Of a stretch of DNA of 64,000 nucleotides, positions 1 to 64,000 are shown one piece after another; the first letter of the stretch is position 1, and every line of letters begins with the position of its first letter. The DNA comes from Actinocorallia herbida (GTDB taxonomy: Bacteria; Actinomycetota; Actinomycetes; Streptosporangiales; Streptosporangiaceae). The DNA is taken from positions 7,316,001-7,380,000 of the forward strand of contig NZ_RJKE01000001.1 of assembly GCF_003751225.1 (NCBI RefSeq), given 5' to 3'. A program made the translations under genes and the position numbers. The notes below the pieces were generated by a model. It saw only the letters and a program-made list of their open reading frames with translations, was not told the origin of the DNA and searched no databases.

Positions 1-238
1 GCGAGGCGCCGACGGGCGTGCGGGCCAGCCGGAGGATGCCCGCGCCGGGCAGGTAGGCGTCTCCGGCGCGCAGGATCCAGCCCCTCGCGACGAGATCGGC
101 GAGCACCCGGTGCGCGGTCGCGCGATGCAGCCCGGCCGCCTCGGCGATCTCGCTGAGCCGCTGCGGCCGACCTGCGGAGGCGACGATCTCGATGACGTCG
201 AGGGCCTTGGCCACCGCCGAATTCGCCGATCTGGGCAC
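1..238 (-). CDS. IclR-family transcriptional regulator (N-terminal part, cut by window edge)
   Basis: Only the first 79 codons are inside the window. Reading from a GTG at 238, the product begins with the IclR-type winged helix-turn-helix: a first helix with AVAKALDVIEIVA, then LSEIAEAAGLHRATAHRVL as the recognition helix-turn-helix, then a wing ending in LPGAGILRLA. The effector-binding domain lies outside the window. It is divergent from the amidohydrolase/dipeptidase pair and 115 bp from it, so it most likely controls that pair; a dyad between them (313-333) is the natural operator. The family call is firm from the HTH, but the ligand cannot be inferred. Confidence 0.85.
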   Translation of the reverse strand, partial: MPRSANSAVAKALDVIEIVASAGRPQRLSEIAEAAGLHRATAHRVLADLVARGWILRAGDAYLPGAGILRLARTPVGAS

Positions 239-312
239 CGGACCCCTCCCCACCTGGGCAAACCGCTGTAAAGCGCGCTACCGTGTCCTCTGGATTACAA
301 CTGATACAACGA

Positions 313-333
313 TTGTTACATACTACGTAACAA
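313..333. promoter_or_regulatory. Inverted repeat, probable operator of the divergent IclR regulator
   Basis: TTGTTAC and GTAACAA are perfect inverted arms separated by 7 bp, in an AT-rich stretch within GC-rich DNA. A shorter dyad (ACAA-N3-TTGT, 306-316) overlaps it on the left. It lies 20 bp upstream of the GTG start of the amidohydrolase gene and 75 bp from the regulator start. Operator assignment is inferred from position and symmetry. Confidence 0.55.
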
Positions 334-353
334 GCCTGGACAGGAGGTGCCGC

Positions 354-1676
354 GTGCTGGAGTTTCCGGGCGCACCCACGCCGTACGCCCCGGCGCCGGA
401 AGACGCGGTCACCGTCTACCGGGGGGCCACGCTGATCGACGGGCACGGCGGCCCGTCCCGTCCCGGCACCTCGATCGCGGTCCTCGGCCAGGTGCTCGCC
501 TTCGTCGGGCCCGACGCGGAACTCCCCGCCGCGTTCGCCGACGCCGAGACCGTCGAGCTGACCGGCCGGTTCGTGGTGCCGGGCCTCATCGACACCCACC
601 AGCACCTGGCGACCCCGCCCGACCGGACCGTCGCCGAGTTCGCGCTGCGCCGCCAGGTGTACGGCGGCGTCACCGCGATCCGCGACATGGCCGACGACCT
701 GCGCCAGATCTCCGACCTCGCCCGCGCCACCCTGGTGGGCGAGATCCCCGGCCCCGACCTCGGCTACGCCGCCCTCACCGCGGGCCCCGGGTTCTTCTCC
801 GACCCGCGCACCTGGGAGGTCTCGCGCGGCGCGGCCCCCGGCGCGATCCCCCACATGCAGGCGATCACCGACGCGACCGACCTCCCCCTGGCCGTCGCGC
901 TGGCCCGCGGCACCGGCGCCGTCGCACTGAAGATCTACGCCGATCTGCCCGCCCGGCTCGTCGCCGAGCTCACCGCGGAGGCGCACCGGCAGGGGCTGCA
1001 CGTGTGGGCGCACGCGGCGGTCTTCCCCGCGACCCCGCGCGACATCGTCGAGGCGGGCGTCGACGTCGTCTCGCACGCGACGCTCCTCGCGCACGAGGCG
1101 TCCGCCCAGAACGGCCGCGCCAGCTACGCCGAGAAGCCTCCGATCGACTTCGCGCGGTTCACCGGCGAGGACGACCCCGTCATGGCCGGGCTGTTCGCGC
1201 TGATGCGCGAGCGCGGCACGATCCTCGACGCGACCGCCGCCCTGTACTCGGTCCTCGCCGAGCCCGGTGAGGACGACCCCGGTTTCCCGCACGGCCCCGA
1301 GACGGCCGAACTCGCCGTCCACCTCACCCGGCAGGCGCACGCGGCCGGCGTCGAGATCTGCGCGGGCACCGACTACGAGACGGACGCTGACACGCCCTAC
1401 CCGTCGCTGATCGAGGAGATCGAGTTCCTCGTCGCGCGGTGCGGGTTCACCGCCGCGCAGGCGATCCGCTCCGCGACCCTCGTCGGGGCCAAGGCGATGG
1501 ACGCCGAGGACGTGCGGGGCACCGTCGAGCCCGGGAAGCTCGCCGACCTCGTCGTCCTCGCCGAAGACCCTTACGCCGACATCGCCGCGCTGCGGACCGT
1601 CGTCGGCACCCTCAAGCGCGGCACGTGGTTCGACCGCGCCGACTTCTCCCCCGCCGCGAAGGGAACCGACCGATGA
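354..1676 (+). CDS. Metal-dependent amidohydrolase (imidazolonepropionase/prolidase-like)
   Basis: 440 residues from GTG 354, chosen because AGGAGG at 342-347 sits 6 nt upstream. An N-terminal beta-sandwich segment (TLIDGHGGP) leads into the TIM-barrel metal site: PGLIDTHQHL (HxH), the lysine in ALKIYADL, then WAHA, SHAT and AGTDY with the catalytic aspartate. The C-terminus has the usual SATLVGAKAM and GTVEPGKLADLVVL segments that close the beta-sandwich. Members hydrolyse cyclic amides, dipeptides or aminoacyl derivatives. It overlaps the following M19 dipeptidase by ATGA, so the two are translationally coupled and probably act in sequence on a peptide-like or N-acyl substrate. The exact substrate is unknown. 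No signal peptide is seen, so it is cytoplasmic. Confidence 0.85.
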   Translation: MLEFPGAPTPYAPAPEDAVTVYRGATLIDGHGGPSRPGTSIAVLGQVLAFVGPDAELPAAFADAETVELTGRFVVPGLIDTHQHLATPPDRTVAEFALRRQVYGGVTAIRDMADDLRQISDLARATLVGEIPGPDLGYAALTAGPGFFSDPRTWEVSRGAAPGAIPHMQAITDATDLPLAVALARGTGAVALKIYADLPARLVAELTAEAHRQGLHVWAHAAVFPATPRDIVEAGVDVVSHATLLAHEASAQNGRASYAEKPPIDFARFTGEDDPVMAGLFALMRERGTILDATAALYSVLAEPGEDDPGFPHGPETAELAVHLTRQAHAAGVEICAGTDYETDADTPYPSLIEEIEFLVARCGFTAAQAIRSATLVGAKAMDAEDVRGTVEPGKLADLVVLAEDPYADIAALRTVVGTLKRGTWFDRADFSPAAKGTDR

Positions 1677-2740
1677 GCACCGACCTGCCCTTGATCGTCA
1701 ACGCGCTCGGCGCGCTGGACAATCCCAACGCCGAGACGTCCCTGGCCGCCGCGAACGCGCTCATCCAGAACAGCGACGAGATGACCGTCGACGCCCGCGC
1801 GATCGCCGACGCCCACGCGTCCGGTCTCACCGCGGTGAACGTCACGCTCGGGTACGTCATGGGCGACCTGCCCCCTTACGAGCACACCCTCGCCGAGATC
1901 GCCCACTGGGACCGCGTCATCGCCGACCACCCCGGCGACCTCCGCAAGGTCGTGCGCGCGGCCGACATCACCGACGCCCGCGCGAACGACGAGATCGGCG
2001 TCATCTACGGCTTCCAGAACGCCGTCCAGCTCGGCGACGACCTCTCGCGCGCCCAGGAGTTCGCCGACCTCGGCGTCCGGGTCGTCCAGCTCACCTACAA
2101 CCGGGCCAACCACCTCGGCGACGGCTCCATGGCCCCCGAGAACCGCGGCCTCACCCCCTTCGGTCGCGAGGCGGTCGCCGCGCTCAACGACGCCCGCGTC
2201 ATGGTCGACCTCTCCCACAGCGGCGAGAACACCTGTCTGGACGCCGCCCGCACCTCCACCGCACCCGTCTCCATCAACCACACCGGCTGCCGCGCCGTGA
2301 CGGACCTCCCCCGCAACAAGACCGACGAGGAACTCCGCCTCGTCGCCGCAAGGGGCGGCTTCGTCGGCATCTACTTCATGCCCTATCTGGCCCCCGACGG
2401 CCAGGCCCGCGCCGCCGACGTCGTCGAACACCTCGCGCACGCCGTGCGCATCTGCGGCGAGGACGCCGTGGGCATCGGCACCGACGGCTCCGTCACCACC
2501 TACGACGACCTCGATGCGTACCGCGCCCGGCTCGCCGACCACACCGCCGCCCGAGCCGCCGCCGGCGTCGCCGCCACCGGAGAGGGCCCCGACACCTTCC
2601 CGTTCGTGATCGATCTCCGCGGCGTCGACCAGTTCCGCACGCTCGTCCGCCTGCTGGAAGAAAAGGGCTTCTCCTCGACCCGCGTCGAGAAGCTCCTCGG
2701 CCTCAACTTCCTCGGCTACGCGGAACGCATCTGGGGCTGA
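1673..2740 (+). CDS. Membrane dipeptidase family protein (peptidase M19)
   Basis: 355 residues; ATG 1673 overlaps the stop of the preceding amidohydrolase by 4 bp. The renal-dipeptidase fold is recognisable from VMVDLSHSG, the histidine in SINHTGCRAV, then NKTDEELRLVAARGG and the C-terminal AVGIGTDGS and LLGLNFLGYAERIW, which match the conserved regions of M19 zinc dipeptidases (DLSH, SHS, GSDFDG, GGN...R). The first metal motif usually written DGHND/H is atypical here: the N-terminus reads LIVNALGALDNPN, so the metal site may be modified, as in several actinobacterial M19 paralogues found in catabolic operons. Cytoplasmic; probably hydrolyses a dipeptide-like or lactam intermediate together with its neighbour. 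Confidence 0.8.
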   Translation: MSTDLPLIVNALGALDNPNAETSLAAANALIQNSDEMTVDARAIADAHASGLTAVNVTLGYVMGDLPPYEHTLAEIAHWDRVIADHPGDLRKVVRAADITDARANDEIGVIYGFQNAVQLGDDLSRAQEFADLGVRVVQLTYNRANHLGDGSMAPENRGLTPFGREAVAALNDARVMVDLSHSGENTCLDAARTSTAPVSINHTGCRAVTDLPRNKTDEELRLVAARGGFVGIYFMPYLAPDGQARAADVVEHLAHAVRICGEDAVGIGTDGSVTTYDDLDAYRARLADHTAARAAAGVAATGEGPDTFPFVIDLRGVDQFRTLVRLLEEKGFSSTRVEKLLGLNFLGYAERIWG

Positions 2741-2826
2741 TCGAACCGCAAAAGCCCCCTCGCCACCTCCTGCGTATGTGACCATATTGATCCACCAACG
2801 GGGATCTGGAAGACGGGGAGGGCTTT

Positions 2827-3297
2827 GTGCTGTGCTCGTGCGGGGCGCGCGCGGACGCCGCGGATCAGCTCGTGTGCAAGAAATGCCTCACCCCCTTCTC
2901 CTTCGGGAAGGCGAAGACGGGGGCGGGCAAGGCCCGCGAGGTGAAGGCTCGGTTCGCCCCTACCGAACACGTGGTGGTGCGCCGCCGGAGCCTCACCCTC
3001 GAGTTCGCCGACGGCACGCTGTCCCTGGCCCCCGGGGAGACCCGCGGCCTGGGCAGGGACCCCGAATTCTCGGCGGACTCCCGGTTCTTCGCGACGTTCG
3101 GCACGGTCTCGGGACGGCACGCGAAACTGGAACTGCGCCGGGACGGTTCCGCCTGGATCAGCGACGAGAACTCCACCAACGCCACCTATGTGAACGGCCG
3201 GATGCTGCCCCCGAGGCAGCCGCATCCGCTCAACGACGGTGACACGGTGCGGTTCGCCCAGGATCTGCACGCCGTGGTCCGGCTCATCGCCCGATGA
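2827..3297 (+). CDS. Zinc-ribbon / FHA-domain protein
   Basis: 156 residues from GTG 2827, with GGGGAGG a few bases upstream. Residues 3-21 hold a CxC...CxxC zinc-ribbon-like cluster (CSCGARAD...CKKC). Residues about 50-150 form an FHA domain: GLGRDPEF, VSGRHAKLEL and ENSTNATYVNG give the Gly-Arg, Ser-x-x-His and Asn motifs that bind phosphothreonine. There is no membrane segment. It is convergent with the Ser/Thr kinase and NYN-FHA genes, and the shared FHA/kinase logic suggests it reads the phosphorylation state set by that kinase. The zinc ribbon could mediate protein or nucleic acid contact; that part is inference. Confidence 0.85.
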   Translation: MLCSCGARADAADQLVCKKCLTPFSFGKAKTGAGKAREVKARFAPTEHVVVRRRSLTLEFADGTLSLAPGETRGLGRDPEFSADSRFFATFGTVSGRHAKLELRRDGSAWISDENSTNATYVNGRMLPPRQPHPLNDGDTVRFAQDLHAVVRLIAR

Positions 3298-3329
3298 CGA
3301 GGTGACTCCGCAGCCCGTCCCGGAGCCGA

Positions 3330-4745
3330 TCAGTCCTGGAACTCCCGGTGGCAACCGGAGATGGCCGCCACGAGCGCGTGGTCCCTGCCCAGCTGCGCCT
3401 CGGCGACGGGCTTCAGGTTCTTCAGCCGGGTTCGCGCTTCGGTCTTCTTGCCGAGGTGGTAGCGGGCCCTGGCCCTGCCGAACAGTGCGGCGACCCAGCC
3501 GGGGTGCTTGTTGGCGCGCTGGTCCTGAAGGTCGACGACCAGGGCGCGGAAACCCGTGTCGGCCGCGGCGTAGCGGCCGTTCACCAGATGCCTCTCGGCG
3601 GCTTCGAGCCGCTGCCAGACCTTCGCGTCCGACAGCGCGGCCGAGCCCGGCACCGGCTTGGCCGCCTTCACGACGGGCTTCGCGGCCTGCTTCACGACCG
3701 CCCTCTTCGCGGGCTTCGCGGCGGCCTTGGCCTGCGGCGTCGTGGTCTTCGCCGCCTTCGCCGCGGCCTTCGCGGGGGCTTCGGCCGGGGGCTTCACGGG
3801 GTCCTGCCGCCTCGTGGGCGGTGCGGGAGACGGGGGCGGCGCCTCCGGACGGACGGCGCCGGGCCCGAGGGTCGCGGCGTCGCGCTCCTGCTCGAGCCGG
3901 GCCGCCCGGTTCTCGATGACCCGTTCGACGACGCGCAGGGCCGCCACCGCGGTCGGCCGCGCCAGGGGGTCCTTGGCCATCATGTGCCCGACCAGCCGCT
4001 CGAGCTCGATGGGCACGCCGGGCCGGTTCAGAGGATCGGGCCCGCCCGCCATGATCCTGCGGTAGAGCACGTCGAGTTCGCCGTCCGGGAACGGCTTCCG
4101 GCCGGACAGGAGCCAGTACAGGACGACGCCCGCGGCGTAGACGTCGCTGGGAGTCTCGGCGGGACGGCCCTCGAACTGCTCCGGCGCCATGTAGGAGGGG
4201 GTGCCCATCCGGGCGCCGATCGAGGTGAGACGGGTGACGCCCGAGCCGGGCAGCCGCGCGATGCCGAAGTCGCAGACCTTCAGCCTGCCGTCCCGGTCGA
4301 CCAGGATGTTCTCCGGCTTGATGTCACGGTGCACGACCGGATGGGGCTGGCCGTGCGCGTAGGCCAGCGCGGCGAGCAGCTGCCGGGTGCAGCCGAGCGC
4401 CCGGTCGAGCGGCAGCGGCGTGGGCCCCTGCCCGAGGCTCTTCAACGTCGGGCCGTTCACGAACTCCATCACCAGGTACGGCCGTCCGTCGTGCACGCCG
4501 CGGTCGAAGATCCTGACGATGTTCTCGTGCTCCAGGGTGCTCAGCGCCCGCGCCTCCCGATCGAACCGGGCGAGCGCCTTGAACGGGTCGCCCATGTCCT
4601 CGACCTTGAGCACCTTGACCGCGACCTCGCGACCCAGCCTGACCTGCACCGCGCGGAAGACCTCGCCGTAGGCGCCCTCGCCCAGGGGCTCCCCGAGCAT
4701 CCACCTGTCTTCGAGCAGCGTGCCGTGTTCCAGCGGACGGTTCAT
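3330..4745 (-). CDS. Soluble Ser/Thr protein kinase (PknB-like kinase domain) with TPR-like C-terminus
   Basis: 471 residues. The kinase domain (about 12-270) is complete: glycine loop GEGAYGEVF, AVKVLK lysine, HRDIKPEN catalytic loop, DFGIARL, and MGTPSYMAPEQ at the activation segment. It is followed by a linker rich in Ala, Lys and Pro (about 300-370) and a helical C-terminus (about 375-471) with TPR-like spacing (RHLVNGRYAAADTGF). Unlike PknB there is no transmembrane segment or PASTA domain, so it is a cytosolic kinase. Its ATG overlaps the stop of the NYN-FHA gene by ATGA, which implies co-translation. The likely substrates are threonines on the neighbouring FHA partners or on an unknown protein recruited by the C-terminal repeats. 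Confidence 0.9.
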   Translation of the reverse strand: MNRPLEHGTLLEDRWMLGEPLGEGAYGEVFRAVQVRLGREVAVKVLKVEDMGDPFKALARFDREARALSTLEHENIVRIFDRGVHDGRPYLVMEFVNGPTLKSLGQGPTPLPLDRALGCTRQLLAALAYAHGQPHPVVHRDIKPENILVDRDGRLKVCDFGIARLPGSGVTRLTSIGARMGTPSYMAPEQFEGRPAETPSDVYAAGVVLYWLLSGRKPFPDGELDVLYRRIMAGGPDPLNRPGVPIELERLVGHMMAKDPLARPTAVAALRVVERVIENRAARLEQERDAATLGPGAVRPEAPPPSPAPPTRRQDPVKPPAEAPAKAAAKAAKTTTPQAKAAAKPAKRAVVKQAAKPVVKAAKPVPGSAALSDAKVWQRLEAAERHLVNGRYAAADTGFRALVVDLQDQRANKHPGWVAALFGRARARYHLGKKTEARTRLKNLKPVAEAQLGRDHALVAAISGCHREFQD

Positions 4746-5911
4746 CGGCGTCCTCTCCTTCGGCCGCCCCGGGTGGTGCCCGTGACGCGGCCGTCGCGGC
4801 CTTCCCGCATCGTCGGGTCGGCGTGGGCGGGCGGCGTGGGCGGCGGCTCGTCGTCCTCGCCGCTGAAGTAGCGCCGGCCGCTCAGGGTCAGCGCGACGCT
4901 CTCGTGCAGCACGACCTCCTGGCGGGGGCCGAACGTGTGGCGTCTGCCCGGGGTCAGCCGGGTCAGGGTGTCGCCGTTGCGAAGGTTCGTCCCGTTGCTA
5001 CTGATGTCGCGGACGAAGACGCCTTCGGCGGCGCAGATCAGCTCGACGTGGCTGCGGCTCATCGACGCGAGCGCACCCGCGCCCAGCCAGGAGGCCAGGG
5101 GGATGCCGCCGCCGAGGGGGGCGCGGCCGACGGGCGTCGTCGCGCCCTCCTCAAGGGTGAAGCGGATGACGACGGTCCCCTCGATCAGCACCTTGACCTG
5201 GGCTCGCCGGGGGGCCCTGCCCCGGTCGGCCAGCGGGCCTCCGTGGGTGGGGCACACCGCGCCCTTCCGGGTGAATCTGGCGAGCGGCTGACCGCCGCGC
5301 CGCGGCCTGCCGAAAAGGGGGCAGCCCGGTTCCGGGCATTCCCAGCGGCGGCCCAGAAGGGTGCGCCGCAGCCTTTCGGCGTCCTTTCCGCGCAATCCCG
5401 CGTCCTTGATCTCGCGGTTCTCCTCGCTGAGGGACAGTTCCCATTCCGGGGGCTCGGGAATGGTCCGCCGCCGGACGGTCACCGCGCCCGGCTCGCGCGG
5501 GTCGGGCCGGGGGCCGAGGAAGCGGTCGCGGTTGCCGGTGAGCCACGGATACGCGCGGTGGTACTCCTTGTAGTTGTCGTCGGTGACGATCATCCGGTCG
5601 GCGAGGTCCGCGATCTCCAGGATGCGGTCGTCGGCGACGGGGCGCACCTCGATCAGCCCGGCCGCGGCCCATTCCTGGAGCGCCGCCCGCTCCCCCGGGG
5701 TGAGGTCCCGGTCGTGCAGGAGGGCCCGGTCTGCCACCGCGTAGACGGAGACCTCCGTGTCCCTGGCGAATCTCCGCAGGCCCTCGATCAGCCCGTCGAA
5801 CCTGTCCAGCCGCGCCGCCCCCCGGCCCAGCGAGGTGTTGCGCACCACGTTGGACAGGTCGACGATGAAGTCCGCGGATTCGATGTCCAGCGTCAGATGG
5901 TCCAGCGCCAT
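4742..5911 (-). CDS. NYN/PIN-like ribonuclease domain - Cys/His cluster - FHA domain fusion
   Basis: 389 residues. Residues about 13-130 resemble the Zc3h12a/NYN branch of PIN-like nucleases: FIVDLSNVVRN, then VYAVADRALLHD, then DDRILEIADLADRMIVTDD followed by NYKEYHRAYPWL, supplying the conserved acidic residues in the expected order. A central region (about 190-235) has CPEPGC and CPTHGG, a possible zinc site. The C-terminal FHA domain (about 240-355) has MSRSHVEL and SSNGTNLRNGD. The tail is Gly/Arg-rich. The gene is the first of a two-gene operon with the Ser/Thr kinase. I infer an RNA-cleaving or RNA-binding protein controlled by threonine phosphorylation; nuclease activity is not proven by sequence alone. 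Confidence 0.75.
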   Translation of the reverse strand: MALDHLTLDIESADFIVDLSNVVRNTSLGRGAARLDRFDGLIEGLRRFARDTEVSVYAVADRALLHDRDLTPGERAALQEWAAAGLIEVRPVADDRILEIADLADRMIVTDDNYKEYHRAYPWLTGNRDRFLGPRPDPREPGAVTVRRRTIPEPPEWELSLSEENREIKDAGLRGKDAERLRRTLLGRRWECPEPGCPLFGRPRRGGQPLARFTRKGAVCPTHGGPLADRGRAPRRAQVKVLIEGTVVIRFTLEEGATTPVGRAPLGGGIPLASWLGAGALASMSRSHVELICAAEGVFVRDISSNGTNLRNGDTLTRLTPGRRHTFGPRQEVVLHESVALTLSGRRYFSGEDDEPPPTPPAHADPTMREGRDGRVTGTTRGGRRRGRR

Positions 5912-5982
5912 GGCCGCATCCTAAAACGACTCATTCCCGTGCAGCGGAGAAAGCCGAAAAGGCGACCTATGGGGAAATGCTT

Positions 5983-6016
5983 CGGCCCGGCCCCGCGAGA
6001 GCGCGGGACCGGGCCG
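5983..6016 (-). terminator. Hairpin downstream of araB
   Basis: A stem of 14 base pairs with one internal mismatch and a 4-nt loop (arms starting CGGCCCGG and ending CCGGGCCG) lies just after the araB stop on the minus strand. There is no clear U-tract, as is common in actinomycetes. Confidence 0.6.
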
Positions 6017-6030
6017 GGTGGGGCCTCGGG

Positions 6031-7674
6031 TCAGCGGGTGAACGCCGCGGCGCGGAGGGCGCGGAGGCGGTGCATGACCGCGCCGTCGGCGAAGGTGTCG
6101 TGCAGGCTGAGGAAGAGGGCGTAGAGGTCGTCGTAGGCGGTGGCGTTGGCGGGGTCGGGGATGTAGACGGCCTGGTCTCGGCGGCCCATGGCGGTGGCCG
6201 CCGCGACGATGTCGGGGTGCTCGCCCGCGGCGACCGCCGCGTGAATGGCGGAGCCGAGGGCGGGGCCCTGGGCCGAGCCGATGACCGACAGGGGACGGCC
6301 GAGGATGTCGGCGTAGGTCTGCATGAGGAAGGTGTTCTTCGTCAGGCCGCCGGCGATGATGAACTCCTCGACGGGGACGCCGGACTTCTCGAAGGTCTCC
6401 ACGATGACGCGGGCGCCGAAGGCGGTGGCCTCGATGAGGGCGCGGTAGACGTCTTCGGGCCTGGTGGCCAGCGTCTGGCCGACGATGACCCCGGACAGGG
6501 TGTGGTCGACGAGGACCGACCGGTTGCCGTTGTGCCAGTCGAGCGCGACGAGCCCGTGCTGGCCGACCTTCTGGGCGGCGGCGAGGTTCGTCAGGTGCTC
6601 GTGGAGGCCGATCCCGGCTTCGCGCGCGGCCTCGGCGTAGGAGGCGGGGACCTGGTTGTCGAGGTACCAGGCGAAGATGTCGCCCACACCGGACTGGCCG
6701 GCCTCGTAGCCCCACAGGCCGGGCACGATCCCGTCGGCGACGACGCCGCACATGCCGGGCACTTCGGCGAGCCGGTCCGAGGGCATGATGTGGCAGGTCG
6801 AGGTGCCCATGATCGCGACCATCTGGCCGGGGCGGACCGCGTCCGCCGCGGCGGCGGTGACGTGCGCGTCGACGTTGCCGACCGCGACGGCGATGCCCTC
6901 GGGCAGGCCCGTCCAGGCCGCGGCCTCGGCGGTGAGCCGCCCGGCCAGGCCGCCGAGCGGGGCGAGGTCGTGCGCGAGCTTGTCGGGGAAGGAGGCGAAG
7001 CCCGGGTCGAGCGCGGACAGGAAGTCCGCCGAGGGATAGCCGTCCTGGTAGATGCCCTTGTATCCGGCGGTGCAGACGTTGCGGGACTCGACGCCGGTGA
7101 GCCGCCAGATGATCCAGTCGGCGGCCTCGATCCACCGGTCGGCGCGCGCGTACAGCTCGGGATCCTCTTCCAGGAGCTGGAGGCCCTTGGCGAACTGCCA
7201 CTCGGAGGAGATCTTGCCGCCGTAGCGGGGCAGCCACGCCTCGCCGCGCTCCGCGGCGAGCGCGTTGATCCGGTCGGCCTGGCTCTGCGCGGCGTGGTGC
7301 TTCCACAGCTTCGGCCACGCGTGGGGGCGGCCCGGGAAGAGGTCCGACAGCGGGGTGCCGTCCTCGGTCGTCGGCAGGACGGTGCAGGCCGTGAAGTCCG
7401 TGCCGATGCCGACGATGTCCGCGGGGTCGACCCCGGAGGCGGCGACGGCCTCGGGCACGGCGGTGCGCAGCACCTCGAGCCAGTCGGCGGGCGACTGGAG
7501 CGCCCAGTCGGGGCCGAGCGGGGTGCCGTCGGGCAGGGCCCGGTCGATGACGGCATGCTTGTATTCGTGGACGGCCGAGCCGAGTTCGGCGCCGTCGGAG
7601 ACGCGGACGACGACGGCCCGGCCGGACAGGGTGCCGTAGTCGACGCCGACGGTGTAACGGGGCTGGGTGCTCAT
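6031..7674 (-). CDS. araB: Ribulokinase
   Basis: 547 residues from ATG 7674, preceded by AGGAG 8-9 nt upstream. FGGY-family sugar kinase: the N-terminus has VGVDYGTLSGRAVVV, the phosphate-binding motif whose GTLSGR form is typical of ribulokinases, followed by GIGTDFTACTVLP and ending with the FGGY C-terminal ATPase signature region GGLTKNTFLMQ. Length is close to the 560-residue enzyme of Escherichia coli. It phosphorylates L-ribulose to L-ribulose 5-phosphate using ATP in the cytoplasm. It is the last gene of the araD-araA-araB operon, 71 bp after araA. Confidence 0.95.
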   Translation of the reverse strand: MSTQPRYTVGVDYGTLSGRAVVVRVSDGAELGSAVHEYKHAVIDRALPDGTPLGPDWALQSPADWLEVLRTAVPEAVAASGVDPADIVGIGTDFTACTVLPTTEDGTPLSDLFPGRPHAWPKLWKHHAAQSQADRINALAAERGEAWLPRYGGKISSEWQFAKGLQLLEEDPELYARADRWIEAADWIIWRLTGVESRNVCTAGYKGIYQDGYPSADFLSALDPGFASFPDKLAHDLAPLGGLAGRLTAEAAAWTGLPEGIAVAVGNVDAHVTAAAADAVRPGQMVAIMGTSTCHIMPSDRLAEVPGMCGVVADGIVPGLWGYEAGQSGVGDIFAWYLDNQVPASYAEAAREAGIGLHEHLTNLAAAQKVGQHGLVALDWHNGNRSVLVDHTLSGVIVGQTLATRPEDVYRALIEATAFGARVIVETFEKSGVPVEEFIIAGGLTKNTFLMQTYADILGRPLSVIGSAQGPALGSAIHAAVAAGEHPDIVAAATAMGRRDQAVYIPDPANATAYDDLYALFLSLHDTFADGAVMHRLRALRAAAFTR

Positions 7675-7745
7675 GTGTGTTGTCTCCTGGAACCCCGGGG
7701 CGCGCGCTCGGGCACTGAGCGCGGCCCCGGGGAGTCTGCGAGGGG

Positions 7746-9236
7746 TCAGAAGCCCTGGGCCAGGCGGTGGTACGCCTGGTTCCAGCGGATCTCCTGCGCG
7801 AACCTGCGCGGGGTGGTGTCGGCGTCGATGGTGAGCAGCTCCACGCCGAGCATCTCGGACATGTCGTGGAGCGTCTCGGCGTCCAGCGCGCGGGTGAGGA
7901 CGGTGTGGTGCGGGCCGCCCGCGGTCAGCCACGCCTCGGTGGAGGTGCGCAGGTTCGGCAGCGGCTTCCACACGGCGCGCGCGACGGGCAGCGCGGGCAG
8001 CGGCTCGGGCGGGGCGACGACCTCGATCTCATTGGCGACGAGCCGGAACCTGTCCCCCATGTCGGCCATGCCGATCACCACGGCCGGGCCGGGGTCGGCG
8101 TCGAACACCAGCCGGACCGGGTCCTCCCGGCCGCCGATGCCCAGCGGATGGATCTCCAGCGACGGCCTCGCCGACGCGATCGTCGGGCAGACCTCCAGCA
8201 TGTGCGCGCCGAGGATCAGCTCGGAGCCGGGCACGAGGTTGTAGGTGTAGTCCTCCATGAAGGAGGTGCCACCGGCGAGGCCCGTCGCCGCGGTCTTGAG
8301 GGTGCGGAGCAGGGTCGCGGTCTTCCAGTCGCCCTCGCCGCCGAACCCGTAGCCGTCGGCCATGAGCCGCTGGACGGCGAGGCCGGGGAGCTGGCGGAGG
8401 CCGCCGAGGTCCTCGAAGTTGGTGGTGAACGCGCCGAAGTCGCCGGCCGTCAGGAACGCGCGCAGGCCGAGTTCGATCCTGGCCCCGTAGCGCAGCGACG
8501 CGTGCCGCCCGCCGCCCGCCCGCAGCTCGGGCGCGACGTCGTACAGGTCCTCGTACTCCTTGACGAGGTCGGTGATCTCCCCGTCGGCGACGGCGTCGAC
8601 GACCTCGACCAGGTCGTTCAGGCCGTAGGTGTTGACCGAGACCCCCAGCTTGAGCTGGGCCTCGACCTTGTCGCCTTCGGTGACGGCGACGTCGCGCATG
8701 TTGTCGCCGAACCGGGCCAGGCGCAGCGTCCGCAGCTCGGCGACGCCGAGCGCGGCCCGCGCCCACGCCTCGGCGCGCGCGGCCACGACCGGGTCGGACA
8801 CGTGACCCGCGATGGTCTTGCGCGGCACGTTCAACCGGGCCTGCACGAACCCGAACTCGCGGTCGCCGTGCGCGGCCTGGTTCAGGTTCATGAAGTCCAT
8901 GTCGATGGTGCCCCAGGGCAGCTCGACGTTGGCCTGCGTGTGCAGGTGCAGGAACGGCTTCGCGAGCGCGTCCAGACCGGAGATCCACATCTTCGCCGGG
9001 GAGAACGTGTGCATCCACGCGACCAGGCCGACGCAGGCGTCGTCCGCGTTGGCCTCGAGGAAGACCCGGCGGATCGCGGCGGCGTCGGTGAGGACCGGCA
9101 GCCACTTCAGCCGGACGGGCAGGGCCTCGCCGAGCCGGTCGGCGATCTCCCTGGACTGGTCGGCTACCTGCCGGAGGGTGTCCTCCCCGTACAGGCCCTG
9201 GCTTCCGGTCAGGAACCAGATCTCACGCTCGGCCAC
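7746..9236 (-). CDS. araA: L-arabinose isomerase
   Basis: 496 residues from GTG 9236, chosen because AAGGAGG stands 5 nt upstream and because [14 protein letters not shown] is the family's usual N-terminus. Other conserved segments include [12 protein letters not shown] (active-site region), the [13 protein letters not shown] glutamate segment, and [11 protein letters not shown], containing the second catalytic glutamate. Length agrees with the 500-residue Escherichia coli enzyme. It converts L-arabinose to L-ribulose with a Mn2+ cofactor. Middle gene of araDAB, 26 bp after araD. Confidence 0.96.
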
Positions 9237-9262
9237 GGCGGCCTCCTTCTCACTCTGGGCCT

Positions 9263-9925
9263 TCACTGGCCGTAGACGTTCTGGTAGCGGTCGTAAAGGG
9301 AGTCGATGTCCGGCTGCGCGATCGGCAGCGGCGCGCCGAGCTGCCGGGAGATGTGCACGGTCCTGGCCACGTCCTCGCACATCACCGCGGCCTTGACCGC
9401 CGAACGGGCGGACCCGCCGATGGTGAACACGCCGTGGTTGCGCATGAGGACGGCCGGGCTGCGGTGCCCGTCGAGGGTCTCCACGACGCCGCGGCCGATG
9501 TCGTCGCCGCCGATGAGGGCGAACGGGCCGACCGGGATCTCCCCGCCGAACTCGTCGGCCATCGCGGTCAGCACGCAGGGGATCGCCTCGTTGCGGGCGG
9601 CCCAGGCCGTCGCGTAGGTCGAGTGGGTGTGCACGACGCCGCCGACGTCGGCGCGGTGCCGGTACACGTAGGCGTGCGCGAACACGTCGGACGACGGCTT
9701 GAGCGCGTCGGCGTCGACCGGCTCGCCGTCCATGTCGCACAGCACCATGGACTCCGGCGTCAGCTCCTCGTACGCGAGGCCGCTGGGCTTGATGAGGAAG
9801 TGCTCATCGTCCACGCGCGCCGACACATTGCCCGCGGTCCACACGACGAGGCCGGACTCGATGAGGGCCTGGTGCAGGTCGGCCAGCTCGCGGCGGACGT
9901 CGGACAGTACGGCAGGGCTCGTCAC
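9263..9925 (-). CDS. araD: L-ribulose-5-phosphate 4-epimerase
   Basis: 220 residues from GTG 9925; a second GTG at 9934 is closer to the AAGAAGG ribosome site, so 9925 is preferred by spacing. Class II aldolase/epimerase fold: [27 protein letters not shown], the zinc-binding HTHS, and the later RNHGVFTIG segment. It epimerises L-ribulose 5-phosphate to D-xylulose 5-phosphate, feeding the pentose phosphate pathway. First gene of araDAB, with a perfect LacI-type operator 15 bp upstream of the start. Confidence 0.95.
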
Positions 9926-9939
9926 CTTGCTCACCTTCT

Positions 9940-9953
9940 TGTTAGCGCTAACA
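9940..9953. promoter_or_regulatory. LacI-family operator upstream of araD
   Basis: TGTTAGCGCTAACA is a perfect 14-bp palindrome with the central CG typical of LacI/GalR-family operators. It lies just 5' of the araD ribosome-binding site, so bound repressor would block transcription of araDAB. The half-site differs from the operators at 15504-15539. Confidence 0.8.
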
Positions 9954-9956
9954 TTC

Positions 9957-10003
9957 GGCGGCCCCGCAGGGCCCGGGTCTTTCGGCGAGGGCGCGGGGCC
10001 GCC
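9957..10003 (-). terminator. Terminator-like hairpin after the permease operon
   Basis: Perfect 11-bp arms GGCGGCCCCGC and GCGGGGCCGCC with a 25-nt loop lie after the last permease stop and before the araD operator. It separates the transporter operon from araDAB, which supports araDAB having its own promoter. Confidence 0.45.
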
Positions 10004-10011
10004 CGGGGCGG

Positions 10012-10869
10012 CTACTTCACGGCGCCGCTGGTGATACCGGAGATGATCTTCCGCTGCGCGATCGCGAAGACCACGACGAGCGGGAGGCTCATGAGGATCA
10101 CGTAGGCGAAGATCAGATGCCAGTTGTTGAGGTAGAGGCCCGCGCTCGCCACCTGGAACAGGTTCAGCGGCAGGGTCTCCAGCCGTCCGCCGACGACGAA
10201 GAACGCGTAGAACACGTCGTTCCAGACGTACAGGCAGACGAGGATCGTGGCGGTCGCGAGGACCGGGCGCAGCAGCGGCAGCACCACCCGGACGAACACC
10301 TTCACCGGACCCGCGCCGTCGATCTGCGCGGCCTCCTCCAGGGAGGCGGGGATGGTGCGGACGAACCCGGTGACGAAGAAGATCACCGTCGACAGGTAGA
10401 TGCCCATGTAGACGCCGATCATCCCGACCGCGCTGCCCGCGAGGCCCAGCTGGCGCAGCAGCAGCACGAGGGTGACGACGGCCGGGGGCAGCACGATCCC
10501 GCTGATCGCCAGCGCGTACAGCGCGGCGGTGAGCTTGGACGCGCGGCGCGCGAGGATCCACGCGGCCATCGAGCCGACGATCAGCACGCCGATCACCGAC
10601 GGGATCACCACGAGGAGGCTGCCGAAGAAGCCCGCCGGGATGCCGCCGTCGGTCCAGACCGCCTTGAGGTTGTCCCACAGCTGCCACTTCGAGGGCAGCG
10701 AGAGGTCCGGCTGGAGCGCCTCACCGCGCGACTTGCCCGCCGTGGCGACGACGAGCCACAGCGGCACGCCGATCACCACGAGCGTCAGCAGCGGGGTGAA
10801 GACCGGCTGGAGACGGGTCCAGATCTTGGAGTCACTGAGCCCGGGACGGCCCGGGGAGGTCGCTTTCAC
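10012..10869 (-). CDS. ABC sugar transporter permease (MalG/AraQ-like)
   Basis: 285 residues from GTG 10869, whose first bases overlap the preceding permease stop (GTGA). About six membrane helices, and the EAA loop characteristic of binding-protein-dependent permeases: EEAAQIDGAGPVKVF. It is the second inner-membrane subunit of a CUT1-type importer encoded with the binding protein at 11918-13231 and the partner permease. In this arabinose locus the substrate is probably L-arabinose or an arabino-oligosaccharide. No ATPase gene is adjacent, so it probably borrows a shared MsiK-type ATPase. Confidence 0.9.
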   Translation of the reverse strand: MKATSPGRPGLSDSKIWTRLQPVFTPLLTLVVIGVPLWLVVATAGKSRGEALQPDLSLPSKWQLWDNLKAVWTDGGIPAGFFGSLLVVIPSVIGVLIVGSMAAWILARRASKLTAALYALAISGIVLPPAVVTLVLLLRQLGLAGSAVGMIGVYMGIYLSTVIFFVTGFVRTIPASLEEAAQIDGAGPVKVFVRVVLPLLRPVLATATILVCLYVWNDVFYAFFVVGGRLETLPLNLFQVASAGLYLNNWHLIFAYVILMSLPLVVVFAIAQRKIISGITSGAVK

Positions 10870-11840
10870 AGGATCTGCTCCCTCTTGCGCAGCAGGCCGA
10901 TGACGGGGAACGCCATGAGCGCCACGATGAGGAACAGCACAAGGCTCATGGTCGTGGCCTGGGCGAACAGGCCCTGGCCGAAGGTCCGGTAGATGAAGAT
11001 GTTGAGGATCTCCGTCGTCCGGGCGGGGCCGCCCTCGGTGGTGGCCTGGACGATGTCGAAGCCGTTCATCGAGCCGAGCAGCGAGGTGGCCACGTTGAAC
11101 GTGATCGCCGGGGCGAGGAACGGGAAGCGGATCTTCCAGAACATCAGCCAGCGGGACGCGCCGTCGATCTTCCCGGCCTCCAGGACGTCCGACGGGATCG
11201 TCTTCAGGCCGGCCAGGTAGATGAGCATGGAGAGGCCCATCCACTTCCAGGCGTGGATGACCGCCACGGTGCCGATCGTCCAGGTCGGGTCGGCGAGCCA
11301 CGCGTAGTCGATGTCGTGCCGCAGCAGCGTGCTGAGCAGCCCGTTGAGGCTGCCTTCCGGCTTGAGCAGCGCCTGGAAGATGTAGCCGACCGCGAGGGCC
11401 GACATCATCACGGGGATGAGGAAGAACACCCGGGCGATCCGGTTGATCTTCGTGTCGCGCTCCAGCAGGACCGCGAGGAGGAACCCGAAGAGGTTCTGGA
11501 AGACCGCCACCAGCACCGCGTAGACGATCGTGATCCGGAGCGCCCGGAACAGGGTCCCGTTCGACGCGAGGTTCGCGAAGTTGTCCGTGCCGACCGGGTT
11601 GATCTCGGCCTTGAAGCTCGACCAGTCGGTGAAGGCGTAGATGAAGTTGAAGACCGTCGGCAGGAAGAAGAACACGAGCAGGATCGCGAACGCGGGCGCG
11701 AGGAACCACATGGGGTGCGTGCGCTTGATGACGCGGTTGCGCGGCTTCTTCTGGGACGCCTTCTTCGTGGCGCGGTGCGGCCGGACGGGCTGTGCCGACT
11801 CCGGCTCCGGCCCTGAGGCCGTTTCATTGATCGTCTGCAT
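10866..11840 (-). CDS. ABC sugar transporter permease (MalF/AraP-like)
   Basis: 324 residues. A basic cytoplasmic N-terminus of about 40 residues is followed by six membrane helices starting at MWFLAPAFAILLVFFFLP, and the permease EAA loop LEAGKIDGASRWLMF. It pairs with the downstream permease (4-bp overlap) to form the translocation channel of the CUT1 importer. The binding-protein gene lies 77 bp upstream on the same strand. Confidence 0.9.
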   Translation of the reverse strand: MQTINETASGPEPESAQPVRPHRATKKASQKKPRNRVIKRTHPMWFLAPAFAILLVFFFLPTVFNFIYAFTDWSSFKAEINPVGTDNFANLASNGTLFRALRITIVYAVLVAVFQNLFGFLLAVLLERDTKINRIARVFFLIPVMMSALAVGYIFQALLKPEGSLNGLLSTLLRHDIDYAWLADPTWTIGTVAVIHAWKWMGLSMLIYLAGLKTIPSDVLEAGKIDGASRWLMFWKIRFPFLAPAITFNVATSLLGSMNGFDIVQATTEGGPARTTEILNIFIYRTFGQGLFAQATTMSLVLFLIVALMAFPVIGLLRKREQIL

Positions 11841-11917
11841 AGGGGCGGCTCCTTGCCGGCCGGACGGCCCGGGCTGGTGGGCCCGGGACGTCCGGCCGCG
11901 CGGTCGTCGTCTCGGGC

Positions 11918-13231
11918 CTAGAAGCCCGAGGCTCCGGCCGCCTGGGCGAGCTGGGCGAACTGGTCCTGGGTGGCCTTCGCGACCTGCTCCGGCGTCATCT
12001 GGCCGGTGATCATGTCCGCGAGGTTGATGTACAGGTCCGGGTTGGCGATCGCGAGGGCCTGCATGGACCCCGCGGCGTCGCCGAGGGAGGCGTGCGCGTC
12101 GAGCAGGGCCTGCGGAACGCCCGCGGGGCTCTCGACGGACGTCTTCAGCGAGACGGTCTGCTGGTCGGCGACGAAGTCGGCGTAGCCGGGGCCCATCCAG
12201 TAGGACAGGAGCTGGCGGGCCGCGGCCTCGCGCTTCGCGTCACCGGTCTTGAAGGCGACGAGGGCGTTGGCCTGGTCGGGGATGTACGTGCCGACGTTGC
12301 CGGACGGCGCGATCGGGAAGAAGCCGATCTTCTCGTTCAGCTCGGGGGTCTCGGCGAGCGCCTGGAGCTGGCCGAAGAACGAGTTCACCTGGACGACCAT
12401 GGCGGCGTCTCCGTTGAGCAGGGCCTTGCCCTGGTCCTCGAACGTCGCGGTCTTGATGTCCTTGTTGAACAGGCCCTCGTCGATCAGGGACTTGTAGTTC
12501 TTGATCGTGTCGAGGATGACCGGGTCGGTGAACTTGGTCTCGCCCGCGTTCACCTTGTCCCACAGGCCGTCCTTGGCGGCGTCCGCGAGCTGGACCTGGA
12601 CCCACCACTGGGTGCCCCAGCGGTCGGCGGCCATCTCGTAGAACGGCGTGACGCCCTTGCTCTTGAGGCCGCGGGCGGTCTCGACCATGTCCGCGAAGTT
12701 CTTCGGGGTGGCCTTGACGCCGGCCTTCTCGAAGACCTCCTTGTTGTAGTAGACGCCCTGCACGGCCGGGCTCGTGACGAGCGCGGCGTAGCGGGTGTCG
12801 TTCAGGAGGCCGGTGAGGTCCTTGACGTCCGGCGACAGCTCGGACAGCCACGGGGCGTCGTCGAGCGGCTGGAGGTTGGTCTTGGCGTTGATCGCGGTCA
12901 GCATCGACGCGGTCGGCTGCCAGAAGGCCAGGTCCGGCTTGTCACCGGTGGCGACCTTGGTCTGGATGCCCTGCTCGTACGGGTCGGGGATCGTGACGAT
13001 CTCGACCTTGGCGCCGGTGGCCGCCTCGAAGCCCTTGACGACCTTCTCGGGGACCGTGTTGCTGTTCTGGGCGGCCCAGATCGTCAGCTTCTGGCCGTCC
13101 AGCTTGGCGGTGGGGTCCGCCCAGGTGATGGCCGCGGCGTCGTCGGTCGAGGTGCTCGTACCGGGGTCGCTACAGGCCGCCGCGCCGAGAGCGAGCGACG
13201 CCGCTGCGGCGATGACCTTCCATTTCTTCAC
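11918..13231 (-). CDS. Extracellular sugar-binding lipoprotein of CUT1 ABC importer
   Basis: 437 residues from GTG 13231. The N-terminus is a lipoprotein signal: KKWKV, a hydrophobic stretch ALGAAAC and a lipidated cysteine followed by SDPGTSTS. The mature part has the usual family 1 binding-protein features: LTIWAAQN, VVKGFEAATGAKVEI, PDLAFWQ, and AMVVQVNSFFG. It captures the sugar outside the membrane and hands it to the two permeases encoded next. It is 64 bp downstream of the GH36 glycosidase, so both are probably transcribed from the promoter at the 15504-15539 operators. Confidence 0.92.
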   Translation of the reverse strand: MKKWKVIAAAASLALGAAACSDPGTSTSTDDAAAITWADPTAKLDGQKLTIWAAQNSNTVPEKVVKGFEAATGAKVEIVTIPDPYEQGIQTKVATGDKPDLAFWQPTASMLTAINAKTNLQPLDDAPWLSELSPDVKDLTGLLNDTRYAALVTSPAVQGVYYNKEVFEKAGVKATPKNFADMVETARGLKSKGVTPFYEMAADRWGTQWWVQVQLADAAKDGLWDKVNAGETKFTDPVILDTIKNYKSLIDEGLFNKDIKTATFEDQGKALLNGDAAMVVQVNSFFGQLQALAETPELNEKIGFFPIAPSGNVGTYIPDQANALVAFKTGDAKREAAARQLLSYWMGPGYADFVADQQTVSLKTSVESPAGVPQALLDAHASLGDAAGSMQALAIANPDLYINLADMITGQMTPEQVAKATQDQFAQLAQAAGASGF

Positions 13232-13295
13232 TGACTGATCTCTTTCTCGGGTGGGGGAGATCGCTTTACGGCACGGAACAGACAAACTTAACTGC

Positions 13296-15446
13296 TCAGT
13301 GTGTGCGCTCGGCGACAGATCGGATGCGGAGGAAGCGTGCGGTGAAGGGCGCCTCAACGGGGTCGGAGACCGACAGCACGCCGGTTTCCGCGTCGAAGGA
13401 CGCCTCGTAGGGGGGCAGGTCGCGCGGGTAGAGGGTGTCCAACACCACATCGCGGCCCGCCAGGTGCGGGAAGGACAGCTCGACGGAGTCCGGGCCGCCG
13501 CGGTGCCAGAGCGCCACGTAGGTGACCTCTCCGGCGACGAGGCCGACCGCCGTCCACGGGTCGGTCCAGCCGGGCAGACCCAGCGGCCAGACCGGGACGG
13601 ACCGGGCGAGCTCGGCGCGGACGTCCTTGTGCACGGCGACGGCCGCGCGGACCGAGGCGAGCTGCGCGTCCGTCATCCGGGCCAGGTGGCCGGACAGGTA
13701 CATACGGCCGGGCATGCCTGTGACGAGGCAGAACGCGGCCTCTTCGGGCGTCATCTCCGGCTGCGGGTAGGCCCAGTTGCCGGCCTGCTCGGGCAGCACC
13801 GACAGTGGCGCCGAGGCGGCGATCGGCGGGTAGAGCGTGAAGCTCTGCTGGTCGGTGGTCGACTGGAGCTGGAGCCGGGAGAGCAGCGCGTAGTCCATGC
13901 GCATCGCGCCGGAGCCGCAGTTCTCCAGGATCAGCTCGGGGTGGCGGTCCAGGACGCCGTCGAGCCAGGCCAGGTGCGCCCGGTTGTGCGCCAGCAGGCC
14001 GGCGCCGACGCTGTCGGCGGCCAGGTCCGTGCCCGCGCCCGGGTCGATGTTGTAGTCGAGCTTGAAGAAGCCGACCCCGTACTGCTCGACCAGGCGGTCG
14101 ACGGTCGCGTCCAGGTGCGCGATCGCGGCCGGGTGGCGCAGGTCGAGGTGGTAGCGGCCGTGCTCGACGACGCGGACGCCGTCGCGCTGGAGGAAGGCCT
14201 CGGCGGGCAGCTCGTCGGCCAGCGGGCTGCGCACGCCGATCACCTCGGGCTCCAGCCACAGGCCCGGCTGCATGCCGCGCTCGCGGATGTGCGCGACGAC
14301 CTTCTCCAGGCCGCCGTCGGGGAACCGGGTCGTCGAGGCCTCCCAGGCGCCGACGCCGTCCCACCAGTAGCCGGTGTCGTCGTACCAGCCGGCGTCGATG
14401 CAGAAGATCTCCGCGCCCGCCTCGGCTGCGGCGTCGATCAGCGGGAGCAGCTTCTCGGTCGTCGGGTCGCCCATGAGGGTGTTCATGTAGTCGTTGAAGA
14501 CCAGGGCGAGGGCCGCGGTGTCGGGGTGCGGGCGGCGAATCGCGCGGCGGTGCGCGCTGAGCGCGGCGACGGCGCCGTCGAAACCCGTCGCCGAGGTGGC
14601 GAGGGAGACCGGCACGGTCGTGAAGGACGCGCCAGCGGCGAGCCGCTGCGACCACTGGTGGTCGATGTCGTTCGGGCCGGTGAAGGCGGCGTAGGCGCCG
14701 TCGAGACGCTCGGCGACCTCCCAGCGCCAGGCGCCGTTCTGCTCGACCTGCCAGGCCCAGGCCTGCCCGGACGCGGGATCGAGGAGCGCACCGGTCGGCA
14801 GCGCGCCGCCGGTGGACCAGGCGCCGGTGCTGATCGCGGCGAACCGGCCGCGGCCGTGCTGCGGGCCGTGCGCGGGCAGGTCGAGTTCGACCGCGGGGCC
14901 CTCGCGCAGCGCGGTCGTGGTGAAGCGGCCCTCGCCGAGCCACTCGCCCTCGCCGCGCACCACTTCGAGGCCTTGGACGGGCAGGCCGTGGAAGCCCGCG
15001 GCGAGGGACGTGACGCCCAGCAGCAGGACCGGCTCCGCGCCCTCGTTCACGACCTCGGTCCAGGCCTGGACGGCGGCGACGCCGTCGGCGGAGCGGAGGT
15101 GGACGCGGGCGACGAGGCCGGTGACGGCGTCGCGCAGGTCGATCCGGAGGGTGTGCCAGACGCCGTCACGGCCGGACTCGCCGCCGGTGAAGGCGAGGCG
15201 GCGTCCGATCGTCGTCTCGGAGAAGCGGCCGGAGACGTGGCCCCTGCCCTGGCCGGGGGTGAGGATCTCCACCAGCGGCTGCGCGGTCGCACCGGTCTGC
15301 GTGAGCGGGGCGTCGGCGGGGGCCGCGGCGATCGCGCGCACGCTCACCGGACGGCCGGGGGCCGTGTCGATCGCGACCGTGAGCGCGGCATGCCCCCACA
15401 CCAGGCGCTGCGCGGCGTCCACTGCGTTCAAGTCCAGGCTCCTCAT
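13296..15446 (-). CDS. GH36-family alpha-galactosidase / possible beta-L-arabinopyranosidase
   Basis: 716 residues with the three-part GH36 layout: N-terminal beta-sandwich (about 1-300), catalytic barrel (about 310-620) and C-terminal beta domain. The nucleophile aspartate lies in FFKLDYNIDPG; ENCGSGAMRMDYALLSRLQ followed by STTDQQS contains the acid/base aspartate. There is no signal peptide, so it acts in the cytoplasm on imported oligosaccharides. GH36 enzymes normally release alpha-D-galactose, but beta-L-arabinopyranose is its stereochemical analogue, and the gene sits in an L-arabinose locus upstream of its importer, so arabinopyranosidase activity is possible. Confidence 0.85.
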   Translation of the reverse strand: MRSLDLNAVDAAQRLVWGHAALTVAIDTAPGRPVSVRAIAAAPADAPLTQTGATAQPLVEILTPGQGRGHVSGRFSETTIGRRLAFTGGESGRDGVWHTLRIDLRDAVTGLVARVHLRSADGVAAVQAWTEVVNEGAEPVLLLGVTSLAAGFHGLPVQGLEVVRGEGEWLGEGRFTTTALREGPAVELDLPAHGPQHGRGRFAAISTGAWSTGGALPTGALLDPASGQAWAWQVEQNGAWRWEVAERLDGAYAAFTGPNDIDHQWSQRLAAGASFTTVPVSLATSATGFDGAVAALSAHRRAIRRPHPDTAALALVFNDYMNTLMGDPTTEKLLPLIDAAAEAGAEIFCIDAGWYDDTGYWWDGVGAWEASTTRFPDGGLEKVVAHIRERGMQPGLWLEPEVIGVRSPLADELPAEAFLQRDGVRVVEHGRYHLDLRHPAAIAHLDATVDRLVEQYGVGFFKLDYNIDPGAGTDLAADSVGAGLLAHNRAHLAWLDGVLDRHPELILENCGSGAMRMDYALLSRLQLQSTTDQQSFTLYPPIAASAPLSVLPEQAGNWAYPQPEMTPEEAAFCLVTGMPGRMYLSGHLARMTDAQLASVRAAVAVHKDVRAELARSVPVWPLGLPGWTDPWTAVGLVAGEVTYVALWHRGGPDSVELSFPHLAGRDVVLDTLYPRDLPPYEASFDAETGVLSVSDPVEAPFTARFLRIRSVAERTH

Positions 15447-15503
15447 GATCAGTCGGGGGTGGCGGCTCGTCCGTGGGGGGTCGGCGTCAGCCTCGATCAG
15501 TCG

Positions 15504-15539
15504 TGTGACCGGTCACATTGTGGAGTGTGACCGTTCACA
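15504..15539. promoter_or_regulatory. Tandem LacI-type operators upstream of the GH36/importer operon
   Basis: TGTGACCGGTCACA at 15504-15517 is a perfect palindrome with central CG; TGTGACCGTTCACA at 15526-15539 is a one-sided variant. Their centres are 22 bp apart, two helical turns, so two repressor dimers could bind the same face. They lie 58-93 bp upstream of the GH36 start and 48 bp after the LacI gene. Confidence 0.75.
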
Positions 15540-15586
15540 TCACCAAATGGGAAGATGTGTTCGCCGTTCTGTTACCGGAACTTAAC

Positions 15587-16588
15587 CTACTGTCGGGCCG
15601 GCGATGCTGTGGACTCGCGGACCACGAGATGAGGTACCGGGAGCACCGCCGGCGAGGCCGGAAGCCCGTCCAGCTCGGCCGCGAGGGCCGTCAGGCAGGC
15701 CCTGCCGAGGGCGGCGAAATCGATCCGGACCGTGGTGAGCGCGGGCGTCCAGTAGGCCGACCCGGGCACGTCGTCGAAGCCGACGACGCTCACCTCGCCC
15801 GGCACGTCACGGCCCGCGTCGTACAGGGCGCGCCGGACGGCGAGGGCGGTGTCGTCGTTGCCGCAGAGGATCGCGGTGACCTCCGGATCCTGCGCCAGGG
15901 TCCGGCCCGCCTCGTAGGCCGACCTCGCGTCCCATCCGGCCGGGACCACCTCGGGGACCGGCGCGCCCGCCCCGTCCAGGGCCAGCCGCCAGCCCGCCTC
16001 ACGCCCCCGTGTCCCCGACTCCGACGGGATCGCCACATGGTGCACGGTCCGATGCCCCAGCGCGAGGAGATGCCGCGTCGCGTCCACCGCCGCCGGGCCC
16101 TCGTCCAGGCAGATCACCGTGCGGTCCGTCTCCGGCACCGCCCCGGGCTCGATCGCCGCCACGGCGGGCACGCCCTCCGGCAGCAGCCTGAGCGCCGCCA
16201 TCCCCTCCTCGTCGAACGCCACGACCACGACCCCGCCCGCCGTCGGATCACTCGCGTACTCCACGGCCTGCCGGACGTCGCCCTCCCGGGCCGACTCGAT
16301 CACCCGCACCCCGACGGAGAACCCCCGCTCCCTGGCCTCCCCCTCGATCCCCTGCAACACCGACGCGTAGCCGTACAGGGTCGTGTTCGACGTCACCACG
16401 GTCACCGCCCGAGCCCGTCCCAGCCCCAACGCCCGAGCCGCCCGGCTGGGCCGGTACCCCAACCGCTCCATCGCCTCGACGACCCGGGCCCGGGTCTCCG
16501 CATGCACCCGCGGCGAGTCATTCAGGACCCGCGAAACCGTCTGATACGACACCCCCGCGGCCGCCGCCACATCCCGAATACTCGGCAC
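15587..16588 (-). CDS. LacI-family transcriptional repressor of the arabinose/glycoside locus
   Basis: 333 residues from GTG 16588 (GAGGGG 4 nt upstream); longer upstream readings would add a non-conserved Gly/Arg extension. The N-terminal LacI HTH is textbook: PSIRDVAAAAGVSYQTVSRVLN, here split as SIRDVAAAAGVS then YQTVSRVLND, and the hinge RPSRAARALGLGR. The periplasmic-binding-like core follows, with the family's GFDDVPGSAYWTPALTTV near the end. It is immediately upstream of the tandem operators and of the GH36 gene on the same strand, so it very likely represses that operon and perhaps araDAB. Confidence 0.92.
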   Translation of the reverse strand: MPSIRDVAAAAGVSYQTVSRVLNDSPRVHAETRARVVEAMERLGYRPSRAARALGLGRARAVTVVTSNTTLYGYASVLQGIEGEARERGFSVGVRVIESAREGDVRQAVEYASDPTAGGVVVVAFDEEGMAALRLLPEGVPAVAAIEPGAVPETDRTVICLDEGPAAVDATRHLLALGHRTVHHVAIPSESGTRGREAGWRLALDGAGAPVPEVVPAGWDARSAYEAGRTLAQDPEVTAILCGNDDTALAVRRALYDAGRDVPGEVSVVGFDDVPGSAYWTPALTTVRIDFAALGRACLTALAAELDGLPASPAVLPVPHLVVRESTASPARQ

Positions 16589-16796
16589 CGCACCCCTCAC
16601 CCCCGCGCGAACCTCCCGGCCCCGCACCCCGGAACCCGCCGGCGCTCCCCGAACGCGCGCGAGCCCCGCCAACGCCCCGAAACTCTACTCCCCGCCCCAT
16701 CGGCGCTGTGCCCGCGCACAGAGCTCACGGTGAGGCCGTGCGCGCAGACAGGGCCGCTGCTTACACTCGGCGCCACCTACACCGAGGAGGACGGGC

Positions 16797-17168
16797 ATGG
16801 CCGTCGATCCCACCCGGCAGGACCTCGAACGGCTCCTCGCCGAGGACGACGGGGCACCCGTCGTGATGCTCAACCTGCTCCGCTTCGCCCCCGAAGGGGC
16901 CGCCCTGTACGCCGAGTACTCCAAGCGCGCGGCCCCCTTCCTCGCCAAATACGGAGGCACCCTCCTGTACGCGGGCGCGTACTCCACCCCCCTCGTCACC
17001 TCCCCCGACCACACCTGGGACGCGATCCTCGTCGTCCGCTACCCCACTCGCGACGCCTTCCTCCAGATGATCGCCGACCCCGGCTACCAGGAGATCACCC
17101 CCCTCCGCACCCGCGCCCTCTCCGAGGCGGTACTCCAGGCCACGACCGCCTGGCCCTCCAGCCCCTGA
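16797..17168 (+). CDS. DUF1330 family protein (dimeric alpha-beta barrel)
   Basis: 123 residues; ATG 16797 preceded by GAGGAGG. The PVVMLNLLRF segment, then ALYAEYSKRAAPFL, and ILVVRYPTRDAFLQMIADPGY are the recognisable ferredoxin-like alpha-beta strands of DUF1330/NIPSNAP-type proteins. Members are small cytoplasmic dimers of uncertain function, sometimes linked to oxidation of small molecules. It is a single gene; the 3' end overlaps antisense the tail of the membrane-protein gene at 17084-17701. Confidence 0.8.
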   Translation: MAVDPTRQDLERLLAEDDGAPVVMLNLLRFAPEGAALYAEYSKRAAPFLAKYGGTLLYAGAYSTPLVTSPDHTWDAILVVRYPTRDAFLQMIADPGYQEITPLRTRALSEAVLQATTAWPSSP

Positions 17169-17701
17169 CCCACGTCGAGGCCGCCGCGGCACGGCTCGCC
17201 CGCCGGGTCGCGGGGGTCCTGGGGTGGTTCGAGAGGCGGGGGCGCGTAGGGGCTGCGGGACGCGAGGGACGGGGCGCGGCGGCGGCGGAGGGGGATCAGG
17301 GCGAGGGCGGTGAGGCCGAGGGCCAGTTGGGCGAGGGAGAGTCCTGTCAGCGCGCTCATGGGGAGCGAGGGGAGGACGGACGTGGAGTGCGGGTGAGCGG
17401 CGGACGGCACGACGCTGCCCGAGGTGGCGGTGTGCGGGCCCAGGTGGAGGGTGAGCATCGCGGCGGCCAGGAAGGCGGTCTTGGTCCAGCAGTGGGGGGA
17501 AGGGGACCGCCAGAGGACGGGGGCGCAGGTGAGGCAGGCCGCGGTGACGACGACCATCACGAGGACGCGCGGGAGGTCGGGCACGATGTCGCCGAAGAGG
17601 AGGGGGAGGTGGGCCGCGGCGCAGGCGACGGTCAGGGTCGCGCCCGTTCTGCCGAGGAGGGTTCGGGCCGGGACGTGGTCAGAGCAGGTCGAAGTACTCA
17701 C
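17084..17701 (-). CDS. Hypothetical four-helix membrane protein
   Basis: 205 residues if GTG 17701 is used; this start lies inside the 3' end of the glutamine-synthetase-like gene (23-bp overlap) with GGGAG 4 nt upstream. Four hydrophobic segments are visible: around LTVACAAAHLPLLFG, RVLVMVVVTAACLTCAPVL, KTAFLAAAMLTLHLG and LAQLALGLTALALIPL. The last 60 residues are polar and Pro/Arg-rich and overlap the DUF1330 gene antisense by 85 bp, so the real stop region is unusual. I do not recognise the family. It could be a decayed gene. Confidence 0.5.
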   Translation of the reverse strand: MSTSTCSDHVPARTLLGRTGATLTVACAAAHLPLLFGDIVPDLPRVLVMVVVTAACLTCAPVLWRSPSPHCWTKTAFLAAAMLTLHLGPHTATSGSVVPSAAHPHSTSVLPSLPMSALTGLSLAQLALGLTALALIPLRRRRAPSLASRSPYAPPPLEPPQDPRDPAGEPCRGGLDVGQGLEGQAVVAWSTASERARVRRGVISW

Positions 17702-19202
17702 GTTGCTCCCAGTCCGATACCTCCGCCAGGTATCGGGCGAACTCGGCGCGCTTGAGGTGGACGTACCAGTTGACGACGTCGTCGCCGAGGGCACGGCGGA
17801 ACAGGGCGGAGGCGTCCAAGGCGTCGACGGCGTGGCCCAGGGTGCTCGGCAGGCGGACGGCCTCGTCGGCGTAGGGGGATTCGGTCGGCTCGCCGGGCGA
17901 GGTCTTGCGGTCCAGGCCGTCCAGGCCGCTGACGAGCTGGGACACGAGGTACAGGTACGGGTTCGCGGCGGGCTCGCCGGACCGGTTCTCCAGATGGGCG
18001 TTGGGGTCGCCGCCCGTCCCGACGACGCGGACCATCGCGCCCTTGTTGTCCAGGCCCCACAGGATCCGGTCGGGCGCGAGCGAGAACGGCTGGTAGCGCT
18101 TGTATCCGTTGACGGTCGGGGTGGTGAACGCGGCGGCGGCCGTCGCGTGCTCCAGGAGACCGCCGAGGTAGTGCAGTCCGTCGTCTGACAGGACCCGAGA
18201 CGAGTCGGCGGAGGCGAAGACCGGCTCCCCCGTGGAGAGGCTCCACATCGACTGGTGCAGGTGCCATCCGGTCGAGGCGGTCTCGGCGCCCTGCGGCCGG
18301 GACATGAACGTCGCGTGCAGGCCGAGGCGGCGGCAGATCTGCCGGATCGCGGTCCGCGCGAGCACCACCTGGTCGGCGACGAGCGCGGCGTCGCCCGCGT
18401 CGAGGGTGATCTCGAACTGGCTCGGGCCGAACTCCAGCTCGACCGAGCGCAGCGGCAGGTCGAGCCGGACGAGCCCGTCGTGCAGGGCGCGCACGAGCCC
18501 GTCATGGCCGTCGAGCGCCTCGACGTGCAGGAGCTGGGAGCCGGGGGTGAGCGGCCGCACGGCGGTGGCCGCGCCCGGTCGGCCGGGCCTGCCGACGCTC
18601 GCGGTGTCCATCCCGTCGGCGGCGCGGGCGAAGACGTGGAACTCCAGCTCGGGCCCGACGGTGAGGGCGAGGTCCCGGTCGGCGAGCGCGGCGAGCCGGC
18701 GCCGGAGCATGCCGCGCGTGCAGTACGGGACGGCTCCACCGTCGGGGTAGCGGAGGTCGGCGAGGAGCAGGCCGGTCCGCTCCGACCAGGGCAGCACCCG
18801 GAACGTCTCCGGGTCGGGCACGAGCACGACGTCGCCCGCGCCCGCGAATCCGGCGTACCCATCGAGTTCCAGCGCCCCGAACACCGCGAACGATGACTTT
18901 CCGGACGGGTCCTTGAGCAGCAGCGACGACGGCGCCGTCAGCCCGTTCTTGAGCACGCCGGGCAGCGCCGGACGGGTGATCGCCTTGCCGCGCAGCACCC
19001 CGTGCTGGTCGACGAAGCACACCCGGACGAGGTCGATGCCGAGTTCGTCGACGACCCTGCGCATCTGGGCGGCGGCCGCGTACTGCGCGTCGCTCCACAG
19101 CCCGTGCCGCTCGACGAACCCGCCGCTCCCCCACGCCAGGGAGGGCATCGCCACACGTCCGCCGCCGCCTTCCGCGACCGGCCTTTCGTCCACATTACGC
19201 AT
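17679..19202 (-). CDS. Glutamine-synthetase-like gamma-glutamyl ligase
   Basis: 507 residues from ATG 19202, which overlaps the end of the Rieske gene. Glutamine synthetase fold: LGIDLVRVCFVDQHGVLRGKAI at the beta-Grasp N-terminus, metal-binding GPELEFHVF and VELEFGPSQFEITL, STGWHLHQSM (ammonia/ATP region), and KRYQPFSLAPDRILWG followed by DNKGAMVRV, where ordinary GlnA has a DNRSA-type segment. The changes and the operon with a Rieske oxygenase suggest an enzyme that joins glutamate to an amine, as in PuuA or the GS-like proteins of aniline and isopropylamine pathways, rather than the housekeeping enzyme. Its substrate is not known. Confidence 0.85.
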   Translation of the reverse strand: MRNVDERPVAEGGGGRVAMPSLAWGSGGFVERHGLWSDAQYAAAAQMRRVVDELGIDLVRVCFVDQHGVLRGKAITRPALPGVLKNGLTAPSSLLLKDPSGKSSFAVFGALELDGYAGFAGAGDVVLVPDPETFRVLPWSERTGLLLADLRYPDGGAVPYCTRGMLRRRLAALADRDLALTVGPELEFHVFARAADGMDTASVGRPGRPGAATAVRPLTPGSQLLHVEALDGHDGLVRALHDGLVRLDLPLRSVELEFGPSQFEITLDAGDAALVADQVVLARTAIRQICRRLGLHATFMSRPQGAETASTGWHLHQSMWSLSTGEPVFASADSSRVLSDDGLHYLGGLLEHATAAAAFTTPTVNGYKRYQPFSLAPDRILWGLDNKGAMVRVVGTGGDPNAHLENRSGEPAANPYLYLVSQLVSGLDGLDRKTSPGEPTESPYADEAVRLPSTLGHAVDALDASALFRRALGDDVVNWYVHLKRAEFARYLAEVSDWEQREYFDLL

Positions 19203-20526
19203 CGGCGGGAACCTCATCCGAGGAGGCCCACGGAGAGGCGGCGCGCCGGGCGGCATCGTGAGGCAGCCACTTGCCTTCCCACCCCTCGGAAGCACTCACC
19301 ATGTCCACCGCGACGGGTCCGGTAAGACGGGCCGCGGAAGCGGCGTCCAAGGCTTGGGCCGGAAGCGGGTTGCCCGACTCGAACGCGTCCAGCGCCTTCA
19401 GCAGCAGCCGCCGGTTCGCGGTGACGGCCCGGTCGGACACCCCGAGCCGCTCGACGGTCCGGTCCTGGATCGCGCCCATGCTCTCCACCGCCCACTGGTC
19501 GTGCACGTTGATGTCGAGGCCCATGCCGGTGTAGGTGAGGTCGCGCTGCTCGGCCGGGTCGAAGCCCCAGTCGTTCGCCCTGTTGCGGATCGGCCGGTAG
19601 TCCGGGAGCGTCACCTCCTTCAGCCGCTGGGCGAGAAGGGTCTCCTTGTCCGTCTTCTCGGCGAAGTCATAGAAGATCATGTACCAGTAGTGGCTGGTGT
19701 CGTCGATCGGCACGTGCCACTGGACGAAGACCTTGCTGTTCCCGAAGGGCACCACGAACGCGTTGGGGAACAGCAGGTTCGTCACCCGGACGTGGTTGAT
19801 CTCCTCCGTGAGCCGCCGCACCGCGAAGACGCGCAGCCCGTGCTCGGCGGACTCGACCTCGATGTCCGGACGGTAATGGTCGCCGACCAGCTTCGAGAGC
19901 CTCTGCCCCGTCCCGTCGACCTCTTCGCTGAACTGCTGCCCGTACACCTCGCGCGGGTCGTCTCCGACGAACCTGTGCAGGAACGACACATGGCTCGGGT
20001 CGATGCCGCCCTCGACGCCCTGGAGCCAGTTGCACTCCCACAGGCCCTTGAAGGCGAAGGTGTACTCGTCGGGGGCGGTGAAGCAGTCCCACGCGGGGAA
20101 GGGCGGGGGGTCGCCCGCGCCGAGATAGGCGAAGACGATGCCGTTGCGCTCCTCGCAGGGGTAGCTGCGGATGCGGATCTTGTCGGCGAAGCCGCTGCGC
20201 GGGGGCTCGGCGGGCTGTTCCAGGCAGCGTCCGTCGGGGCCGTAGAGCCAGCCGTGGTACAGGCAGCGCAGGCCGCCGTCCTCCAGGCGTCCGTAAGACA
20301 GGTCGACGCCTCGGTGCGCGCAGAACCTGCTGATCAGACCCCACGTGCCGTCGTCGTTGCGGAACAGGACGAGATCCTCGCCCATCAACCGGACCGCCTT
20401 GACGGGCCGGTCCTCCGGCATCTCCGAGACCAGCGCGGCGGGCTGCCAGTAGGCCCGCATGAGGCGGCCCAGCGGCGTGTCCGGACCGGTTCGGGTGAGC
20501 TTCACATTGTCCTCGTGCTTCAGCAC
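19195..20526 (-). CDS. Rieske non-haem iron oxygenase, phthalate-dioxygenase-like catalytic subunit
   Basis: 443 residues from GTG 20526, with GAAGGGG 6 nt upstream. The Rieske [2Fe-2S] ligands are CAHRG and CLYHGW; the mononuclear iron site is in GGIDPSHVSFLHRF (D-x2-H-x4-H). The sequence resembles the LigXa/phthalate 4,5-dioxygenase branch, whose members O- or N-demethylate or hydroxylate ring compounds. No ferredoxin or reductase gene is nearby, so electrons must come from a partner encoded elsewhere. It shares an operon with the GS-like ligase; the FadR-type operator at 20596-20607 is about 70 bp upstream. Confidence 0.92.
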   Translation of the reverse strand: MLKHEDNVKLTRTGPDTPLGRLMRAYWQPAALVSEMPEDRPVKAVRLMGEDLVLFRNDDGTWGLISRFCAHRGVDLSYGRLEDGGLRCLYHGWLYGPDGRCLEQPAEPPRSGFADKIRIRSYPCEERNGIVFAYLGAGDPPPFPAWDCFTAPDEYTFAFKGLWECNWLQGVEGGIDPSHVSFLHRFVGDDPREVYGQQFSEEVDGTGQRLSKLVGDHYRPDIEVESAEHGLRVFAVRRLTEEINHVRVTNLLFPNAFVVPFGNSKVFVQWHVPIDDTSHYWYMIFYDFAEKTDKETLLAQRLKEVTLPDYRPIRNRANDWGFDPAEQRDLTYTGMGLDINVHDQWAVESMGAIQDRTVERLGVSDRAVTANRRLLLKALDAFESGNPLPAQALDAASAARLTGPVAVDMVSASEGWEGKWLPHDAARRAASPWASSDEVPADA

Positions 20527-20595
20527 GGCAGGCCCCTTCCGGCTCGGATGCTCTGACGATCCCAAATATCTCACCATGGATCTCAGAATCGCAAG

Positions 20596-20607
20596 TTTGG
20601 ATCCAAT
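20596..20607. promoter_or_regulatory. TTGGATCCAA-type operator (Rieske/GntR region)
   Basis: TTTGGATCCAAT, with the core TTGGATCCAA a perfect 10-bp palindrome at 20597-20606. It stands about 70 bp upstream of the Rieske start. The same core recurs before other operons of this cluster. Confidence 0.7.
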
Positions 20608-21060
20608 ATCGGGAGGATGTGGCTGATACGAGTCATCCGATCACCGAATTCGTACCGCAAGCATGGACGGCGGTACAATCTTGGGCCCCCGGGCCGATTC
20701 CAGACCAAGACCGCCGCTTCCCCGGGTGCCACCTGCGGGAACATCGGCGTGCCGGACGCGCCGCCCCGAACCCGTCACGTCCGAAACCCGAGGACGCACC
20801 GGGCCGTATTCGGGGCGGCGGTCCCGCACACGGAGCCCGGAACGCACCGGGACGGGTCCCGGACATCCGGAACCGCCCTTCGCATCGCGCGTCCCGCACG
20901 CACCCGTCGCCGCCCGAGGAAGATCCTCACTTTCGAATCCCAAACAAGTCTTTCAGGATCCCAAATCCCCGGCTTTCGGCCCCAGGTGGTCCGAATCCCC
21001 CCGGCAGGGCGCGGAGACGCGTCCAGGACGGCTTGGTATCATCGTCCCAGAAGCGATTTC

Positions 21061-21070
21061 TTGGATCCAT
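21061..21070. promoter_or_regulatory. TTGGATCCAT operator upstream of the GntR regulator gene
   Basis: One base away from the perfect TTGGATCCAA palindrome, 65 bp upstream of the regulator's GTG. A related TTGGTATCAT lies 28 bp further upstream. Suggests autoregulation. Confidence 0.6.
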
Positions 21071-21134
21071 GCGACTCGCTCCGAGGCCGGTACCGCGGCG
21101 CGGGGGCGGGCCGCCCTCCGAAAGGTCCCCAACC

Positions 21135-21848
21135 GTGGACTCCGACGCGACCTCCCTGGGCCGCAGCGCCCTGGTGGACGAGACCGCCGCCGCGATCCGC
21201 GCCCGCATCATGTCGGGCGAGATCCCCATCGGCGCGCAGCTCCGCCAGGCCGAACTCGCGGCACAGCTCGGCATCAGCCGCACCCCCATCCGCGAGGCGC
21301 TCCGCCAGCTCCAGGCCGGCGGGCTCATCGAGGTGCTGCCCCGGCGCGGCGCGGTCGTGCGCGTCCCGTCCCCCTGGGAGGTGCGCGAGGCCTACGAGGT
21401 GCGCGCCGAACTCGAGGGCCTGGCCGCCGAGCGGGCCGTCCGCCGCGTCACCCGCACCCTGCTCGACGAGCTGCGCGCCACCAACGAGGTGCTGCGCGCC
21501 AACGACCGCCCGGCCGAGCCGCCGCGCCCCGGCGAGCCGATGTCGCCGACCACGGTCGCCAACGACCGCTTCCACACCCTGATCCACGAGATCGCGGGCA
21601 ACGACCGCCTCACCCGCACCATCCGCGAGATCAACGAGGCCTTCCCCCGCAACGTCTCCGCCAACGTCCTCCAGGACGACCACCGCCACCAGGCCGACAA
21701 CCTCCACGAACACGAGCGCATCGTCGCCGCCCTCGAATCCGAGGACCCCAAACTGGCCCGCCGCGAAATGCGCGACCACGTCCTCGCCGCCGGCGAGCAA
21801 CTGGCCCGCTGGTACGAACGCCGCACCGCCACGGTCTTCCGCGGCTGA
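21135..21848 (+). CDS. GntR-family transcriptional regulator, FadR/VanR (FCD) subfamily
   Basis: 237 residues from GTG 21135; longer upstream readings have no conserved sequence. The winged helix lies at about 10-75: AAAIRARIMSGEIPIGAQL, AELAAQLGISRTPIREALRQL and a wing LPRRGAVVRV. The rest is a helical FCD ligand-binding domain with NDRFHTLIHEIAGN (metal-binding His and Asp) and EHERIVAALES. FadR-type regulators are usually released from DNA by a pathway acid. The AT-rich palindromes around it and around the genes up to 38.4 kb are its probable operators; TTGGATCCAA closely resembles the operator type reported for VanR. Confidence 0.93.
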   Translation: MDSDATSLGRSALVDETAAAIRARIMSGEIPIGAQLRQAELAAQLGISRTPIREALRQLQAGGLIEVLPRRGAVVRVPSPWEVREAYEVRAELEGLAAERAVRRVTRTLLDELRATNEVLRANDRPAEPPRPGEPMSPTTVANDRFHTLIHEIAGNDRLTRTIREINEAFPRNVSANVLQDDHRHQADNLHEHERIVAALESEDPKLARREMRDHVLAAGEQLARWYERRTATVFRG

Positions 21849-21858
21849 CCCCTCCCCC

Positions 21859-21891
21859 GAAAGCGCCCGCCCTCCCCGGCCGGGCGCTTTC
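21859..21891 (+). terminator. Terminator of the GntR gene
   Basis: Perfect 11-bp arms GAAAGCGCCCG and CGGGCGCTTTC with an 11-nt loop, 10 bp after the stop codon. Confidence 0.75.
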
Positions 21892-21930
21892 ACGTTCCGC
21901 TCAACGGACGAGCCGAAGGCGCGGGCCGGC

Positions 21931-22086
21931 TCAGGAGCGCGTGGCCGAGGGGCGCAGCGCGCGTTCCGAGATCCGGGCGGCCGCCCAGGCCGGCCTCAGC
22001 CGGCCGAACACAAAGGTCTGGACGGCGTTCATCCGGCCGTCGACGACGGCCGGGACGCGTCCGCGCAGGGCGGCGAACACGCGCGG
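21931..22086 (-). pseudogene. Possible 3' remnant of a gene, next to the mobile element
   Basis: About 51 codons ending at 21931 read as RVFAALRGRVPAVV, MNAVQTFVFGRLRPAWAAARI and a basic tail. This has a normal amino acid composition and resembles the C-terminal tail of a short-chain dehydrogenase, whereas the reading upstream (into 22087-22300) looks like noise. If real it is a fragment left by a deletion beside the element. The family call is weak. Confidence 0.25.
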
Positions 22087-22121
22087 AGCAAGGCCCGGCC
22101 TCGAGGCCGGGCCTTGCTCCG
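22084..22121. repeat. Perfect 38-bp palindrome
   Basis: Nineteen bases on each side of the centre (22102/22103) pair without mismatch; the left arm begins CGGAGCAAGG and the centre is CCTCGAGG. It could form a long hairpin on either strand. It lies just left of the TnpB-like element, so it may be a terminator, an element-associated hairpin or a recombination target. Confidence 0.6.
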
Positions 22122-22151
22122 ATGCGGGGTATTGAACTGTTGCCCGCTGAG

Positions 22152-23993
22152 TGTTCAGGAGTGTTCGGAAGCGCCCACAAGGTCGTATCCGTGGTGTCCG
22201 TGGTGCTGGTGGTGCTGGTCGTCGTGTCTCCTGGTCGGGGTGTGGCCGCTGGTTCCGGCAGCATGGCGTGGACTGTGTGTTGTCCGATTCCCCGGACATG
22301 ACCCTGACATCGGGAGTAGGTTCTCATCCGATCACATTCGGTGACTTCGGCCAGGTGAAGGGGGTCGTCTGCTGTGGGTGGGTCGATGCCGCTGCGGTCG
22401 ATGGCCGCGCCGTTTCTGGTTGCGGAGGCCTGCGGGGTGTCGGTGCGGACCCGCCTGAAAGACCTCACCGCGGCCGACGAGGAGGTGTTGCGCCGGGTCG
22501 GCGCACATCTGGGATCGCTGGCGTCCCAGGACCTCAAGGCGCGCTGCGGTGACGGGCTTGGCCACAGCGCACAGCGGTGGGCGGAGCGCAAGCGGGAGTT
22601 GACCGGGGGATCGTCATCGAGGTGGGCGGGCGCGATCACCAAGGCCTCCCACGATCAGTGGGCGCTGGCCCGCCGCTCCCAGACCGCCCACATCACGACC
22701 CTCGACACCGCCATCACCACGATCAGCCACCGTCTCGCCCTGCCGGTCGGGCAGAAAGGCGCTCGGGGTGTGCCGGGCGGGTACCGGTCGGCTATGGAGT
22801 GGTTCGGGAAGTCCCGTCGCCTGAGGGTGCTGAAGCAGCGCCGGCAGCAGGTCGCAGCGGACCGGGCCGGGGGCAGGGTGCGCGTCGTGCGGGGCGGAAA
22901 GAGCCTTGCTCGTGGCCGGCATCAACTGGAGGCCGCCAGGATGAGTGAGAAGCAGTGGCGGGAGCGGTGGGAGGCGGCCCGCTGGTTCCTGTCCGCCGAC
23001 GGTGAGACCGGCAAGCGGTACGGCAACGAGACCCTGCGCGTCACTCCCGATGGGCAGGTGTCGATCAAACTGCCCACCCCCCTGGCCGGTCTCGCCAACG
23101 CCCCCCACGGCCGGTACACGCTGGCCGCCCGCGCCTGCTTCGCCCATCGGGGCCGGGAGTGGGCGGACCGGGTCGAGGCGGACCGGGCGGTGGCCTACCG
23201 CATCCACCTGGACCCCGCACGGGGCCGCTGGTACGTGGACGCATCCTGGCAGCGGACGCCCGTGCAGACGATCCCGCTGGAGGCCGCTCTGGCTGCTGGT
23301 GTGGTCGGGGTCGACACCAATGCCGACCACCTCGCCGCCTGGCACCTCGACACGCACGGCAACCCGATCGGCAGGCCCCGCCGGTTCTTCTACGACCTGT
23401 CGGGCAGCGCCTCTCATCGGGACGCGCAGCTCCGCCACGCCCTCACCCGGCTCCTGCACTGGGCGCGCCGTCTCGGTGTCGCGGCGATCGCCATCGAGGA
23501 TCTCGACTTCGGTGACGTCAAGTCCCGCGAGAGGCACGGCGGGCGGCGTCTGCGCCGGGTCGTTCACGGGATCCCGACGGGCCGGCTGAAGGCCCGGCTG
23601 GTGTCGATGGCCGCTGAGCAGGGGATCGCGTTGGTGGCGGTGGATGCGGCTTACACCAGCCGGTGGGGAGCGCGGTATTGGCAGCAGGCCACCAGCACAC
23701 GCAAGACCAAGACCAGCCGTCATGAGGCCGCGAGCCTCGTGATCGGACGGCGCGCCCAGGGCCATGGCGCCCGGCGTCGGACGGCACCGCCCCCGCATCA
23801 CCGGAGTGATGATGCGGGGCATCGGACCGCCCAGGCCCGGCACCACGACCCCGGACGTGAGGAACCCCGCCCGGCCCGGACCGGAGGGCGGACACGATCC
23901 GCCGCTCCACCGGGCGCGTGAAAGCGAGGGGGCCAGTCTGTCCAGCACCGTTCGGGACAGACGCACTGATCCCAGGGGGAACACTCCTGGACA
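22152..23993 (+). mobile_element. TnpB-only mobile element (IS605/IS1341-like) with short inverted ends
   Basis: A 15-bp sequence TGTTCAGGAGTGTTC at 22152-22166 recurs inverted with one change at 23979-23993, flanking a single TnpB-like gene. No TnpA gene is present, so the element cannot move by itself. It splits the regulator/Rieske part of the catabolic cluster from the flavoenzyme operon; the right end is only 22 bp from the flavoenzyme stop. Boundaries are inferred from the repeats; no target duplication was identified. The 3' end may also carry a guide-RNA scaffold, as in other TnpB elements. Confidence 0.55.
22374..23921 (+). CDS. TnpB-like protein (IS605 OrfB family), zinc ribbon apparently lost
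   Basis: 515 residues from GTG 22374 with AAGGGGG upstream. The RuvC-like core is visible: VVGVDTNADHLAAW (first Asp), AIAIEDLDFGDV (catalytic Glu), and the late AYTSRWGARYW segment. In ordinary TnpB the last is followed by a CxxC zinc ribbon and a DxxNAA motif; here neither is seen, and TSRHEAASLVIGRRAQG stands in its place. This form is known among actinobacterial TnpB-related proteins. TnpB proteins are RNA-guided DNA nucleases that favour element retention; whether this variant still cuts is uncertain. The Arg/Pro-rich end (about 470-515) looks like readthrough. Confidence 0.8.
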   Translation: MGGSMPLRSMAAPFLVAEACGVSVRTRLKDLTAADEEVLRRVGAHLGSLASQDLKARCGDGLGHSAQRWAERKRELTGGSSSRWAGAITKASHDQWALARRSQTAHITTLDTAITTISHRLALPVGQKGARGVPGGYRSAMEWFGKSRRLRVLKQRRQQVAADRAGGRVRVVRGGKSLARGRHQLEAARMSEKQWRERWEAARWFLSADGETGKRYGNETLRVTPDGQVSIKLPTPLAGLANAPHGRYTLAARACFAHRGREWADRVEADRAVAYRIHLDPARGRWYVDASWQRTPVQTIPLEAALAAGVVGVDTNADHLAAWHLDTHGNPIGRPRRFFYDLSGSASHRDAQLRHALTRLLHWARRLGVAAIAIEDLDFGDVKSRERHGGRRLRRVVHGIPTGRLKARLVSMAAEQGIALVAVDAAYTSRWGARYWQQATSTRKTKTSRHEAASLVIGRRAQGHGARRRTAPPPHHRSDDAGHRTAQARHHDPGREEPRPARTGGRTRSAAPPGA

Positions 23994-24014
23994 GTGCTCA
24001 GGAACGGTGTGGCG

Positions 24015-25148
24015 CTACACCGGCCGCAGCATGTGGGAGGGCTGGAGGAAGGCGAGGTCGGGGCGGGGGGCGCCTTGGACGAGGTCGGCCAGGGCTTCGC
24101 CGATGGCGGGACCGAATTTGAAGGCGTGGCCGGAGCAGGCGGCGGCGACGAGGACGTGGGGGCGGGTGGGGAGGGGGCCGATGGCGAAGCGGTTGCGGGG
24201 GGCCATGGTGTAGCGGCAGGCGAGGTCTTCGGTGATGGGGCCGTCGGCGGCGGGGAGGAAGCGGCGGACCAAGGCGTGGAGGGTCTCGCGTTCCTCGGCC
24301 GTGACGGGGGCGGGCGAGGCCGCCGGGTCGTCGTCGGGGCCCAGGTCCAGGCCGACCTTGACGGCCTTGCCGTCGAAGGCGGGGATGCCGTACATGAGGC
24401 CGATGCCGGGGACGTCGACGGAGAAGCTGCCCAGCGACGGGGGTGCGAGCAGGGGCTCGTTCGCCGAGGCGACGTGGATGTTGACGATGCGGATCACGCG
24501 GAGGACGTCGGTGAACTCGGGGAGGAGGCCGGCGGTCCAGGGGCCCGCGCAGATCACGAGGTGGGCGGCCTTCGCGGAGCCCTTGGGGGTCCGCACGGTG
24601 ACGCCGGTCGCGTCGGAGGCGAACGACAGGACCGGGGTTCCGTCGTGGCGCTCGACGCCGTGGGCGCGGGCCAGGTCGGCGAGGGCCGTCAGCGAGCCGG
24701 CCGCGTCGATGACGCCCGCGTTCGGGTCGAACACGGCACCGAATTCCGGGCCCAGCGAAAGGCCGGGGAAGATCTCGGCCGCGCGCTTGAAGTCGACGGG
24801 TTCGCAGTCGGGCCCCCGCAGCCCCGCGGCCTCCTCCCCCACCGGGCGGGCGTAGAGCCCGCCCGTCCGGGTGACGAGTTCGCGGCCGGACTCGGCTTCG
24901 AGGAGGTCCCACGCCGCGTAGGCCCGGTCGACGAGCCCGTCCCACACGTCGGACGGGTAGGCCCGCCGGATCATCCGGGTCGGCCCGTGCGACGAGCCCC
25001 GCGCGTGCCCGGCCTCGAACTGCTCGAGGTGCAGCACCCGGGCCCCGCGCGCGGCGAGCCGCCATGCCGCGGACGACCCGTGCACCCCGGCCCCGACAAC
25101 GATCGCGTCGTACCCGTCGGAGGCGAACCCCTCAACTCGCTCGGACAT
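24015..25148 (-). CDS. FAD-dependent amine oxidase, monomeric sarcosine oxidase / N-methyltryptophan oxidase type
   Basis: 377 residues from ATG 25148, with GAAGG 5-6 nt upstream. The Rossmann fingerprint DAIVVGAGVHGSSAAWRLA is followed by GSSHGPTRMIRRAY, the signature of the MSOX/MTOX group. Near the C-terminus, the cysteine in LACRYTMAP aligns with the residue that covalently holds FAD in this family, and AACSGHAFKFGPAIGE is the flavin-contact loop. The enzyme would oxidise an N-methyl or secondary amine, giving the amine, an aldehyde (often formaldehyde) and H2O2. Last gene of a likely operon with the aminotransferase and aldehyde dehydrogenase, 143 bp after the former. Confidence 0.9.
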   Translation of the reverse strand: MSERVEGFASDGYDAIVVGAGVHGSSAAWRLAARGARVLHLEQFEAGHARGSSHGPTRMIRRAYPSDVWDGLVDRAYAAWDLLEAESGRELVTRTGGLYARPVGEEAAGLRGPDCEPVDFKRAAEIFPGLSLGPEFGAVFDPNAGVIDAAGSLTALADLARAHGVERHDGTPVLSFASDATGVTVRTPKGSAKAAHLVICAGPWTAGLLPEFTDVLRVIRIVNIHVASANEPLLAPPSLGSFSVDVPGIGLMYGIPAFDGKAVKVGLDLGPDDDPAASPAPVTAEERETLHALVRRFLPAADGPITEDLACRYTMAPRNRFAIGPLPTRPHVLVAAACSGHAFKFGPAIGEALADLVQGAPRPDLAFLQPSHMLRPV

Positions 25149-25291
25149 GTCCACCTTCTTCTCGACGTTCTGCTTCGGCACTGCCCGGCCCGAGCGCCAC
25201 CGCGCCCGACCCGTCACGGGGGCCGCCCGAGGCGACCCGTTCGAGCTTTCGGTCCCGGCCGCTCCGGCCCCGCTCCCGCCTGCCCCGAGGG

Positions 25292-26491
25292 TCACGGGTG
25301 GAGCGCGGCGGTCAGGGCGGTGATGTCGTCGGGGGTGTTGTACAGGTGGACGGAGGCGCGGACCACGGCGGGGAGGCCGCGGCGGGAGAGGTCCCAGCGG
25401 CCGTGGGAGGCGGGGACCGAGGTGACGTGGAGGCCGTGGCCGCGCAGGGCGCGGACGGTGTCGGCGGGGGGTTCGCCTTCGCGGACGAAGGTGACGATGC
25501 CGCCGCCCGCGGCGGGCGGATCCACGACGCGGACGCCGGGCACCTCCGCCAGACCCGTGCGGGCCAGCGAGCCCAGGGAGGCTATGTGGGCGTACACGCG
25601 GTCGGGCCCCGCGGCCTGGAGTTCCGCAAGGGCGGCGACGAGTCCTAGGCGGAGCGCGTGAGCGTGTTCCCAGGTCTCGAAGCGCCGGGCGCCGGGGGCG
25701 AGGACATAGGAGTCGTCCTCCATCCAGACCGCGCCGCGCACGTCCGGCGCGAGGGGGCGGAGACCCAGGGAAGGGTCGACCCAGAGCAGGCCGGTGCCGC
25801 GCGGGGCGCGCAGGAACTTGCGGCCGGTGCCGACCAGCAGCGTGCAGCCGAGCGCCGCGACGTCCAGCGGGAGCTGCCCGACGGACTGGGTGGCGTCCAG
25901 CAGGAACGGGACGCCCGCCTCGCGTGCGATCGCGCCGATCTCGGCGACGGGCTCGACCAGCCCGGACGAGGTGGGCACGTGCGCGGCGGTGACGAGCGCG
26001 GCCGGGGCGCGCAGCGCGGCGCGCAGCCCGGCGAGGTCGACCGCGCCGGTCTCGTCGGTGCCGACCACGTCGATCACCACGCCGTGCCGCCGCCGCAGCT
26101 CGAAAAGGTTCAGCGCCGAGCTGACATAGGTGGACGCGGTCGCGACGACCCGGTCGCCGGGCCCGAGCCGCAGCGCGTCCACGGCCCGCTGCCACGACAC
26201 CGTCGCGCTCTCGGTGAGGGCGACGTCCTCGGTCCGGCCGCCGAGCAGCGCCGCGACGAGCGCGTAAGCCGACTCGGTGTTCGGCCGGGCGGCCTCGGCC
26301 GCCTCGTAGCCGCCGATCTTGGCCTCCAGCCGCAGATGCCCGATGACGGCGTCGAGCACCGCCGTGCTCGGCAGCGACGCGCCCGCCGCGTTCAGGTGCC
26401 GCGCGTGCGCGGCCCCTGGGGTCGAGGACCGCGCGGCGGCGGACAGCGCGTCGTCGATGCCGCCCGCGACGGCGCCGGGAGACGCGGTCAC
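25292..26491 (-). CDS. PLP-dependent class V aminotransferase
   Basis: 399 residues from GTG 26491, overlapping the aldehyde dehydrogenase stop by GTGA. Fold-type I signatures: HLNAAGASLP at the N-terminus, the PLP-ring aspartate in PFLLDATQSVGQ, and the Schiff-base lysine in VGTGRKFLRAPRGTGLLWV. It resembles isopenicillin N epimerase/cysteine desulfurase-like proteins, a group that also contains lyases and kynureninase-like enzymes. Within this operon it could remove or exchange the amino group of the pathway intermediate that the dehydrogenase later oxidises. Substrate unknown. Confidence 0.88.
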   Translation of the reverse strand: MTASPGAVAGGIDDALSAAARSSTPGAAHARHLNAAGASLPSTAVLDAVIGHLRLEAKIGGYEAAEAARPNTESAYALVAALLGGRTEDVALTESATVSWQRAVDALRLGPGDRVVATASTYVSSALNLFELRRRHGVVIDVVGTDETGAVDLAGLRAALRAPAALVTAAHVPTSSGLVEPVAEIGAIAREAGVPFLLDATQSVGQLPLDVAALGCTLLVGTGRKFLRAPRGTGLLWVDPSLGLRPLAPDVRGAVWMEDDSYVLAPGARRFETWEHAHALRLGLVAALAELQAAGPDRVYAHIASLGSLARTGLAEVPGVRVVDPPAAGGGIVTFVREGEPPADTVRALRGHGLHVTSVPASHGRWDLSRRGLPAVVRASVHLYNTPDDITALTAALHP

Positions 26492-27954
26492 AGGGCCACC
26501 ACGACGCTCTTGGGCTCACAGAACGCGTGCAGCGCCTCGTCGCCGAGGTCGCGGCCGAGCCCGGAGTCGCGGACGCCGCCGAACGGCAGGGCCGGGTCGA
26601 ACACGTTGTAGGTGTTCACCCAGACGGTCCCGACGTGCAGGGCGGCGGCCATCCGGTGGGCGCGGGAGAGGTCCCGGGTCCAGACACCGGCGGCGAGACC
26701 GAAGTCCGAGTCGTTGGCGATCGCGACGGCGTCGGCCTCGTCCTTGAACGGGATCACGCCGACGACGGGCCCGAAGATCTCCTCCCGGGCGATCCGCATG
26801 TCGTTCCGCATCCCGGTGAAGAGCGTCGGCTCCACGAAGTAGCCGGGCCGGTCGGGCACGCCGCCGCCCGCCGCGAGCACGGCGCCTTCGGCCCGCCCGA
26901 TCTCGATGTAGGACAGCACCCGCTGCCGCTGCTCCTCCGACACCAGCGGTCCGACGGTCACGCCGCCGTCCAGCCCACCGCCGAGAGGCACCTTCGCGAC
27001 CGCGGCGATGAGCCGCTCCTGGGTCTCCGTCAGGATCGACTCCTGGACGAGCAGGCGGCTCCCCGCCGTGCACATCTGCCCGGAATGCCCGAAAGACGCG
27101 CGCATCGCGGTGAGCACCGCCGCGTGGAGGTCGGCGTCCTCGAACACGATGTTGGCGCTCTTGCCGCCGAGCTCCAGGGTGAGCCGGGCGACGCGCGGGG
27201 CCGCGGCGGCCATGACCGCCTTGCCCACCTCGGTGGACCCGGTGAAGGACACCTTGGCGACGCCCGGATGCGCGACGAGCGCCGCGCCGGTCGCGCCGTC
27301 GCCGGTGAGCACGTTGAGCACCCCGTCCGGCAGGCCCGCCTCGGCGGCGAGCGCGGCGACGCGCAGGATCGTCAGCGGGGTCTGCTCGGCGGGCTTGACG
27401 ACCACGGTGCAGCCCGCGGCGAGCGCCGGGGCGATCTTGAAGCAACCGGTCATGATCGGGAAGTTCCACGGCAGCACCAGGGCGGCCACGCCGACGGGCT
27501 CGCGCACCGTGTAGGCGTGATGAGGCCCCTCGATCGGGATGACCGAGCCGGTGAGGCGGCCGGGGGCGCCGGCGAAGTGGCGGAAGGTCCTGGCGCTGCT
27601 CGCCACGTCGGCGCGGGATCGCTCGATGGGCTTGCCGTTGTCGCGCGTCTCCAGGACGGCGAGTTCCTCGGCGTGCGCCTCGATGAGGTCGGCGATCCGG
27701 GAAAGGACGCGGGTGCGCTCCAGCGGCGGCAGGCCGCGCCAGCGCGCGTCGGCGTGGGCGCGGGCCGCGGCGGCCACGGCGGCGTCGACGTCGGCGGCGG
27801 TCGCCTGGGCGACCCGGGTCAGCACGGCGCCGGACGCGGGGTCGACGACGTCGATCATCGCGCGGTCGCCGGGGGCGATCCAGACGCCGTCGATGAGGAA
27901 CGGCTCCTCCTCGCGCAGCGCGCCCTGTCCGCCGGTTGCCGCGGTCGTACTCAT
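26488..27954 (-). CDS. NAD(P)-dependent aldehyde dehydrogenase (betaine/aminoaldehyde-like)
   Basis: 488 residues from ATG 27954 with GGAAGGGG upstream. Conserved ALDH parts in order: VLPWNFPIMTGCFKIAPAL, VKPAEQTPLT, VSFTGSTEVGK (cofactor loop), LELGGKSANIVF (catalytic Glu), the nucleophile Cys in GQMCTAGSR, and EEIFGPVVGV. It oxidises an aldehyde produced in the pathway to the acid. First gene of the operon that continues into the aminotransferase and flavoenzyme; the TTGGATCCAA operator is 50 bp upstream. Confidence 0.93.
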   Translation of the reverse strand: MSTTAATGGQGALREEEPFLIDGVWIAPGDRAMIDVVDPASGAVLTRVAQATAADVDAAVAAAARAHADARWRGLPPLERTRVLSRIADLIEAHAEELAVLETRDNGKPIERSRADVASSARTFRHFAGAPGRLTGSVIPIEGPHHAYTVREPVGVAALVLPWNFPIMTGCFKIAPALAAGCTVVVKPAEQTPLTILRVAALAAEAGLPDGVLNVLTGDGATGAALVAHPGVAKVSFTGSTEVGKAVMAAAAPRVARLTLELGGKSANIVFEDADLHAAVLTAMRASFGHSGQMCTAGSRLLVQESILTETQERLIAAVAKVPLGGGLDGGVTVGPLVSEEQRQRVLSYIEIGRAEGAVLAAGGGVPDRPGYFVEPTLFTGMRNDMRIAREEIFGPVVGVIPFKDEADAVAIANDSDFGLAAGVWTRDLSRAHRMAAALHVGTVWVNTYNVFDPALPFGGVRDSGLGRDLGDEALHAFCEPKSVVVAL

Positions 27955-28003
27955 GGCTCGTCCCCTTCCCTTCACGATCAAGCTGGATACTAACTTAGAA
28001 GTA

Positions 28004-28013
28004 TTGGATCCAA
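28004..28013. promoter_or_regulatory. TTGGATCCAA operator of the aldehyde dehydrogenase operon
   Basis: Perfect palindrome inside ATTGGATCCAAAAATCC, in an AT-rich stretch. A weaker copy CTGGATACTAA lies about 20 bp nearer the gene (27982-27992). Positioned 50 bp upstream of the ATG at 27954. Confidence 0.75.
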
Positions 28014-28021
28014 AAATCCAG

Positions 28022-29041
28022 TCAAGGTCGGTTCAGCAACCGGCGGGGATTCGTCACAAGGATCCGCTCGACGACCGAGGCGTCCCCACCGGCGACCCGG
28101 GTGATCGCCGGGGCGATCCGCCGGAACAGGTGGTCGTAGCCGTACCCGCCGTTGCGCTTGAGGTTGGCCTGCGTCCAGACGTCGGCGCCGATGATGAGCT
28201 GCCCCGCGTACCCCTCCTCCAGCAGCCACTCGACCATCGCGATCCGCTCGGCGTCGGTCGGGTTGCGCTGCTCGGGGCCGCCGTAGAGGAAGTCCGACCC
28301 GAAGGTGTCGTAGGCGAGCACCGCCCCGGTCCGCGCGACCTCGCGGTGGTAGCCGGGGTCGAAGTACTCGTCGAGGTGGCCGATGATGATCCGCGACGGG
28401 TCCATGCCCTCGGCGACCAGCGCCTCGAACACGGGGAGCGCGGGCTTCCCGCGGAACGACAGATGCACGTAGACGGCGGCCCCGCTCTCCGCGCCCGCCC
28501 GTCCCGCCGCGCGCAGCACCTTCCACTCGCCGTCCGTGACGGGCCAGCTCGTGCCGATCTCGCCGAGCAGCGCGGGACGGATGCCGGTGCCGCCGATCCC
28601 GTCGCGCAGCTCGGCGAGCAGCATCTCGGCGACCCCGTCGACGTCGGCGGCGCGCACCCGGCCGGGGTGGACCTGGTCGACGTAGAAACCACCGCCCACA
28701 CAGAGGTGGACGCCGCTCCGGCGCGAGATCTCCGGCAGCTCGGCGAGCCTGCGGCCCATTCCCTCCAGGGTGAGCTCCACCACCGCCGACGCCCCCGCCG
28801 CCCGCGCGTCCCGCAGTTCTGCGACGGCCGTGTCCGGGTCGTGCAGGACGAGGTTCTCCGGCACCGAGAGCGCGTTCCAGCGCAGGTAGCCGAGGAGTTC
28901 CGGGCCGATGGGCACGCCGGAAGGGGGTTCTTCGGCACTCGGCCGGCTCCAGATCCGCAGGTCGCTGAGCAGGTGCTCGTGCATGGACGTCGGGCCCAGC
29001 TCGTCAGGCTCGATGGGTCCCAGCACGGTATGGATCGGCAT
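28022..29041 (-). CDS. Phosphotriesterase-family metal hydrolase (lactonase/amidase-like), complete metal site
   Basis: 339 residues. The binuclear metal ligands are present: TSMHEHLLSD (HxH), the Glu of LGEIGTSWPVTD that replaces the carbamylated Lys in many relatives, YVHLSF, IIGHLDEYFD, and the Asp of IIGADVWTQ. Homologues in catabolic clusters are lactonases, amidases or carbamate hydrolases rather than true phosphotriesterases. It is divergent from the cysteine hydrolase gene across an operator region. A paralogue at 36681-37694 has lost most of these ligands. Confidence 0.9.
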   Translation of the reverse strand: MPIHTVLGPIEPDELGPTSMHEHLLSDLRIWSRPSAEEPPSGVPIGPELLGYLRWNALSVPENLVLHDPDTAVAELRDARAAGASAVVELTLEGMGRRLAELPEISRRSGVHLCVGGGFYVDQVHPGRVRAADVDGVAEMLLAELRDGIGGTGIRPALLGEIGTSWPVTDGEWKVLRAAGRAGAESGAAVYVHLSFRGKPALPVFEALVAEGMDPSRIIIGHLDEYFDPGYHREVARTGAVLAYDTFGSDFLYGGPEQRNPTDAERIAMVEWLLEEGYAGQLIIGADVWTQANLKRNGGYGYDHLFRRIAPAITRVAGGDASVVERILVTNPRRLLNRP

Positions 29042-29064
29042 GATCCCGCCTTCCGAGAATTATT

Positions 29065-29074
29065 TTGGATCCTA
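29065..29074. promoter_or_regulatory. Operator pair between the phosphotriesterase-like and cysteine hydrolase genes
   Basis: TTGGATCCTA at 29065-29074 is a near-perfect copy of the TTGGATCCAA palindrome; TAGTATCCAA follows at 29087-29096. They sit in the 106-bp divergent gap, 24 bp from one start and 52 bp or more from the other, so both genes could be controlled. Confidence 0.65.
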
Positions 29075-29147
29075 TCAGGATCATCTAGTATCCAAGCTGA
29101 GCGATCGCCCGGTGGCGGGCGGCGCGGGAGAGACCGGAGGCCGGAAA

Positions 29148-29747
29148 GTGGACGTCATCGGCAACGCGGTGCTGATCGTGGTGGACATCCAGGGCGGAGA
29201 CGTGCCGCACGAGGAGTCCCGGTCGGAGATCGCCTACATGGGCGGCAGGGAGAGCAGGACCGCACGGGTCGAGCGGCTCATCGACGACTGCCGGGCCGCG
29301 GCCGTGCCCGTCGTCTTCATCCAGGAGGTGCACAAGCCGTCCCTGGTCGACATCGGCCGCGAACTCGACGGCGCCGAGGGACCGCACTGCGTCGAGGGCT
29401 GGCCGGAGACCGAGCTCGCCCCGCACATCAGGCCGCGCCCGGAGGAGTTCCTCATCCGCAAGCGCCGCTACTCGGCGTTCTTCGGCACCGAGCTGGAGAT
29501 CGTGCTCAAGGCGTACAAGGCCGACACCGTCCTGCTCATCGGCGGCCTCACCGACGTGTGCGTGCACTACACGGCCGTCGACGCCCACCAGCACGACTAC
29601 CACGTCAAGGTCCTCACCGACTGCGTCGGCGGCTCCTCTCGGGAGGCGCACGACGCCGCCCTGAACGCGATCGCCTACCTCCAGCGCGACGCCCTGGTCA
29701 CCGCCGCCGACGTGACCGCCTGGCTGGACGCCCGCCGCGGCGCCTGA
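29148..29747 (+). CDS. Isochorismatase-like cysteine hydrolase (amide/carbamoyl hydrolase)
   Basis: 199 residues from GTG 29148 with GGAGG 7 nt upstream. The Asp-Lys-Cys triad is visible: LIVVDIQGGD, the lysine in IRKRRYSAF, and LTDVCVHYTAVDA with the nucleophile. This family includes N-carbamoylsarcosine amidase, nicotinamidase and ureidoacrylate amidase, so an amide or carbamoyl bond is the likely target. Its pairing with a creatininase-like amidase, a deaminase and a sarcosine-oxidase-like enzyme is suggestive, but the substrate is not established. Confidence 0.9.
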   Translation: MDVIGNAVLIVVDIQGGDVPHEESRSEIAYMGGRESRTARVERLIDDCRAAAVPVVFIQEVHKPSLVDIGRELDGAEGPHCVEGWPETELAPHIRPRPEEFLIRKRRYSAFFGTELEIVLKAYKADTVLLIGGLTDVCVHYTAVDAHQHDYHVKVLTDCVGGSSREAHDAALNAIAYLQRDALVTAADVTAWLDARRGA

Positions 29748-29756
29748 CCGCCGCCC

Positions 29757-29782
29757 GCCCGCGCGGCCTCGACCGCGCGGGC
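29757..29782. terminator. Bidirectional hairpin between convergent cysteine hydrolase and creatininase genes
   Basis: Perfect 10-bp arms GCCCGCGCGG and CCGCGCGGGC with a 6-nt loop, 10 bp after the plus-strand stop and 22 bp before the minus-strand stop. Confidence 0.6.
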
Positions 29783-29803
29783 GCAGGGGCGGGCGGCGAG
29801 TGC

Positions 29804-30613
29804 TCAGCGCGGGACCGGCCATGCCTCGGCCACGCCCTGGGCGACGACCCGGGCCGTCGTCTCGATGCAGCGGCGCGCCTCGTCGGCGCCGTGCGGGGCG
29901 GTCGCCTCGTGCACGTCGCGGCCCCACACGCCCGACTTCGACACCTGGTCGGTGCGGTAGTCCCAGAAGGAGTCCCGGTCCTCCAGCGAGACCGCGCGCT
30001 CCAGGTGCACGGCCCCGGGGTCGATGTGCATCATCAGCGAGGTCTCGAAGTAGTTGGCGTGCATGAGCGCGCGCCCGTAGGTCACCTTGCCGTCCACCTC
30101 GGGGCCCGGGTAGGCGGTCACGTAGGCCAGGTAGCGCACGCGGGCGTCGTCGTAGCGGGTGCGCAGCTTCTCGGCGGTGACGTCGAGCGCGCCGCCGTTC
30201 CAGGTGTGCCCGTTGAGCAGGATGAACTGGCGGAAGCCGCGCGCGTACAGCGAACCGACGACGTCCTCCAGCATCATGATCATCGTCTCCGGGCGGAGCG
30301 CGATGGTGCCGGGCAGGTCGCCGTGCGAGCCGGAGACGCCGTAGTGCAGCGGCGGCACGACGGGCACCCCGGTCAGCGCGGAGACGCCCAGGGCCACGTG
30401 GTGCACGATCTGGGTGTCCACGCACAGGGCCATGTGCCGCCCGTGCTGCTCGGTCGCGCCGACCGGGATGAGCACCGCGTCGGTGCGCTCGACGACGTCG
30501 GCCGCCTCCGGCGCCGTCAGCCGCTCCCAGGCGACGGGTTCGCCGGTGCCGCCGAGTTCGGCGGCGAGTTCCACGGAGACCTCCGGGGTCCGCATGCCCA
30601 CCACAGTCCGCAT
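29804..30613 (-). CDS. Creatininase-family amidohydrolase
   Basis: 269 residues from ATG 30613, with GGAGG 5 nt upstream. Metal-binding motif VLIPVGATEQHGRHMAL, with E, H and a later D in VDTQ, followed by LNGHTWNGGAL (family form NGHGGN) and the late HANYFETS segment. The family includes creatinine amidohydrolase and enzymes that open formamide or cyclic amide rings, such as those in riboflavin-like pathways and mycofactocin synthesis. Divergent from the deaminase-like gene across a perfect operator. The product probably opens a lactam or hydrolyses an amide in the same pathway. Confidence 0.9.
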   Translation of the reverse strand: MRTVVGMRTPEVSVELAAELGGTGEPVAWERLTAPEAADVVERTDAVLIPVGATEQHGRHMALCVDTQIVHHVALGVSALTGVPVVPPLHYGVSGSHGDLPGTIALRPETMIMMLEDVVGSLYARGFRQFILLNGHTWNGGALDVTAEKLRTRYDDARVRYLAYVTAYPGPEVDGKVTYGRALMHANYFETSLMMHIDPGAVHLERAVSLEDRDSFWDYRTDQVSKSGVWGRDVHEATAPHGADEARRCIETTARVVAQGVAEAWPVPR

Positions 30614-30626
30614 CCCAACCTCCATG

Positions 30627-30638
30627 TTTGGATCCAAA
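30627..30638. promoter_or_regulatory. TTTGGATCCAAA operator between creatininase-like and deaminase-like genes
   Basis: The best copy in the window: a perfect 12-bp palindrome. It is 14 bp from the creatininase-like start and 20 bp from the deaminase-like start, so occupancy would shut off both. Confidence 0.8.
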
Positions 30639-30657
30639 ATCACTTCTACGGTATCCT

Positions 30658-31119
30658 ATGGCTATGAACTTCCCTGATGCCGACGCCGACCTCCTCGCCA
30701 CCGCGACCCGGCTCCTCGCCGAGGCGCACACCCCCGGACGGCACGAGGTCGCCGCCGCCATGCGCGGTGCCGACGGCCGGATCCACACCGGCGTCCACGT
30801 GGAGGGCTCGGCCCGCCGCACCTCCATCTGCGCCGAGGGCATCGCGCTCGGCTCGGCCATCACCGCCGGCGCCCGCGACATCACCACGATCGTCGCCGTG
30901 CACTACAAGCCCGCCGACCGCCTCCGCGTCATCGCCCCCTGCGGGGTCTGCCGCGACCTGATGTTCGACTACTGCCCCGACGCCCACGTCTACGTCTACG
31001 AGCCCCCCGCGGGCGAGCTGCCCGACGGCACCATGCCCGGCGGCGGCTGGGAACCCGGCACCGCCCTGCGCCTCCCGGTCTCCGACCTCATGCCCTACAA
31101 GACCCGCCGCCGCTGGTGA
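30658..31119 (+). CDS. Cytidine/blasticidin deaminase-like zinc enzyme
   Basis: 153 residues from ATG 30658; a second ATG at 30664 is equally possible, and no Shine-Dalgarno site is seen, so the transcript may be leaderless. The zinc site is CAEGIAL and PCGVCRDL, the C-A-E / P-C-x-x-C pattern of the small cytidine deaminase family. The EGSARRTSICAEG segment gives the usual sequence before it. The enzyme probably deaminates an amino group on an N-heterocycle in the cluster rather than cytidine itself. Divergent from the creatininase-like gene. Confidence 0.88.
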   Translation: MAMNFPDADADLLATATRLLAEAHTPGRHEVAAAMRGADGRIHTGVHVEGSARRTSICAEGIALGSAITAGARDITTIVAVHYKPADRLRVIAPCGVCRDLMFDYCPDAHVYVYEPPAGELPDGTMPGGGWEPGTALRLPVSDLMPYKTRRRW

Positions 31120-31137
31120 CGCGCCGGCCTGGAGACC

Positions 31138-31170
31138 GCGGCCCGGACCTCCGCGCGGAGTCCGGGCCGC
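31138..31170. terminator. Bidirectional hairpin between convergent deaminase and amidohydrolase genes
   Basis: Arms GCGGCCCGGAC and GTCCGGGCCGC pair perfectly over 11 bp around an 11-nt GC-rich centre. It lies between the two stop codons (31119 and 31178). Confidence 0.65.
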
Positions 31171-31177
31171 GCCGTCT

Positions 31178-31948
31178 CTACGCCGGGACGGAGATGCCGA
31201 GGATGCGGGCGATGTTGCCGCCCTCGACCAGGGCTCGGTCGGCGTCGTCGGTGATGGCCTTGCCGATCTTCATGCGTTCCAGGTCGAAGTCGTGGCCGGG
31301 CCACTCGGTGCCCATGACGATCTTCTCCGGGCCCAGGCGGGCGTAGGCGCGGCGGACATCCGATAGCAGGGTCGCGGATGTCTCCAGGTAGACGTTGGGG
31401 TTGCGCTCGGCGACGAGGATGGCGTCGGGGACGTTCCAGACGGCGCCCATGTGGGCGATGATCGTGGGGACCTCGGGGAAGCCCTTGGCGATCTCCTCGA
31501 TCATGAACGGGGAGCAGAACGGGTCGTCCAGCGCGTTCACCAGGACGGCGATCCCGGCCTCGCGGCAGATCCGGTAGACCGGGTCGAGCAGGCCGTGGTC
31601 GGAGAAGAAGTAGCCGTGCAGGGTCGGGTGCAGTTTCAGGCCGAGCATCCCGGCCTCGGCGATCCGCTCGACCTCCGCGAGCGCGTCGTCGTCCTGCGGC
31701 ATCACCTGGCCGAAGCCGAACAGCCGGTCGGGGTGGCGCTGGACGAGGTCGATGAGGAAGTCGTTCTCGATCCGCTGGGCCAGAGAGCAGACCATCGCCA
31801 TGTCGACGCCCGCCGCGTCCATCCGGTCGAGGATGCGGCGCGGGTCGAACGGCGTGTGCGGCGGCGGGTCCTCGCCGGGACGCACCCCGGTGAGGTAGTC
31901 CGAGCGGCCCCGTTCGTTCTGGGCGGTGTTGTAGGCGTCGATGATCAT
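31178..31948 (-). CDS. Amidohydrolase_2 family protein lacking the first metal motif
   Basis: 256 residues. TIM-barrel pieces typical of the ACMSD-like amidohydrolase_2 group: MLGLKLHPTLHGYFF, TIIAHMGAVWN and GTEWPGHDF with the late aspartate. The N-terminal HxH expected after strand 1 is replaced by MIIDAYNTAQ, so the usual metal pair is incomplete. Relatives decarboxylate or hydrolyse ring-derived acids. It is the last gene of a long operon running from the binding protein at 36590. The activity may therefore be altered or lost. Confidence 0.8.
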   Translation of the reverse strand: MIIDAYNTAQNERGRSDYLTGVRPGEDPPPHTPFDPRRILDRMDAAGVDMAMVCSLAQRIENDFLIDLVQRHPDRLFGFGQVMPQDDDALAEVERIAEAGMLGLKLHPTLHGYFFSDHGLLDPVYRICREAGIAVLVNALDDPFCSPFMIEEIAKGFPEVPTIIAHMGAVWNVPDAILVAERNPNVYLETSATLLSDVRRAYARLGPEKIVMGTEWPGHDFDLERMKIGKAITDDADRALVEGGNIARILGISVPA

Positions 31949-31967
31949 GCTGTTTCCCCGTGCTTCG

Positions 31968-32780
31968 CTAGCGGGTGGGAGGTTCGGTGTGGGTGAGTTC
32001 GGCGGTGAGCGCGGGCCAGGCCACCGGGTCGTGACCCGGCACCAGCCGCAGGCCGCGGGCCGCGGCGTGGGCCTTGAGGCGGCGGACCGGCGCGACGGTC
32101 TCGACGGGCGCGACCCCGACGCCGAAGCCGATCGGCAGCTCTTCCTCGATGACCGCGGTGAGGTCGGCCGCGTCGAAGGCGAAGACGAATCCGCCGCCCC
32201 CGGCGGTCTCGACCGCGAAGCTCTGGTGGCCGGGCGTGTGCCCGGCGGTGTCGAGGGCCGTGACGCCGGGGAGGAGCTCGGCGTCGCCGTCCAGGAGCCG
32301 CCAGTCGTGCCGCGGGTCGTCGAAGTCGATCCGGTAGACGACGTTCTTCTCGACCGACGGGTCGCCCGACAGGCCGTACTCCAGCTCGCGCCGCTGGATG
32401 TGGACCGGGACGCGCCCGGCGAAGTGCTTCAGCCCTCCCGCGTGGTCGCAGTGCAGATGGCTGATCGCGACCTCGGTGACGTCCTCCGGCGCGAACCCGT
32501 GCGCGGCGAGCGCGTCCAGCAGGGGCTCGCCCTCGCCCGGCGGCAGGTGCGGCTTGTAGAAGGGCGCGGCGTAGAAGCGCGCGCGCAGGGCGGGGTCGCG
32601 CAGCAGCGCGGTGTTGAAGCCGGTGTCGAGCAGCAGGAGCCCCCCGGTGTGCTCGACCAGGACCGCCGGCACAGGCTCGCGCAGCACCTCGTCGCCGCCC
32701 TCGTGCACCGAGCACCAGCGGGGCAGTTCCTCCCAGCCCAGCGTCAGCGGGATGACCCGCGTGACGGAGGTCCCCGCCAT
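31968..32780 (-). CDS. Metallo-beta-lactamase-fold lactonase (N-acylhomoserine lactonase-like)
   Basis: 270 residues. The zinc motif ISHLHCDHAGGL and downstream TAGHTPGHQSF, FAFDAADLT and VPGHDP complete the AiiA-type HxHxDH...H...D...H site. Related enzymes open lactone rings. Within this operon it more likely hydrolyses a lactone intermediate than a quorum signal. It is encoded between the ABC ATPase (2 bp apart) and the amidohydrolase. Confidence 0.88.
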   Translation of the reverse strand: MAGTSVTRVIPLTLGWEELPRWCSVHEGGDEVLREPVPAVLVEHTGGLLLLDTGFNTALLRDPALRARFYAAPFYKPHLPPGEGEPLLDALAAHGFAPEDVTEVAISHLHCDHAGGLKHFAGRVPVHIQRRELEYGLSGDPSVEKNVVYRIDFDDPRHDWRLLDGDAELLPGVTALDTAGHTPGHQSFAVETAGGGGFVFAFDAADLTAVIEEELPIGFGVGVAPVETVAPVRRLKAHAAARGLRLVPGHDPVAWPALTAELTHTEPPTR

Positions 32781-32781
32781 C

Positions 32782-33804
32782 TCAGTCCCCGATCACATGA
32801 CGCGGGGCGGCGTGGCTGAGCCCGATCCTGACCTTGCCGCCCTCGGTCAGCCCCGAGGCGTCCACCGACGGAGGCAGGCTCACGATGAGGGTGCCCGCCT
32901 CGGGGTGGTCGACCTCCAGCCGGAACCGCGATCCCTGGAAGACCTTGAGCCGCAGGACGCCGTCGATGCCGTCGCCGCCGTCGCCGTCGCCGACAAGGCA
33001 GAGGTCCTCGGGCCGGAGCACCGCGGTGCCCGAGGCGGCGTAGGGCGCGCCGAACCCGGCGAGCCGCCCGCCCTCGACCGGCACGAGGTTGGCCTCGCCG
33101 AGGAAGGTCGCGACGAACCGGGTCGCGGGCCGGTGGTACAGGTCCTCGGGCGTGCCGTACTGCTCGATGAGGCCGTCCTTCATGATGGCGACCTTGTCGG
33201 ACATCGTCAGCGCCTCGGTCTGGTCGTGGGTGACCGCGATCGTGGTGAGCCCGAGCCTGGCGTGCAGCCGCTTGATCTCCATCTGCATCGTCTCGCGCAG
33301 CTGGCGGTCGAGCGCGGCCATCGGCTCGTCCAGCAGGAGCAACCGCGGCGAGGCGGCGAGCGCGCGGGCGATCGCGACGCGCTGGCGCTGCCCGCCGGAC
33401 AGCGAGGCGACCTTGCGGTCGGCCATCTCGCCGAGCTGGACCAGCTCCAGCATCCGCAGCGCCGTCTCCGTCCGCTCCTTCCTGGGGCGGCGGCGGGTCA
33501 GCAGCGGGAACGCCACGTTCTCCCCGACGCTCAGGTGCGGGAACAGCGCGTAGGACTGGAACACCACGCCCACGTCGCGGCTGTGCGGCGGCACGTCGTT
33601 GACGCGCTCGGTGTCGAACATGACGTCGCCGCCCGAGGTGTCGGTGAGGCCGCCGATCACGTTGAGCGTGGTGGACTTGCCGCTGCCGCTCGGACCGAGC
33701 AGGGTCACGAACTCGCCCTGGGCGATGTCGAGGGAGACCCCGCGCAGGATGTGGTTGCCTCCGAGCGTGACGTGCACGTCGTCGAGGCGGACCGAGACCG
33801 TCAA
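32782..33804 (-). CDS. potA: ABC transporter ATPase, spermidine/putrescine type
   Basis: 340 residues from TTG 33804; the start overlaps the preceding permease stop (TTGA) and has GAGGAAG upstream. All nucleotide-binding motifs are present: Walker A GPSGSGKST, the Q-loop FQSYALFPH, LSGGQRQRVAIARAL, and Walker B LLLLDEP, followed by a TOBE domain (about 250-340). It powers the importer formed by the two permeases and the Tat-exported binding protein. Gene name reflects subfamily resemblance, not proven substrate. Confidence 0.92.
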   Translation of the reverse strand: MTVSVRLDDVHVTLGGNHILRGVSLDIAQGEFVTLLGPSGSGKSTTLNVIGGLTDTSGGDVMFDTERVNDVPPHSRDVGVVFQSYALFPHLSVGENVAFPLLTRRRPRKERTETALRMLELVQLGEMADRKVASLSGGQRQRVAIARALAASPRLLLLDEPMAALDRQLRETMQMEIKRLHARLGLTTIAVTHDQTEALTMSDKVAIMKDGLIEQYGTPEDLYHRPATRFVATFLGEANLVPVEGGRLAGFGAPYAASGTAVLRPEDLCLVGDGDGGDGIDGVLRLKVFQGSRFRLEVDHPEAGTLIVSLPPSVDASGLTEGGKVRIGLSHAAPRHVIGD

Positions 33805-34613
33805 GACTTCCTCGTTTCTCCGCGTCGCCGCGAGATCAGGTTCGCCCCGCCGAGCAGGAGCAGGGACAGGAGGGTGACCAGCGTCGACGCGGCGGTCAGC
33901 TCCGGCGAGATCGCCTCACTCGAGGCGTTCATCATCTGGAGCGGCAGCGTGGTGGCGGTGCCCGGCGGGATCAGGAAGATCGACAGCACGACCTCGTCGA
34001 ACGCGAGGTTGAAGCCGAACAGGGCGCCCGCGGCGATCGCGCCGCGCAGCAGCGGCAGCTCCACCTTCCACACGATGGTCGGCCAGCGCGCGCCGAGGGT
34101 GGCGGCGGCCGGGCGCAGCGCCGGGTCGAGGCCGGAGATGGCGCCGCTCACCAGGATGAAGACCATGGGGAACGCCAGGCAGACCAGGCCGAGGATGAGC
34201 GGCACGAGTGAGTCGTCGAGCACCGGGACCCGGTTGACGGTGTCGTACAGGCCGAGCGCGTAGGCGATGACCGGCATGGCCATCGGCAGGACGAACAGCG
34301 ACCGGAAGATCCGGCCCGCGCCCGTCAGCCGGGTCAGGCCGAGCGCGGCCGCGACGGCGAGGACCGTCGCGACGGCCGTGGCGAGGCCCGCGACCCCGAT
34401 GGACGTCCAGAAGGCGCCCATCCACTCGGTGTCGCCGAACAGGCCGGTGTACCAGCGCAGCGAGAAGCCCTGCGGGGGGAAGGTGAGGAACTCCCCGTCG
34501 GTCCAGGACGTGGCGAGCAGCACCGCGAAGGGCGCGATGAGGAAAAGGCCGAGCAGCGCGGCGAACGCCACCACGGGGACCCGGTACGCGCCGAGTGCCA
34601 TGCGCGAGCCCAT
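33801..34613 (-). CDS. potC: ABC transporter permease, PotC-like
   Basis: 270 residues from ATG 34613 (5 bp after the previous stop). Six membrane helices and the permease loop LRPAAATLGARWPTIVWKVELPLLR. It forms the channel with the 34618-35484 permease. Substrate unknown but probably a cationic or amine compound, by analogy with the family and the amine-handling enzymes around it. Confidence 0.9.
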   Translation of the reverse strand: MGSRMALGAYRVPVVAFAALLGLFLIAPFAVLLATSWTDGEFLTFPPQGFSLRWYTGLFGDTEWMGAFWTSIGVAGLATAVATVLAVAAALGLTRLTGAGRIFRSLFVLPMAMPVIAYALGLYDTVNRVPVLDDSLVPLILGLVCLAFPMVFILVSGAISGLDPALRPAAATLGARWPTIVWKVELPLLRGAIAAGALFGFNLAFDEVVLSIFLIPPGTATTLPLQMMNASSEAISPELTAASTLVTLLSLLLLGGANLISRRRGETRKS

Positions 34614-34617
34614 CGGT

Positions 34618-35484
34618 CTACCCCCACTTCTCACTGACGCGGAACAGCCGGTCGGCCGCGGTGTAGAGCACCAGGACCGCGCCGAGGAGCAGCACCGACA
34701 TGGCGGCGGCCCGCTCGGGGTTGTCCGACCCGTTGAACTGCTGGTCGATGTAGCCGGCGACGGTCAGCTCGCTCGGCGAGCCGAGCATGAGCGGCGTGAC
34801 GTAGAAGCCGAGCGACATCAGGAAGATGAGCACCGCGGCGGAGATCATCGCCGGGCGCAGCTGCGGCAGGACCACCTTGCGCAGCACCAGCAGCGGGCGC
34901 GCGCCGAAGACCTGCGCGGCCTGGATCTGCGCGTGGTCGAGGCGGCCGATCGCGATCCAGACGGGCAGGACCGCGTACGGCAGCATCACGTGGACCATCG
35001 CCGGGTAGGCGGCGAGCGACGTCTGGTAGATCTCCAGTGGCTGATCGCGCAGGCCCAGTTCGTTGAGCGCCCAGAACAGCGCGCCCGCGGGCAGCTCCAG
35101 CAGCATCCAGCCGAACGTGCGGACCAGGACCGAGGTCCACATGGTGAGGAAGAGCCCGGCGAGCAGCAGTCCGGCGACCCAGCGCGGGGCGGCGGAGATG
35201 CCGAGGGCGTAGAGCGTGCCGAAGCCGACCGCGCACACGGTGACGACGACCGTCATCACGATCGTGTGCTGGACCGCGTCGTAGAAGACCTGGTCGCCGA
35301 CGAGGGAGGCGAAGGCGTTCTCCTCGCCGCTGAACGCGGTCTGCGCCAGCATCGCGACGGGCCCGATTAGCAGCAGCGCCAGCACCGCGATCGGGGGCAG
35401 CAGCAGCCAGCGCAGGCCGCTGCCGTCCGCCACCCGCAGACGCGGGCGGCGGACGGAAGGCAGGGTCACTTCTTGGACAGCCAC
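34618..35484 (-). CDS. potB: ABC transporter permease, PotB-like
   Basis: 288 residues from GTG 35484; GTG 35469, overlapping the binding-protein stop as GTGA, is an alternative. Six membrane helices beginning LLLPPIAVLALLLIGPVAML and the loop IQAAQVFGARPLLVLRKVVLPQLRP. Partner of the PotC-like permease in the same operon. Confidence 0.9.
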   Translation of the reverse strand: MAVQEVTLPSVRRPRLRVADGSGLRWLLLPPIAVLALLLIGPVAMLAQTAFSGEENAFASLVGDQVFYDAVQHTIVMTVVVTVCAVGFGTLYALGISAAPRWVAGLLLAGLFLTMWTSVLVRTFGWMLLELPAGALFWALNELGLRDQPLEIYQTSLAAYPAMVHVMLPYAVLPVWIAIGRLDHAQIQAAQVFGARPLLVLRKVVLPQLRPAMISAAVLIFLMSLGFYVTPLMLGSPSELTVAGYIDQQFNGSDNPERAAAMSVLLLGAVLVLYTAADRLFRVSEKWG

Positions 35485-36590
35485 TGCGTGTACTTCTCCA
35501 CGTACTCGTCGTAGACCTCGCCGAGGTAGTGGTTGTCGGCCTTGAGGCTCTTGGCGTCGTTCTCGGGGCTGTTGACGATCTGCTTGGCCAGCTCGGGTTC
35601 GATGAAGTCGAACGCCGCCTGGTTACCGGGTCCATAGCCGGTGAGCTTGGCGAACTCGGCCTGGCGCTTGCCGTCCGACATCCAGTGGGCGAGCGCGAAG
35701 GCCGCGTCCTTGTCCGGGGAGCCGGAGGCGGTGATGGAGATGTTGGCGCTCTGGAACGCCTCGTTCATCACGATGTGGGTCTTCTCGCCCTTGTTGTTCA
35801 GGGCGAAGAACAGGCCGGACGGCGCCTTGGCGACCGACACCGTGCCGGAGACCATGAACTGCTGGACCTGCGGGAACTCGGTGTAGAAGACCATGTGCTC
35901 GCGGAGCTCGTCGAGCTTGGCGAAGCCGCGTTCCCAGTCCAGCGGGTAGAGCTCGTCCATCGGGACTCCGTCGGCGAGCAGGGCCGACTCGATGGTGCCC
36001 TCGAAGGAGTAGCCGGTGCCGGGCCAGCCGCGCTTGCCGGGGAACTTCTCGACGTCCCAGAAGTCCTTCCAGTTCTGCGGGCCGGTGCCGCCGGGGAACG
36101 CCTTGTCCAGGTAGGCCTGGGTGTTGGCGACGATGAAGGTGCCCCAGGCGTAGTCCTGGGCGTCCTTGTCGAGGGAGTCGTTGCGGGTGACGTCGGCGGG
36201 CAGCTTCTCGATGTGGCCGAGCTTCAGGGAGCGGTACAGCTCGTAGACGCCAGCGGGCAGCGCGTCGTAGTCGCCCTTCTCGCCGTCCTGCATCTTGGCC
36301 TGGACCGCGTCGACGGTCATCGTCGGCACGACCTTGACGCCGGTCTCCTTGGTGAAGGAGTCGAAGAACGCCTTCACCCGGGCCTCACGGGTGGTCCCGC
36401 CGAAGTCGGCGTACACGACCTGCTTGCTCTTGATCCCGGAGAGCGGGCCGGAGGTGGGGGCGCTCACGGCGGCCTCCTCGCCGGAGCCGCAGGCGGTCAG
36501 AAGACCGGGGGCCGCCACGGCGCCTGCGCCGATCGTGGCCGCGCGCAGGAAGTTCCTGCGCGTCAGGGAGAGGGTGGAACGTTCGAACAT
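35466..36590 (-). CDS. Tat-exported substrate-binding lipoprotein of the Pot-type importer
   Basis: 374 residues from ATG 36590 with AAGGAG upstream. The signal peptide carries a twin-arginine motif (LTRRNFLRAA) and a lipobox LLTACGSG, so it is likely folded before export and anchored at the membrane surface. The mature domain resembles spermidine/putrescine-type binding proteins (VVYADFGGTTREARVKAFF; VEKFPGKRGWPG). It delivers the ligand to the two permeases. First gene of the operon extending to 31178; two operator copies stand at 36632-36663. Confidence 0.9.
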   Translation of the reverse strand: MFERSTLSLTRRNFLRAATIGAGAVAAPGLLTACGSGEEAAVSAPTSGPLSGIKSKQVVYADFGGTTREARVKAFFDSFTKETGVKVVPTMTVDAVQAKMQDGEKGDYDALPAGVYELYRSLKLGHIEKLPADVTRNDSLDKDAQDYAWGTFIVANTQAYLDKAFPGGTGPQNWKDFWDVEKFPGKRGWPGTGYSFEGTIESALLADGVPMDELYPLDWERGFAKLDELREHMVFYTEFPQVQQFMVSGTVSVAKAPSGLFFALNNKGEKTHIVMNEAFQSANISITASGSPDKDAAFALAHWMSDGKRQAEFAKLTGYGPGNQAAFDFIEPELAKQIVNSPENDAKSLKADNHYLGEVYDEYVEKYTQWLSKK

Positions 36591-36631
36591 GACGGACTTC
36601 TCCTTGGGCCACACTCTGAGCGATGACTACC

Positions 36632-36663
36632 TTGGATCCATAATCTAGAACTTTGAATCCAAT
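36632..36663. promoter_or_regulatory. Operator pair upstream of the Pot-type importer operon
   Basis: TTGGATCCAT (36632-36641) and TTTGAATCCAAT (36652-36663) are both one base from the palindromic consensus, with centres about 21 bp apart, two helical turns. They lie 42-73 bp upstream of the binding-protein start. Confidence 0.7.
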
Positions 36664-36680
36664 CATTGGTTTCGCGGATG

Positions 36681-37694
36681 TTAAACCGGTGGACGGTCCA
36701 GCAGCCTGGCCGGATTCGCCACGAGCATCGCGTCCACCTGTCCGTCCGAAACCCCCCGATCCCGCAGCACGGGCACGATCCGGCCGAGCAGATGGCCGTA
36801 TCCCATGCCGCCGAACGCGCTGAGCTGGCTCTTGGTCCAGACCGAGCAGCCGAGCACGATCCGGTCGGCGTGACCGTCGGCGAGGAAGGCGCCCAGGCCG
36901 TCGAGGCGCTCGGCGTCGGTGGCGTCCTTGTAGCCGTCGCGGTAGTAGGCCTCGTTGCCGAAGCACCACTCCAGCGTCGCGCCCGCGTCGGCGAGTTCCC
37001 GCAGGTAGGGGCCGTCGATGAACTCGTCGACGTTGCCGAAGACGACGCGGTCCGGCGGCAGTCCCTCGGCGGCCAGCAGGTCGAGCACGACGGGGCCGAG
37101 CCGGGCCGCGGGGTCCAGCCGGACCGTCGCGGCGGCCCCGGTGCGCGCCGCGGCGCGGCCCGCCGCCCGCAGCACCTTGACCTCGCCGCGCTGGAGCTCC
37201 TTGCTCGTGCCGAGGATGCCGAGCAGCGCGGCGCGGTATCCGCAGCCGGAGATCTCCTCGGTGAGCGCCGCGAAGAACAGGTCCTCCAGCGCGTCCTCGG
37301 ACGCCTCGGCCAGCCAGGAAGGGTGGGATCTGCCGAGGTAGGCGCCATAGCCGACCGCGATGTGCACGCCGGACCCGCGGGACAGCGCGGGCAGATCGGC
37401 GTAGCGGGGGCCGAGGCCCCAGCTCGTCAGATCCACCAGGCCGCGCTGGCCGAGCGCGGGCAGCGGCGCGAGCTCGGCGGCGGCGATCGCCGGGTCGTCG
37501 AGCCGCAGGTTGTCCTCGAGCGCGAGGAGGTTCCAGCGGACGAAACCGAGGTTCGCCATCGTCACGCGCGGATCGGCGGGCAGCGGCTCGCGGGCCGGGG
37601 CGTGCAGCACCGTGCTGTCGCTGAGCAGGTGCTCGTGCATCGAGGCGGCGCCGAACGCGGTCGCCTCGACCGGGCCGAGGACCGTCTCGATCAT
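36681..37694 (-). CDS. Phosphotriesterase-family paralogue with degraded metal site
   Basis: 337 residues; ATG 37694 overlaps the cyclase-gene stop by ATGA. It aligns throughout with the protein at 28022-29041, and SMHEHLLSD is kept, but the other metal ligands are gone: LGILGTSKEL has no Glu, ATVRLDPAA replaces the His segment, VFGNVDEFID has Asn in place of His, and VLGCSVWTK lacks the Asp. The frame is intact and codon use normal, so it is not a simple pseudogene. It may be a non-catalytic subunit, a binding protein or an enzyme with another mechanism. Confidence 0.85.
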   Translation of the reverse strand: MIETVLGPVEATAFGAASMHEHLLSDSTVLHAPAREPLPADPRVTMANLGFVRWNLLALEDNLRLDDPAIAAAELAPLPALGQRGLVDLTSWGLGPRYADLPALSRGSGVHIAVGYGAYLGRSHPSWLAEASEDALEDLFFAALTEEISGCGYRAALLGILGTSKELQRGEVKVLRAAGRAAARTGAAATVRLDPAARLGPVVLDLLAAEGLPPDRVVFGNVDEFIDGPYLRELADAGATLEWCFGNEAYYRDGYKDATDAERLDGLGAFLADGHADRIVLGCSVWTKSQLSAFGGMGYGHLLGRIVPVLRDRGVSDGQVDAMLVANPARLLDRPPV

Positions 37695-38335
37695 GCCGCG
37701 GGGGGCAGCAGCAGGGTCCGCGACGGGGCGCCCTCCGCGCCCTGGAACGGGATCGGCAGCGAGAGCATGCCGTAGGGGCCGGGCGCGACGTCCAGGAGGT
37801 CGACGACCTCCAGGATCAGCACGCCCGCGCCGCACAGGAGCCGGTGGGTCTCCCAGTGCTTCGTGTACGCGACCGCCTCGATCGAGAGGTAGTCGATCGC
37901 CGCGGTGCGCACGCCGGCCTCGATGAGCCGCTCGGCGCCGTCGGGGGCGAGGCCGACCCAGTGCGGGGACTTCCACGGCGAGCGCAGGACCGTCGCGGAG
38001 TTGGAGGTCTTGAGCAGGACACGGCCCTCGGCGCCCAGGCCCGCCTCGTCCAGGTCCCTGGCGGTGATCTGGTCCTCGACGTGGGTGAGGTCGAGGACAC
38101 GGGCGGCGCCGTTGAGATCGTTGAGGTCGATCTGGTCGACGGTCGCCCCGCCGTCGATGAAGTGCGCGGGGGCGTCGATGTGCGTGCCGGTGTGCGCGCC
38201 GATCCGCCAGCGGGAGACGTTGGAGGCGAAGCCGTCCGCCCTCGCCTCGACCACCTCGACCTCGGGGCGGCGTCCCCAGTGCAGCATGCCGGGGTGGATG
38301 GGCACGGACACGTCGATGGCACCGGAAAGATCCAC
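37691..38335 (-). CDS. Cyclase-family metal hydrolase (kynurenine-formamidase/isatin-hydrolase-like)
   Basis: 214 residues from GTG 38335 with AGGAGGG 5-6 nt upstream. The metal motif is HTGTHIDAPAHF, with later IDYLSIE and a conserved tail. The family opens amide or lactam rings, e.g. N-formylkynurenine or isatin, using Mn or Zn. It is coupled to the degenerate phosphotriesterase-like gene and is the first gene of that pair. Two operator copies lie within 45 bp upstream. Confidence 0.9.
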   Translation of the reverse strand: MDLSGAIDVSVPIHPGMLHWGRRPEVEVVEARADGFASNVSRWRIGAHTGTHIDAPAHFIDGGATVDQIDLNDLNGAARVLDLTHVEDQITARDLDEAGLGAEGRVLLKTSNSATVLRSPWKSPHWVGLAPDGAERLIEAGVRTAAIDYLSIEAVAYTKHWETHRLLCGAGVLILEVVDLLDVAPGPYGMLSLPIPFQGAEGAPSRTLLLPPAA

Positions 38336-38346
38336 GGCGACCCTCC

Positions 38347-38379
38347 TATGGATACAACAAGAGCATTTGTGGATCCACA
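38347..38379. promoter_or_regulatory. Operator pair upstream of the cyclase gene
   Basis: TGTGGATCCACA at 38368-38379 is a perfect 12-bp palindrome sharing the GGATCC core; ATGGATACAA at 38348-38357 is a weaker copy, about 21 bp away. Both precede the GTG at 38335. Confidence 0.65.
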
Positions 38380-38510
38380 GTAACGATCTCGTGTGTCGCC
38401 GGTGTTACACACACTTTCACACCGGCCGATCCCGGCCCGGGCGAGCCCGCGCGTGGGCGCCGGGCGTGACGTGCGCCACCGAACAGGGGGCCTTGCCACC
38501 GGTGATCAAA

Positions 38511-38529
38511 TTAGGTAAGCCTTACCTAA
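38511..38529. promoter_or_regulatory. IdeR/DmdR-type iron box
   Basis: TTAGGTAAGCCTTACCTAA is a 19-bp palindrome that satisfies the consensus TWAGGTWAGSCTWACCTWA for IdeR/DtxR repressors. It lies upstream of the antiporter gene and faces that gene, not the cyclase gene, across an AT-rich stretch. With iron present the repressor would be expected to bind. Confidence 0.8.
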
Positions 38530-38609
38530 ATAACATGCACCCCTCATGTGCGTCCCCACTCGCTTCGGCCGCCTTCCCCCAAGGTCCCGCGCTCCCCCTG
38601 GAGGTCCGC

Positions 38610-39944
38610 TTGTCGACAGCCGCCGCCCCCGTGGCCACGCTGCCCGCAGATCAACTCCTGACCTTCCTGCTCCAGGTCGGCCTGCTGCTCGCGCTGGCCG
38701 TCGGCCTCGGCAGGCTCGCCCGCCGCCTCGGCATGCCCGCGATCGTCGGCGAACTGTGCGCCGGCGTGCTGCTCGGGCCGTCCGTCGCCGACCACCTCTT
38801 CCCCGGCTTCACCGACTGGCTGCTGCCCAAGGACCCCGCCCAGTTCCATCTGCTGGACGCCGCCGCGCAGCTCGGCGTGCTCCTCCTCGTCGGCGTCACC
38901 GGGGTTCAACTCGACCTCGGCCTCGTGCGCAGACGGGGCGTGACCGCCGTGAAGGTGAGCCTGTTCGGCCTCATCGTGCCGCTCGCCCTGGGCGTCGGGG
39001 CGGGCCTGCTGCTCCCGGCGAGCCTCCTCGGCGACGGCGCCGACCGGCACGTCTTCGCCTTCTTCCTCGGCGTCGCCATGTGCGTCAGCGCGATCCCCGT
39101 CATCGCCAAGACCCTCATGGACATGGGGCTGCTGCACCGCAACATCGGCCAGCTCACCCTCGCCGCCGGGATGTTCGACGACGCCGTCGGCTGGCTCCTG
39201 CTCTCGATCGTCTCGGCCATGGCCACGGTCGGCGTCACCACGGGCACGGTCGCCGCCTCGATCGGGCATCTCGTGCTCGTGCTCGTCGCGGCGGCCGCCC
39301 TGCGGCCGGTGCTGCGCCGCCTGCTGCGCGCGACCGGTGACGAGACCGGCCTCACCGTCTCGGTGATGGTCGTGGTGATGATCCTCAGCGCCGCCGCCAC
39401 CCACGCCCTGAAGCTCGAGGCGATCTTCGGCGCGTTCGTGGCCGGAGCCGTCATGGCCACCACGGGCGAGATCACCGCGGCCCGGCTCGCCCCGCTGCGG
39501 ACCATGGTCCTGTACGTGCTGGCCCCGCTGTTCTTCGCCACCGCGGGCCTGCGGATGGACCTGACCGCGCTCACCGACTCCTCGGTGCTGGGCGCCGCCT
39601 TCGCGATCCTGGCGATCGCGATCATCGGCAAGTTCGCCGGCGCGTTCGTGGGCGCCGCGCTCAGCCGTCTCGACAAGTGGGAGGCGCTGGCGCTGGGCGC
39701 GGGCATGAACGCCCGCGGCGTCGTCGAGGTGGTGGTGGCGATGGTGGGCCTGCGGCTCGGCATCCTCACCACCGCCACCTACACGATCGTCGTCCTCGTC
39801 GCCATCGTCACCTCGCTCATGGCCCCGCCGCTGTTGCGCCACGCGATGCGCCGGGTGGAGCTGACCGCCGAGGAGGAGATCCGCGAGCAGACCTTCGCCG
39901 TGGACCCCGAGCCCGTCGCCTCCGACCGCAAGGGCGCGGAGTGA
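38610..39944 (+). CDS. CPA2-family monovalent cation/proton antiporter
   Basis: 444 residues from TTG 38610, chosen because GGAGG lies 5 nt upstream; ATG 38535, six bases after the iron box, would add 25 residues without a ribosome site. About 12 membrane helices; GMPAIVGELCAGVLLGPS near the N-terminus and GMFDDAVGWLLL carrying the paired acidic residues of the ion site. It exchanges Na+ or K+ for protons at the membrane. Its position behind an iron box is unusual for this family. Confidence 0.9.
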   Translation: MSTAAAPVATLPADQLLTFLLQVGLLLALAVGLGRLARRLGMPAIVGELCAGVLLGPSVADHLFPGFTDWLLPKDPAQFHLLDAAAQLGVLLLVGVTGVQLDLGLVRRRGVTAVKVSLFGLIVPLALGVGAGLLLPASLLGDGADRHVFAFFLGVAMCVSAIPVIAKTLMDMGLLHRNIGQLTLAAGMFDDAVGWLLLSIVSAMATVGVTTGTVAASIGHLVLVLVAAAALRPVLRRLLRATGDETGLTVSVMVVVMILSAAATHALKLEAIFGAFVAGAVMATTGEITAARLAPLRTMVLYVLAPLFFATAGLRMDLTALTDSSVLGAAFAILAIAIIGKFAGAFVGAALSRLDKWEALALGAGMNARGVVEVVVAMVGLRLGILTTATYTIVVLVAIVTSLMAPPLLRHAMRRVELTAEEEIREQTFAVDPEPVASDRKGAE

Positions 39945-39948
39945 CCGC

Positions 39949-39983
39949 GGCCCCCGTCCCGCGGCGCGCGCGGGACGGGGGCC
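39949..39983. terminator. Strong terminator hairpin after the antiporter gene
   Basis: Fifteen-bp perfect stem with a 5-nt loop, arms starting GGCCCCCGTCC, 5 bp after the stop codon and before the convergent dehydrogenase gene. Confidence 0.75.
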
Positions 39984-40052
39984 GGGACGTCCCGCGGAGG
40001 CGCGGGACCGTGCGCGCGGCGGCCCGGCCTTTCCGGACGCCGCGGGGCGGGT

Positions 40053-41483
40053 TCAGTGCGCGGTCATCACGTGCTTGACGCGGGTGTAGTCCTCGAGGCT
40101 GTAGGCCGAGAGGTCCTTGCCGTGGCCGGACTGCCTGAAGCCGCCGTGCGGCATCTCCGAGGCGAGCGGGCCGTGGGTGTTCAGCCAGACGCAGCCGAAG
40201 TCGAGGTCGGCCGACAGGCGCACGGCGCGCCCGTGGTCGGCGGTCCACACCGAGGCGGCCAGGCCCTGCGGGACGCCGTTGGCGAGCTCGACCGCCTCCG
40301 CCTCGGCGGCGAAGGTCTGCACGGTGACGACCGGGGCGAAGATCTCCTCCTGGACGATCTCGTCGTCCTGGCGGAGGCCGTCGACGACCGTCGCGGCGAG
40401 ATAGTAGCCGCGCTCGCCGACCCGGGCACCGCCCGCCAGGACCGTCGCGTGCGCGGGCAGCCGCTCGATCAGGCCGAGGACCCGGGTGAGCTGGGACCCG
40501 CTGTTGAGGGGACCGAAGTCGCCGTCCTCCTCCGGCGCGAGGCCGGTGCGAGCGGCCTTCGCTCGGTCGGCGAGGGCCGCGGTGAACGCCTCATGGACGT
40601 CCTCGTGGACCAGGACCCGGGCGGCGGCGGTGCAGTCCTGCCCGGCGTTGTAGTAGGCGGCGTCGGCGATGGCCGCGGCGGAGGCGACCGGGTCCGCGTC
40701 GGCGAAGACCAGCACGGGGGCGTTGCCGCCCAGCTCCAGGTGGGTGCGCTTGAGCGCGCCCGCGGCGGACCTGGCCACTTCCGCCCCCGCCCGGGTGGAC
40801 CCGGTGATCGACACCATGGCGAAGACCTCGTGCTCGACCAGGGCGCGGCCGGTGTCGCGGTCGCCGGTGACCACGTTGACGACCCCGGCCGGCAGGTGCC
40901 GCGCGCAGACCTCGCCGAGCAGGACGGTCGAGGTCGGCGTGGTCTCCGCGGGCTTGAGCACCGTGGTGTCGCCCGCCGCGACGGCCGGGCCGATCTTCCA
41001 CACGGCCATCATCAGCGGGTAGTTCCACGGGGTGATCTGGGCGACGACGCCGAGCGGCTCTCGGCGGATCGAGGAGGTCAGGCCGGGCAGGTACTCGCCG
41101 GTCGCGCGGCCCTCGGGCACCCGGGCGGCGCCCGCGAAGAAGCGCAGCGCGTCGGCGCTCTGCGGGATCTCCTCGGTGAGCACGAGGCGCCGGGGCTTTC
41201 CGGTCTCGCGGCACTCGGCGTCGGCGAACTCCTCGGCGCGCGCCTCGAGTTCGTCGGCGATCCGCAGGAGCGCGGTCATCCGCTCGGCGGGGGTGCTCCT
41301 GCGCCAGGTGCGGAACGCCGCGGCGGCGGCGCGGGCGGCGGCGTCGACCTCGGCCGGCCCGCACAGCGCGGACCTGCCGGAGACCTCGCCGGTGGCGGGG
41401 TTCACCAGGTCCAGGGTACGGCCGTCGGCGGCCAGCGCGGGCGCGTTCGCGATCACCGCGTGCAGGGTCGTCGGGGTGGTCAC
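40053..41483 (-). CDS. Aminobutyraldehyde-type aldehyde dehydrogenase
   Basis: 476 residues from GTG 41483, which overlaps the preceding ureohydrolase stop as GTGA. Motifs: [50 protein letters not shown], and the nucleophile in [12 protein letters not shown]. The [13 protein letters not shown] and the [15 protein letters not shown] segment are close to gamma-aminobutyraldehyde dehydrogenases. With the adjacent guanidinobutyrase/agmatinase-like enzyme it could route arginine- or agmatine-derived carbon to GABA. Substrate inferred from context. Confidence 0.88.
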
Positions 41484-42448
41484 GCGGTGGCTCCCTTGCG
41501 GAGGGCGAGCAGGCTGACGAGGTCGTAGGCGACGTGCGCGGCGGCCGTGGAGGTGATGTCGGCGTGGTCGTAGGCCGGGGCGACCTCGACGACGTCGGCG
41601 CCGATCAGCGCGGCGCCGTTGAGGCCGCGCAGGATCTCCAGCAGCTCGCGGGAGGTGAGGCCGCCGGCCTCGGGGGTGCCGGTGCCGGGCGCGTGCGCCG
41701 GGTCGAGGACGTCGATGTCGACCGAGACGTACAGGGGCCGGTCTCCGATCCGGTCGCGGAGCCTCGCGACGACCTCGTCGACGCCCTGCCGCATCACGTC
41801 GGCCGAGGTGACGATGCCGAAGCCGAGCCGCTCGTCGTCGGTGAGGTCGGCCTTGCCGTACAGCGGGCCGCGGGTGCCGACGTGGGAGAGCGCCTCGGTG
41901 TCCAGGAGTCCCTCCTCAACGGCGCGGCGGAAGGGCGTCCCGTGGGTGTAGGGCTCGCCGAAGTAGGTGTCCCAGGTGTCGAGGTGGGCGTCGAAGTGCA
42001 GGAGCGCGACCGGGCCGTGGCGGCGGGCCGCGGCGCGCAGCAGCGGCAGCGAGAGGGTGTGGTCGCCGCCGACGGTGACGATGGACGCGCCGGTGTCCAT
42101 GAGCGCGCCGATCTCGTGCTCGACGGTCTCGACGGCGTCGCCGATGGCGAACGGGTTGACCGCGATGTCCCCGGCGTCGGCGACCTGCACGGACGCGAAC
42201 GGGGAGACGTCCAGGGCCGGGTTGTAGGGCCGCAGCAGGCGGCTGGCCTCGCGGATCGCGGCGGGCGCGAAGCGGGCGCCGGGCCGGTAGGAGACGCCGG
42301 TGTCGAAGGGGATACCGACGACGGCGATGTCGGCGGCGGGCACCTGGTCCAGCCGGGGCAGCCGGGCGAAGGTCGCCGGGCCCGCGAAGCGCGGGACGCG
42401 TGAGCTGTCCACGGGTCCGAGGGGGGCCGACGGCGGCGTGTGGGACAT
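41480..42448 (-). CDS. Ureohydrolase: agmatinase or guanidinobutyrase
   Basis: 322 residues. The binuclear Mn site is complete: [23 protein letters not shown] and [19 protein letters not shown]. The enzyme hydrolyses a guanidino compound to urea and the amine: agmatine gives putrescine, 4-guanidinobutyrate gives GABA. The pairing with an aminobutyraldehyde-like dehydrogenase supports one of these routes. An inverted repeat (42557-42599) is about 110 bp upstream. Confidence 0.92.
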
Positions 42449-42556
42449 GCCAGGTGCTCTCTTCCGGACGAAACGACGACGGACGGAAACCGGCGGCGGA
42501 CGGTCACGAGAATCCGCAGCGATTTCACCCTAAAGTCGCCGACAGGAATCTTCACT

Positions 42557-42599
42557 GGATGTTTCATCCCGGGTGAGCATGGGCCGGGATGAAACATCC
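42557..42599. repeat. Long inverted repeat upstream of the ureohydrolase operon
   Basis: Perfect 16-bp arms GGATGTTTCATCCCGG and CCGGGATGAAACATCC with an 11-nt loop. Each arm contains a further GGATG-N3-CATCC dyad, so two operator-like sites 27 bp apart are present. Located between the ureohydrolase start (42448) and the end of the 42646-43047 gene, it could be an operator for the former or a terminator for the latter; the internal symmetry favours an operator. Confidence 0.55.
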
Positions 42600-42645
42600 C
42601 GGGCCGAACCCGGCAAGGCGGGTCCGGCCCGGGGAGCGCGGCGGG

Positions 42646-43047
42646 TCAGCAAGCAGGGTCGGGGGCTGCGATGCCCCGGGCGGCGAAGACCTTGCGGGCC
42701 ACGGCGGCGGCGTTGAGCGCGCGGGGCATGCCGCAATAGACGGCGGACTGGAGGAGGGCCTCGACGACCTCCTCGGGAGAGAGGCCCGCGTTGAGCGAGG
42801 CGCCCACGTGGAGTTCGAGCTGGGGCTCGCAGCCGCCCAGGGCGGCGAGCATGCCGAGGGTGACGAGCTGCCGGTCGCGGGGGGCCAGCACGGGCCTGGC
42901 GAGCATCTCGCCGTAGGCCCACGCGATGATCTGGTGCGCCAGTTCCGGGGAGACGTCGGCCACGGACGTGACGGCCTCGCGCACCTCGCCCGTGTCGATC
43001 CGCCGCATCACTTCCAGGCCGCGTGCGTAACGCTCTTCGCGCGACAT
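42646..43047 (-). CDS. Carboxymuconolactone-decarboxylase-like (CMD) protein
   Basis: 133 residues from ATG 43047, with GGGAGG upstream. The CMD core is recognisable: LAPRDRQLVTLGMLAALGG followed by LELHVGASLNAGLSPEEVVEALL and the cysteine-containing QSAVYCGMPRALNA. Proteins of this family are either true decarboxylases of beta-ketoadipate pathways or AhpD-like peroxidase subunits. The CxxC of AhpD is not present here. Monocistronic; no clear pathway partner. Confidence 0.85.
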   Translation of the reverse strand: MSREERYARGLEVMRRIDTGEVREAVTSVADVSPELAHQIIAWAYGEMLARPVLAPRDRQLVTLGMLAALGGCEPQLELHVGASLNAGLSPEEVVEALLQSAVYCGMPRALNAAAVARKVFAARGIAAPDPAC

Positions 43048-43173
43048 TCCACCTCCCAGAGATTCCCTGTGAGATTCTCACCGAAATGATCTTTCGAGTC
43101 GGGAAGTGGCCGCTGTGTGACGCATCTCTCGCGGGACCGGGCCGCCGTCTCCCGGACGAACCGCCTCAGCGCG

Positions 43174-44742
43174 TCACGATTCCGCCGGTGCGGCGGCGTA
43201 GCGGGCCGTCAACTCGGCCTTGAGGATCTTGCCCGTGGCGTTGCGCGGCAGCGCGGCGACCGCCTCCACCCGCTCGGGCCACAGCCGGACCGGTACCTCC
43301 GCGTCCGCCAGGAAGGCCGTCAGGGCAGTCAGGTCGGGGACCGGGCCGCCCGGCACGGGCACCACGACGGCGCAGGCCAGCTCGCCCCGCGCGGGGTCGG
43401 GCAGCGCCACGACGGCGACCTCGGCGACCTCCGGGTGAGCCGCGACGGCCTGCTCGACGGCCAGCGCGCTGATGTTCTCGCCCTTGCGGATGACGATGTC
43501 CTTGAGCCGTCCGGTGATCGTGACGTGCCCGTCCGCGTCGATCCTGGCCAGGTCGCCGGTGCGCAGGTAGCCGTCGGCGTCGAAGGCCGCCGCGTCCAGA
43601 GCGGGATCGGTGTAGCCGCGCATGACCTGCGGGCCCTTCGCGCGCAGCTCGCCCTCCTCCCCCGGCCCCAGGACCCGCCCCTCGGCGTTCACCACGCGCA
43701 GGTCGACGCCCCGGGTGGCGCGGCCCTCGGTGCGCGCGAGCGCGTCGTCGGGGTCGGCCGGCCCGCCCATCGCGAGGATCGGCGCCTCGGTCAGCCCGTA
43801 GCCCGACAGCACCCCGACCCCGCCGAGCACCTTCCTCACCTCGGCGTGCAGCGTCGGCGGCTTGGGCGCGGCCCCCGCCGTCATCGCGCGGACCTGCGGG
43901 AACAGCCGCCCGGCCCCCTGTTCCCTGCGGGCTTCGGCCAGGTAGGCCTGGATGAACACGGTGCCCGACCCCGCGAGCGTGACGCCCTCGCGCCGCTGGA
44001 GCTCGGTGCTGCGCGCGACGTCGAAGGCCGCGTCGAGGATCAGGGTGCAGCCGAACAGGAGGCAGGCGCCGAGCCACGTGCCGCAGCCGCCGATGTGCGC
44101 GACGGGGAAGACCATGCCGACCCGGTCCTCCGGGGCGCAGGCGATCCGCTCCCCCATCGCGCGGGACGAGGCGAGCACCGAGGAGTCGGTGTGCCTGGCG
44201 CCCTTGGGATCGGCGGTGGTGCCCGAGGTGTAGAAGACCCAGCGGACGGGGTCGTCCTCCAGGGGAGAGGGCCCGGTGAGCGGCTCGGCCTCGGGCAGCC
44301 CGCCGTCGAGGATCACCGTGTCCAGACCGGGCAGCCCTTCGGCGGCCTCCCACGCCTCCCCGGCCAGGTCGCGGCCCGGCTCTGCCGTCGCGGCCGACAC
44401 CAGCAGCCGCGCGCCGGTCTGCACGAGGGCGAAGCGCAGCTCGCGCGCCCCGAGTACGGGCATCACCGGATTCTGCACGGCCCCGACGCGGGCGAGCGCC
44501 GCGGTCAGCACGAGCGCCTCGACGGTGGTCGGCAGCCGCCAGGTCACCGGGGTGCCCGCGCCGACGCCCCGGGCGGCGAGCCAGCCCGCGGTGCGTTCCG
44601 CCGCATCCCGGAACGCCCTGAAATCCAGCGCCCTGCCATGTTCGTCCACCAGCATCTCGGCGAACGGGGTCGCCTCCGCTCGTGCCGCTACCAAACCCCA
44701 CAAACCACCAGAAAACTCAATCATCGGCATGCCGGGGAGCAT
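43174..44742 (-). CDS. AMP-dependent acyl-CoA synthetase/ligase
   Basis: 522 residues if ATG 44742 is used; ATG 44730 and 44724 are also possible and none has a good ribosome site. Adenylate-forming motifs in order: VFYTSGTTADPKGARH, the GYGLTEAPILA substrate loop, YLRTGDLARIDADG, and near the end NATGKILKAEL with the C-terminal catalytic lysine. Length is standard. The enzyme activates a fatty or aromatic acid to its CoA thioester; the acid is not known. It is a single gene on the minus strand, divergent from the metallophosphoesterase gene. Confidence 0.9.
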   Translation of the reverse strand: MLPGMPMIEFSGGLWGLVAARAEATPFAEMLVDEHGRALDFRAFRDAAERTAGWLAARGVGAGTPVTWRLPTTVEALVLTAALARVGAVQNPVMPVLGARELRFALVQTGARLLVSAATAEPGRDLAGEAWEAAEGLPGLDTVILDGGLPEAEPLTGPSPLEDDPVRWVFYTSGTTADPKGARHTDSSVLASSRAMGERIACAPEDRVGMVFPVAHIGGCGTWLGACLLFGCTLILDAAFDVARSTELQRREGVTLAGSGTVFIQAYLAEARREQGAGRLFPQVRAMTAGAAPKPPTLHAEVRKVLGGVGVLSGYGLTEAPILAMGGPADPDDALARTEGRATRGVDLRVVNAEGRVLGPGEEGELRAKGPQVMRGYTDPALDAAAFDADGYLRTGDLARIDADGHVTITGRLKDIVIRKGENISALAVEQAVAAHPEVAEVAVVALPDPARGELACAVVVPVPGGPVPDLTALTAFLADAEVPVRLWPERVEAVAALPRNATGKILKAELTARYAAAPAES

Positions 44743-44903
44743 AGGTTTCGCCGTGGGACGAATCCAGAGGTCTCCGGTGCAGTAATCCGGCATATCCGCT
44801 CAAGTTTGGCTATCCGCGTGGTGAAAGCCGCGTGTCCGGGGAACAGGGCGGTCCGGGCGATCGTTGCCGCATCGGGAAGATCCCGGCGGAAGAGGTGTGC
44901 GGT

Positions 44904-46064
44904 ATGGCGGTGGACTCGGCGGCGCGGCGGCCTTCGGCCTTGCGCCCGGTACTCGTGGGCGGCGCGCTGATCGCCGTGATCGGGCTGCTGTTCGGGGTGC
45001 CCTGGTGGACCCTCGTGGCCGCGCCCGGCTGGGAAGGGCCCGGCCATGTCGTCGGCTCCGCGCTGTTCGGCGCGGCGGCGGTCGCGCTCCCCTTCCTGAT
45101 GTTCGCCGGGCAGCGGGAGGGCGGCGACCGCCTGTCGGTGGCCGGAAGCGTCGTGCTCGGCATGGCCTGGGTGCTGTTCAGCCAGTCCGTCATCGCCCTG
45201 GTCGTCCGGCTCGGGCTGGAGGCCGCGGGCGTCGCCGAGGCGGCCAGGATCACCGCGGCCTGGGTCGCGGGCGTCTCCGCGGTCCTGCTCGTCTGGGGCT
45301 ACCGCGAGGCCATGCGGGTGCCGCGCGTGAAGAAGGTCGACGTCGTCCTGCCCCGGCTCGGCGCCGGCCTGGAAGGCACGAAGCTGGTCCTGCTCACCGA
45401 CACCCACTACGGCCCGACGAACCGGGCCGCGTGGTCGGCGAAGGTCACCGAGGCCGTCAACGCCCTCCGGCCCGACATCGTCGCGCACACCGGCGACATC
45501 GCCGACGGCACCGTCGCGCGGCGCCGCGACCAGGCGGCTCCGCTCGCCGACATCGAGGCGGGGCTCGCCCGCGTCTACGTCACCGGCAACCACGAGTACT
45601 ACGGCGACCCGCTCGGCTGGGTCGCGCACCTCGCCGACCTCGGCTGGCAGCCGCTGCGCAACCACCACGTGGTGATCGAGCGCGGCGGCGACCGCCTCGT
45701 CCTCGCCGGGATCGACGACGCCACCGCGCACCACTCCGGGCATCCCGGCCACCGGGCCGACCTCACCGCGGCCCTCGCGGGCGCCGACCCCGACCTGCCC
45801 GTCGTCCTGCTCGCGCACCAGCCCAAGCAGGTCGCGCAGGCCGAGGCCGCAGGCGTCGACCTCCAGTTGTCCGGGCACACCCACGGCGGGCAGATCTGGC
45901 CGTTCCACCACCTCGTCCGGATCGACCAGCCCGAGGTCGCGGGCCTGTCCCGGCGCACCGACCGCACCCAGATCTACACGAGCCGCGGCACCGGCTTCTG
46001 GGGCCCTCCCTTCCGCGTCTTCGCCCCCAGCGAGATCACCCTCCTCACCCTGCGCGGCGCCTGA
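44904..46064 (+). CDS. Membrane-anchored metallophosphoesterase
   Basis: 386 residues from ATG 44904, AGAGG upstream. The first 140 residues contain four membrane helices (e.g. VLVGGALIAVIGLLFGV). The C-terminal calcineurin-like domain has the full metal signature: LLTDTHYGP, HTGDIADGTV, TGNHEYY, LAHQPKQ and LSGHTHGGQIWP. It belongs to the YkuE/YaeI-like membrane phosphohydrolases, whose substrates are usually phospholipid or nucleotide-derived. The catalytic domain is likely extracytoplasmic or at the membrane surface. Confidence 0.9.
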   Translation: MAVDSAARRPSALRPVLVGGALIAVIGLLFGVPWWTLVAAPGWEGPGHVVGSALFGAAAVALPFLMFAGQREGGDRLSVAGSVVLGMAWVLFSQSVIALVVRLGLEAAGVAEAARITAAWVAGVSAVLLVWGYREAMRVPRVKKVDVVLPRLGAGLEGTKLVLLTDTHYGPTNRAAWSAKVTEAVNALRPDIVAHTGDIADGTVARRRDQAAPLADIEAGLARVYVTGNHEYYGDPLGWVAHLADLGWQPLRNHHVVIERGGDRLVLAGIDDATAHHSGHPGHRADLTAALAGADPDLPVVLLAHQPKQVAQAEAAGVDLQLSGHTHGGQIWPFHHLVRIDQPEVAGLSRRTDRTQIYTSRGTGFWGPPFRVFAPSEITLLTLRGA

Positions 46065-46078
46065 CCCGCCCGCCGGGG

Positions 46079-46107
46079 CTGGACTCTCCCCCCGTGGGAG
46101 GGTCCAG
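46079..46107. promoter_or_regulatory. MerR-family operator/promoter
   Basis: Arms CTGGACTCTCCC and GGGAGGGTCCAG (one mismatch) flank a 5-bp spacer, the long spacer dyad usual for MerR activators. It ends 10 bp before the MerR gene, which therefore probably has a leaderless or very short leader and is autoregulated. Confidence 0.75.
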
Positions 46108-46116
46108 CATGGGGGC

Positions 46117-46950
46117 ATGCCGGAAGACCTGCTGACCATCGGGCGCTTCGCCCTGCTGTGCCGCCTCAGCGTCAAGCGGCTGCGGCACTACGCCGACCTG
46201 GGCCTGCTGCCGCCCGACCGGGTGGACGCCGCCACCGGCTACCGGTACTACGCCTCCGACCGGGTCCCCGACGCCCTCACCATCGCCCTGCTGCGCGACC
46301 TCGACGTCCCCCTCCCCGCGATCGCCGCGGTGCTCGCCGCGGCGGGCGACGAGCGGGCCCGCCTCCTCGGCGCGGCGCGGGACCGGGTCGCCGCCCGGAT
46401 CGAGCGCGACCGGGCGCGGCTCGCGGTGCTCGACCGGCTCGCCGAAGGGCGGACACCCGCCTACGAGGTCGCCCTCGCCGACGTCCCGGCGTTGCGCCTC
46501 ACCGCGGTGCGCGCCCGGTACTCCGCCGCCGACCTCGGGAAGGGCGTCGGCGAGTGCGTCGCCGCGCTGTTCGCCGCACTCGCGGGCGGCCCGTGGACGG
46601 CGCCCCTGCACGGGGTGTTCCCCCTGGACCTCGCCGAGCCCGCCGCCGTCGCGGTCGGCGTGCGGGCCGACCGCGACCCGCCCGGGACCGTCCCGCTGGC
46701 GCTGCCCGCCGCGACCGTCGTGCGGACCCTGCACCGCGGCCCCTACACGGAGATCCCGCTGGCCTACCACGCGCTGCTGGCCTGGGCCGGGGAGCGGGGG
46801 CTCGCCGCGCACGGGCACGCGCGGGAGGAGTACCTGGTCGGCCCGGACGAGGCGGAGCCCGCGGACCTGCTGACCCGGGTCGCCCTCCCCGTCGGACCGC
46901 GCCCGAAGACCCCTGCCGACGAGATCACGACCGACCTGGAGAAGCGATGA
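46117..46950 (+). CDS. MerR-family regulator with GyrI-like effector domain
   Basis: 277 residues. The N-terminal MerR helix-turn-helix is complete: LTIGRFALLCRLSVKRLRHY followed by LGLLPPDRVDAATGYRYY. A coiled-coil helix (about 75-115) joins it to a BmrR/GyrI-like drug-binding domain (about 120-277) with TLHRGPYTEIPLAYHALLAW. Such regulators sense hydrophobic cations and switch on exporters or binding proteins. The next gene, a stand-alone GyrI-like protein, overlaps by ATGA. Confidence 0.92.
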   Translation: MPEDLLTIGRFALLCRLSVKRLRHYADLGLLPPDRVDAATGYRYYASDRVPDALTIALLRDLDVPLPAIAAVLAAAGDERARLLGAARDRVAARIERDRARLAVLDRLAEGRTPAYEVALADVPALRLTAVRARYSAADLGKGVGECVAALFAALAGGPWTAPLHGVFPLDLAEPAAVAVGVRADRDPPGTVPLALPAATVVRTLHRGPYTEIPLAYHALLAWAGERGLAAHGHAREEYLVGPDEAEPADLLTRVALPVGPRPKTPADEITTDLEKR

Positions 46951-47561
46951 GCACGCCGCGGGAAGACTTCAAGAAGACCCACCGGGACCTGTACTCCGCG
47001 CGGTCCGCGCCCGCGCTGGTGGACGCGCCCGAGCTGGGGTTCCTCATGGTCGACGGGGTCGGCGCGCCCGAGGGGGAGGCGTGGTCCGCGGCGGTGGCCG
47101 CCCTGTACACGGGCGCCTATGCCGTGCGCGGTGCGCTCAAGGCCGCCGGAACCGTCGAGTACCCCGTCATGCCGCTGGAAGGGCTGTGGTGGCCCGGCGA
47201 CGGACAGCGGTACGAGGAGTCCGATCGCGAGCGCTGGCACTGGACCATGATGATCATGCAGCCGCCGCAGGCCGCCGCCGATCTCGTCCGCACCGCTCTG
47301 GCGGCCGCGGCACGCCGGAAGCCCGGCCTGCCGGTGGACGCTCTGCGGTTCACCGCCTGGCGCGAAGGGCGCTGCGCGCAGGCACTCCACACGGGCCCCT
47401 TCGCCGACGAGCCCGCGACCCTGGAGCGGCTCTACGCCCACCTGGCCGCGCAGGGCCTGGAGATCACCGGACGGCACCACGAGATCTACCTGTCGGACTT
47501 CCGGCGCGCCGCCCCCGAGCGGTTGCGGACGATCCTGCGCTATCCGGTCGCCGCCCGGTGA
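46947..47561 (+). CDS. GyrI-like small-molecule-binding protein
   Basis: 204 residues. The sequence EDFKKTHRDLYSA, the FLMVDGVGAPEG strand and HWTMMIMQPP, with ALHTGPFADEPATLERLYAH, are characteristic of the stand-alone GyrI-like family found beside MerR regulators. It probably binds or sequesters the same compound that the MerR protein senses. No catalytic site is evident. Translationally coupled to the regulator. Confidence 0.85.
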   Translation: MSTPREDFKKTHRDLYSARSAPALVDAPELGFLMVDGVGAPEGEAWSAAVAALYTGAYAVRGALKAAGTVEYPVMPLEGLWWPGDGQRYEESDRERWHWTMMIMQPPQAAADLVRTALAAAARRKPGLPVDALRFTAWREGRCAQALHTGPFADEPATLERLYAHLAAQGLEITGRHHEIYLSDFRRAAPERLRTILRYPVAAR

Positions 47562-47639
47562 CCGGCCGGGGCTCGACTGGGTAAAACCGCTGGAAAGGGG
47601 CGGCGACTCAAGGTGGTCGGATCACTACCCTGTGCGGTT

Positions 47640-48149
47640 ATGCGTTCTCTCTGCGCTCTCGCCGCCGCCGCGCTGCTCGCGCTGCCCGCCACCGCCGCCT
47701 CGGCGGCACCCGTCGCCACCTCCGGGATGGTCGTCCCGATCAAGGCCGTCGAAGCGAGCGGCCAGGCCCTGGACGTCCTGCTCCTGTACTCGTGCGAACC
47801 GAAGAACGAGACCGCCGTCCTCACCGCGTCCTTCTCGCAGACCGAGGCGAAGCCAGGCGCGCGGGCCGCGGTCTCGGGCAAGGTCAAGGAGGACGTCGAG
47901 TGCGGCACCCTGCGCCGCCACACCATCCAGATCCCGGTCATGCGCGACGGGCCCCTCGTCCCGGGCTCGATGGCCACGATCACCACCCAGCTGCACAACG
48001 CCGCCGGGGTCCGCCTGCACACCGCGACCAGCGTCAAGAAGGTCCAGGCGATCAAGAAGCGGAAGAAGAGGGGCGGCGGGCTGAGCGGCAAGAGCAACCC
48101 CCTCGGGAGCCCCTTGAGCGGCCTGTTCGGCAGCCTCATCCCGCGCTGA
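47640..48149 (+). CDS. Hypothetical secreted protein
   Basis: 169 residues from ATG 47640. Signal peptide MRSLCALAAAALLALPATAASA with the likely cleavage after ASA is obvious. The mature part has beta-rich segments (VVPIKAVEASGQALDVLLLY; ATSVKKVQAIKK) and a Lys/Gly/Ser-rich end. Two cysteines (YSCEP and VECGT) may form a disulfide. A TACCCT -10-like element 9-14 bp before the ATG suggests a leaderless transcript. Family not recognised. Confidence 0.75.
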   Translation: MRSLCALAAAALLALPATAASAAPVATSGMVVPIKAVEASGQALDVLLLYSCEPKNETAVLTASFSQTEAKPGARAAVSGKVKEDVECGTLRRHTIQIPVMRDGPLVPGSMATITTQLHNAAGVRLHTATSVKKVQAIKKRKKRGGGLSGKSNPLGSPLSGLFGSLIPR

Positions 48150-48218
48150 CGGGCCCTTTCCGGGTCCCGGCCGCGCCGGGGCCCGGAATCCCTTTTGCCC
48201 CGCACAGGCACTGCCCCT

Positions 48219-48962
48219 ATGTTTCACGCTATGGAGGACCTTTCCTGGGCCAGGGGCGTGCAGCGGATCACCGCGTTCACCGGAGCCGGAATCTCGACGG
48301 ACTCGGGCGTGCCCGACTACCGGGGGCCACAGGGCCTGTGGACGCAGGACCCGACCGCGGCCGACATCTTCACCTATGACCGATTCCTCGCCGACGCCAC
48401 GGTGCGCCGCCGCTTCTGGGAGGTCTTCTCCGGCAGGCAGGGCGAGGTACGGCCGAACGTCGCGCACCGCGCGCTGGCCGACCTCGAGGCCTCGGGCAAG
48501 GCGGTGCGGATCGTCACCCAGAACGTCGACGGCCTCCACCAGAAGGCCGGATCCTCCCCACGCAAGGTCATCGAGCTGCACGGCTCGCTGACCACCGCGT
48601 CCTGCCTGGACTGCGGCGAGCGGACCACCGCCGACGCGGCCCTCGCCCAGCTCCCCACCGAGCCCTTGTGCGGCTGCGGCGGGCCGCTCAAGCCGTCGAT
48701 CGTCATGTTCGGCGAATACCTGGACTCCGACGTGCTGAGCCAGGCGCGCCGGATCGCCGCCGCGTCCGAGCTGTTCCTGGTGATCGGCACGACCCTCCAG
48801 GTCGAGCCCGCCGCGTCCCTGTGCGGCCTCGCCGCCGATCTCGGCGCCCGGGTCGTCATCGTCAACCGCGACCCCACCCCCTACGACGACCGCGCCACCG
48901 CGGTCATCCGCACCCCGATCGGCGAGGCGATCCCGGCCATCTGCGCCGAGCTCATGTCCTGA
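48219..48962 (+). CDS. Sirtuin-type NAD-dependent protein deacylase
   Basis: 247 residues from ATG 48219 (ATG 48231 also possible; neither has a Shine-Dalgarno site). Conserved SIR2 motifs: FTGAGISTDSGVPDYRGPQG, TQNVDGLHQKAG with the catalytic ELHGS histidine, a four-cysteine zinc site (CLDCG and CGCGG), and IGTTLQVEPAASL. It removes acyl groups from protein lysines using NAD+. It is a single gene, convergent with the PepSY protein and terminated by a strong hairpin. Confidence 0.93.
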   Translation: MFHAMEDLSWARGVQRITAFTGAGISTDSGVPDYRGPQGLWTQDPTAADIFTYDRFLADATVRRRFWEVFSGRQGEVRPNVAHRALADLEASGKAVRIVTQNVDGLHQKAGSSPRKVIELHGSLTTASCLDCGERTTADAALAQLPTEPLCGCGGPLKPSIVMFGEYLDSDVLSQARRIAAASELFLVIGTTLQVEPAASLCGLAADLGARVVIVNRDPTPYDDRATAVIRTPIGEAIPAICAELMS

Positions 48963-48972
48963 CCCGGCACGG

Positions 48973-49006
48973 CGCGGGAGAGGCCGCTCGTGCGGCCTCT
49001 CCCGCG
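48973..49006. terminator. Strong bidirectional terminator hairpin
   Basis: A perfect 15-bp stem with a 4-nt loop, arms beginning CGCGGGAGAGG, lies between the convergent sirtuin and PepSY genes. Confidence 0.8.
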
Positions 49007-49075
49007 TGCTGAACGCCTCCGCGACCGCGGTCCGGCCCGCGCTACGGGAGTCCTGGAGCGCCCGGCCAGGCCGGG

Positions 49076-49708
49076 TCAGGAGGACGTGGGCGACGGGGTC
49101 GGCGTCGCGTCGGCGTTGTCGGCGGGCACCTGGAGCTCGTGCTCGGTGCCGTCGTCGGACTTGATGTCCACGTTCCACATCGGCTTGCCGTCCTCGTTCT
49201 CGAACTCGAGGGACTGGAGGGTGCCGGGCTGCGTCTCGGTCGCCTTCTTGACCGCGTCGGCGGCGGTCACCTTGGCGGCGCGGATGGCGGTGGCCTCGTC
49301 GGTGTCGCCGGAGGACTCCTGGTCCTGGGTGACCTCGCCGGTCGCGCCGTCGACGGTGATCTCCCGCCACTTGTCGTCCTCGGTGAGGACGTCGATCTGC
49401 CAGGTGGGCTTCTCCCCCTCGTCGTCGAGCTCCGCCCCTGCCACCAGGCCGGGCGCCTTCTCCAGGGCCTTGTTCATGGCCTGGTCATAGGTGACGGCAG
49501 GGGCCGCGGACGGGCTGGCCGGCGACTCCGTCATGTCGTCGGTCGGCGTCTCGTCCGTCGGGGTGTCGGTGGCCGGTGTCTCGGTCACCGCGGCGACGGG
49601 GACGCGCGGGCCTGCGTCTGCGGACGCGGACGCCAAAGCGGCGCCCGCGGCGGTTCCCCCGGCCGCGGTCACGGCGAACGCCAGGGCGAGGACTGTCTTG
49701 GCGGGCAT
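49076..49708 (-). CDS. Secreted PepSY-domain protein
   Basis: 210 residues. Signal peptide with AGGTAAGAALASASADA near the cleavage site, then a Thr/Pro/Asp-rich linker (about 40-65), then two PepSY repeats: TYDQAMNKALEKAPGLVAGA with TWQIDVLTEDDKWREITVDG, and a second IRAAKVTAADAVKKA with MWNVDIKSDDGTEHEL. PepSY proteins are extracellular modulators of proteases or membrane sensors. The divergent two-component system probably controls it. Confidence 0.88.
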   Translation of the reverse strand: MPAKTVLALAFAVTAAGGTAAGAALASASADAGPRVPVAAVTETPATDTPTDETPTDDMTESPASPSAAPAVTYDQAMNKALEKAPGLVAGAELDDEGEKPTWQIDVLTEDDKWREITVDGATGEVTQDQESSGDTDEATAIRAAKVTAADAVKKATETQPGTLQSLEFENEDGKPMWNVDIKSDDGTEHELQVPADNADATPTPSPTSS

Positions 49709-49826
49709 CGGTGCTCCTTCACGGGCGACGACTGTCGATCAGCGCCCACGCTGCCCTGCCGGTCCTGAAGAAGCCCTGAACCTTCCTGAAGGGTGCTTCA
49801 GCATGAATGCGGCAAAAGGTGAAGGT

Positions 49827-50504
49827 ATGAGGCTGCTGATCGTCGAGGACGAGCGCCGGCTCGCGCTGTCCCTGGCCCGCGGGCTGCGGGCCGAGGGCTA
49901 CTCCGTCGATGTCGCCCATGACGGGCGAGAAGGGCTCTTCCGGGCCGGCGAGGAGGACTACGACCTGATCCTCCTCGACGTGATGCTCCCCGGCGTGAGC
50001 GGCTACCGGGTCGCCTCCACCCTGCGGCGGGACGGCGTGCAGACGCCGATCCTCATGCTGACCGCCAAGGACGGCGAGTACGACGAGGCCGAGGGCCTGG
50101 ACTGCGGCGCCGACGACTACCTGACCAAACCGTTCTCCTACCTCGTCCTGCGCGCCAGGATCCGGGCGCTGCTGCGGCGCAGGCAGCGGGCGGGCTCGCT
50201 CGTCATCGAGATCGGCGACCTGCGGGTGGACCCGGCGGGGCAGCGGGTGCACCGCGGCCCCGCCGAGGTCGCGGTGACGTCCCGGGAGTTCGCCGTGCTG
50301 GAGTACCTCGCCGCGCACGCCGAGGAGGTCGTCTCCAAGCGGCGCATCCTGGACCACGTGTGGGACTCGGCCTACGACGGCGATCCGAACGTCGTCGAAG
50401 TGCACGTCAGCGCGCTGCGCCGCAAGGTCGACGCGCCCTTCGGCCGACGGTCGATCGAGACGGTCCGCGGATCGGGCTACCGGCTCACCGCGGGCAAGGT
50501 GTGA
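49827..50504 (+). CDS. OmpR-family response regulator
   Basis: 225 residues from ATG 49827 with AAAAGG upstream. Receiver domain: LLIVEDERRLALS, phosphorylated Asp in LILLDVMLPG, Thr in LMLTAKDG and Lys in YLTKPFSYL. The C-terminal winged helix has VAVTSREFAVLEYLA and the recognition region VVEVHVSALRRKV. It works with the histidine kinase encoded 4 bp later. Confidence 0.95.
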   Translation: MRLLIVEDERRLALSLARGLRAEGYSVDVAHDGREGLFRAGEEDYDLILLDVMLPGVSGYRVASTLRRDGVQTPILMLTAKDGEYDEAEGLDCGADDYLTKPFSYLVLRARIRALLRRRQRAGSLVIEIGDLRVDPAGQRVHRGPAEVAVTSREFAVLEYLAAHAEEVVSKRRILDHVWDSAYDGDPNVVEVHVSALRRKVDAPFGRRSIETVRGSGYRLTAGKV

Positions 50505-50508
50505 GGAC

Positions 50509-51885
50509 GTGCTCGGCTCGGTCCGCGCCCGCACCTCCCTCGCCGCGACCGCGGTGGTGGCGCTCGCGCTGATCGCCGCGGGCGTCCCGGTGGTGCTGGC
50601 GCTGCGCGCCGAACTGCTCGGCGGGGTCTCGGTGGCCGCGGAGTCGTCCGCGCAGCGGGTCGCCGCCCAGTGGACGGCCGGGATCGCGCCCGCCGCGCTG
50701 CGGCTGCCCGAGGCGGGCCCCGTGCGGGTCGTCGACCTCGACGGGCGGGTCCTCGCGCAGAGCCCGGGACTCGTGCTCGACGGGCTGCCGACCGTCCCGC
50801 CCGGCGCCGCCGATGACGACGACGACACCGATCCAGAGACCGGGTTCGTCACCCGGACCGCGGTGTTCGGCGGGGAACCCTCCGCCTACCGGTTCGCCGC
50901 CGTCGCCGTGACGGGCCCGGACGGGTCCTCGGCCGTCGTGTACGGCGGCGCGGAGCTCAGGGAGGCCCGCGAGGCGGTCGCCACCGCCGTGCGCGGTCTG
51001 CTGCTCGGGCTGCCGCCGGTGCTGCTGGTGACCGCCGCCGCGGCCTGGCTGGTGACGCGCCGGGCGCTCCGCCCCGTCGAGGCGATCCGGGCGAGGCTCG
51101 CCGGGATCACCGCGGCGGGCGACCTCGCCGCGCGGGTGCCGGTGCCCGCGTCCCGTGACGAGATCGCCCGGCTCGCGACCACCACCAACCGCACCCTCGC
51201 GGCGCTGGAGCGCTCGGCGGAGCGGCAGCGCAGGTTCGTCGCGGACGCCTCGCACGAGTTGCGGACCCCCATCGCGTCGCTGCGCGCCCAGCTGGAGATC
51301 GCGCGCGAGCACCCCGGGCTGCTCGACCTCGACGGGACCATCCTGGACGTCCACCGGCTCCAGCACCTCGCCGCCGACCTCCTCCTCCTGGCCCGCCTCG
51401 ACGCCGCCGACCCCGGCCCGCCCGCCGTCCCGGTCTCCCTCGCCGACCTCGTCGCCGAGACCCTCGCCGCCCGCCCGGCGACGGACCGCGTCCCCGTCGT
51501 CCACCGGGCGCTCGCGGACCCGTGGGTCTCGGTGCGCCCCCGGCACCTCACCCGCGCGCTAGGCAACCTTCTGGACAACGCCCAGCGCCACGCCGCGTCC
51601 CGCGTCACCGTCACGGTCTCCGCCGAGCCCGGCCCCGCCCCCCGTGCCGTCCTCGCCGTCCACGACGACGGCCCCGGCGTCCCGCCCGCCGACCGGGACC
51701 GGATCTTCGAGCGCTTCGTCCGCCTCGACGCCGCGCGCGCCACCGACGAGGGCGGCGCCGGCCTGGGCCTCCCCCTGGCCCGCGAACTCGCCGAGGCCGA
51801 CCACGGCACCCTCACCTGCCCCGCCCCCGGCGTCCCCGGAGCGGACTTCGTGCTGCGCTTTCCGGTGGTTCCTCCCGCTCCGTGA
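50509..51885 (+). CDS. Membrane sensor histidine kinase
   Basis: 458 residues from GTG 50509. Two membrane helices frame a periplasmic sensor of about 130 residues; HAMP follows. The phosphoacceptor is ASHELRTPIASLRAQLE; NLLDNAQRHAA is the N-box, and HDDGPGVPPADR with GGAGLGLPLARELAE are the ATP-binding boxes. Partner of the preceding OmpR-type regulator; signal unknown. Confidence 0.94.
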   Translation: MLGSVRARTSLAATAVVALALIAAGVPVVLALRAELLGGVSVAAESSAQRVAAQWTAGIAPAALRLPEAGPVRVVDLDGRVLAQSPGLVLDGLPTVPPGAADDDDDTDPETGFVTRTAVFGGEPSAYRFAAVAVTGPDGSSAVVYGGAELREAREAVATAVRGLLLGLPPVLLVTAAAAWLVTRRALRPVEAIRARLAGITAAGDLAARVPVPASRDEIARLATTTNRTLAALERSAERQRRFVADASHELRTPIASLRAQLEIAREHPGLLDLDGTILDVHRLQHLAADLLLLARLDAADPGPPAVPVSLADLVAETLAARPATDRVPVVHRALADPWVSVRPRHLTRALGNLLDNAQRHAASRVTVTVSAEPGPAPRAVLAVHDDGPGVPPADRDRIFERFVRLDAARATDEGGAGLGLPLARELAEADHGTLTCPAPGVPGADFVLRFPVVPPAP

Positions 51886-51986
51886 TCAAAGGGATACCGG
51901 GGTAATCCGTCGGTGGGTGAGTGGATTCGTCCTGGCCCGAGGCGATGGACTTGCCTCCAAGGACCGGGACCACGGAAGGTGCTTCG

Positions 51987-52826
51987 ATGCTGGCTCATGA
52001 GCGCATGGGGGCGGGCGAGCCGCTCGTCCTGCTGCACGGGATCACGCATCGGCGACAGGCGTGGCTGCCCGTCGCGGACCATCTCGCCGAGCACCGGGAG
52101 ATCTTCCTGGTGGACCTGCCGGGGCACGGGGAGTCGCCGGGGCTGCGGGCGGGGACCGAGCCGCCCGGAGACCGGATGGTGGCCGATCTGCTCGACCTGT
52201 TCGACCACCTGGGGCTGGACCGGCCGCATGTCGCGGGGAACTCCCTGGGCGGGCGGCTCGCCCTCGAACTCGCGGCGCGGGGCGCGGCGCGGAGCGTGAC
52301 CGCCCTGTCGCCCGCGGGGTTCTGGCGGACCGGCGCGGAGTTCCGGTACACGGTGGCGCTGTTCCGGACCGTCATGGCGCTCGCCGGGGTGCTCGACCCC
52401 TACGCGGCGCCGCTGCTGCGCACCCGGGCCGGGCGGGCCGCGCTGTTCTTCTGGATCAACAGCCACCCCACGTGGGCGGCGCCCGAGGCGGCCCTGGGCG
52501 ACTTCCGCGGGTTGCTGCGGGCCCGTCCCGAGGTGGGGGAGTTCTTCGCCGAGAACGCGCCGTTCAACGCCGAGGTGCCGCCCGAGGTGCCCGTCACCAT
52601 CGCGTGGGCGACCCGGGACATCGTGCTGCCCGTCCACCAGGCGAAGACCGCCCGCGCGCTCCTGCCGCACGCCGAGCACGTGCTGCTGCCCGGCTGCGGC
52701 CATGTGCCGATGGGCGACGACCCCTACCGCGTCGCCATGACGATCCTGCGCGGAAGCCACTCGCAATTCTCCCGAATGCCGGACACTTCACCCCCCGGCA
52801 CAGTAAATGTCGGACATGTCCGATGA
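51987..52826 (+). CDS. Alpha/beta hydrolase
   Basis: 279 residues from ATG 51987 with GGAAGG upstream. Catalytic features: LLHGITHRRQAW (oxyanion-hole region), nucleophile AGNSLGGRLALEL, and a C-terminal CGHVPMGDDP histidine. Members hydrolyse esters, lactones or epoxides. The end overlaps the start region of the next methyltransferase gene by 20 bp. No pathway partner identified. Confidence 0.88.
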   Translation: MLAHERMGAGEPLVLLHGITHRRQAWLPVADHLAEHREIFLVDLPGHGESPGLRAGTEPPGDRMVADLLDLFDHLGLDRPHVAGNSLGGRLALELAARGAARSVTALSPAGFWRTGAEFRYTVALFRTVMALAGVLDPYAAPLLRTRAGRAALFFWINSHPTWAAPEAALGDFRGLLRARPEVGEFFAENAPFNAEVPPEVPVTIAWATRDIVLPVHQAKTARALLPHAEHVLLPGCGHVPMGDDPYRVAMTILRGSHSQFSRMPDTSPPGTVNVGHVR

Positions 52827-53637
52827 CAGCACGACGGACCGGGACGCCGGCCGCGAAGAGATAGACACCACGCTGGCGCATTCGGCCCGGATGTACGACT
52901 ACTACCTGGGCGGCAAGGACAACTACCAGGCCGACCGGGACGCCGCCGAGAAGATGATCGAGGCGACGCGCGGCGGCGTCAGGTTCGGCGCCCGCCAGAA
53001 CCGCGCCTTCCTCCTCCGGGCCGTCCGGTACCTCGCCGCGCAGGGCGTCACCCAGTTCCTCGACATCGGCACGGGCATTCCCACCTCGCCGAACACCCAC
53101 GACGCCGCGCGCGAGGTGGTCAAGGACCCGCACGTGGTCTATGTCGACAACGACCCGATCGTGTTCGTGCACTCCAGCGCGCTCCTCGGCGCGGAAGGCA
53201 GGACCGCCGCCCTGCGCGCCGACCTCCGCGAGCCCGCGACGGTCCTGGAGCACCCGCGGACCCGTGACCTCATCGACTTCGGCAAGCCCGTCGGCGTCCT
53301 GTTCATCGCGGTGCTCCAGTTCCTGGAGGACGCCGACGACCCGTGGGCGCACGTCGCGACCTATCTGGACGCCGTCCCGTCGGGCAGCCACCTCGCGCTC
53401 ACCCACTTCACCCATGACTTCAACCCCGTAGGCGCGGCCCAAGGCGGCAAGGCCTACGACAAGGCCTCGGCCCGGATGTCCGCGCGCGGCCGCGCCGAGG
53501 TAGGGCGGTTCTTCACCGGCCTCGACCTCGTCGACCCCGGCGTCGTCCAGGCCTCCCGCTGGCGCCCCGACGGACCCGTCGCCGACGTCCCCGGCGGCCA
53601 CCCGTGGATGTGGGCGGCCGTGGGCCGCAAGCCCTAG
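52807..53637 (+). CDS. SAM-dependent methyltransferase (actinobacterial DUF574 type)
   Basis: 276 residues from ATG 52807; other ATGs at 52816 and 52822 are possible. Sequence typical of the large actinobacterial family: HSARMYDYYLGGKDNYQADR, RQNRAFLLRAVRYLA, FLDIGTGIPTSPNTHD (SAM-binding motif), VVYVDNDPIV and the late HPWMWAAVGRKP. Function of the family is unknown; many copies occur per genome. Convergent with the YidB-like gene. Confidence 0.92.
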   Translation: MSDMSDDSTTDRDAGREEIDTTLAHSARMYDYYLGGKDNYQADRDAAEKMIEATRGGVRFGARQNRAFLLRAVRYLAAQGVTQFLDIGTGIPTSPNTHDAAREVVKDPHVVYVDNDPIVFVHSSALLGAEGRTAALRADLREPATVLEHPRTRDLIDFGKPVGVLFIAVLQFLEDADDPWAHVATYLDAVPSGSHLALTHFTHDFNPVGAAQGGKAYDKASARMSARGRAEVGRFFTGLDLVDPGVVQASRWRPDGPVADVPGGHPWMWAAVGRKP

Positions 53638-53687
53638 CGCACGGCGGCGGCCGCGGCGTTCGGGCACGCACGACTCGCGCGTACGCG

Positions 53688-53715
53688 GAGGGCCGCCCCC
53701 TCGAGGACGGCCCTC
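53688..53715. terminator. Hairpin between convergent methyltransferase and YidB-like genes
   Basis: GAGGGCCG and CGGCCCTC pair over 8 bp around a 12-nt loop, between the two stop codons. Confidence 0.45.
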
Positions 53716-53726
53716 GGCGGCGCGGG

Positions 53727-54116
53727 TCAGGGTGCCGCGGTGCCGGGGTCGACGGAGCCGGCCGGGGTCGCCTTGTCGACGAGACCGGGCAGCACGTTGG
53801 CCAGGTCGTCGGCGGCCTTCTCGGGAGCCACGCCCGCGGCCTGGGCCGCCTGCCGGACGGCGTCCGGGCCGAGCGCCTGCTCCACGTCACGTCCGGTGAC
53901 GGGCTCGTTGGCGCCGGTGCCGACCCAGGAGTCGACCTGCTTCGACAGGCCGCCTCCGGCGAGCTGCCCGAGGAGGTCCTGGAGGCCGCCGCCCCCGGCC
54001 TTGCCCCCGGCCTGCGCCCCGGCCTGGCCGGAGCCGCCGATACCGCTCAGCACCGACTTCACCATCTGCTGGACCTGCGGGTCCTGGGCGAGCTTCATCA
54101 ATTGCGACAGATCCAT
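53727..54116 (-). CDS. YidB/DUF937-like protein
   Basis: 129 residues from ATG 54116, with GGGAGG upstream. A Gly/Gln-rich stretch (GIGGSGQAGAQAGGKAGGGG) follows an N-terminal helix, then LLGQLAGGGLSKQVDSWVGTG, VTGRDVEQALGPDAVRQAA and PGLVDKATPAG, typical of DUF937/YidB. These are small cytoplasmic proteins of unknown function, perhaps linked to cell shape or stress. Confidence 0.85.
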   Translation of the reverse strand: MDLSQLMKLAQDPQVQQMVKSVLSGIGGSGQAGAQAGGKAGGGGLQDLLGQLAGGGLSKQVDSWVGTGANEPVTGRDVEQALGPDAVRQAAQAAGVAPEKAADDLANVLPGLVDKATPAGSVDPGTAAP

Positions 54117-54559
54117 GGAATTCCTCCCTAGACGTACTTTCACGCTAGAGAGCGATCTCTCGGGCACCACCCAATCCCGCCCCAAGGAACACCCAAGGGA
54201 CCGGCCGATCACCCGGCCTCCCGCGCCCCGGGAATCCCCCGGCGAGCGCGAGGGCCCGGCCCGCAAAGCGCGCACGAGCAGCGCCCACTTGTCCCCACCA
54301 GCCAGGAGGAACCCCGGCAATGCGGGCCTCCATAGATGCCGGCCTCGCTATATGGACGCGACCATATCCCACCATATGAACAGCTCCTTAAGAGGACGGG
54401 CATCCCTCGGGAACACTCCGACCCTGACAGGAGTCGGAATCCTCCTGACGAGATCCGTCCCCCATGCCGGGGCCCGCCGCCCCCGCGGCAGGCCCCAGGC
54501 GCCCTCCCCAGGCACCCTCCCCCAGGGGCGGTCGCACAGAAGCCGTGACGAGAGCCGCA
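54117..54559. other. 443-bp non-coding stretch
   Basis: No convincing gene. It contains an AT-rich patch around 54345-54380 with three short CATAT/ATATG elements, which could be promoter material for the truncated gene at 54560, but no defined motif. Confidence 0.35.
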
Positions 54560-54721
54560 ATGACTTCCAACCGCCTTCCCGCATTGTCCCGACGCGACCT
54601 CCTGCGCCTCGGACCGTCGGGCGCAGCCGTCCTCGGCGCCGCCCCGCTGCTGTCCGCGTGCGCGGACGACACCTCCCCCGGCGCCGGCGCCACCGCGGCC
54701 ACGGCGCCGACCGCACGGTGA
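54560..54721 (+). pseudogene. Truncated Tat lipoprotein (N-terminus of a binding protein)
   Basis: 53 codons from ATG 54560: LSRRDLLRLGPSG is a twin-arginine signal, PLLSACADD a lipobox, followed by only about 15 residues before the TGA at 54719-54721. Binding proteins with such signals are 300 residues or longer, so the rest has been lost. The stop overlaps the start of the next fragment as GTGA, the trace of a deletion that joined two genes. Confidence 0.6.
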
Positions 54722-55368
54722 TCAGAATGGAGGGACTCCGCTCGCCCGCCGCCCAGGGCTCCCTCGTCCTCACCCCGCCGCTCAGCCCCGAGGACGAGAC
54801 GCTGCGCACCGCCGGATGGCGCTGGCTCGCCGCCACCGCCGACGGCGCCGACGTCCTCGTGCTGCTGCACGGCGCGGAGCCCGACCGGGCGACCGCCCGC
54901 CGCTTCGCAGCGATGAGCCCGCAGGCCGAGCGGACCGGGTTCAGCGCCGCGTTCACCGGCCTCGACCGGCTCCCCGAGGCACTGAAGGAGGCCCGGATGG
55001 CCGCCTCCGTCGCGCCCGCGGGCCGCGGCATCGCCTACTACGACGACTTCGGCTCCTTCGGCAACGTCGCCGCGGCCCTGTCGCCGAAACAGCTCACCGA
55101 GTACGTCACCACGACCCTCGGCGCGCTTCGCGCCTACGACCTGAAGCGCGGATCGAGCCTCCTGGAGACGCTGCGCCGGTTCGTCGCCAACAGCGGCCAG
55201 GTCGCCGAGACGGCCGCGGAACTGTCCATCCACGTCAACACGCTGCACCAGCGCATCCAGCGGATCGAGCAGGTCACCGGACTCGACCTGCGGTCCTACC
55301 GGGACATCGCCCGGATCACCCTGGCCCTGGACATGCTGCAGATCACCGGGGACCCGCCCTTCGGCTGA
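54718..55368 (+). pseudogene. C-terminal half of a PucR/CdaR-family regulator
   Basis: 216 codons from GTG 54718. It begins in the middle of the CdaR GGDEF-like region (LRTAGWRWLAATADGADVLVLLHG) and ends with the complete PucR HTH: LLETLRRFVANSGQVAETA, ELSIHVNTLHQRIQRI and the usual LRSYRDIARITLALDML end. The N-terminal sensory half is missing, and there is no ribosome site at the GTG. The fragment may still be translated by coupling to the truncated lipoprotein, but is most likely a deletion remnant. Confidence 0.65.
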
Positions 55369-55420
55369 CACCCGCAGCCCGACCCGCACCTTCTCTCCTC
55401 CCGAGCCGGAGTCCTCCCGC

Positions 55421-56677
55421 ATGACCTCGCCGCCCTCGCCTTCCGCGCCGCCCGCCGCCCCGCCCGCCGGGGACCGGCCCCGCCTCGCCCTGATCCTCGC
55501 CCTCGGCTCGCTGTCCGCGCTCGGGCCCCTGTCGATGGACCTCTACCTGCCGGGCTTCCCGCAGATCGCCGAGCGGCTCGACACGTCGGGCGGCCTGGTC
55601 CAGCTCACCCTGACCACCTGCCTCATCGGGCTCGCCGCGGGCCAGCTCGTCGCCGGGCCGCTCAGCGACGCCTTCGGGCGCAAGCGGCCCCTGGTGATCG
55701 GGATGACCGCCTATCTGCTGGCGACGCTCGCGTGCGCGCTGGCCCCGAGCGTCGAGGCGCTCATCGGGGCACGGCTGGTGCAGGGCCTCGCAGGGGCCGC
55801 GGGACTGGTGATCGCCCGCGCGATCGTGCGCGACATGTTCCAGGGCCTGGCCGCCGCCCGGTTCTTCAGCACGCTGATGCTGGTCTCGGCGCTGGCGCCG
55901 GTCATCGCGCCCGTGCTCGGCGGGGTCATCCTCGAGTTCACCGTGTGGCGCGGCGTGTTCGTGGTGCTCGCGGCCTTCGGCGCGGTCATGCTCGCCGGAT
56001 GCGTCCTGGTCATCCCCGAGACGCTGCCGCGCGACCGGAGGGTCACCGGCGGCCTCGGCGCGAGCCTGCACGCGGGCTGGGCACTGCTGCGCCGGCCCGC
56101 CTTCACCGGCTACATGCTGACCGGCGCCCTCGGCTTCGCCGCGGTCTTCTGCTACATCGGCGGGTCCTCCCTCGTCCTCCAGGACGCCTACGGCGTCTCG
56201 CCCACCACGTTCAGCCTTCTGTTCGGGCTCAACGCCATCGGCCTCGCCGTCGCGGGCCAGATCAACGGCAAGCTCCTGCTCGGCCGTTTCCGCGCGCACA
56301 CCGTCCTCGGCGGCGGCCTCACGGCGCTGACCCTCAGCGCCGCCGGGCTGATCGCCGCCTCACAGACCGGGGCGCCCCTCCCCTGGGTGGCCGCCCTCCT
56401 GTTCTGCTGCACCTCCTCGATGGGCCTCATCCTGCCCACCACCACGACCCTCGCCCTGGACCGGGCCGGAACCGCCGCGGGCACCGCCTCGGCCTTCCTC
56501 GGCGCCGCCCAGTTCGGCACCGCCGGCGTCTCCCCCGTCCTCACCGGCCTCGGCGACACCTCCTCCGCCCTCCCCATGTCCCTCGCGATGCTCGCCCTCT
56601 CCCTCTTGGCCCACCTGGCCTTCCTCTCCTTCCTCCGCCCCTGGCGCCGGCTCCCCGACCCCCTCCTCGCCCGCTGA
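55421..56677 (+). CDS. MFS exporter, Bcr/CflA-like
   Basis: 418 residues. Twelve membrane helices. Family motifs: LGPLSMDLYLPGFPQIAERL near the first loop, LSDAFGRKRPLVIG (loop 2-3) and RLVQGLAGAAGLVIARAIVRDMF. Proteins of this group export bicyclomycin, sulfonamides or amino acid derivatives. The GGAG site is 9-10 nt before ATG 55421. Convergent with the SDR gene. Confidence 0.92.
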   Translation: MTSPPSPSAPPAAPPAGDRPRLALILALGSLSALGPLSMDLYLPGFPQIAERLDTSGGLVQLTLTTCLIGLAAGQLVAGPLSDAFGRKRPLVIGMTAYLLATLACALAPSVEALIGARLVQGLAGAAGLVIARAIVRDMFQGLAAARFFSTLMLVSALAPVIAPVLGGVILEFTVWRGVFVVLAAFGAVMLAGCVLVIPETLPRDRRVTGGLGASLHAGWALLRRPAFTGYMLTGALGFAAVFCYIGGSSLVLQDAYGVSPTTFSLLFGLNAIGLAVAGQINGKLLLGRFRAHTVLGGGLTALTLSAAGLIAASQTGAPLPWVAALLFCCTSSMGLILPTTTTLALDRAGTAAGTASAFLGAAQFGTAGVSPVLTGLGDTSSALPMSLAMLALSLLAHLAFLSFLRPWRRLPDPLLAR

Positions 56678-56685
56678 CCCCGGGA

Positions 56686-57450
56686 TCAGTGGGTGCTGAG
56701 GCCGCCGTCGACGAAGAGGGTCTGGCCGGTGATGTAGGAGGCGGAGGGGGAGGCGAGGAAGACCGCGGCGCCCGCGAAGTCCTCGGGCACGCCGTTGCGC
56801 CCGACGGAGGTGCCCGCGGCGAGTTCGGCGAGCCCCTCCTCGGTGACATGGGTGGTCAGCGGAGTCCGGACGAAGCCCGGCACCAGCGTGTTCGCGGTGA
56901 CTCCCCGCGCCGACCACGCCTCGGCCTGGGAACGGCTCAGCGCCGTGACCCCGGCCTTCGACACCCCGTAGCCGCCGCTGTTGAGGAACGCCCGGAACGC
57001 CTGCTGCGACCCCACGTTGAGGATCCGCCCCCAGCCGCGTCCCGCCATCGCGGGCCCGAACCGCTGCCCCAGCAGAAACGGCGCGGTGAGGTTCACCGCC
57101 ATCGTGAGATCCCACTCGGCCTCGGTGAGCTCGTCCATGTGCGGCCGCGGATTCACCCCCGCCGAGTTCACCAGCACATCCACCTCCCCGAACACCCCCA
57201 CCGCGCGCTCAGCCGCCTCCTGCACGGCCCCCCGCTCCCCCAGGTCCGCGCTCACCCACCCGGCCCGGCACCCGTACCGCTCCAGCTCCGCGACCGTCTC
57301 CCGCAGCCCCTCCTCCTTCCGCGCCACCACCACCACATCCGCCCCGGCCCGGCCCAACGCCACGGCGATCCCCCGCCCGATCCCCGAGCTCCCCCCGGTG
57401 ACCAGCGCGACCTTCCCCTCAAGCCCGAACAGCTCCCGCAGATACCCCAT
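56686..57450 (-). CDS. Short-chain dehydrogenase/reductase
   Basis: 254 residues from ATG 57450, with AGGGGA upstream. Classical SDR: VALVTGGSSGIGRGIA (TGxxxGxG), NSAGVNPRPH (NAG-type), active-site Ser in NVGSQQAF, Tyr-Lys in GGYGVSKAG, and the C-terminal PEDFAGAAVFLASPSASYITG. It reduces or oxidises a carbonyl/alcohol with NAD(P)(H). Convergent with the exporter, so no operon partner. Confidence 0.92.
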   Translation of the reverse strand: MGYLRELFGLEGKVALVTGGSSGIGRGIAVALGRAGADVVVVARKEEGLRETVAELERYGCRAGWVSADLGERGAVQEAAERAVGVFGEVDVLVNSAGVNPRPHMDELTEAEWDLTMAVNLTAPFLLGQRFGPAMAGRGWGRILNVGSQQAFRAFLNSGGYGVSKAGVTALSRSQAEAWSARGVTANTLVPGFVRTPLTTHVTEEGLAELAAGTSVGRNGVPEDFAGAAVFLASPSASYITGQTLFVDGGLSTH

Positions 57451-57650
57451 CCCGATTCCCCTCTCTAGACCACCAACCCCCCAATCCTCCCCCCTTCCCC
57501 ACCCCCGCCCGCCCGCCACACCCGAGCACCCGCCCCCACCCACCGACCTACCGCCCCCACCCATCACCCCACCCCGACACCACCGCGCCACCCAGCATCC
57601 CCGCCCCGCCCCGCCCCACCACCACCGCACCCGACCCGGCACGCGCCACT

Positions 57651-57773
57651 TACCACCACGCACCACCACGTACCACCACGTACCGCCGTACACCACCGCA
57701 CACGCCGCACACCGCCACGCACCGCAGCACACCGCCACGCACGCCGCACACCGCCGCACACCGCCGCACACCG
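57651..57773. repeat. Degenerate decamer repeat, C-rich on the plus strand
   Basis: About twelve consecutive 10-bp units, beginning TACCACCACG CACCACCACG and drifting to CACACCGCCG. It is part of a 530-bp gene-free stretch (57451-57979) with low-complexity C-rich sequence from 57470 onward. The 10-bp period approaches one helical turn. The minus-strand translation is a Cys/Gly/Trp-rich run without domain resemblance, so I read it as non-coding. Confidence 0.7.
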
Positions 57774-57944
57774 ACCCGGCACCTACACCGACACCTCCCG
57801 GGGCGGGAGGGAGTCAGGGGCGGGAGGGAGCAAGGAAGGCCGGGAGCAAGGAAGGGCGGAATCCGGCGCGGCACTCGAGGCCGCATCAGGGAGGTCAATC
57901 CACCCGTTTGCCATGCGCTCGGGGTCCGTTCGGGCGTCCTAAGT

Positions 57945-57960
57945 TTGACAGCAGGCTGTC
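57945..57960 (+). promoter_or_regulatory. Promoter and dyad of the DJ-1/MarR operon
   Basis: TTGACA at 57945-57950 is a perfect -35 hexamer, with CAGGAT 17 bp later as a possible -10. Overlapping the -35 is GACAGC-AG-GCTGTC (57947-57960), a 6-2-6 dyad, the expected form of a MarR operator. Consistent with autorepression by the MarR gene. Confidence 0.65.
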
Positions 57961-57979
57961 GTTTCGACAGGATGCTGAC

Positions 57980-58609
57980 ATGAAGAACTCGGTGCGGGAC
58001 GTGTGGGTCGCGGTGTACGACGGATGGGCGGACTGGGAGGCGGGGCACGCGATCGCGCACCTCGCCAAGGCGGAGTGGCAGCGGGAGCCCGGGCGGTACC
58101 GGGTCCGGACGGTCGGGGCGACGGCGGGGCCGGTCACCACGGCGGGCGGGATCCGGATCGTGCCCGACGCGGTGCTCGGAGAAGTCGGCCCGGAGGGTTC
58201 CGCGCTGCTGATCCTGCCCGGTGCCGACGGGTGGGACGAGCCGGGCACGCTCGACCCCTTCGCCGACCTCGCCCGGCGCTTCCTGGACACGGGAGTTCCG
58301 GTCGCGGCGATCTGCGGAGCCACCGCCGGCCTGGCCCGCGCGGGACTGCTCGACGACCGCGCGCACACGAGCGCCGTCGCCGAATACCTCGCCGCCACGG
58401 GCTACGAGGGCGGCGCGCACTACGTCGAGGCCGACGCGGTCACCGGCGGGAACGTCATCACCGCGGGCCCGACCGAGCCCGTCGCGTTCGCCCGCGAGAT
58501 CTTCGCGCGACTCGGCCTCTACGAACCCGCGGTGCTCGACGCCTGGTTCCGCCTCTTCGCCCACTCCGACGCGTCCGCTTACCCCGTCCTCATGGCGGCG
58601 GCCGGATGA
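57980..58609 (+). CDS. DJ-1/PfpI-family protein
   Basis: 209 residues from ATG 57980. Class I glutamine amidotransferase-like fold with VWVAVYDGWADWEAGHA, LLILPGADGWDEPG and the nucleophile elbow AAICGATAGLARAGLL; the cysteine is in place. Later EYLAATGYEGGAHY and ITAGPTEPVAFAREIFARLG match the type-1 glutamine-amidotransferase-like YdeA/PfpI group. Such proteins act in glyoxal or thiol stress defence or as chaperones. Coupled by ATGA to the MarR gene. Confidence 0.9.
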   Translation: MKNSVRDVWVAVYDGWADWEAGHAIAHLAKAEWQREPGRYRVRTVGATAGPVTTAGGIRIVPDAVLGEVGPEGSALLILPGADGWDEPGTLDPFADLARRFLDTGVPVAAICGATAGLARAGLLDDRAHTSAVAEYLAATGYEGGAHYVEADAVTGGNVITAGPTEPVAFAREIFARLGLYEPAVLDAWFRLFAHSDASAYPVLMAAAG

Positions 58610-59058
58610 ACGAGCAGGAGTTCCTCTCGGCCACGGCCCTGACCGTGTTCCGCCTGAACGGGCTGTTCCTCGAGGCGTCCGAACGGCTCGCCTCCCCCGT
58701 CGGCCTCACCGCGGCCCGCTGGCAGGTTCTCGGCGCCGTCGTCTCCTCCCCCCTGACCGTCTCCGACATCGCCCGCGCCATGGGCATCACCCGGCAGAGC
58801 GTCCAACGCGTCGCCGCGCTCCTCGTCGAGGACGGCCTCGCCGAATACCTGCCCAATCCCTCCCACAAACGCGCCCACCTCCTCCGCCCCACCGACCGCG
58901 GCCACGCCGCCCTCCGCCGCATCGACCCCGACCACGCAGCCCTGGCCCACGCGCTCACCACCGCCCTGGGCCCCGACCACCCCTCGGTCCTCACCTCCCT
59001 CCAACGCCTCGCCACCGCCATGGCCGCTCTCCACCCCGCCGCCCCTCCCGCCCCCTGA
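58606..59058 (+). CDS. MarR-family transcriptional regulator
   Basis: 150 residues. The winged HTH is typical: LTAARWQVLGAVVSSPLTVS, DIARAMGITRQSVQRVAALL and the wing NPSHKRAHLLRPTDRGHA. It overlaps the DJ-1 gene by ATGA, and the dyad at 57947-57960 probably is its operator, giving a feedback-controlled two-gene operon. Confidence 0.93.
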   Translation: MNEQEFLSATALTVFRLNGLFLEASERLASPVGLTAARWQVLGAVVSSPLTVSDIARAMGITRQSVQRVAALLVEDGLAEYLPNPSHKRAHLLRPTDRGHAALRRIDPDHAALAHALTTALGPDHPSVLTSLQRLATAMAALHPAAPPAP

Positions 59059-59989
59059 ACCTCGTAACCCGACCGGCCCACCCCACGACCTCCCGCACCC
59101 ATCCACCCACGCCCACGTCATACCCGCCCCAGCAACCCGCCCCAGCAACCCGCCCGAGCAATCGGGCCCGTCCAGCGCCGTAAAGCCACCACCTCACCCA
59201 CTACCTCGCCGCGCCTCCGCACAGCAGCCCGGCCCACGGCGACCGGGCCCGTCCGCGGCCCCGCAAGCCGCGCGCCACCATCTCGCCCACCGAACCGCCG
59301 CCCTTCTTCTCAGCAGCCCTCCCGGCCAGAAACGGCCCACGGCCGCCTTCCCGCTCATCGCGCTCGGCCCCTCCCCCGGGCCGACATATCCGATACCGCG
59401 CCCCAGAGCCGGGGCGGCGTTCCCCGTTCGGGTCGTGGCCCGGAGGCCGGGCCCGTACGGGCTGCGGCCAGCCGCGCCACAGGGGGCAGGGCGGCCCCCA
59501 CCCACTCCGCCCGACCGCACCGAACCCTCTTCATCATGGAATTCTCTTGAGAGAGATCGGCCGATAAGTCGACATTCACTGGGTGATGCCGCAGAAGTGC
59601 GAACATGGCCGTTTCCCGGAACGCCGTAGCCCGTGCCTCCAGGCCGATGACCCCCGCTCTCCGCGCATGGTCCGGGTCACCGAGAAGGGCGACGCGTTCC
59701 CTCTCGTAGCCGACTGTGTCGGCCTCGTCGACCACCAGGCGCGCGATCTCCGCCGCGGCAACGAGATCCGCACCCCGCGCAAGACGACCCAGAGCTCAGC
59801 CCGCTTCACTCCGAAGCGCACCCCCTGCCAATGGTGCTTCCCCTCCTGACCGCGCAGACCGCCTGGGCCGGGGTCGTGGGCACCTCCCCGGTTCGGGCGG
59901 CATGGTGGTGGGTGGGCGGTGCGGGGGAAGTGTCGGTGGGGGGCGGCAGGATGGCCGGGATGATCCCGGTACGACGAACGGAGACCGCG
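59059..59989. other. 931-bp sparse region with a possible gene remnant
   Basis: The plus strand up to 59300 is C-rich with no gene. On the minus strand, about 59520-59800, one frame reads LGRLARGADLVAAAEIARLVVDEADT, GYERERVALLGDPDHARRA, LEARATAFRETAMFALLRHHPV, a helical, gene-like stretch of about 85 codons whose ends are not conserved and whose start is unclear. It may be a decayed small gene. I see nothing else here. Confidence 0.35.
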
Positions 59990-60331
59990 GTGCCTCTCGC
60001 GAACGAGCGGATTCTCGCGCATGAGTTCCTGCCCGAGCTGTACGAGGACGACTACTTCCCCGACCCGCTCGTCGACAAGGGGAAGGCGATCCTGCTGCGG
60101 CTGTGCGAGCGGATCGAGCGGGAGCGGCCCGGGGACCTCGCCGCGCTCTATGTCCTCACCCACGCCGCGACCGAGGAGTTCAACGCGCTCGACCACGAGC
60201 TCCAGGCGGCGGACAGCGAGATCGAGACGATGGCGCGTGAGGAGATCAGCGAGGACGTCGCGTTCATCGCCACCGCCTACGGCTTTCCGGACGCCGATCG
60301 AGAAGAGCTCATCGCACCCCGCGACTGGTGA
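59990..60331 (+). CDS. DUF5713 family protein
   Basis: 113 residues from GTG 59990, preceded by GGAG at 6 nt spacing; ATG 59951 or 59960 would add 10-13 unconserved residues. It follows the family pattern throughout: EFLPELYEDDYFPDPLVDKG, LTHAATEEFNALDHEL, SEIETMAREEISEDVAFIA and AYGFPDADREELIAPRDW. Small acidic cytoplasmic protein of unknown function. Confidence 0.8.
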   Translation: MPLANERILAHEFLPELYEDDYFPDPLVDKGKAILLRLCERIERERPGDLAALYVLTHAATEEFNALDHELQAADSEIETMAREEISEDVAFIATAYGFPDADREELIAPRDW

Positions 60332-60579
60332 CGCGCGCTCCCCCACCGCACCCCGCGGGGCGTCCCCGGCAGAACCCGGCGCGCGGTCGTCCGCAGAGCC
60401 CCGCGGATCATCCCCTGCGAAGCCCTTCGCGCACTTCCCCACGAAACCCGGCGCACGCTTCCCCGCGGAATCCCGGGGGAGATGGCGGGGCGACCAGACC
60501 TGGTCCGCGGAGGCCCGTCGGCTCGCCCGGCTCGGGTCACGGGCGAGGTCGCGGACCGGGGCGGGAGCCGGTCGGATCC

Positions 60580-60635
60580 GCGCGGGGTGGTGCAGCGCGG
60601 GGTGGTGCAGCGCGGGGTGGTGCAGCGCGGGGTGT
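60580..60635. repeat. 15-bp tandem repeat
   Basis: Unit GCGCGGGGTGGTGCA repeated exactly three times and part of a fourth (60580-60635), just before the VOC-gene stop. The whole gap 60332-60643 has no gene and is made of low-complexity GC-rich sequence, including imperfect CGGCGCAC-type repeats near 60370-60470. Confidence 0.75.
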
Positions 60636-60643
60636 GGGGCTCT

Positions 60644-61069
60644 TCAAGGGGCGGTGAGCAGGGACCAGAGGTGGCCGTCGGGGTCGGCGAAGGTGCCGGT
60701 GTAGCCCCAGGGAAGACGGGACGGCTCCACGATGACGCGGGCGCCGTGCGCGCGGGCGCGTTCGATGAGCGCGTCGACCTCGGCGTCGGTGGGCCGGGCG
60801 AGGGTGAAGACGCATTCGCTGCGGCCCGGCTCGGCCACCTCGTGGTCGCCGATGACCCAGCCGAAGCCGCCCGTGGGCACGAGCATGACCCGCAGCCCCG
60901 CGTTGACGGCGAACTCCAGCGGTTCGGGCACGCCGTCCTCGGCGGGCGGCCCGGGGGCGTCCCACCCGAGGACGTCCTGGTAGAAGCGGTAGGAGACGCC
61001 CCTGTCGGCGATCGGCAGCGCGGCGGTGACGACCCCGGCCCGGGTCGCGTGCGTGTTCTGTTCGGTCAT
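60644..61069 (-). CDS. VOC-family (glyoxalase-like) protein
   Basis: 141 residues from ATG 61069 with GGGAGG upstream. Two beta-alpha-beta repeats: VSYRFYQDVLGWDAP and the later VDALIERARAHGARV, GYTGTFADPDGHLWSL, the latter being the usual end of the vicinal-oxygen-chelate fold. Cytoplasmic; may bind a metal and a small ligand (glyoxalase, bleomycin-binding or dioxygenase type). Confidence 0.85.
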   Translation of the reverse strand: MTEQNTHATRAGVVTAALPIADRGVSYRFYQDVLGWDAPGPPAEDGVPEPLEFAVNAGLRVMLVPTGGFGWVIGDHEVAEPGRSECVFTLARPTDAEVDALIERARAHGARVIVEPSRLPWGYTGTFADPDGHLWSLLTAP

Positions 61070-61205
61070 GACTACCTCCCGTGTCCGTTCCGGCACCCCC
61101 ATCATGCGGCACCGCACCGACATTTCCCGGCCGTCGCCCGCGATCTGTGGACAACCCGGTCCGCCTTCCACCGGTTCGCGAGAAAGGTCGTTCTCCGCCG
61201 GACGG

Positions 61206-62549
61206 TCAGTGCGGCAGGCGGCCGCTCCGGTACCGGGTGAAAAGGTAGTTGACCAGCCAGAGCGCGGCACCGATGACGATGAGGGTCGCGGCGCGGACAT
61301 AGACCTCGGCGTCACGGCCGGTGAGCGGTGAGGCGAGCAGCAGGCAGACGATCGCCCCCAGCGCGGGCATCCACGACGGCGCACGGAAGTGGGCGTGCTC
61401 GACGGGATCGCGGCGCAGGAGCAGGACGCACACGTTGACCAGGGCGAAGACCAGCAGGAGCAGCAGCACCGTGGTGTCGGCGAGGCCCCCGACATCGCCG
61501 GTGCTGACCAGGACCACCGCGACCGCCACCGTGAACAGGATCGCGGTCCACGGCGTGGCGCGGACCGGCGCGACCTTGCCGAGCACCGACGGCACGATGC
61601 CTTCGCGGGCCATCCCGTAGACGAGGCGCGAGGCCATGATCATGTTGATGAGCGCGGTGTTGCCCACGGCGAGCAGCGCGATGAGCGCGAACAGCTTGGG
61701 CGGGAAGGACAGCCCGGCGACCTTGACGACCTCCAGCAGCGGACCCGTCGAGCTCTCCAGCGTCTTGGTGTCGACGAGCATCGTCGCGGTGAAGGCGACG
61801 GCCAGGTAGACGACCGCGGCGAAGACCAGGCCGCCGAACAGCGCGCGGGGGAAGTCGGCCTGCGGGTGCTTGGCCTCCTCGGCGAGGTTGACGGAGTCCT
61901 CGAAGCCCAGCAGCGCGTAGAACGCCAGCGCGGTGCCGCCGAGGACGCCGAGGATCGCGCCGTTCTGCGGGTGGAACTCCAGCGCGCGGGCCGGCTCGCC
62001 GTCCCCTTGGATGAGCGCCCAGATCCCGATCACGACGATGACGAGCAGCCCGAACGCCTCGATCGCGGTGAGCACGACGTTCACCTTGATGGACTCGGAG
62101 ATGCCCGCGAGGTTCACCAGCGTCACCAGGGCGAGGAACGCCAGCGCCCCGACGATGACGGGCAGCGTGATGAACTCGGCGAGGTACCGCCCTCCGAAGG
62201 CGCGTGCCGCGGCGCTGGCGGAGGTGACGCCGCTCATCATCACGGTGAACGCCACCATGAACGTGACGAAGGGCAGCCCGAACGCCTTGTGCGTGTACAG
62301 CGCCGCGCCTGACGCCTTCGGGTACTTGCCCACCAGCTCGGCGTACGCCGTGGCCGTCAGCGACGCGAGGACGAACGCGACGAGGAACGGCAGCCAGATC
62401 GCTCCGCCGACCTCGCCCGCGACCTGTCCGACGAGGGCGTAGATGCCCGCGCCGAGGATGTCGCCCACGACGAAGAGCAGCAGCACCTTCCGCCCGATGA
62501 CCCTCTTGAGCTCGGATTCCTCCGGCTGCCCGAGCACCGCTCTCGCCAC
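61206..62549 (-). CDS. APC-superfamily amino acid permease
   Basis: 447 residues from GTG 62549. Twelve membrane helices; the first contains LLLFVVGDILGAGIYALVG with the substrate-binding unwound segment. YAELVGKYPKASGAALYTH (helix 2-3), YALLGFEDSVNLAEEAKHPQ (helix 6 region) and MASRLVYGMAREG are characteristic of the cationic/basic amino-acid and amine transporter group. It imports amino acids or amines by proton or sodium coupling. No operon partner. Confidence 0.9.
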   Translation of the reverse strand: MARAVLGQPEESELKRVIGRKVLLLFVVGDILGAGIYALVGQVAGEVGGAIWLPFLVAFVLASLTATAYAELVGKYPKASGAALYTHKAFGLPFVTFMVAFTVMMSGVTSASAAARAFGGRYLAEFITLPVIVGALAFLALVTLVNLAGISESIKVNVVLTAIEAFGLLVIVVIGIWALIQGDGEPARALEFHPQNGAILGVLGGTALAFYALLGFEDSVNLAEEAKHPQADFPRALFGGLVFAAVVYLAVAFTATMLVDTKTLESSTGPLLEVVKVAGLSFPPKLFALIALLAVGNTALINMIMASRLVYGMAREGIVPSVLGKVAPVRATPWTAILFTVAVAVVLVSTGDVGGLADTTVLLLLLVFALVNVCVLLLRRDPVEHAHFRAPSWMPALGAIVCLLLASPLTGRDAEVYVRAATLIVIGAALWLVNYLFTRYRSGRLPH

Positions 62550-63094
62550 GACCGCCCACCCCGTTCCGTACCCGTCCGACGACCCTCCGCATTGAGCCTA
62601 TGCCGCGGCTCCGACATCCGCATGGGGAAGAACCGGGCGAGTACCGGCGGGATACGACGGACCCCGGCCGCACGTCGGGTCGGCGCGCCGCCGAGTCGAG
62701 AGGTTCGTCCCGGTTCGTCCAGGTCACCGGCCGCCCTGGATCGACGCCGCCACACCGCAGGAGCATCGAGGCCCTCCCGCGCGGTGCGCCTTCGGTCTTC
62801 ACGAAACCACGCTCGGCGAATCCCTCCACGTCGACGGCCCTGGCCGCCTCCTCCCCTGGATCCGCCCCGTCAGCGGGCATCCGCGGGGTGGCGGGTACCG
62901 GAGCCGGGTCGCGCACTTTCGCCGAGGCCTGCGCCGGGCTCGGGGCGGGCGGCTCCGCGTCTATACGAGGGTCCGGACCGACGGCGAGACCGCCGGCCCG
63001 TCAGCGGCCGATGGGCAGGAGTCCGCCTATGCCTCGGGCGCCGGAAAACCAGATGACCCGGCCCGCGCGGGTGTCCTACCGTCGGAGGATGGAC
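62550..63094. other. 545-bp gap without convincing gene
   Basis: Long open readings exist on both strands because of the GC content, but no start, ribosome site or domain supports them. No strong hairpin was noted. Confidence 0.4.
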
Positions 63095-63631
63095 GTGACG
63101 TTCCGACGGACGGGTGAGCGCAGGTACGCGGTGATAGCCGAGCCGCCGGGGCGGCCCGCGCAGGCGATGGATCCGGCCCCCGGCTACGACGAGCAGATCC
63201 CGCACGACGCCGTCCACTACCTCGTGGAGGCGGAGCTGGGGCTGATGGGCGGGCTCTACGGGCGGATCGCGCGGGGCGGCGGAGAGCTGCCCATCGCCGT
63301 CCGCGACGGGGAGGACCCCAAGGCGCGGCGGCGGGCGATCCGCAGGCAGCAGCGCAAGCAGGCTTCGCTGCGCGCCCGGGACCACGCGAGCGGCGACGAG
63401 ATGGGGCTCTCCGAGGATCTCGCGGCGGCCGTCGATCTCGCCTGGCGGCGGGCGCGCGGCGCCAGGCGTCCGGAGTGGGCCCCGCCACGCCCGGCGGACC
63501 CAGAGGTCGAGGCGCTGGTCCAGCGGTTGATGCCCGCGGTCGAGGCGTTCGCCGAGCGGTGGCGGGGGCTGCCGGTGGGCGGCGCGGTCACGTTCCGCTG
63601 GCCCGCGACGCGTCCGGAATCCGCGGGCTGA
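63095..63631 (+). CDS. Hypothetical protein
   Basis: 178 residues from GTG 63095 (GGAGG 6 nt upstream); ATG 63089 would overlap the ribosome site. It opens with a short beta stretch FRRTGERRYAVIAEP, then DAVHYLVEAELGLMGGLYGRI, a basic helix RRRAIRRQQRKQASLRARDH, and AFAERWRGLPVGGAVTFRW near the end. The family is not recognised; a small soluble regulator or enzyme subunit is possible. The 3' end overlaps the convergent transporter gene by 44 bp. Confidence 0.65.
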   Translation: MTFRRTGERRYAVIAEPPGRPAQAMDPAPGYDEQIPHDAVHYLVEAELGLMGGLYGRIARGGGELPIAVRDGEDPKARRRAIRRQQRKQASLRARDHASGDEMGLSEDLAAAVDLAWRRARGARRPEWAPPRPADPEVEALVQRLMPAVEAFAERWRGLPVGGAVTFRWPATRPESAG

Positions 63632-64000
63632 CCTCGGCTGCGCCGTCGCCTCCGGCGGGACGCGGCGTGCGGCCGACGAGGAAGAGCCCGAGCAGGACGA
63701 CGGCCGAGGCGGCGACGACGGTCGGGGTGATGGATTCGCCGAGGACGACCGCGGCCGCCGCGATGCCGAAGATCGGGACGAGGAGGCTGTAGGGGGCGAC
63801 CCTCGCCACCCCGTGGTCGGCGAGCAGCCGGTTCCACAGGCCGAAGCCGAGGATGGTGGAGGCGTAGGCGATGAAGGCGACGGCCAGCAAGCTCGCCAAA
63901 GACAAGTGGGTGAGCGCGCGCACGGTGGCGTCCGTGCCTTCGATCGCCGCGGACAGGCCGAGCAGCGGCAGCGGCGGCACCAGGCTGGAGTAGGCGAGCA
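63588..64000 (-). CDS. EamA/DMT-family transporter (C-terminal part, cut by window edge)
   Basis: The last 136 codons or so are present; the gene continues beyond the window. Four membrane helices are seen, ending with SLASLLAVAFIAYASTILGFGLW, LLVPIFGIAAAAVVLGESI and VVAASAVVLLGLFLVGR, the standard second EamA repeat. Such proteins export amino acids or other metabolites. The stop overlaps the hypothetical protein gene antisense. Confidence 0.85.
   Translation of the reverse strand, partial: LAYSSLVPPLPLLGLSAAIEGTDATVRALTHLSLASLLAVAFIAYASTILGFGLWNRLLADHGVARVAPYSLLVPIFGIAAAAVVLGESITPTVVAASAVVLLGLFLVGRTPRPAGGDGAAEVSPRIPDASRASGT

Follow-up and report, generated by a model that had tools for sequence, protein, structure and literature searches.

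Within the 64,000-nucleotide stretch of Actinocorallia herbida DNA analysed here (the window), copies of one palindrome, TTGGATCCAA, stand in front of breakdown genes that adjoin a gene for a GntR-type regulator. Is this regulator the common switch of these genes, and does it act through the palindromes? We consider it very likely, judging by sequence and conservation, that the protein encoded at 21135-21848 is a repressor that binds the TTGGATCCAA palindromes and keeps silent a dispersed regulon, probably for amine catabolism. In related bacteria the palindrome goes together with the same regulator gene, so all of the gene groups are probably under a single switch.

Putative operator palindromes and the genes behind them

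Allowing at most one mismatch, we found TTGGATCCAA at 7 places in the window, all inside 16 kb, where 0.41 would be expected by chance, and none of 100 shuffled windows contained seven or more matches. Exact copies are located at 20597-20606, 28004-28013, and 30628-30637, copies with one mismatch at 21061-21070, 29065-29074, 36632-36641, and 36653-36662, and two further copies with two mismatches each at 38348-38357 and 38369-38378. All seven promoter regions that the original prediction had listed as carrying the palindrome or a near copy are thus present in the sequence. Their predicted upstream placement holds as well, with the distance to the gene starts refined from 12-75 to 13-71 bp when likelier starts (start codons preceded by a Shine-Dalgarno-like run) are used.

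The putative double operator of the Rieske-GS operon (20576..20606, minus strand) combines TTGGATCCAA at 20597-20606 with ATGGATCTCA at 20576-20585, 21 bp apart. Behind it lie a Rieske oxygenase with a LigXa-type C-terminal domain (19195..20526, minus strand, likely start 20526) and a glutamine-synthetase-like ligase (17679..19295, minus strand), whose best NCBIfam match, gamma-glutamylputrescine synthetase, falls below the cut-off. In the Rieske protein, LigXa_C is the best C-terminal domain and VanA_C is a weak match (27.0 bits, cut-off 23.5); of the window genes scanned, none could be recognised as encoding a reductase. A putative gntR operator, TTGGATCCAT at 21061..21070 (plus strand), is found upstream of the GntR gene, where it may serve as an autoregulatory site, and three same-family relatives (L017-L019) have a site at the corresponding position. 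It has no good partner at 21 bp (best candidate 5/10) and is counted as single. On the minus strand, the putative double operator at 27983..28013 (TTGGATCCAA and CTGGATACTA, 21 bp apart) precedes an operon of an aldehyde dehydrogenase (ALDH; 26488..27954, likely start 27954) and a class V aminotransferase-fold PLP enzyme (25292..26491, by domain match).

Two regions lie between divergent genes, with sites at 29065/29086 and 30628/30649. The putative double operator at 29065..29095 (TTGGATCCTA and TAGTATCCAA) separates phosphotriesterase-family hydrolase 1 (PTE1; 28022..29041, minus strand, by domain match) from an isochorismatase-family hydrolase (29148..29747, plus strand, likely start 29148). 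That at 30628..30658 (TTGGATCCAA and a weak CGGTATCCTA, 6/10) separates a creatininase-family amidohydrolase (29804..30613, minus strand, likely start 30613) from a cytidine-deaminase-like protein (30664..31119, plus strand), the start of which is uncertain. The two remaining putative double operators, again on the minus strand and again with copies 21 bp apart, are 36632..36662 (TTGGATCCAT and TTGAATCCAA) and 38348..38378 (ATGGATACAA and GTGGATCCAC). The former heads a minus-strand operon for a polyamine-type ABC transporter (an ATPase, two permeases, and a binding protein; 32782..36590, likely start 36590), a lactonase-like hydrolase of the metallo-beta-lactamase fold (MBL; 31968..32780), and an amidohydrolase_2 family enzyme (31178..31948), and the latter a second such operon for a cyclase/arylformamidase-family hydrolase (37691..38335) and phosphotriesterase-family hydrolase 2 (PTE2; 36681..37694), the four enzymes being assigned by domain matches. 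Such matches back the label of a catabolic cluster that these genes had been given, and the breakdown genes probably serve an amine pathway. No Pfam match was obtained for the GC-bias plus-strand ORFs 22374-23921, 23994-25661, and 36666-37775 or for the minus-strand ORFs at 21890-25065.

A search for sigma-70-like promoters in 20000-38800 returned none (0.6 expected), so that overlap between operator and promoter is judged from position. The gene-side palindrome may resemble TAGGAT, an actinobacterial -10 hexamer.

Distribution, conservation, and spacing of the sites

We scanned the 9.80-Mb genome and found 23 places with at most one mismatch to TTGGATCCAA, compared with 13 for a reversed control; three of the four exact copies fall in the window. 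The presence of 7 of the 23 places within 16 kb has a Poisson P of ~2e-14 if places were evenly spread, for a stretch that was chosen post hoc. The genome scan proposed with the original prediction hence places the motif at the cluster, the 16 places elsewhere being close to the control count. Only two of these 16 have a 6/10 partner at 20-22 bp (the others reach at most 5), and one of the two precedes a gamma-glutamyltranspeptidase (GGT)-copper amine oxidase operon. Its predicted operator and the one in front of the Rieske operon are separated by 27.7 kb, and homologues of the GGT-copper amine oxidase operon sit inside the regulator's cluster in relatives. By its site and these homologues, this operon is very probably a member of the regulon that lies beyond the window, and it illustrates how a motif concentrated at a regulon can be used to find a pathway's missing genes. 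Against the regulon reading, the exact copy at genome position 9387843 stands in front of a TauE/SafE gene that is not known to be connected with the other targets.

We compared related loci, drawing on the best 80 of 590: a near set of 26 actinobacterial loci that share the Rieske gene (identity at least 72%; L022-L046, L069), a distant set of 53 with a related one, and an Acidimicrobiales locus in neither set (L055, Rieske 56%), which has no site. We counted 84 sites in the near loci. Only 3 fall within mapped genes, although such genes make up 53% of the sequence. For 30 control palindromes of the same composition, the next-best count at the same 26 loci was 22 and the median 1. All 23 loci with sites come from genomes with a GntR orthologue, and all 3 loci without sites come from GntR-less genomes, two of which are metagenome-assembled genomes of 2.7 and 2.9 Mb (Fisher P 3.8e-4, for relatives that are not phylogenetically independent). 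The 53 distant loci have 5 sites in 947 kb, equal to the control median, and 17 of their genomes contain no GntR closer than 42%. Nor is there a site in the 3.7-kb locus (L021) of a GntR from G145 that is 43% identical. Among 59 sites with one mismatch, 53 mismatches affect the outer four positions and 6 the GGATCC core. Exact copies in six GntR-bearing relatives fall in the cluster stretch in 14 of 18 cases, with one more located 12 kb beyond on the same contig; three genomes without GntR have 0. In this genome, as in most of the relatives examined, the cluster is where the motif is concentrated, and the putative regulon occurs in 13 actinobacterial genera.

Several genomes speak against the regulon reading. 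Phytohabitans has the GntR gene and one-mismatch sites only, G053 has the gene and no exact copy, and the GntR gene of Pseudonocardia CNS-139 (L112) lacks any site within 1.5 kb. The GntR-less G016, of the same genus, carries two exact copies elsewhere in its genome, without DNA similarity to the TauE locus, and Actinoplanes contains 2 exact matches to the reversed control pattern.

Pairs of sites about two helical turns apart had also been noted, and five of the seven window regions have a partner of at least 7/10 at exactly 21 bp; the 30628 site has its 6/10 partner at 21 bp and an equally good one 20 bp away in the opposite direction. A partner of at least 7/10 at 20-22 bp accompanies 55 of 76 operator regions, versus 1, 0, and 2 in three control ranges. 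At exactly 21 bp, a partner is present for 60 of 93 sites, a count that covers the near loci and four same-family loci (L102-L105). These four also entered the orientation count, in which, of 63 operators, 36 have the partner on the gene side and 18 have it upstream (56 with one unambiguous downstream gene and the 7 in the window). GGATCC-N17-ATCC occurs at 45 distinct genomic places, 6 of them cluster operators, versus 17 places and 0 in the cluster for a control spacer one base shorter (N16). The operator is usually double, with its partner exactly 21 bp off, which goes beyond the original prediction.

The regulator and its VanR-group relatives

The regulator gene (21135..21848, plus strand) encodes a 237-residue protein with 28 orthologues of 58-91% identity, which we characterized by Pfam, alignment, a structural model, and Foldseek. 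An N-terminal GntR winged helix-turn-helix (PF00392, E 2.4e-18) and a C-terminal FCD domain (PF07729, E 1.8e-23) place it in the FCD subfamily of the GntR superfamily. VanR-group FCD regulators have six rather than seven effector-domain helices (PMC7797058). Our model (pLDDT 84.7) predicts helices 80-101, 107-122, 138-154, 157-167, 172-181/183-201 (kinked), and 205-234, which makes six if the kinked helix is taken as one and seven if it is taken as two. A metal site of Asn-143, His-147, His-193, and His-215, the Asn/Asp and three His of the VanR group, is invariant in 29/29 sequences, although the same site occurs in LldR of the FadR group and hence is not exclusive. Arg-49, the predicted DNA-reading arginine, is likewise invariant in 29/29. 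VanR-group regulators read a short TNG..CNA palindrome through an arginine in helix 3; in the present case motif and arginine are both conserved and may interact in this way. From its sequence, the regulator is a VanR-group FCD GntR protein with a conserved metal site and predicted DNA-reading arginine, in agreement with the FadR/VanR-type GntR gene noted beside two of the sites.

VanR sensu stricto controls vanAB and responds to vanillate. In Caulobacter crescentus, VanR is a GntR-type vanillate repressor of a Rieske-containing pathway, and its target genes differ from those of the present regulon. The expected resemblance to the VanR operator is seen in a vanillate-inducible Caulobacter insert, which in the available text of PMC6538847 contains ATTGGATCCAAT and ATTGGATCCAG and shares the GGATCC core, its two copies being 39 bp apart versus 21 here. 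The same core centres the inverted repeats GGGATCCC, present in three copies, through which VanR2 of Pseudomonas sp. NGC7 represses; according to the accessible part of its description, which states no 21-bp rule, VanR2 differs in its syringate pathway and half-site flanks. We take ATTGGATCCAAT and ATTGGATCCAG to be the operator of C. crescentus VanR.

Atu1419 of Agrobacterium fabrum, another VanR-group member (6z74, 6za3), recognizes a 10-bp palindrome with G3, and its Arg-45, which reads G3, and zinc ligands Asn-137, His-141, His-192, and His-214 correspond to Arg-49 and the metal site outlined above. It differs in its operator (ATGTATACAT), in sites 109-190 bp apart that are looped by a tetramer, in controlling hydroxycinnamate genes, and in having Glu-34 in place of Gln-38. 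Atu1419 chains are the top Foldseek matches by E-value with a high superposition rmsd (6.5-7.4 Å), the closest superposition being to 7u5q (2.2-2.3 Å), whose title gives no function. The regulon of Pseudomonas aeruginosa PmiR differs from the present one. PmiR (7xp0, 7xp1) is the best phmmer match among PDB sequences (E 8.7e-19) and is 29-31% identical to our regulator in the Foldseek alignment. A link between Gln-38 and the GGATCC centre was considered and dropped: among eight distant proteins with this Gln, an exact site occurs only at L137, and two have TTGGATACAA.

A repressor model and its alternatives

We propose that the GntR repressor would sit on the operators of the Rieske-GS and ALDH-aminotransferase operons and of PTE1 and isochorismatase. 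Further targets would be creatininase and deaminase, the ABC transporter-MBL-amidohydrolase and cyclase-PTE2 operons, its own gene, and the outside GGT-copper amine oxidase operon. Palindromes 21 bp apart could place two dimers, perhaps loaded cooperatively, on the same helix face close to or over the promoter; a double operator of this spacing would suit a pair of dimers as well as a single tetramer. A small pathway metabolite, probably a carboxylate, may bind at the N/H/H/H metal site and cause release of the DNA. The original prediction had this regulator governing the whole cluster through the palindromes as a single inducible pathway. Co-conservation of sites and regulator supports such control, and the pathway may be inducible as a unit; the regulon itself appears not to be confined to the cluster.

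It is improbable that the protein activates transcription, whether at all operons or at some of them while repressing the others. The varying position of the partner (gene side in 36, upstream in 18, of 63) makes for a geometry that is not uniform, but sites 13-71 bp from the likely starts fit repression, and the sites through which Atu1419 and, in the available text, VanR2 exert repression coincide with the -10 element or follow it closely on the downstream side. Eight further GntR homologues are encoded in the genome (E<=1e-15), and GGATCC-centred operators serve other VanR-type proteins in the accessible reports, as would suit a different reader of the palindromes, such as another FCD GntR paralogue, with the local GntR a passenger. 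The nearest paralogue, however, is only 38% identical and has Glu at position 38, where Gln is invariant in 29/29 orthologues; none of the eight paralogue loci (~1.5 kb on each side) contains a site with at most one mismatch, and orthologue presence tracks the sites over the 26 near loci. We thus regard a passenger role as very unlikely.

That the palindromes reflect chance, composition, or a mobile repeat is hardly credible. AT-rich promoter islands do raise the match rate, local GC near the sites being 0.41-0.61 in a window of 72% GC, but palindromes of the same composition are not enriched to a like degree (84 versus 22), and together with the spacing controls this led us to reject an origin by chance or composition. 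Mismatches avoid the core, and partners are phased at 21 bp. The flanks are only weakly conserved, so the palindromes are not a long repeat.

The proposed repressor regulon is well supported, apparently undescribed, and of a known kind. On balance we lean towards an undescribed regulon in which a VanR-type repressor with a phased double operator controls a modular amine pathway. The pathway would combine gamma-glutamylation and Rieske oxygenation with a copper amine oxidase and a variable set of hydrolases and transporters, and the operator would act as a tag that recruits operons, some of them far away. The fixed spacing provides a clear rule for how a VanR-type protein might load in the form of two dimers, in contrast to the long loops of Atu1419, and the predicted, strongly conserved regulator-operator pair is ready for test. 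VanR operators that respond to vanillate have found use in synthetic circuits (PMC10229424, available text), and a natural double version could therefore be useful. Our literature searches returned no match that joined Rieske, glutamine synthetase, and copper amine oxidase, or described a GntR/Rieske/amine-oxidase regulon, and for TTGGATCCAA paired with GntR none in the accessible texts beyond a cellulase study. The motif also offers a route to working out the pathway, probably for an amine. In the available excerpts, GlnA3/GlnA4 of Streptomyces and the degraders of aniline and 1-naphthylamine tie a GS-like ligase to amine use, as here, and aromatic-amine routes also bring together a Rieske oxygenase and a GS-like enzyme. 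Unlike these gamma-glutamylated amine pathways, the present one has a LigXa-type Rieske C terminus, together with a copper amine oxidase, a GGT, and several hydrolases.

Motif density and putative double operators

We searched the window for TTGGATCCAA, the 10-bp palindrome (core GGATCC) of the putative operators, and found seven matches at ≤1 mismatch versus 0.41 expected; 100 shuffles never yielded more than two. The original prediction had placed the motif in seven promoter regions of a putative catabolic cluster (~20.6-38.4 kb), and these regions are borne out, with the seventh (38348-38378) holding two copies with two mismatches apiece. The genome of 9,800,715 bases contains 23 places at ≤1 mismatch (reversed control, 13). 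Three of the four exact genomic copies and 7 of the 23 places are packed into 16 kb of the window (Poisson P ~2e-14, for a stretch picked post hoc). The other 16, all beyond the window, are near background level.

Pairs of sites about two turns apart had also been described. Indeed, a partner palindrome with at least 7/10 matches lies at exactly 21 bp in five of the seven regions, and the 30628 site has a 21-bp partner with 6/10 matches; for the 21061 site, located before gntR, a partner was sought and none was found. The pattern GGATCC-N17-ATCC occurs at 45 distinct genomic places, six of them inside the 18-kb cluster stretch (P ~4e-10), and a control shortened by one base occurs at 17 places, none in this stretch. 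Using the likelier start codons, sites are located 13-71 bp upstream of gene starts, and two regions are divergent, between phosphotriesterase (PTE)-family and isochorismatase genes and between creatininase and deaminase-like genes.

Across 30 loci there are 93 sites, of which 60 have a partner (at least 7/10) at exactly 21 bp, 9 at 20 bp, and 5 at 22 bp; each of the remaining spacings between 12 and 60 bp accounts for at most four. With the sites of 26 loci collapsed into 76 operator regions, 55 have a partner at 20-22 bp, and three control ranges gave 1, 0, and 2. Exact motifs make up 34 of the 93 sites and single-mismatch motifs 59. Because sites were preselected at ≤1 mismatch, the distribution of mismatches is informative rather than their number: 53 affect the four positions outside the GGATCC core and 6 the core itself, with none at G3, T6, or C8.

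Sites and regulator in related genomes

We gathered loci with the Rieske protein and, among the best 80 of 590, defined a near set (26 actinobacterial loci, at least 72% identity) and a distant set (53 loci, ≤57% identity). The near set spans 534 kb and contains 84 sites at ≤1 mismatch, versus 22 for the runner-up and a median of 1 among 30 composition-matched control palindromes. Homology-mapped genes make up 53% of the sequence and contain only 3 of these sites. The distant set has five matches in 947 kb, equal to the control median, and 17 genomes of this kind have no GntR above 42% identity. A GntR orthologue is found within the fetched stretch at 19 near loci and elsewhere in the genome for four more. 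Orthologue and sites occur together in 23 of 23 cases, spanning 13 genera, and the three remaining near loci have neither (Fisher P 3.8e-4, ignoring kinship among relatives; two of these three are small MAGs). Counting the own genome, the regulator is otherwise rare, with hits in 5 of 200 same-family genomes (E≤1e-40) and 5 of 394 class genomes (E≤1e-30, weakest 38% identity).

We compared six genomes with GntR for the share of exact copies that lie in the fetched stretch: it is 3/3 for Herbiconiux, 2/2 for Actinoplanes, 2/3 for Streptomyces, 1/3 for Nonomuraea, and 6/7 for Agromyces, whose seventh copy is 12 kb past the stretch on the same contig. Phytohabitans, the sixth, has none anywhere, nor have three genomes without GntR. 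The reversed control matched twice in Actinoplanes and never in the other eight genomes. In same-family genomes with GntR, exact copies are found at the cluster in G105 (2 of 2) and G145 (2 of 3); G126 has one on a different contig, next to genes of the same kinds, and G053 has none. Two same-genus genomes without GntR hold 2 and 0.

Putative pathway and a probable detached operon

Domain searches assign to the cluster a Rieske oxygenase with a LigXa-type C-terminus, a glutamine synthetase-like ligase, an ALDH, a class V PLP enzyme, and two PTE-family proteins. It further encodes isochorismatase-, creatininase-, cyclase-, and amidohydrolase_2-family hydrolases, a lactonase-like metallo-beta-lactamase-fold protein, a deaminase-like protein, and a polyamine-type ABC transporter. 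Among 31 loci compared in relatives, copper amine oxidase (21), Rieske-type reductase (8), GMC oxidoreductase (8), and gamma-glutamyltranspeptidase (GGT; 7) recur as companions, as do additional hydrolases and transporters. The putative pathway reads as amine use involving gamma-glutamylation, which is what we would presume for this gene set from family knowledge.

Motif and 21-bp partner together predicted a regulon operon outside the window, and a GGT-copper amine oxidase operon matched this prediction. The operator here is TTGGATCCCA, its partner 21 bp off is TCGTATCCCG (6/10), and with the genes they occupy genome positions 7308863-7312369 (8864-12370 of fetched locus L121), ~3.6-7.1 kb before the window. 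The site at 7308863 is ~34 bp upstream of the GGT reading frame, which is followed by the copper amine oxidase gene, and 27.7 kb from the Rieske operon operator (20576-20606). GGT and copper amine oxidase are 55% and 58% identical to relatives' genes in clusters of the same regulon. Judged by sequence, this operon is a predicted detached member of the regulon. For 14 of the 16 near-matches beyond the window, the best partner at 20-22 bp reaches ≤5/10, and for two it reaches 6/10. Of these two, one is the GGT site and the other, with its weak partner at 20 bp, is the sole exact TTGGATCCAA beyond the cluster (genome 9387843-9387852; 3844-3853 of fetched locus L120), preceding a TauE/SafE permease gene, a possible regulon member.

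A beta-L-arabinopyranosidase-like gene (NCBIfam, below cut-off) adjoins a LacI-family regulator at window 13296-16672, a separate sugar locus flanking the regulon. Close to where a cation/proton antiporter-family gene begins, the window has a palindrome, TTAGGTAAGCCTTACCTAA (38511-38529), that is perfect except for its central base; we take it to resemble an iron-regulator (DmdR/IdeR-type) box.

The putative regulator and its operator type

The regulator (21135-21848, forward strand) has GntR and FCD domains in a Pfam search, and its closest solved sequences are PmiR (7xp0) and Atu1419 (6z74). With its AlphaFold model (pLDDT 84.7), Foldseek ranks Atu1419 top by E-value (rmsd 6.5-7.4 Å), and the best superposition is with 7u5q (2.2-2.3 Å). 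Asn-143, His-147, His-193, His-215, and Arg-49 are unchanged across all 29 orthologues and match the residues that in Atu1419 bind zinc and, for the arginine, read guanine 3 (PMC7797058).

Eight GntR paralogues from a search of the own genome share ≤38% identity, and their loci contain no site at ≤1 mismatch. Close to the nearest paralogue (L150, genome 9269295-9269903) are TTGCATGCAA and TTGCATACAA, which may be an operator of this paralogue, alike in form but with a different center.

We take ATTGGATCCAAT and ATTGGATCCAG in a Caulobacter vanillate-inducible construct to be a VanR operator. These elements are 39 bp apart (PMC6538847), and VanR2 from Pseudomonas sp. NGC7 is reported to bind three GGGATCCC repeats (PMC12314914). 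Like the motif of our regulon, these operators are GGATCC-centered, and the type of regulator-motif pair is therefore known. Searches of a library of open-licence papers turned up neither the regulon, nor its pathway, nor its 21-bp double operator.

Repression is the most likely role of GntR. Lying on one face of the DNA, two dimers or a single tetramer would block transcription close to where the gene begins, and a metabolite of the pathway, bound at the metal site, would free the repressor from DNA; DNA binding, the direction of control, cooperativity, and the inducer are all inferred here. The motif may predate the actinobacterial group, because a proteobacterial locus (L137) encoding a distant GntR protein (35%) has an exact TTGGATCCAA ~280 bp upstream, around position 1222.
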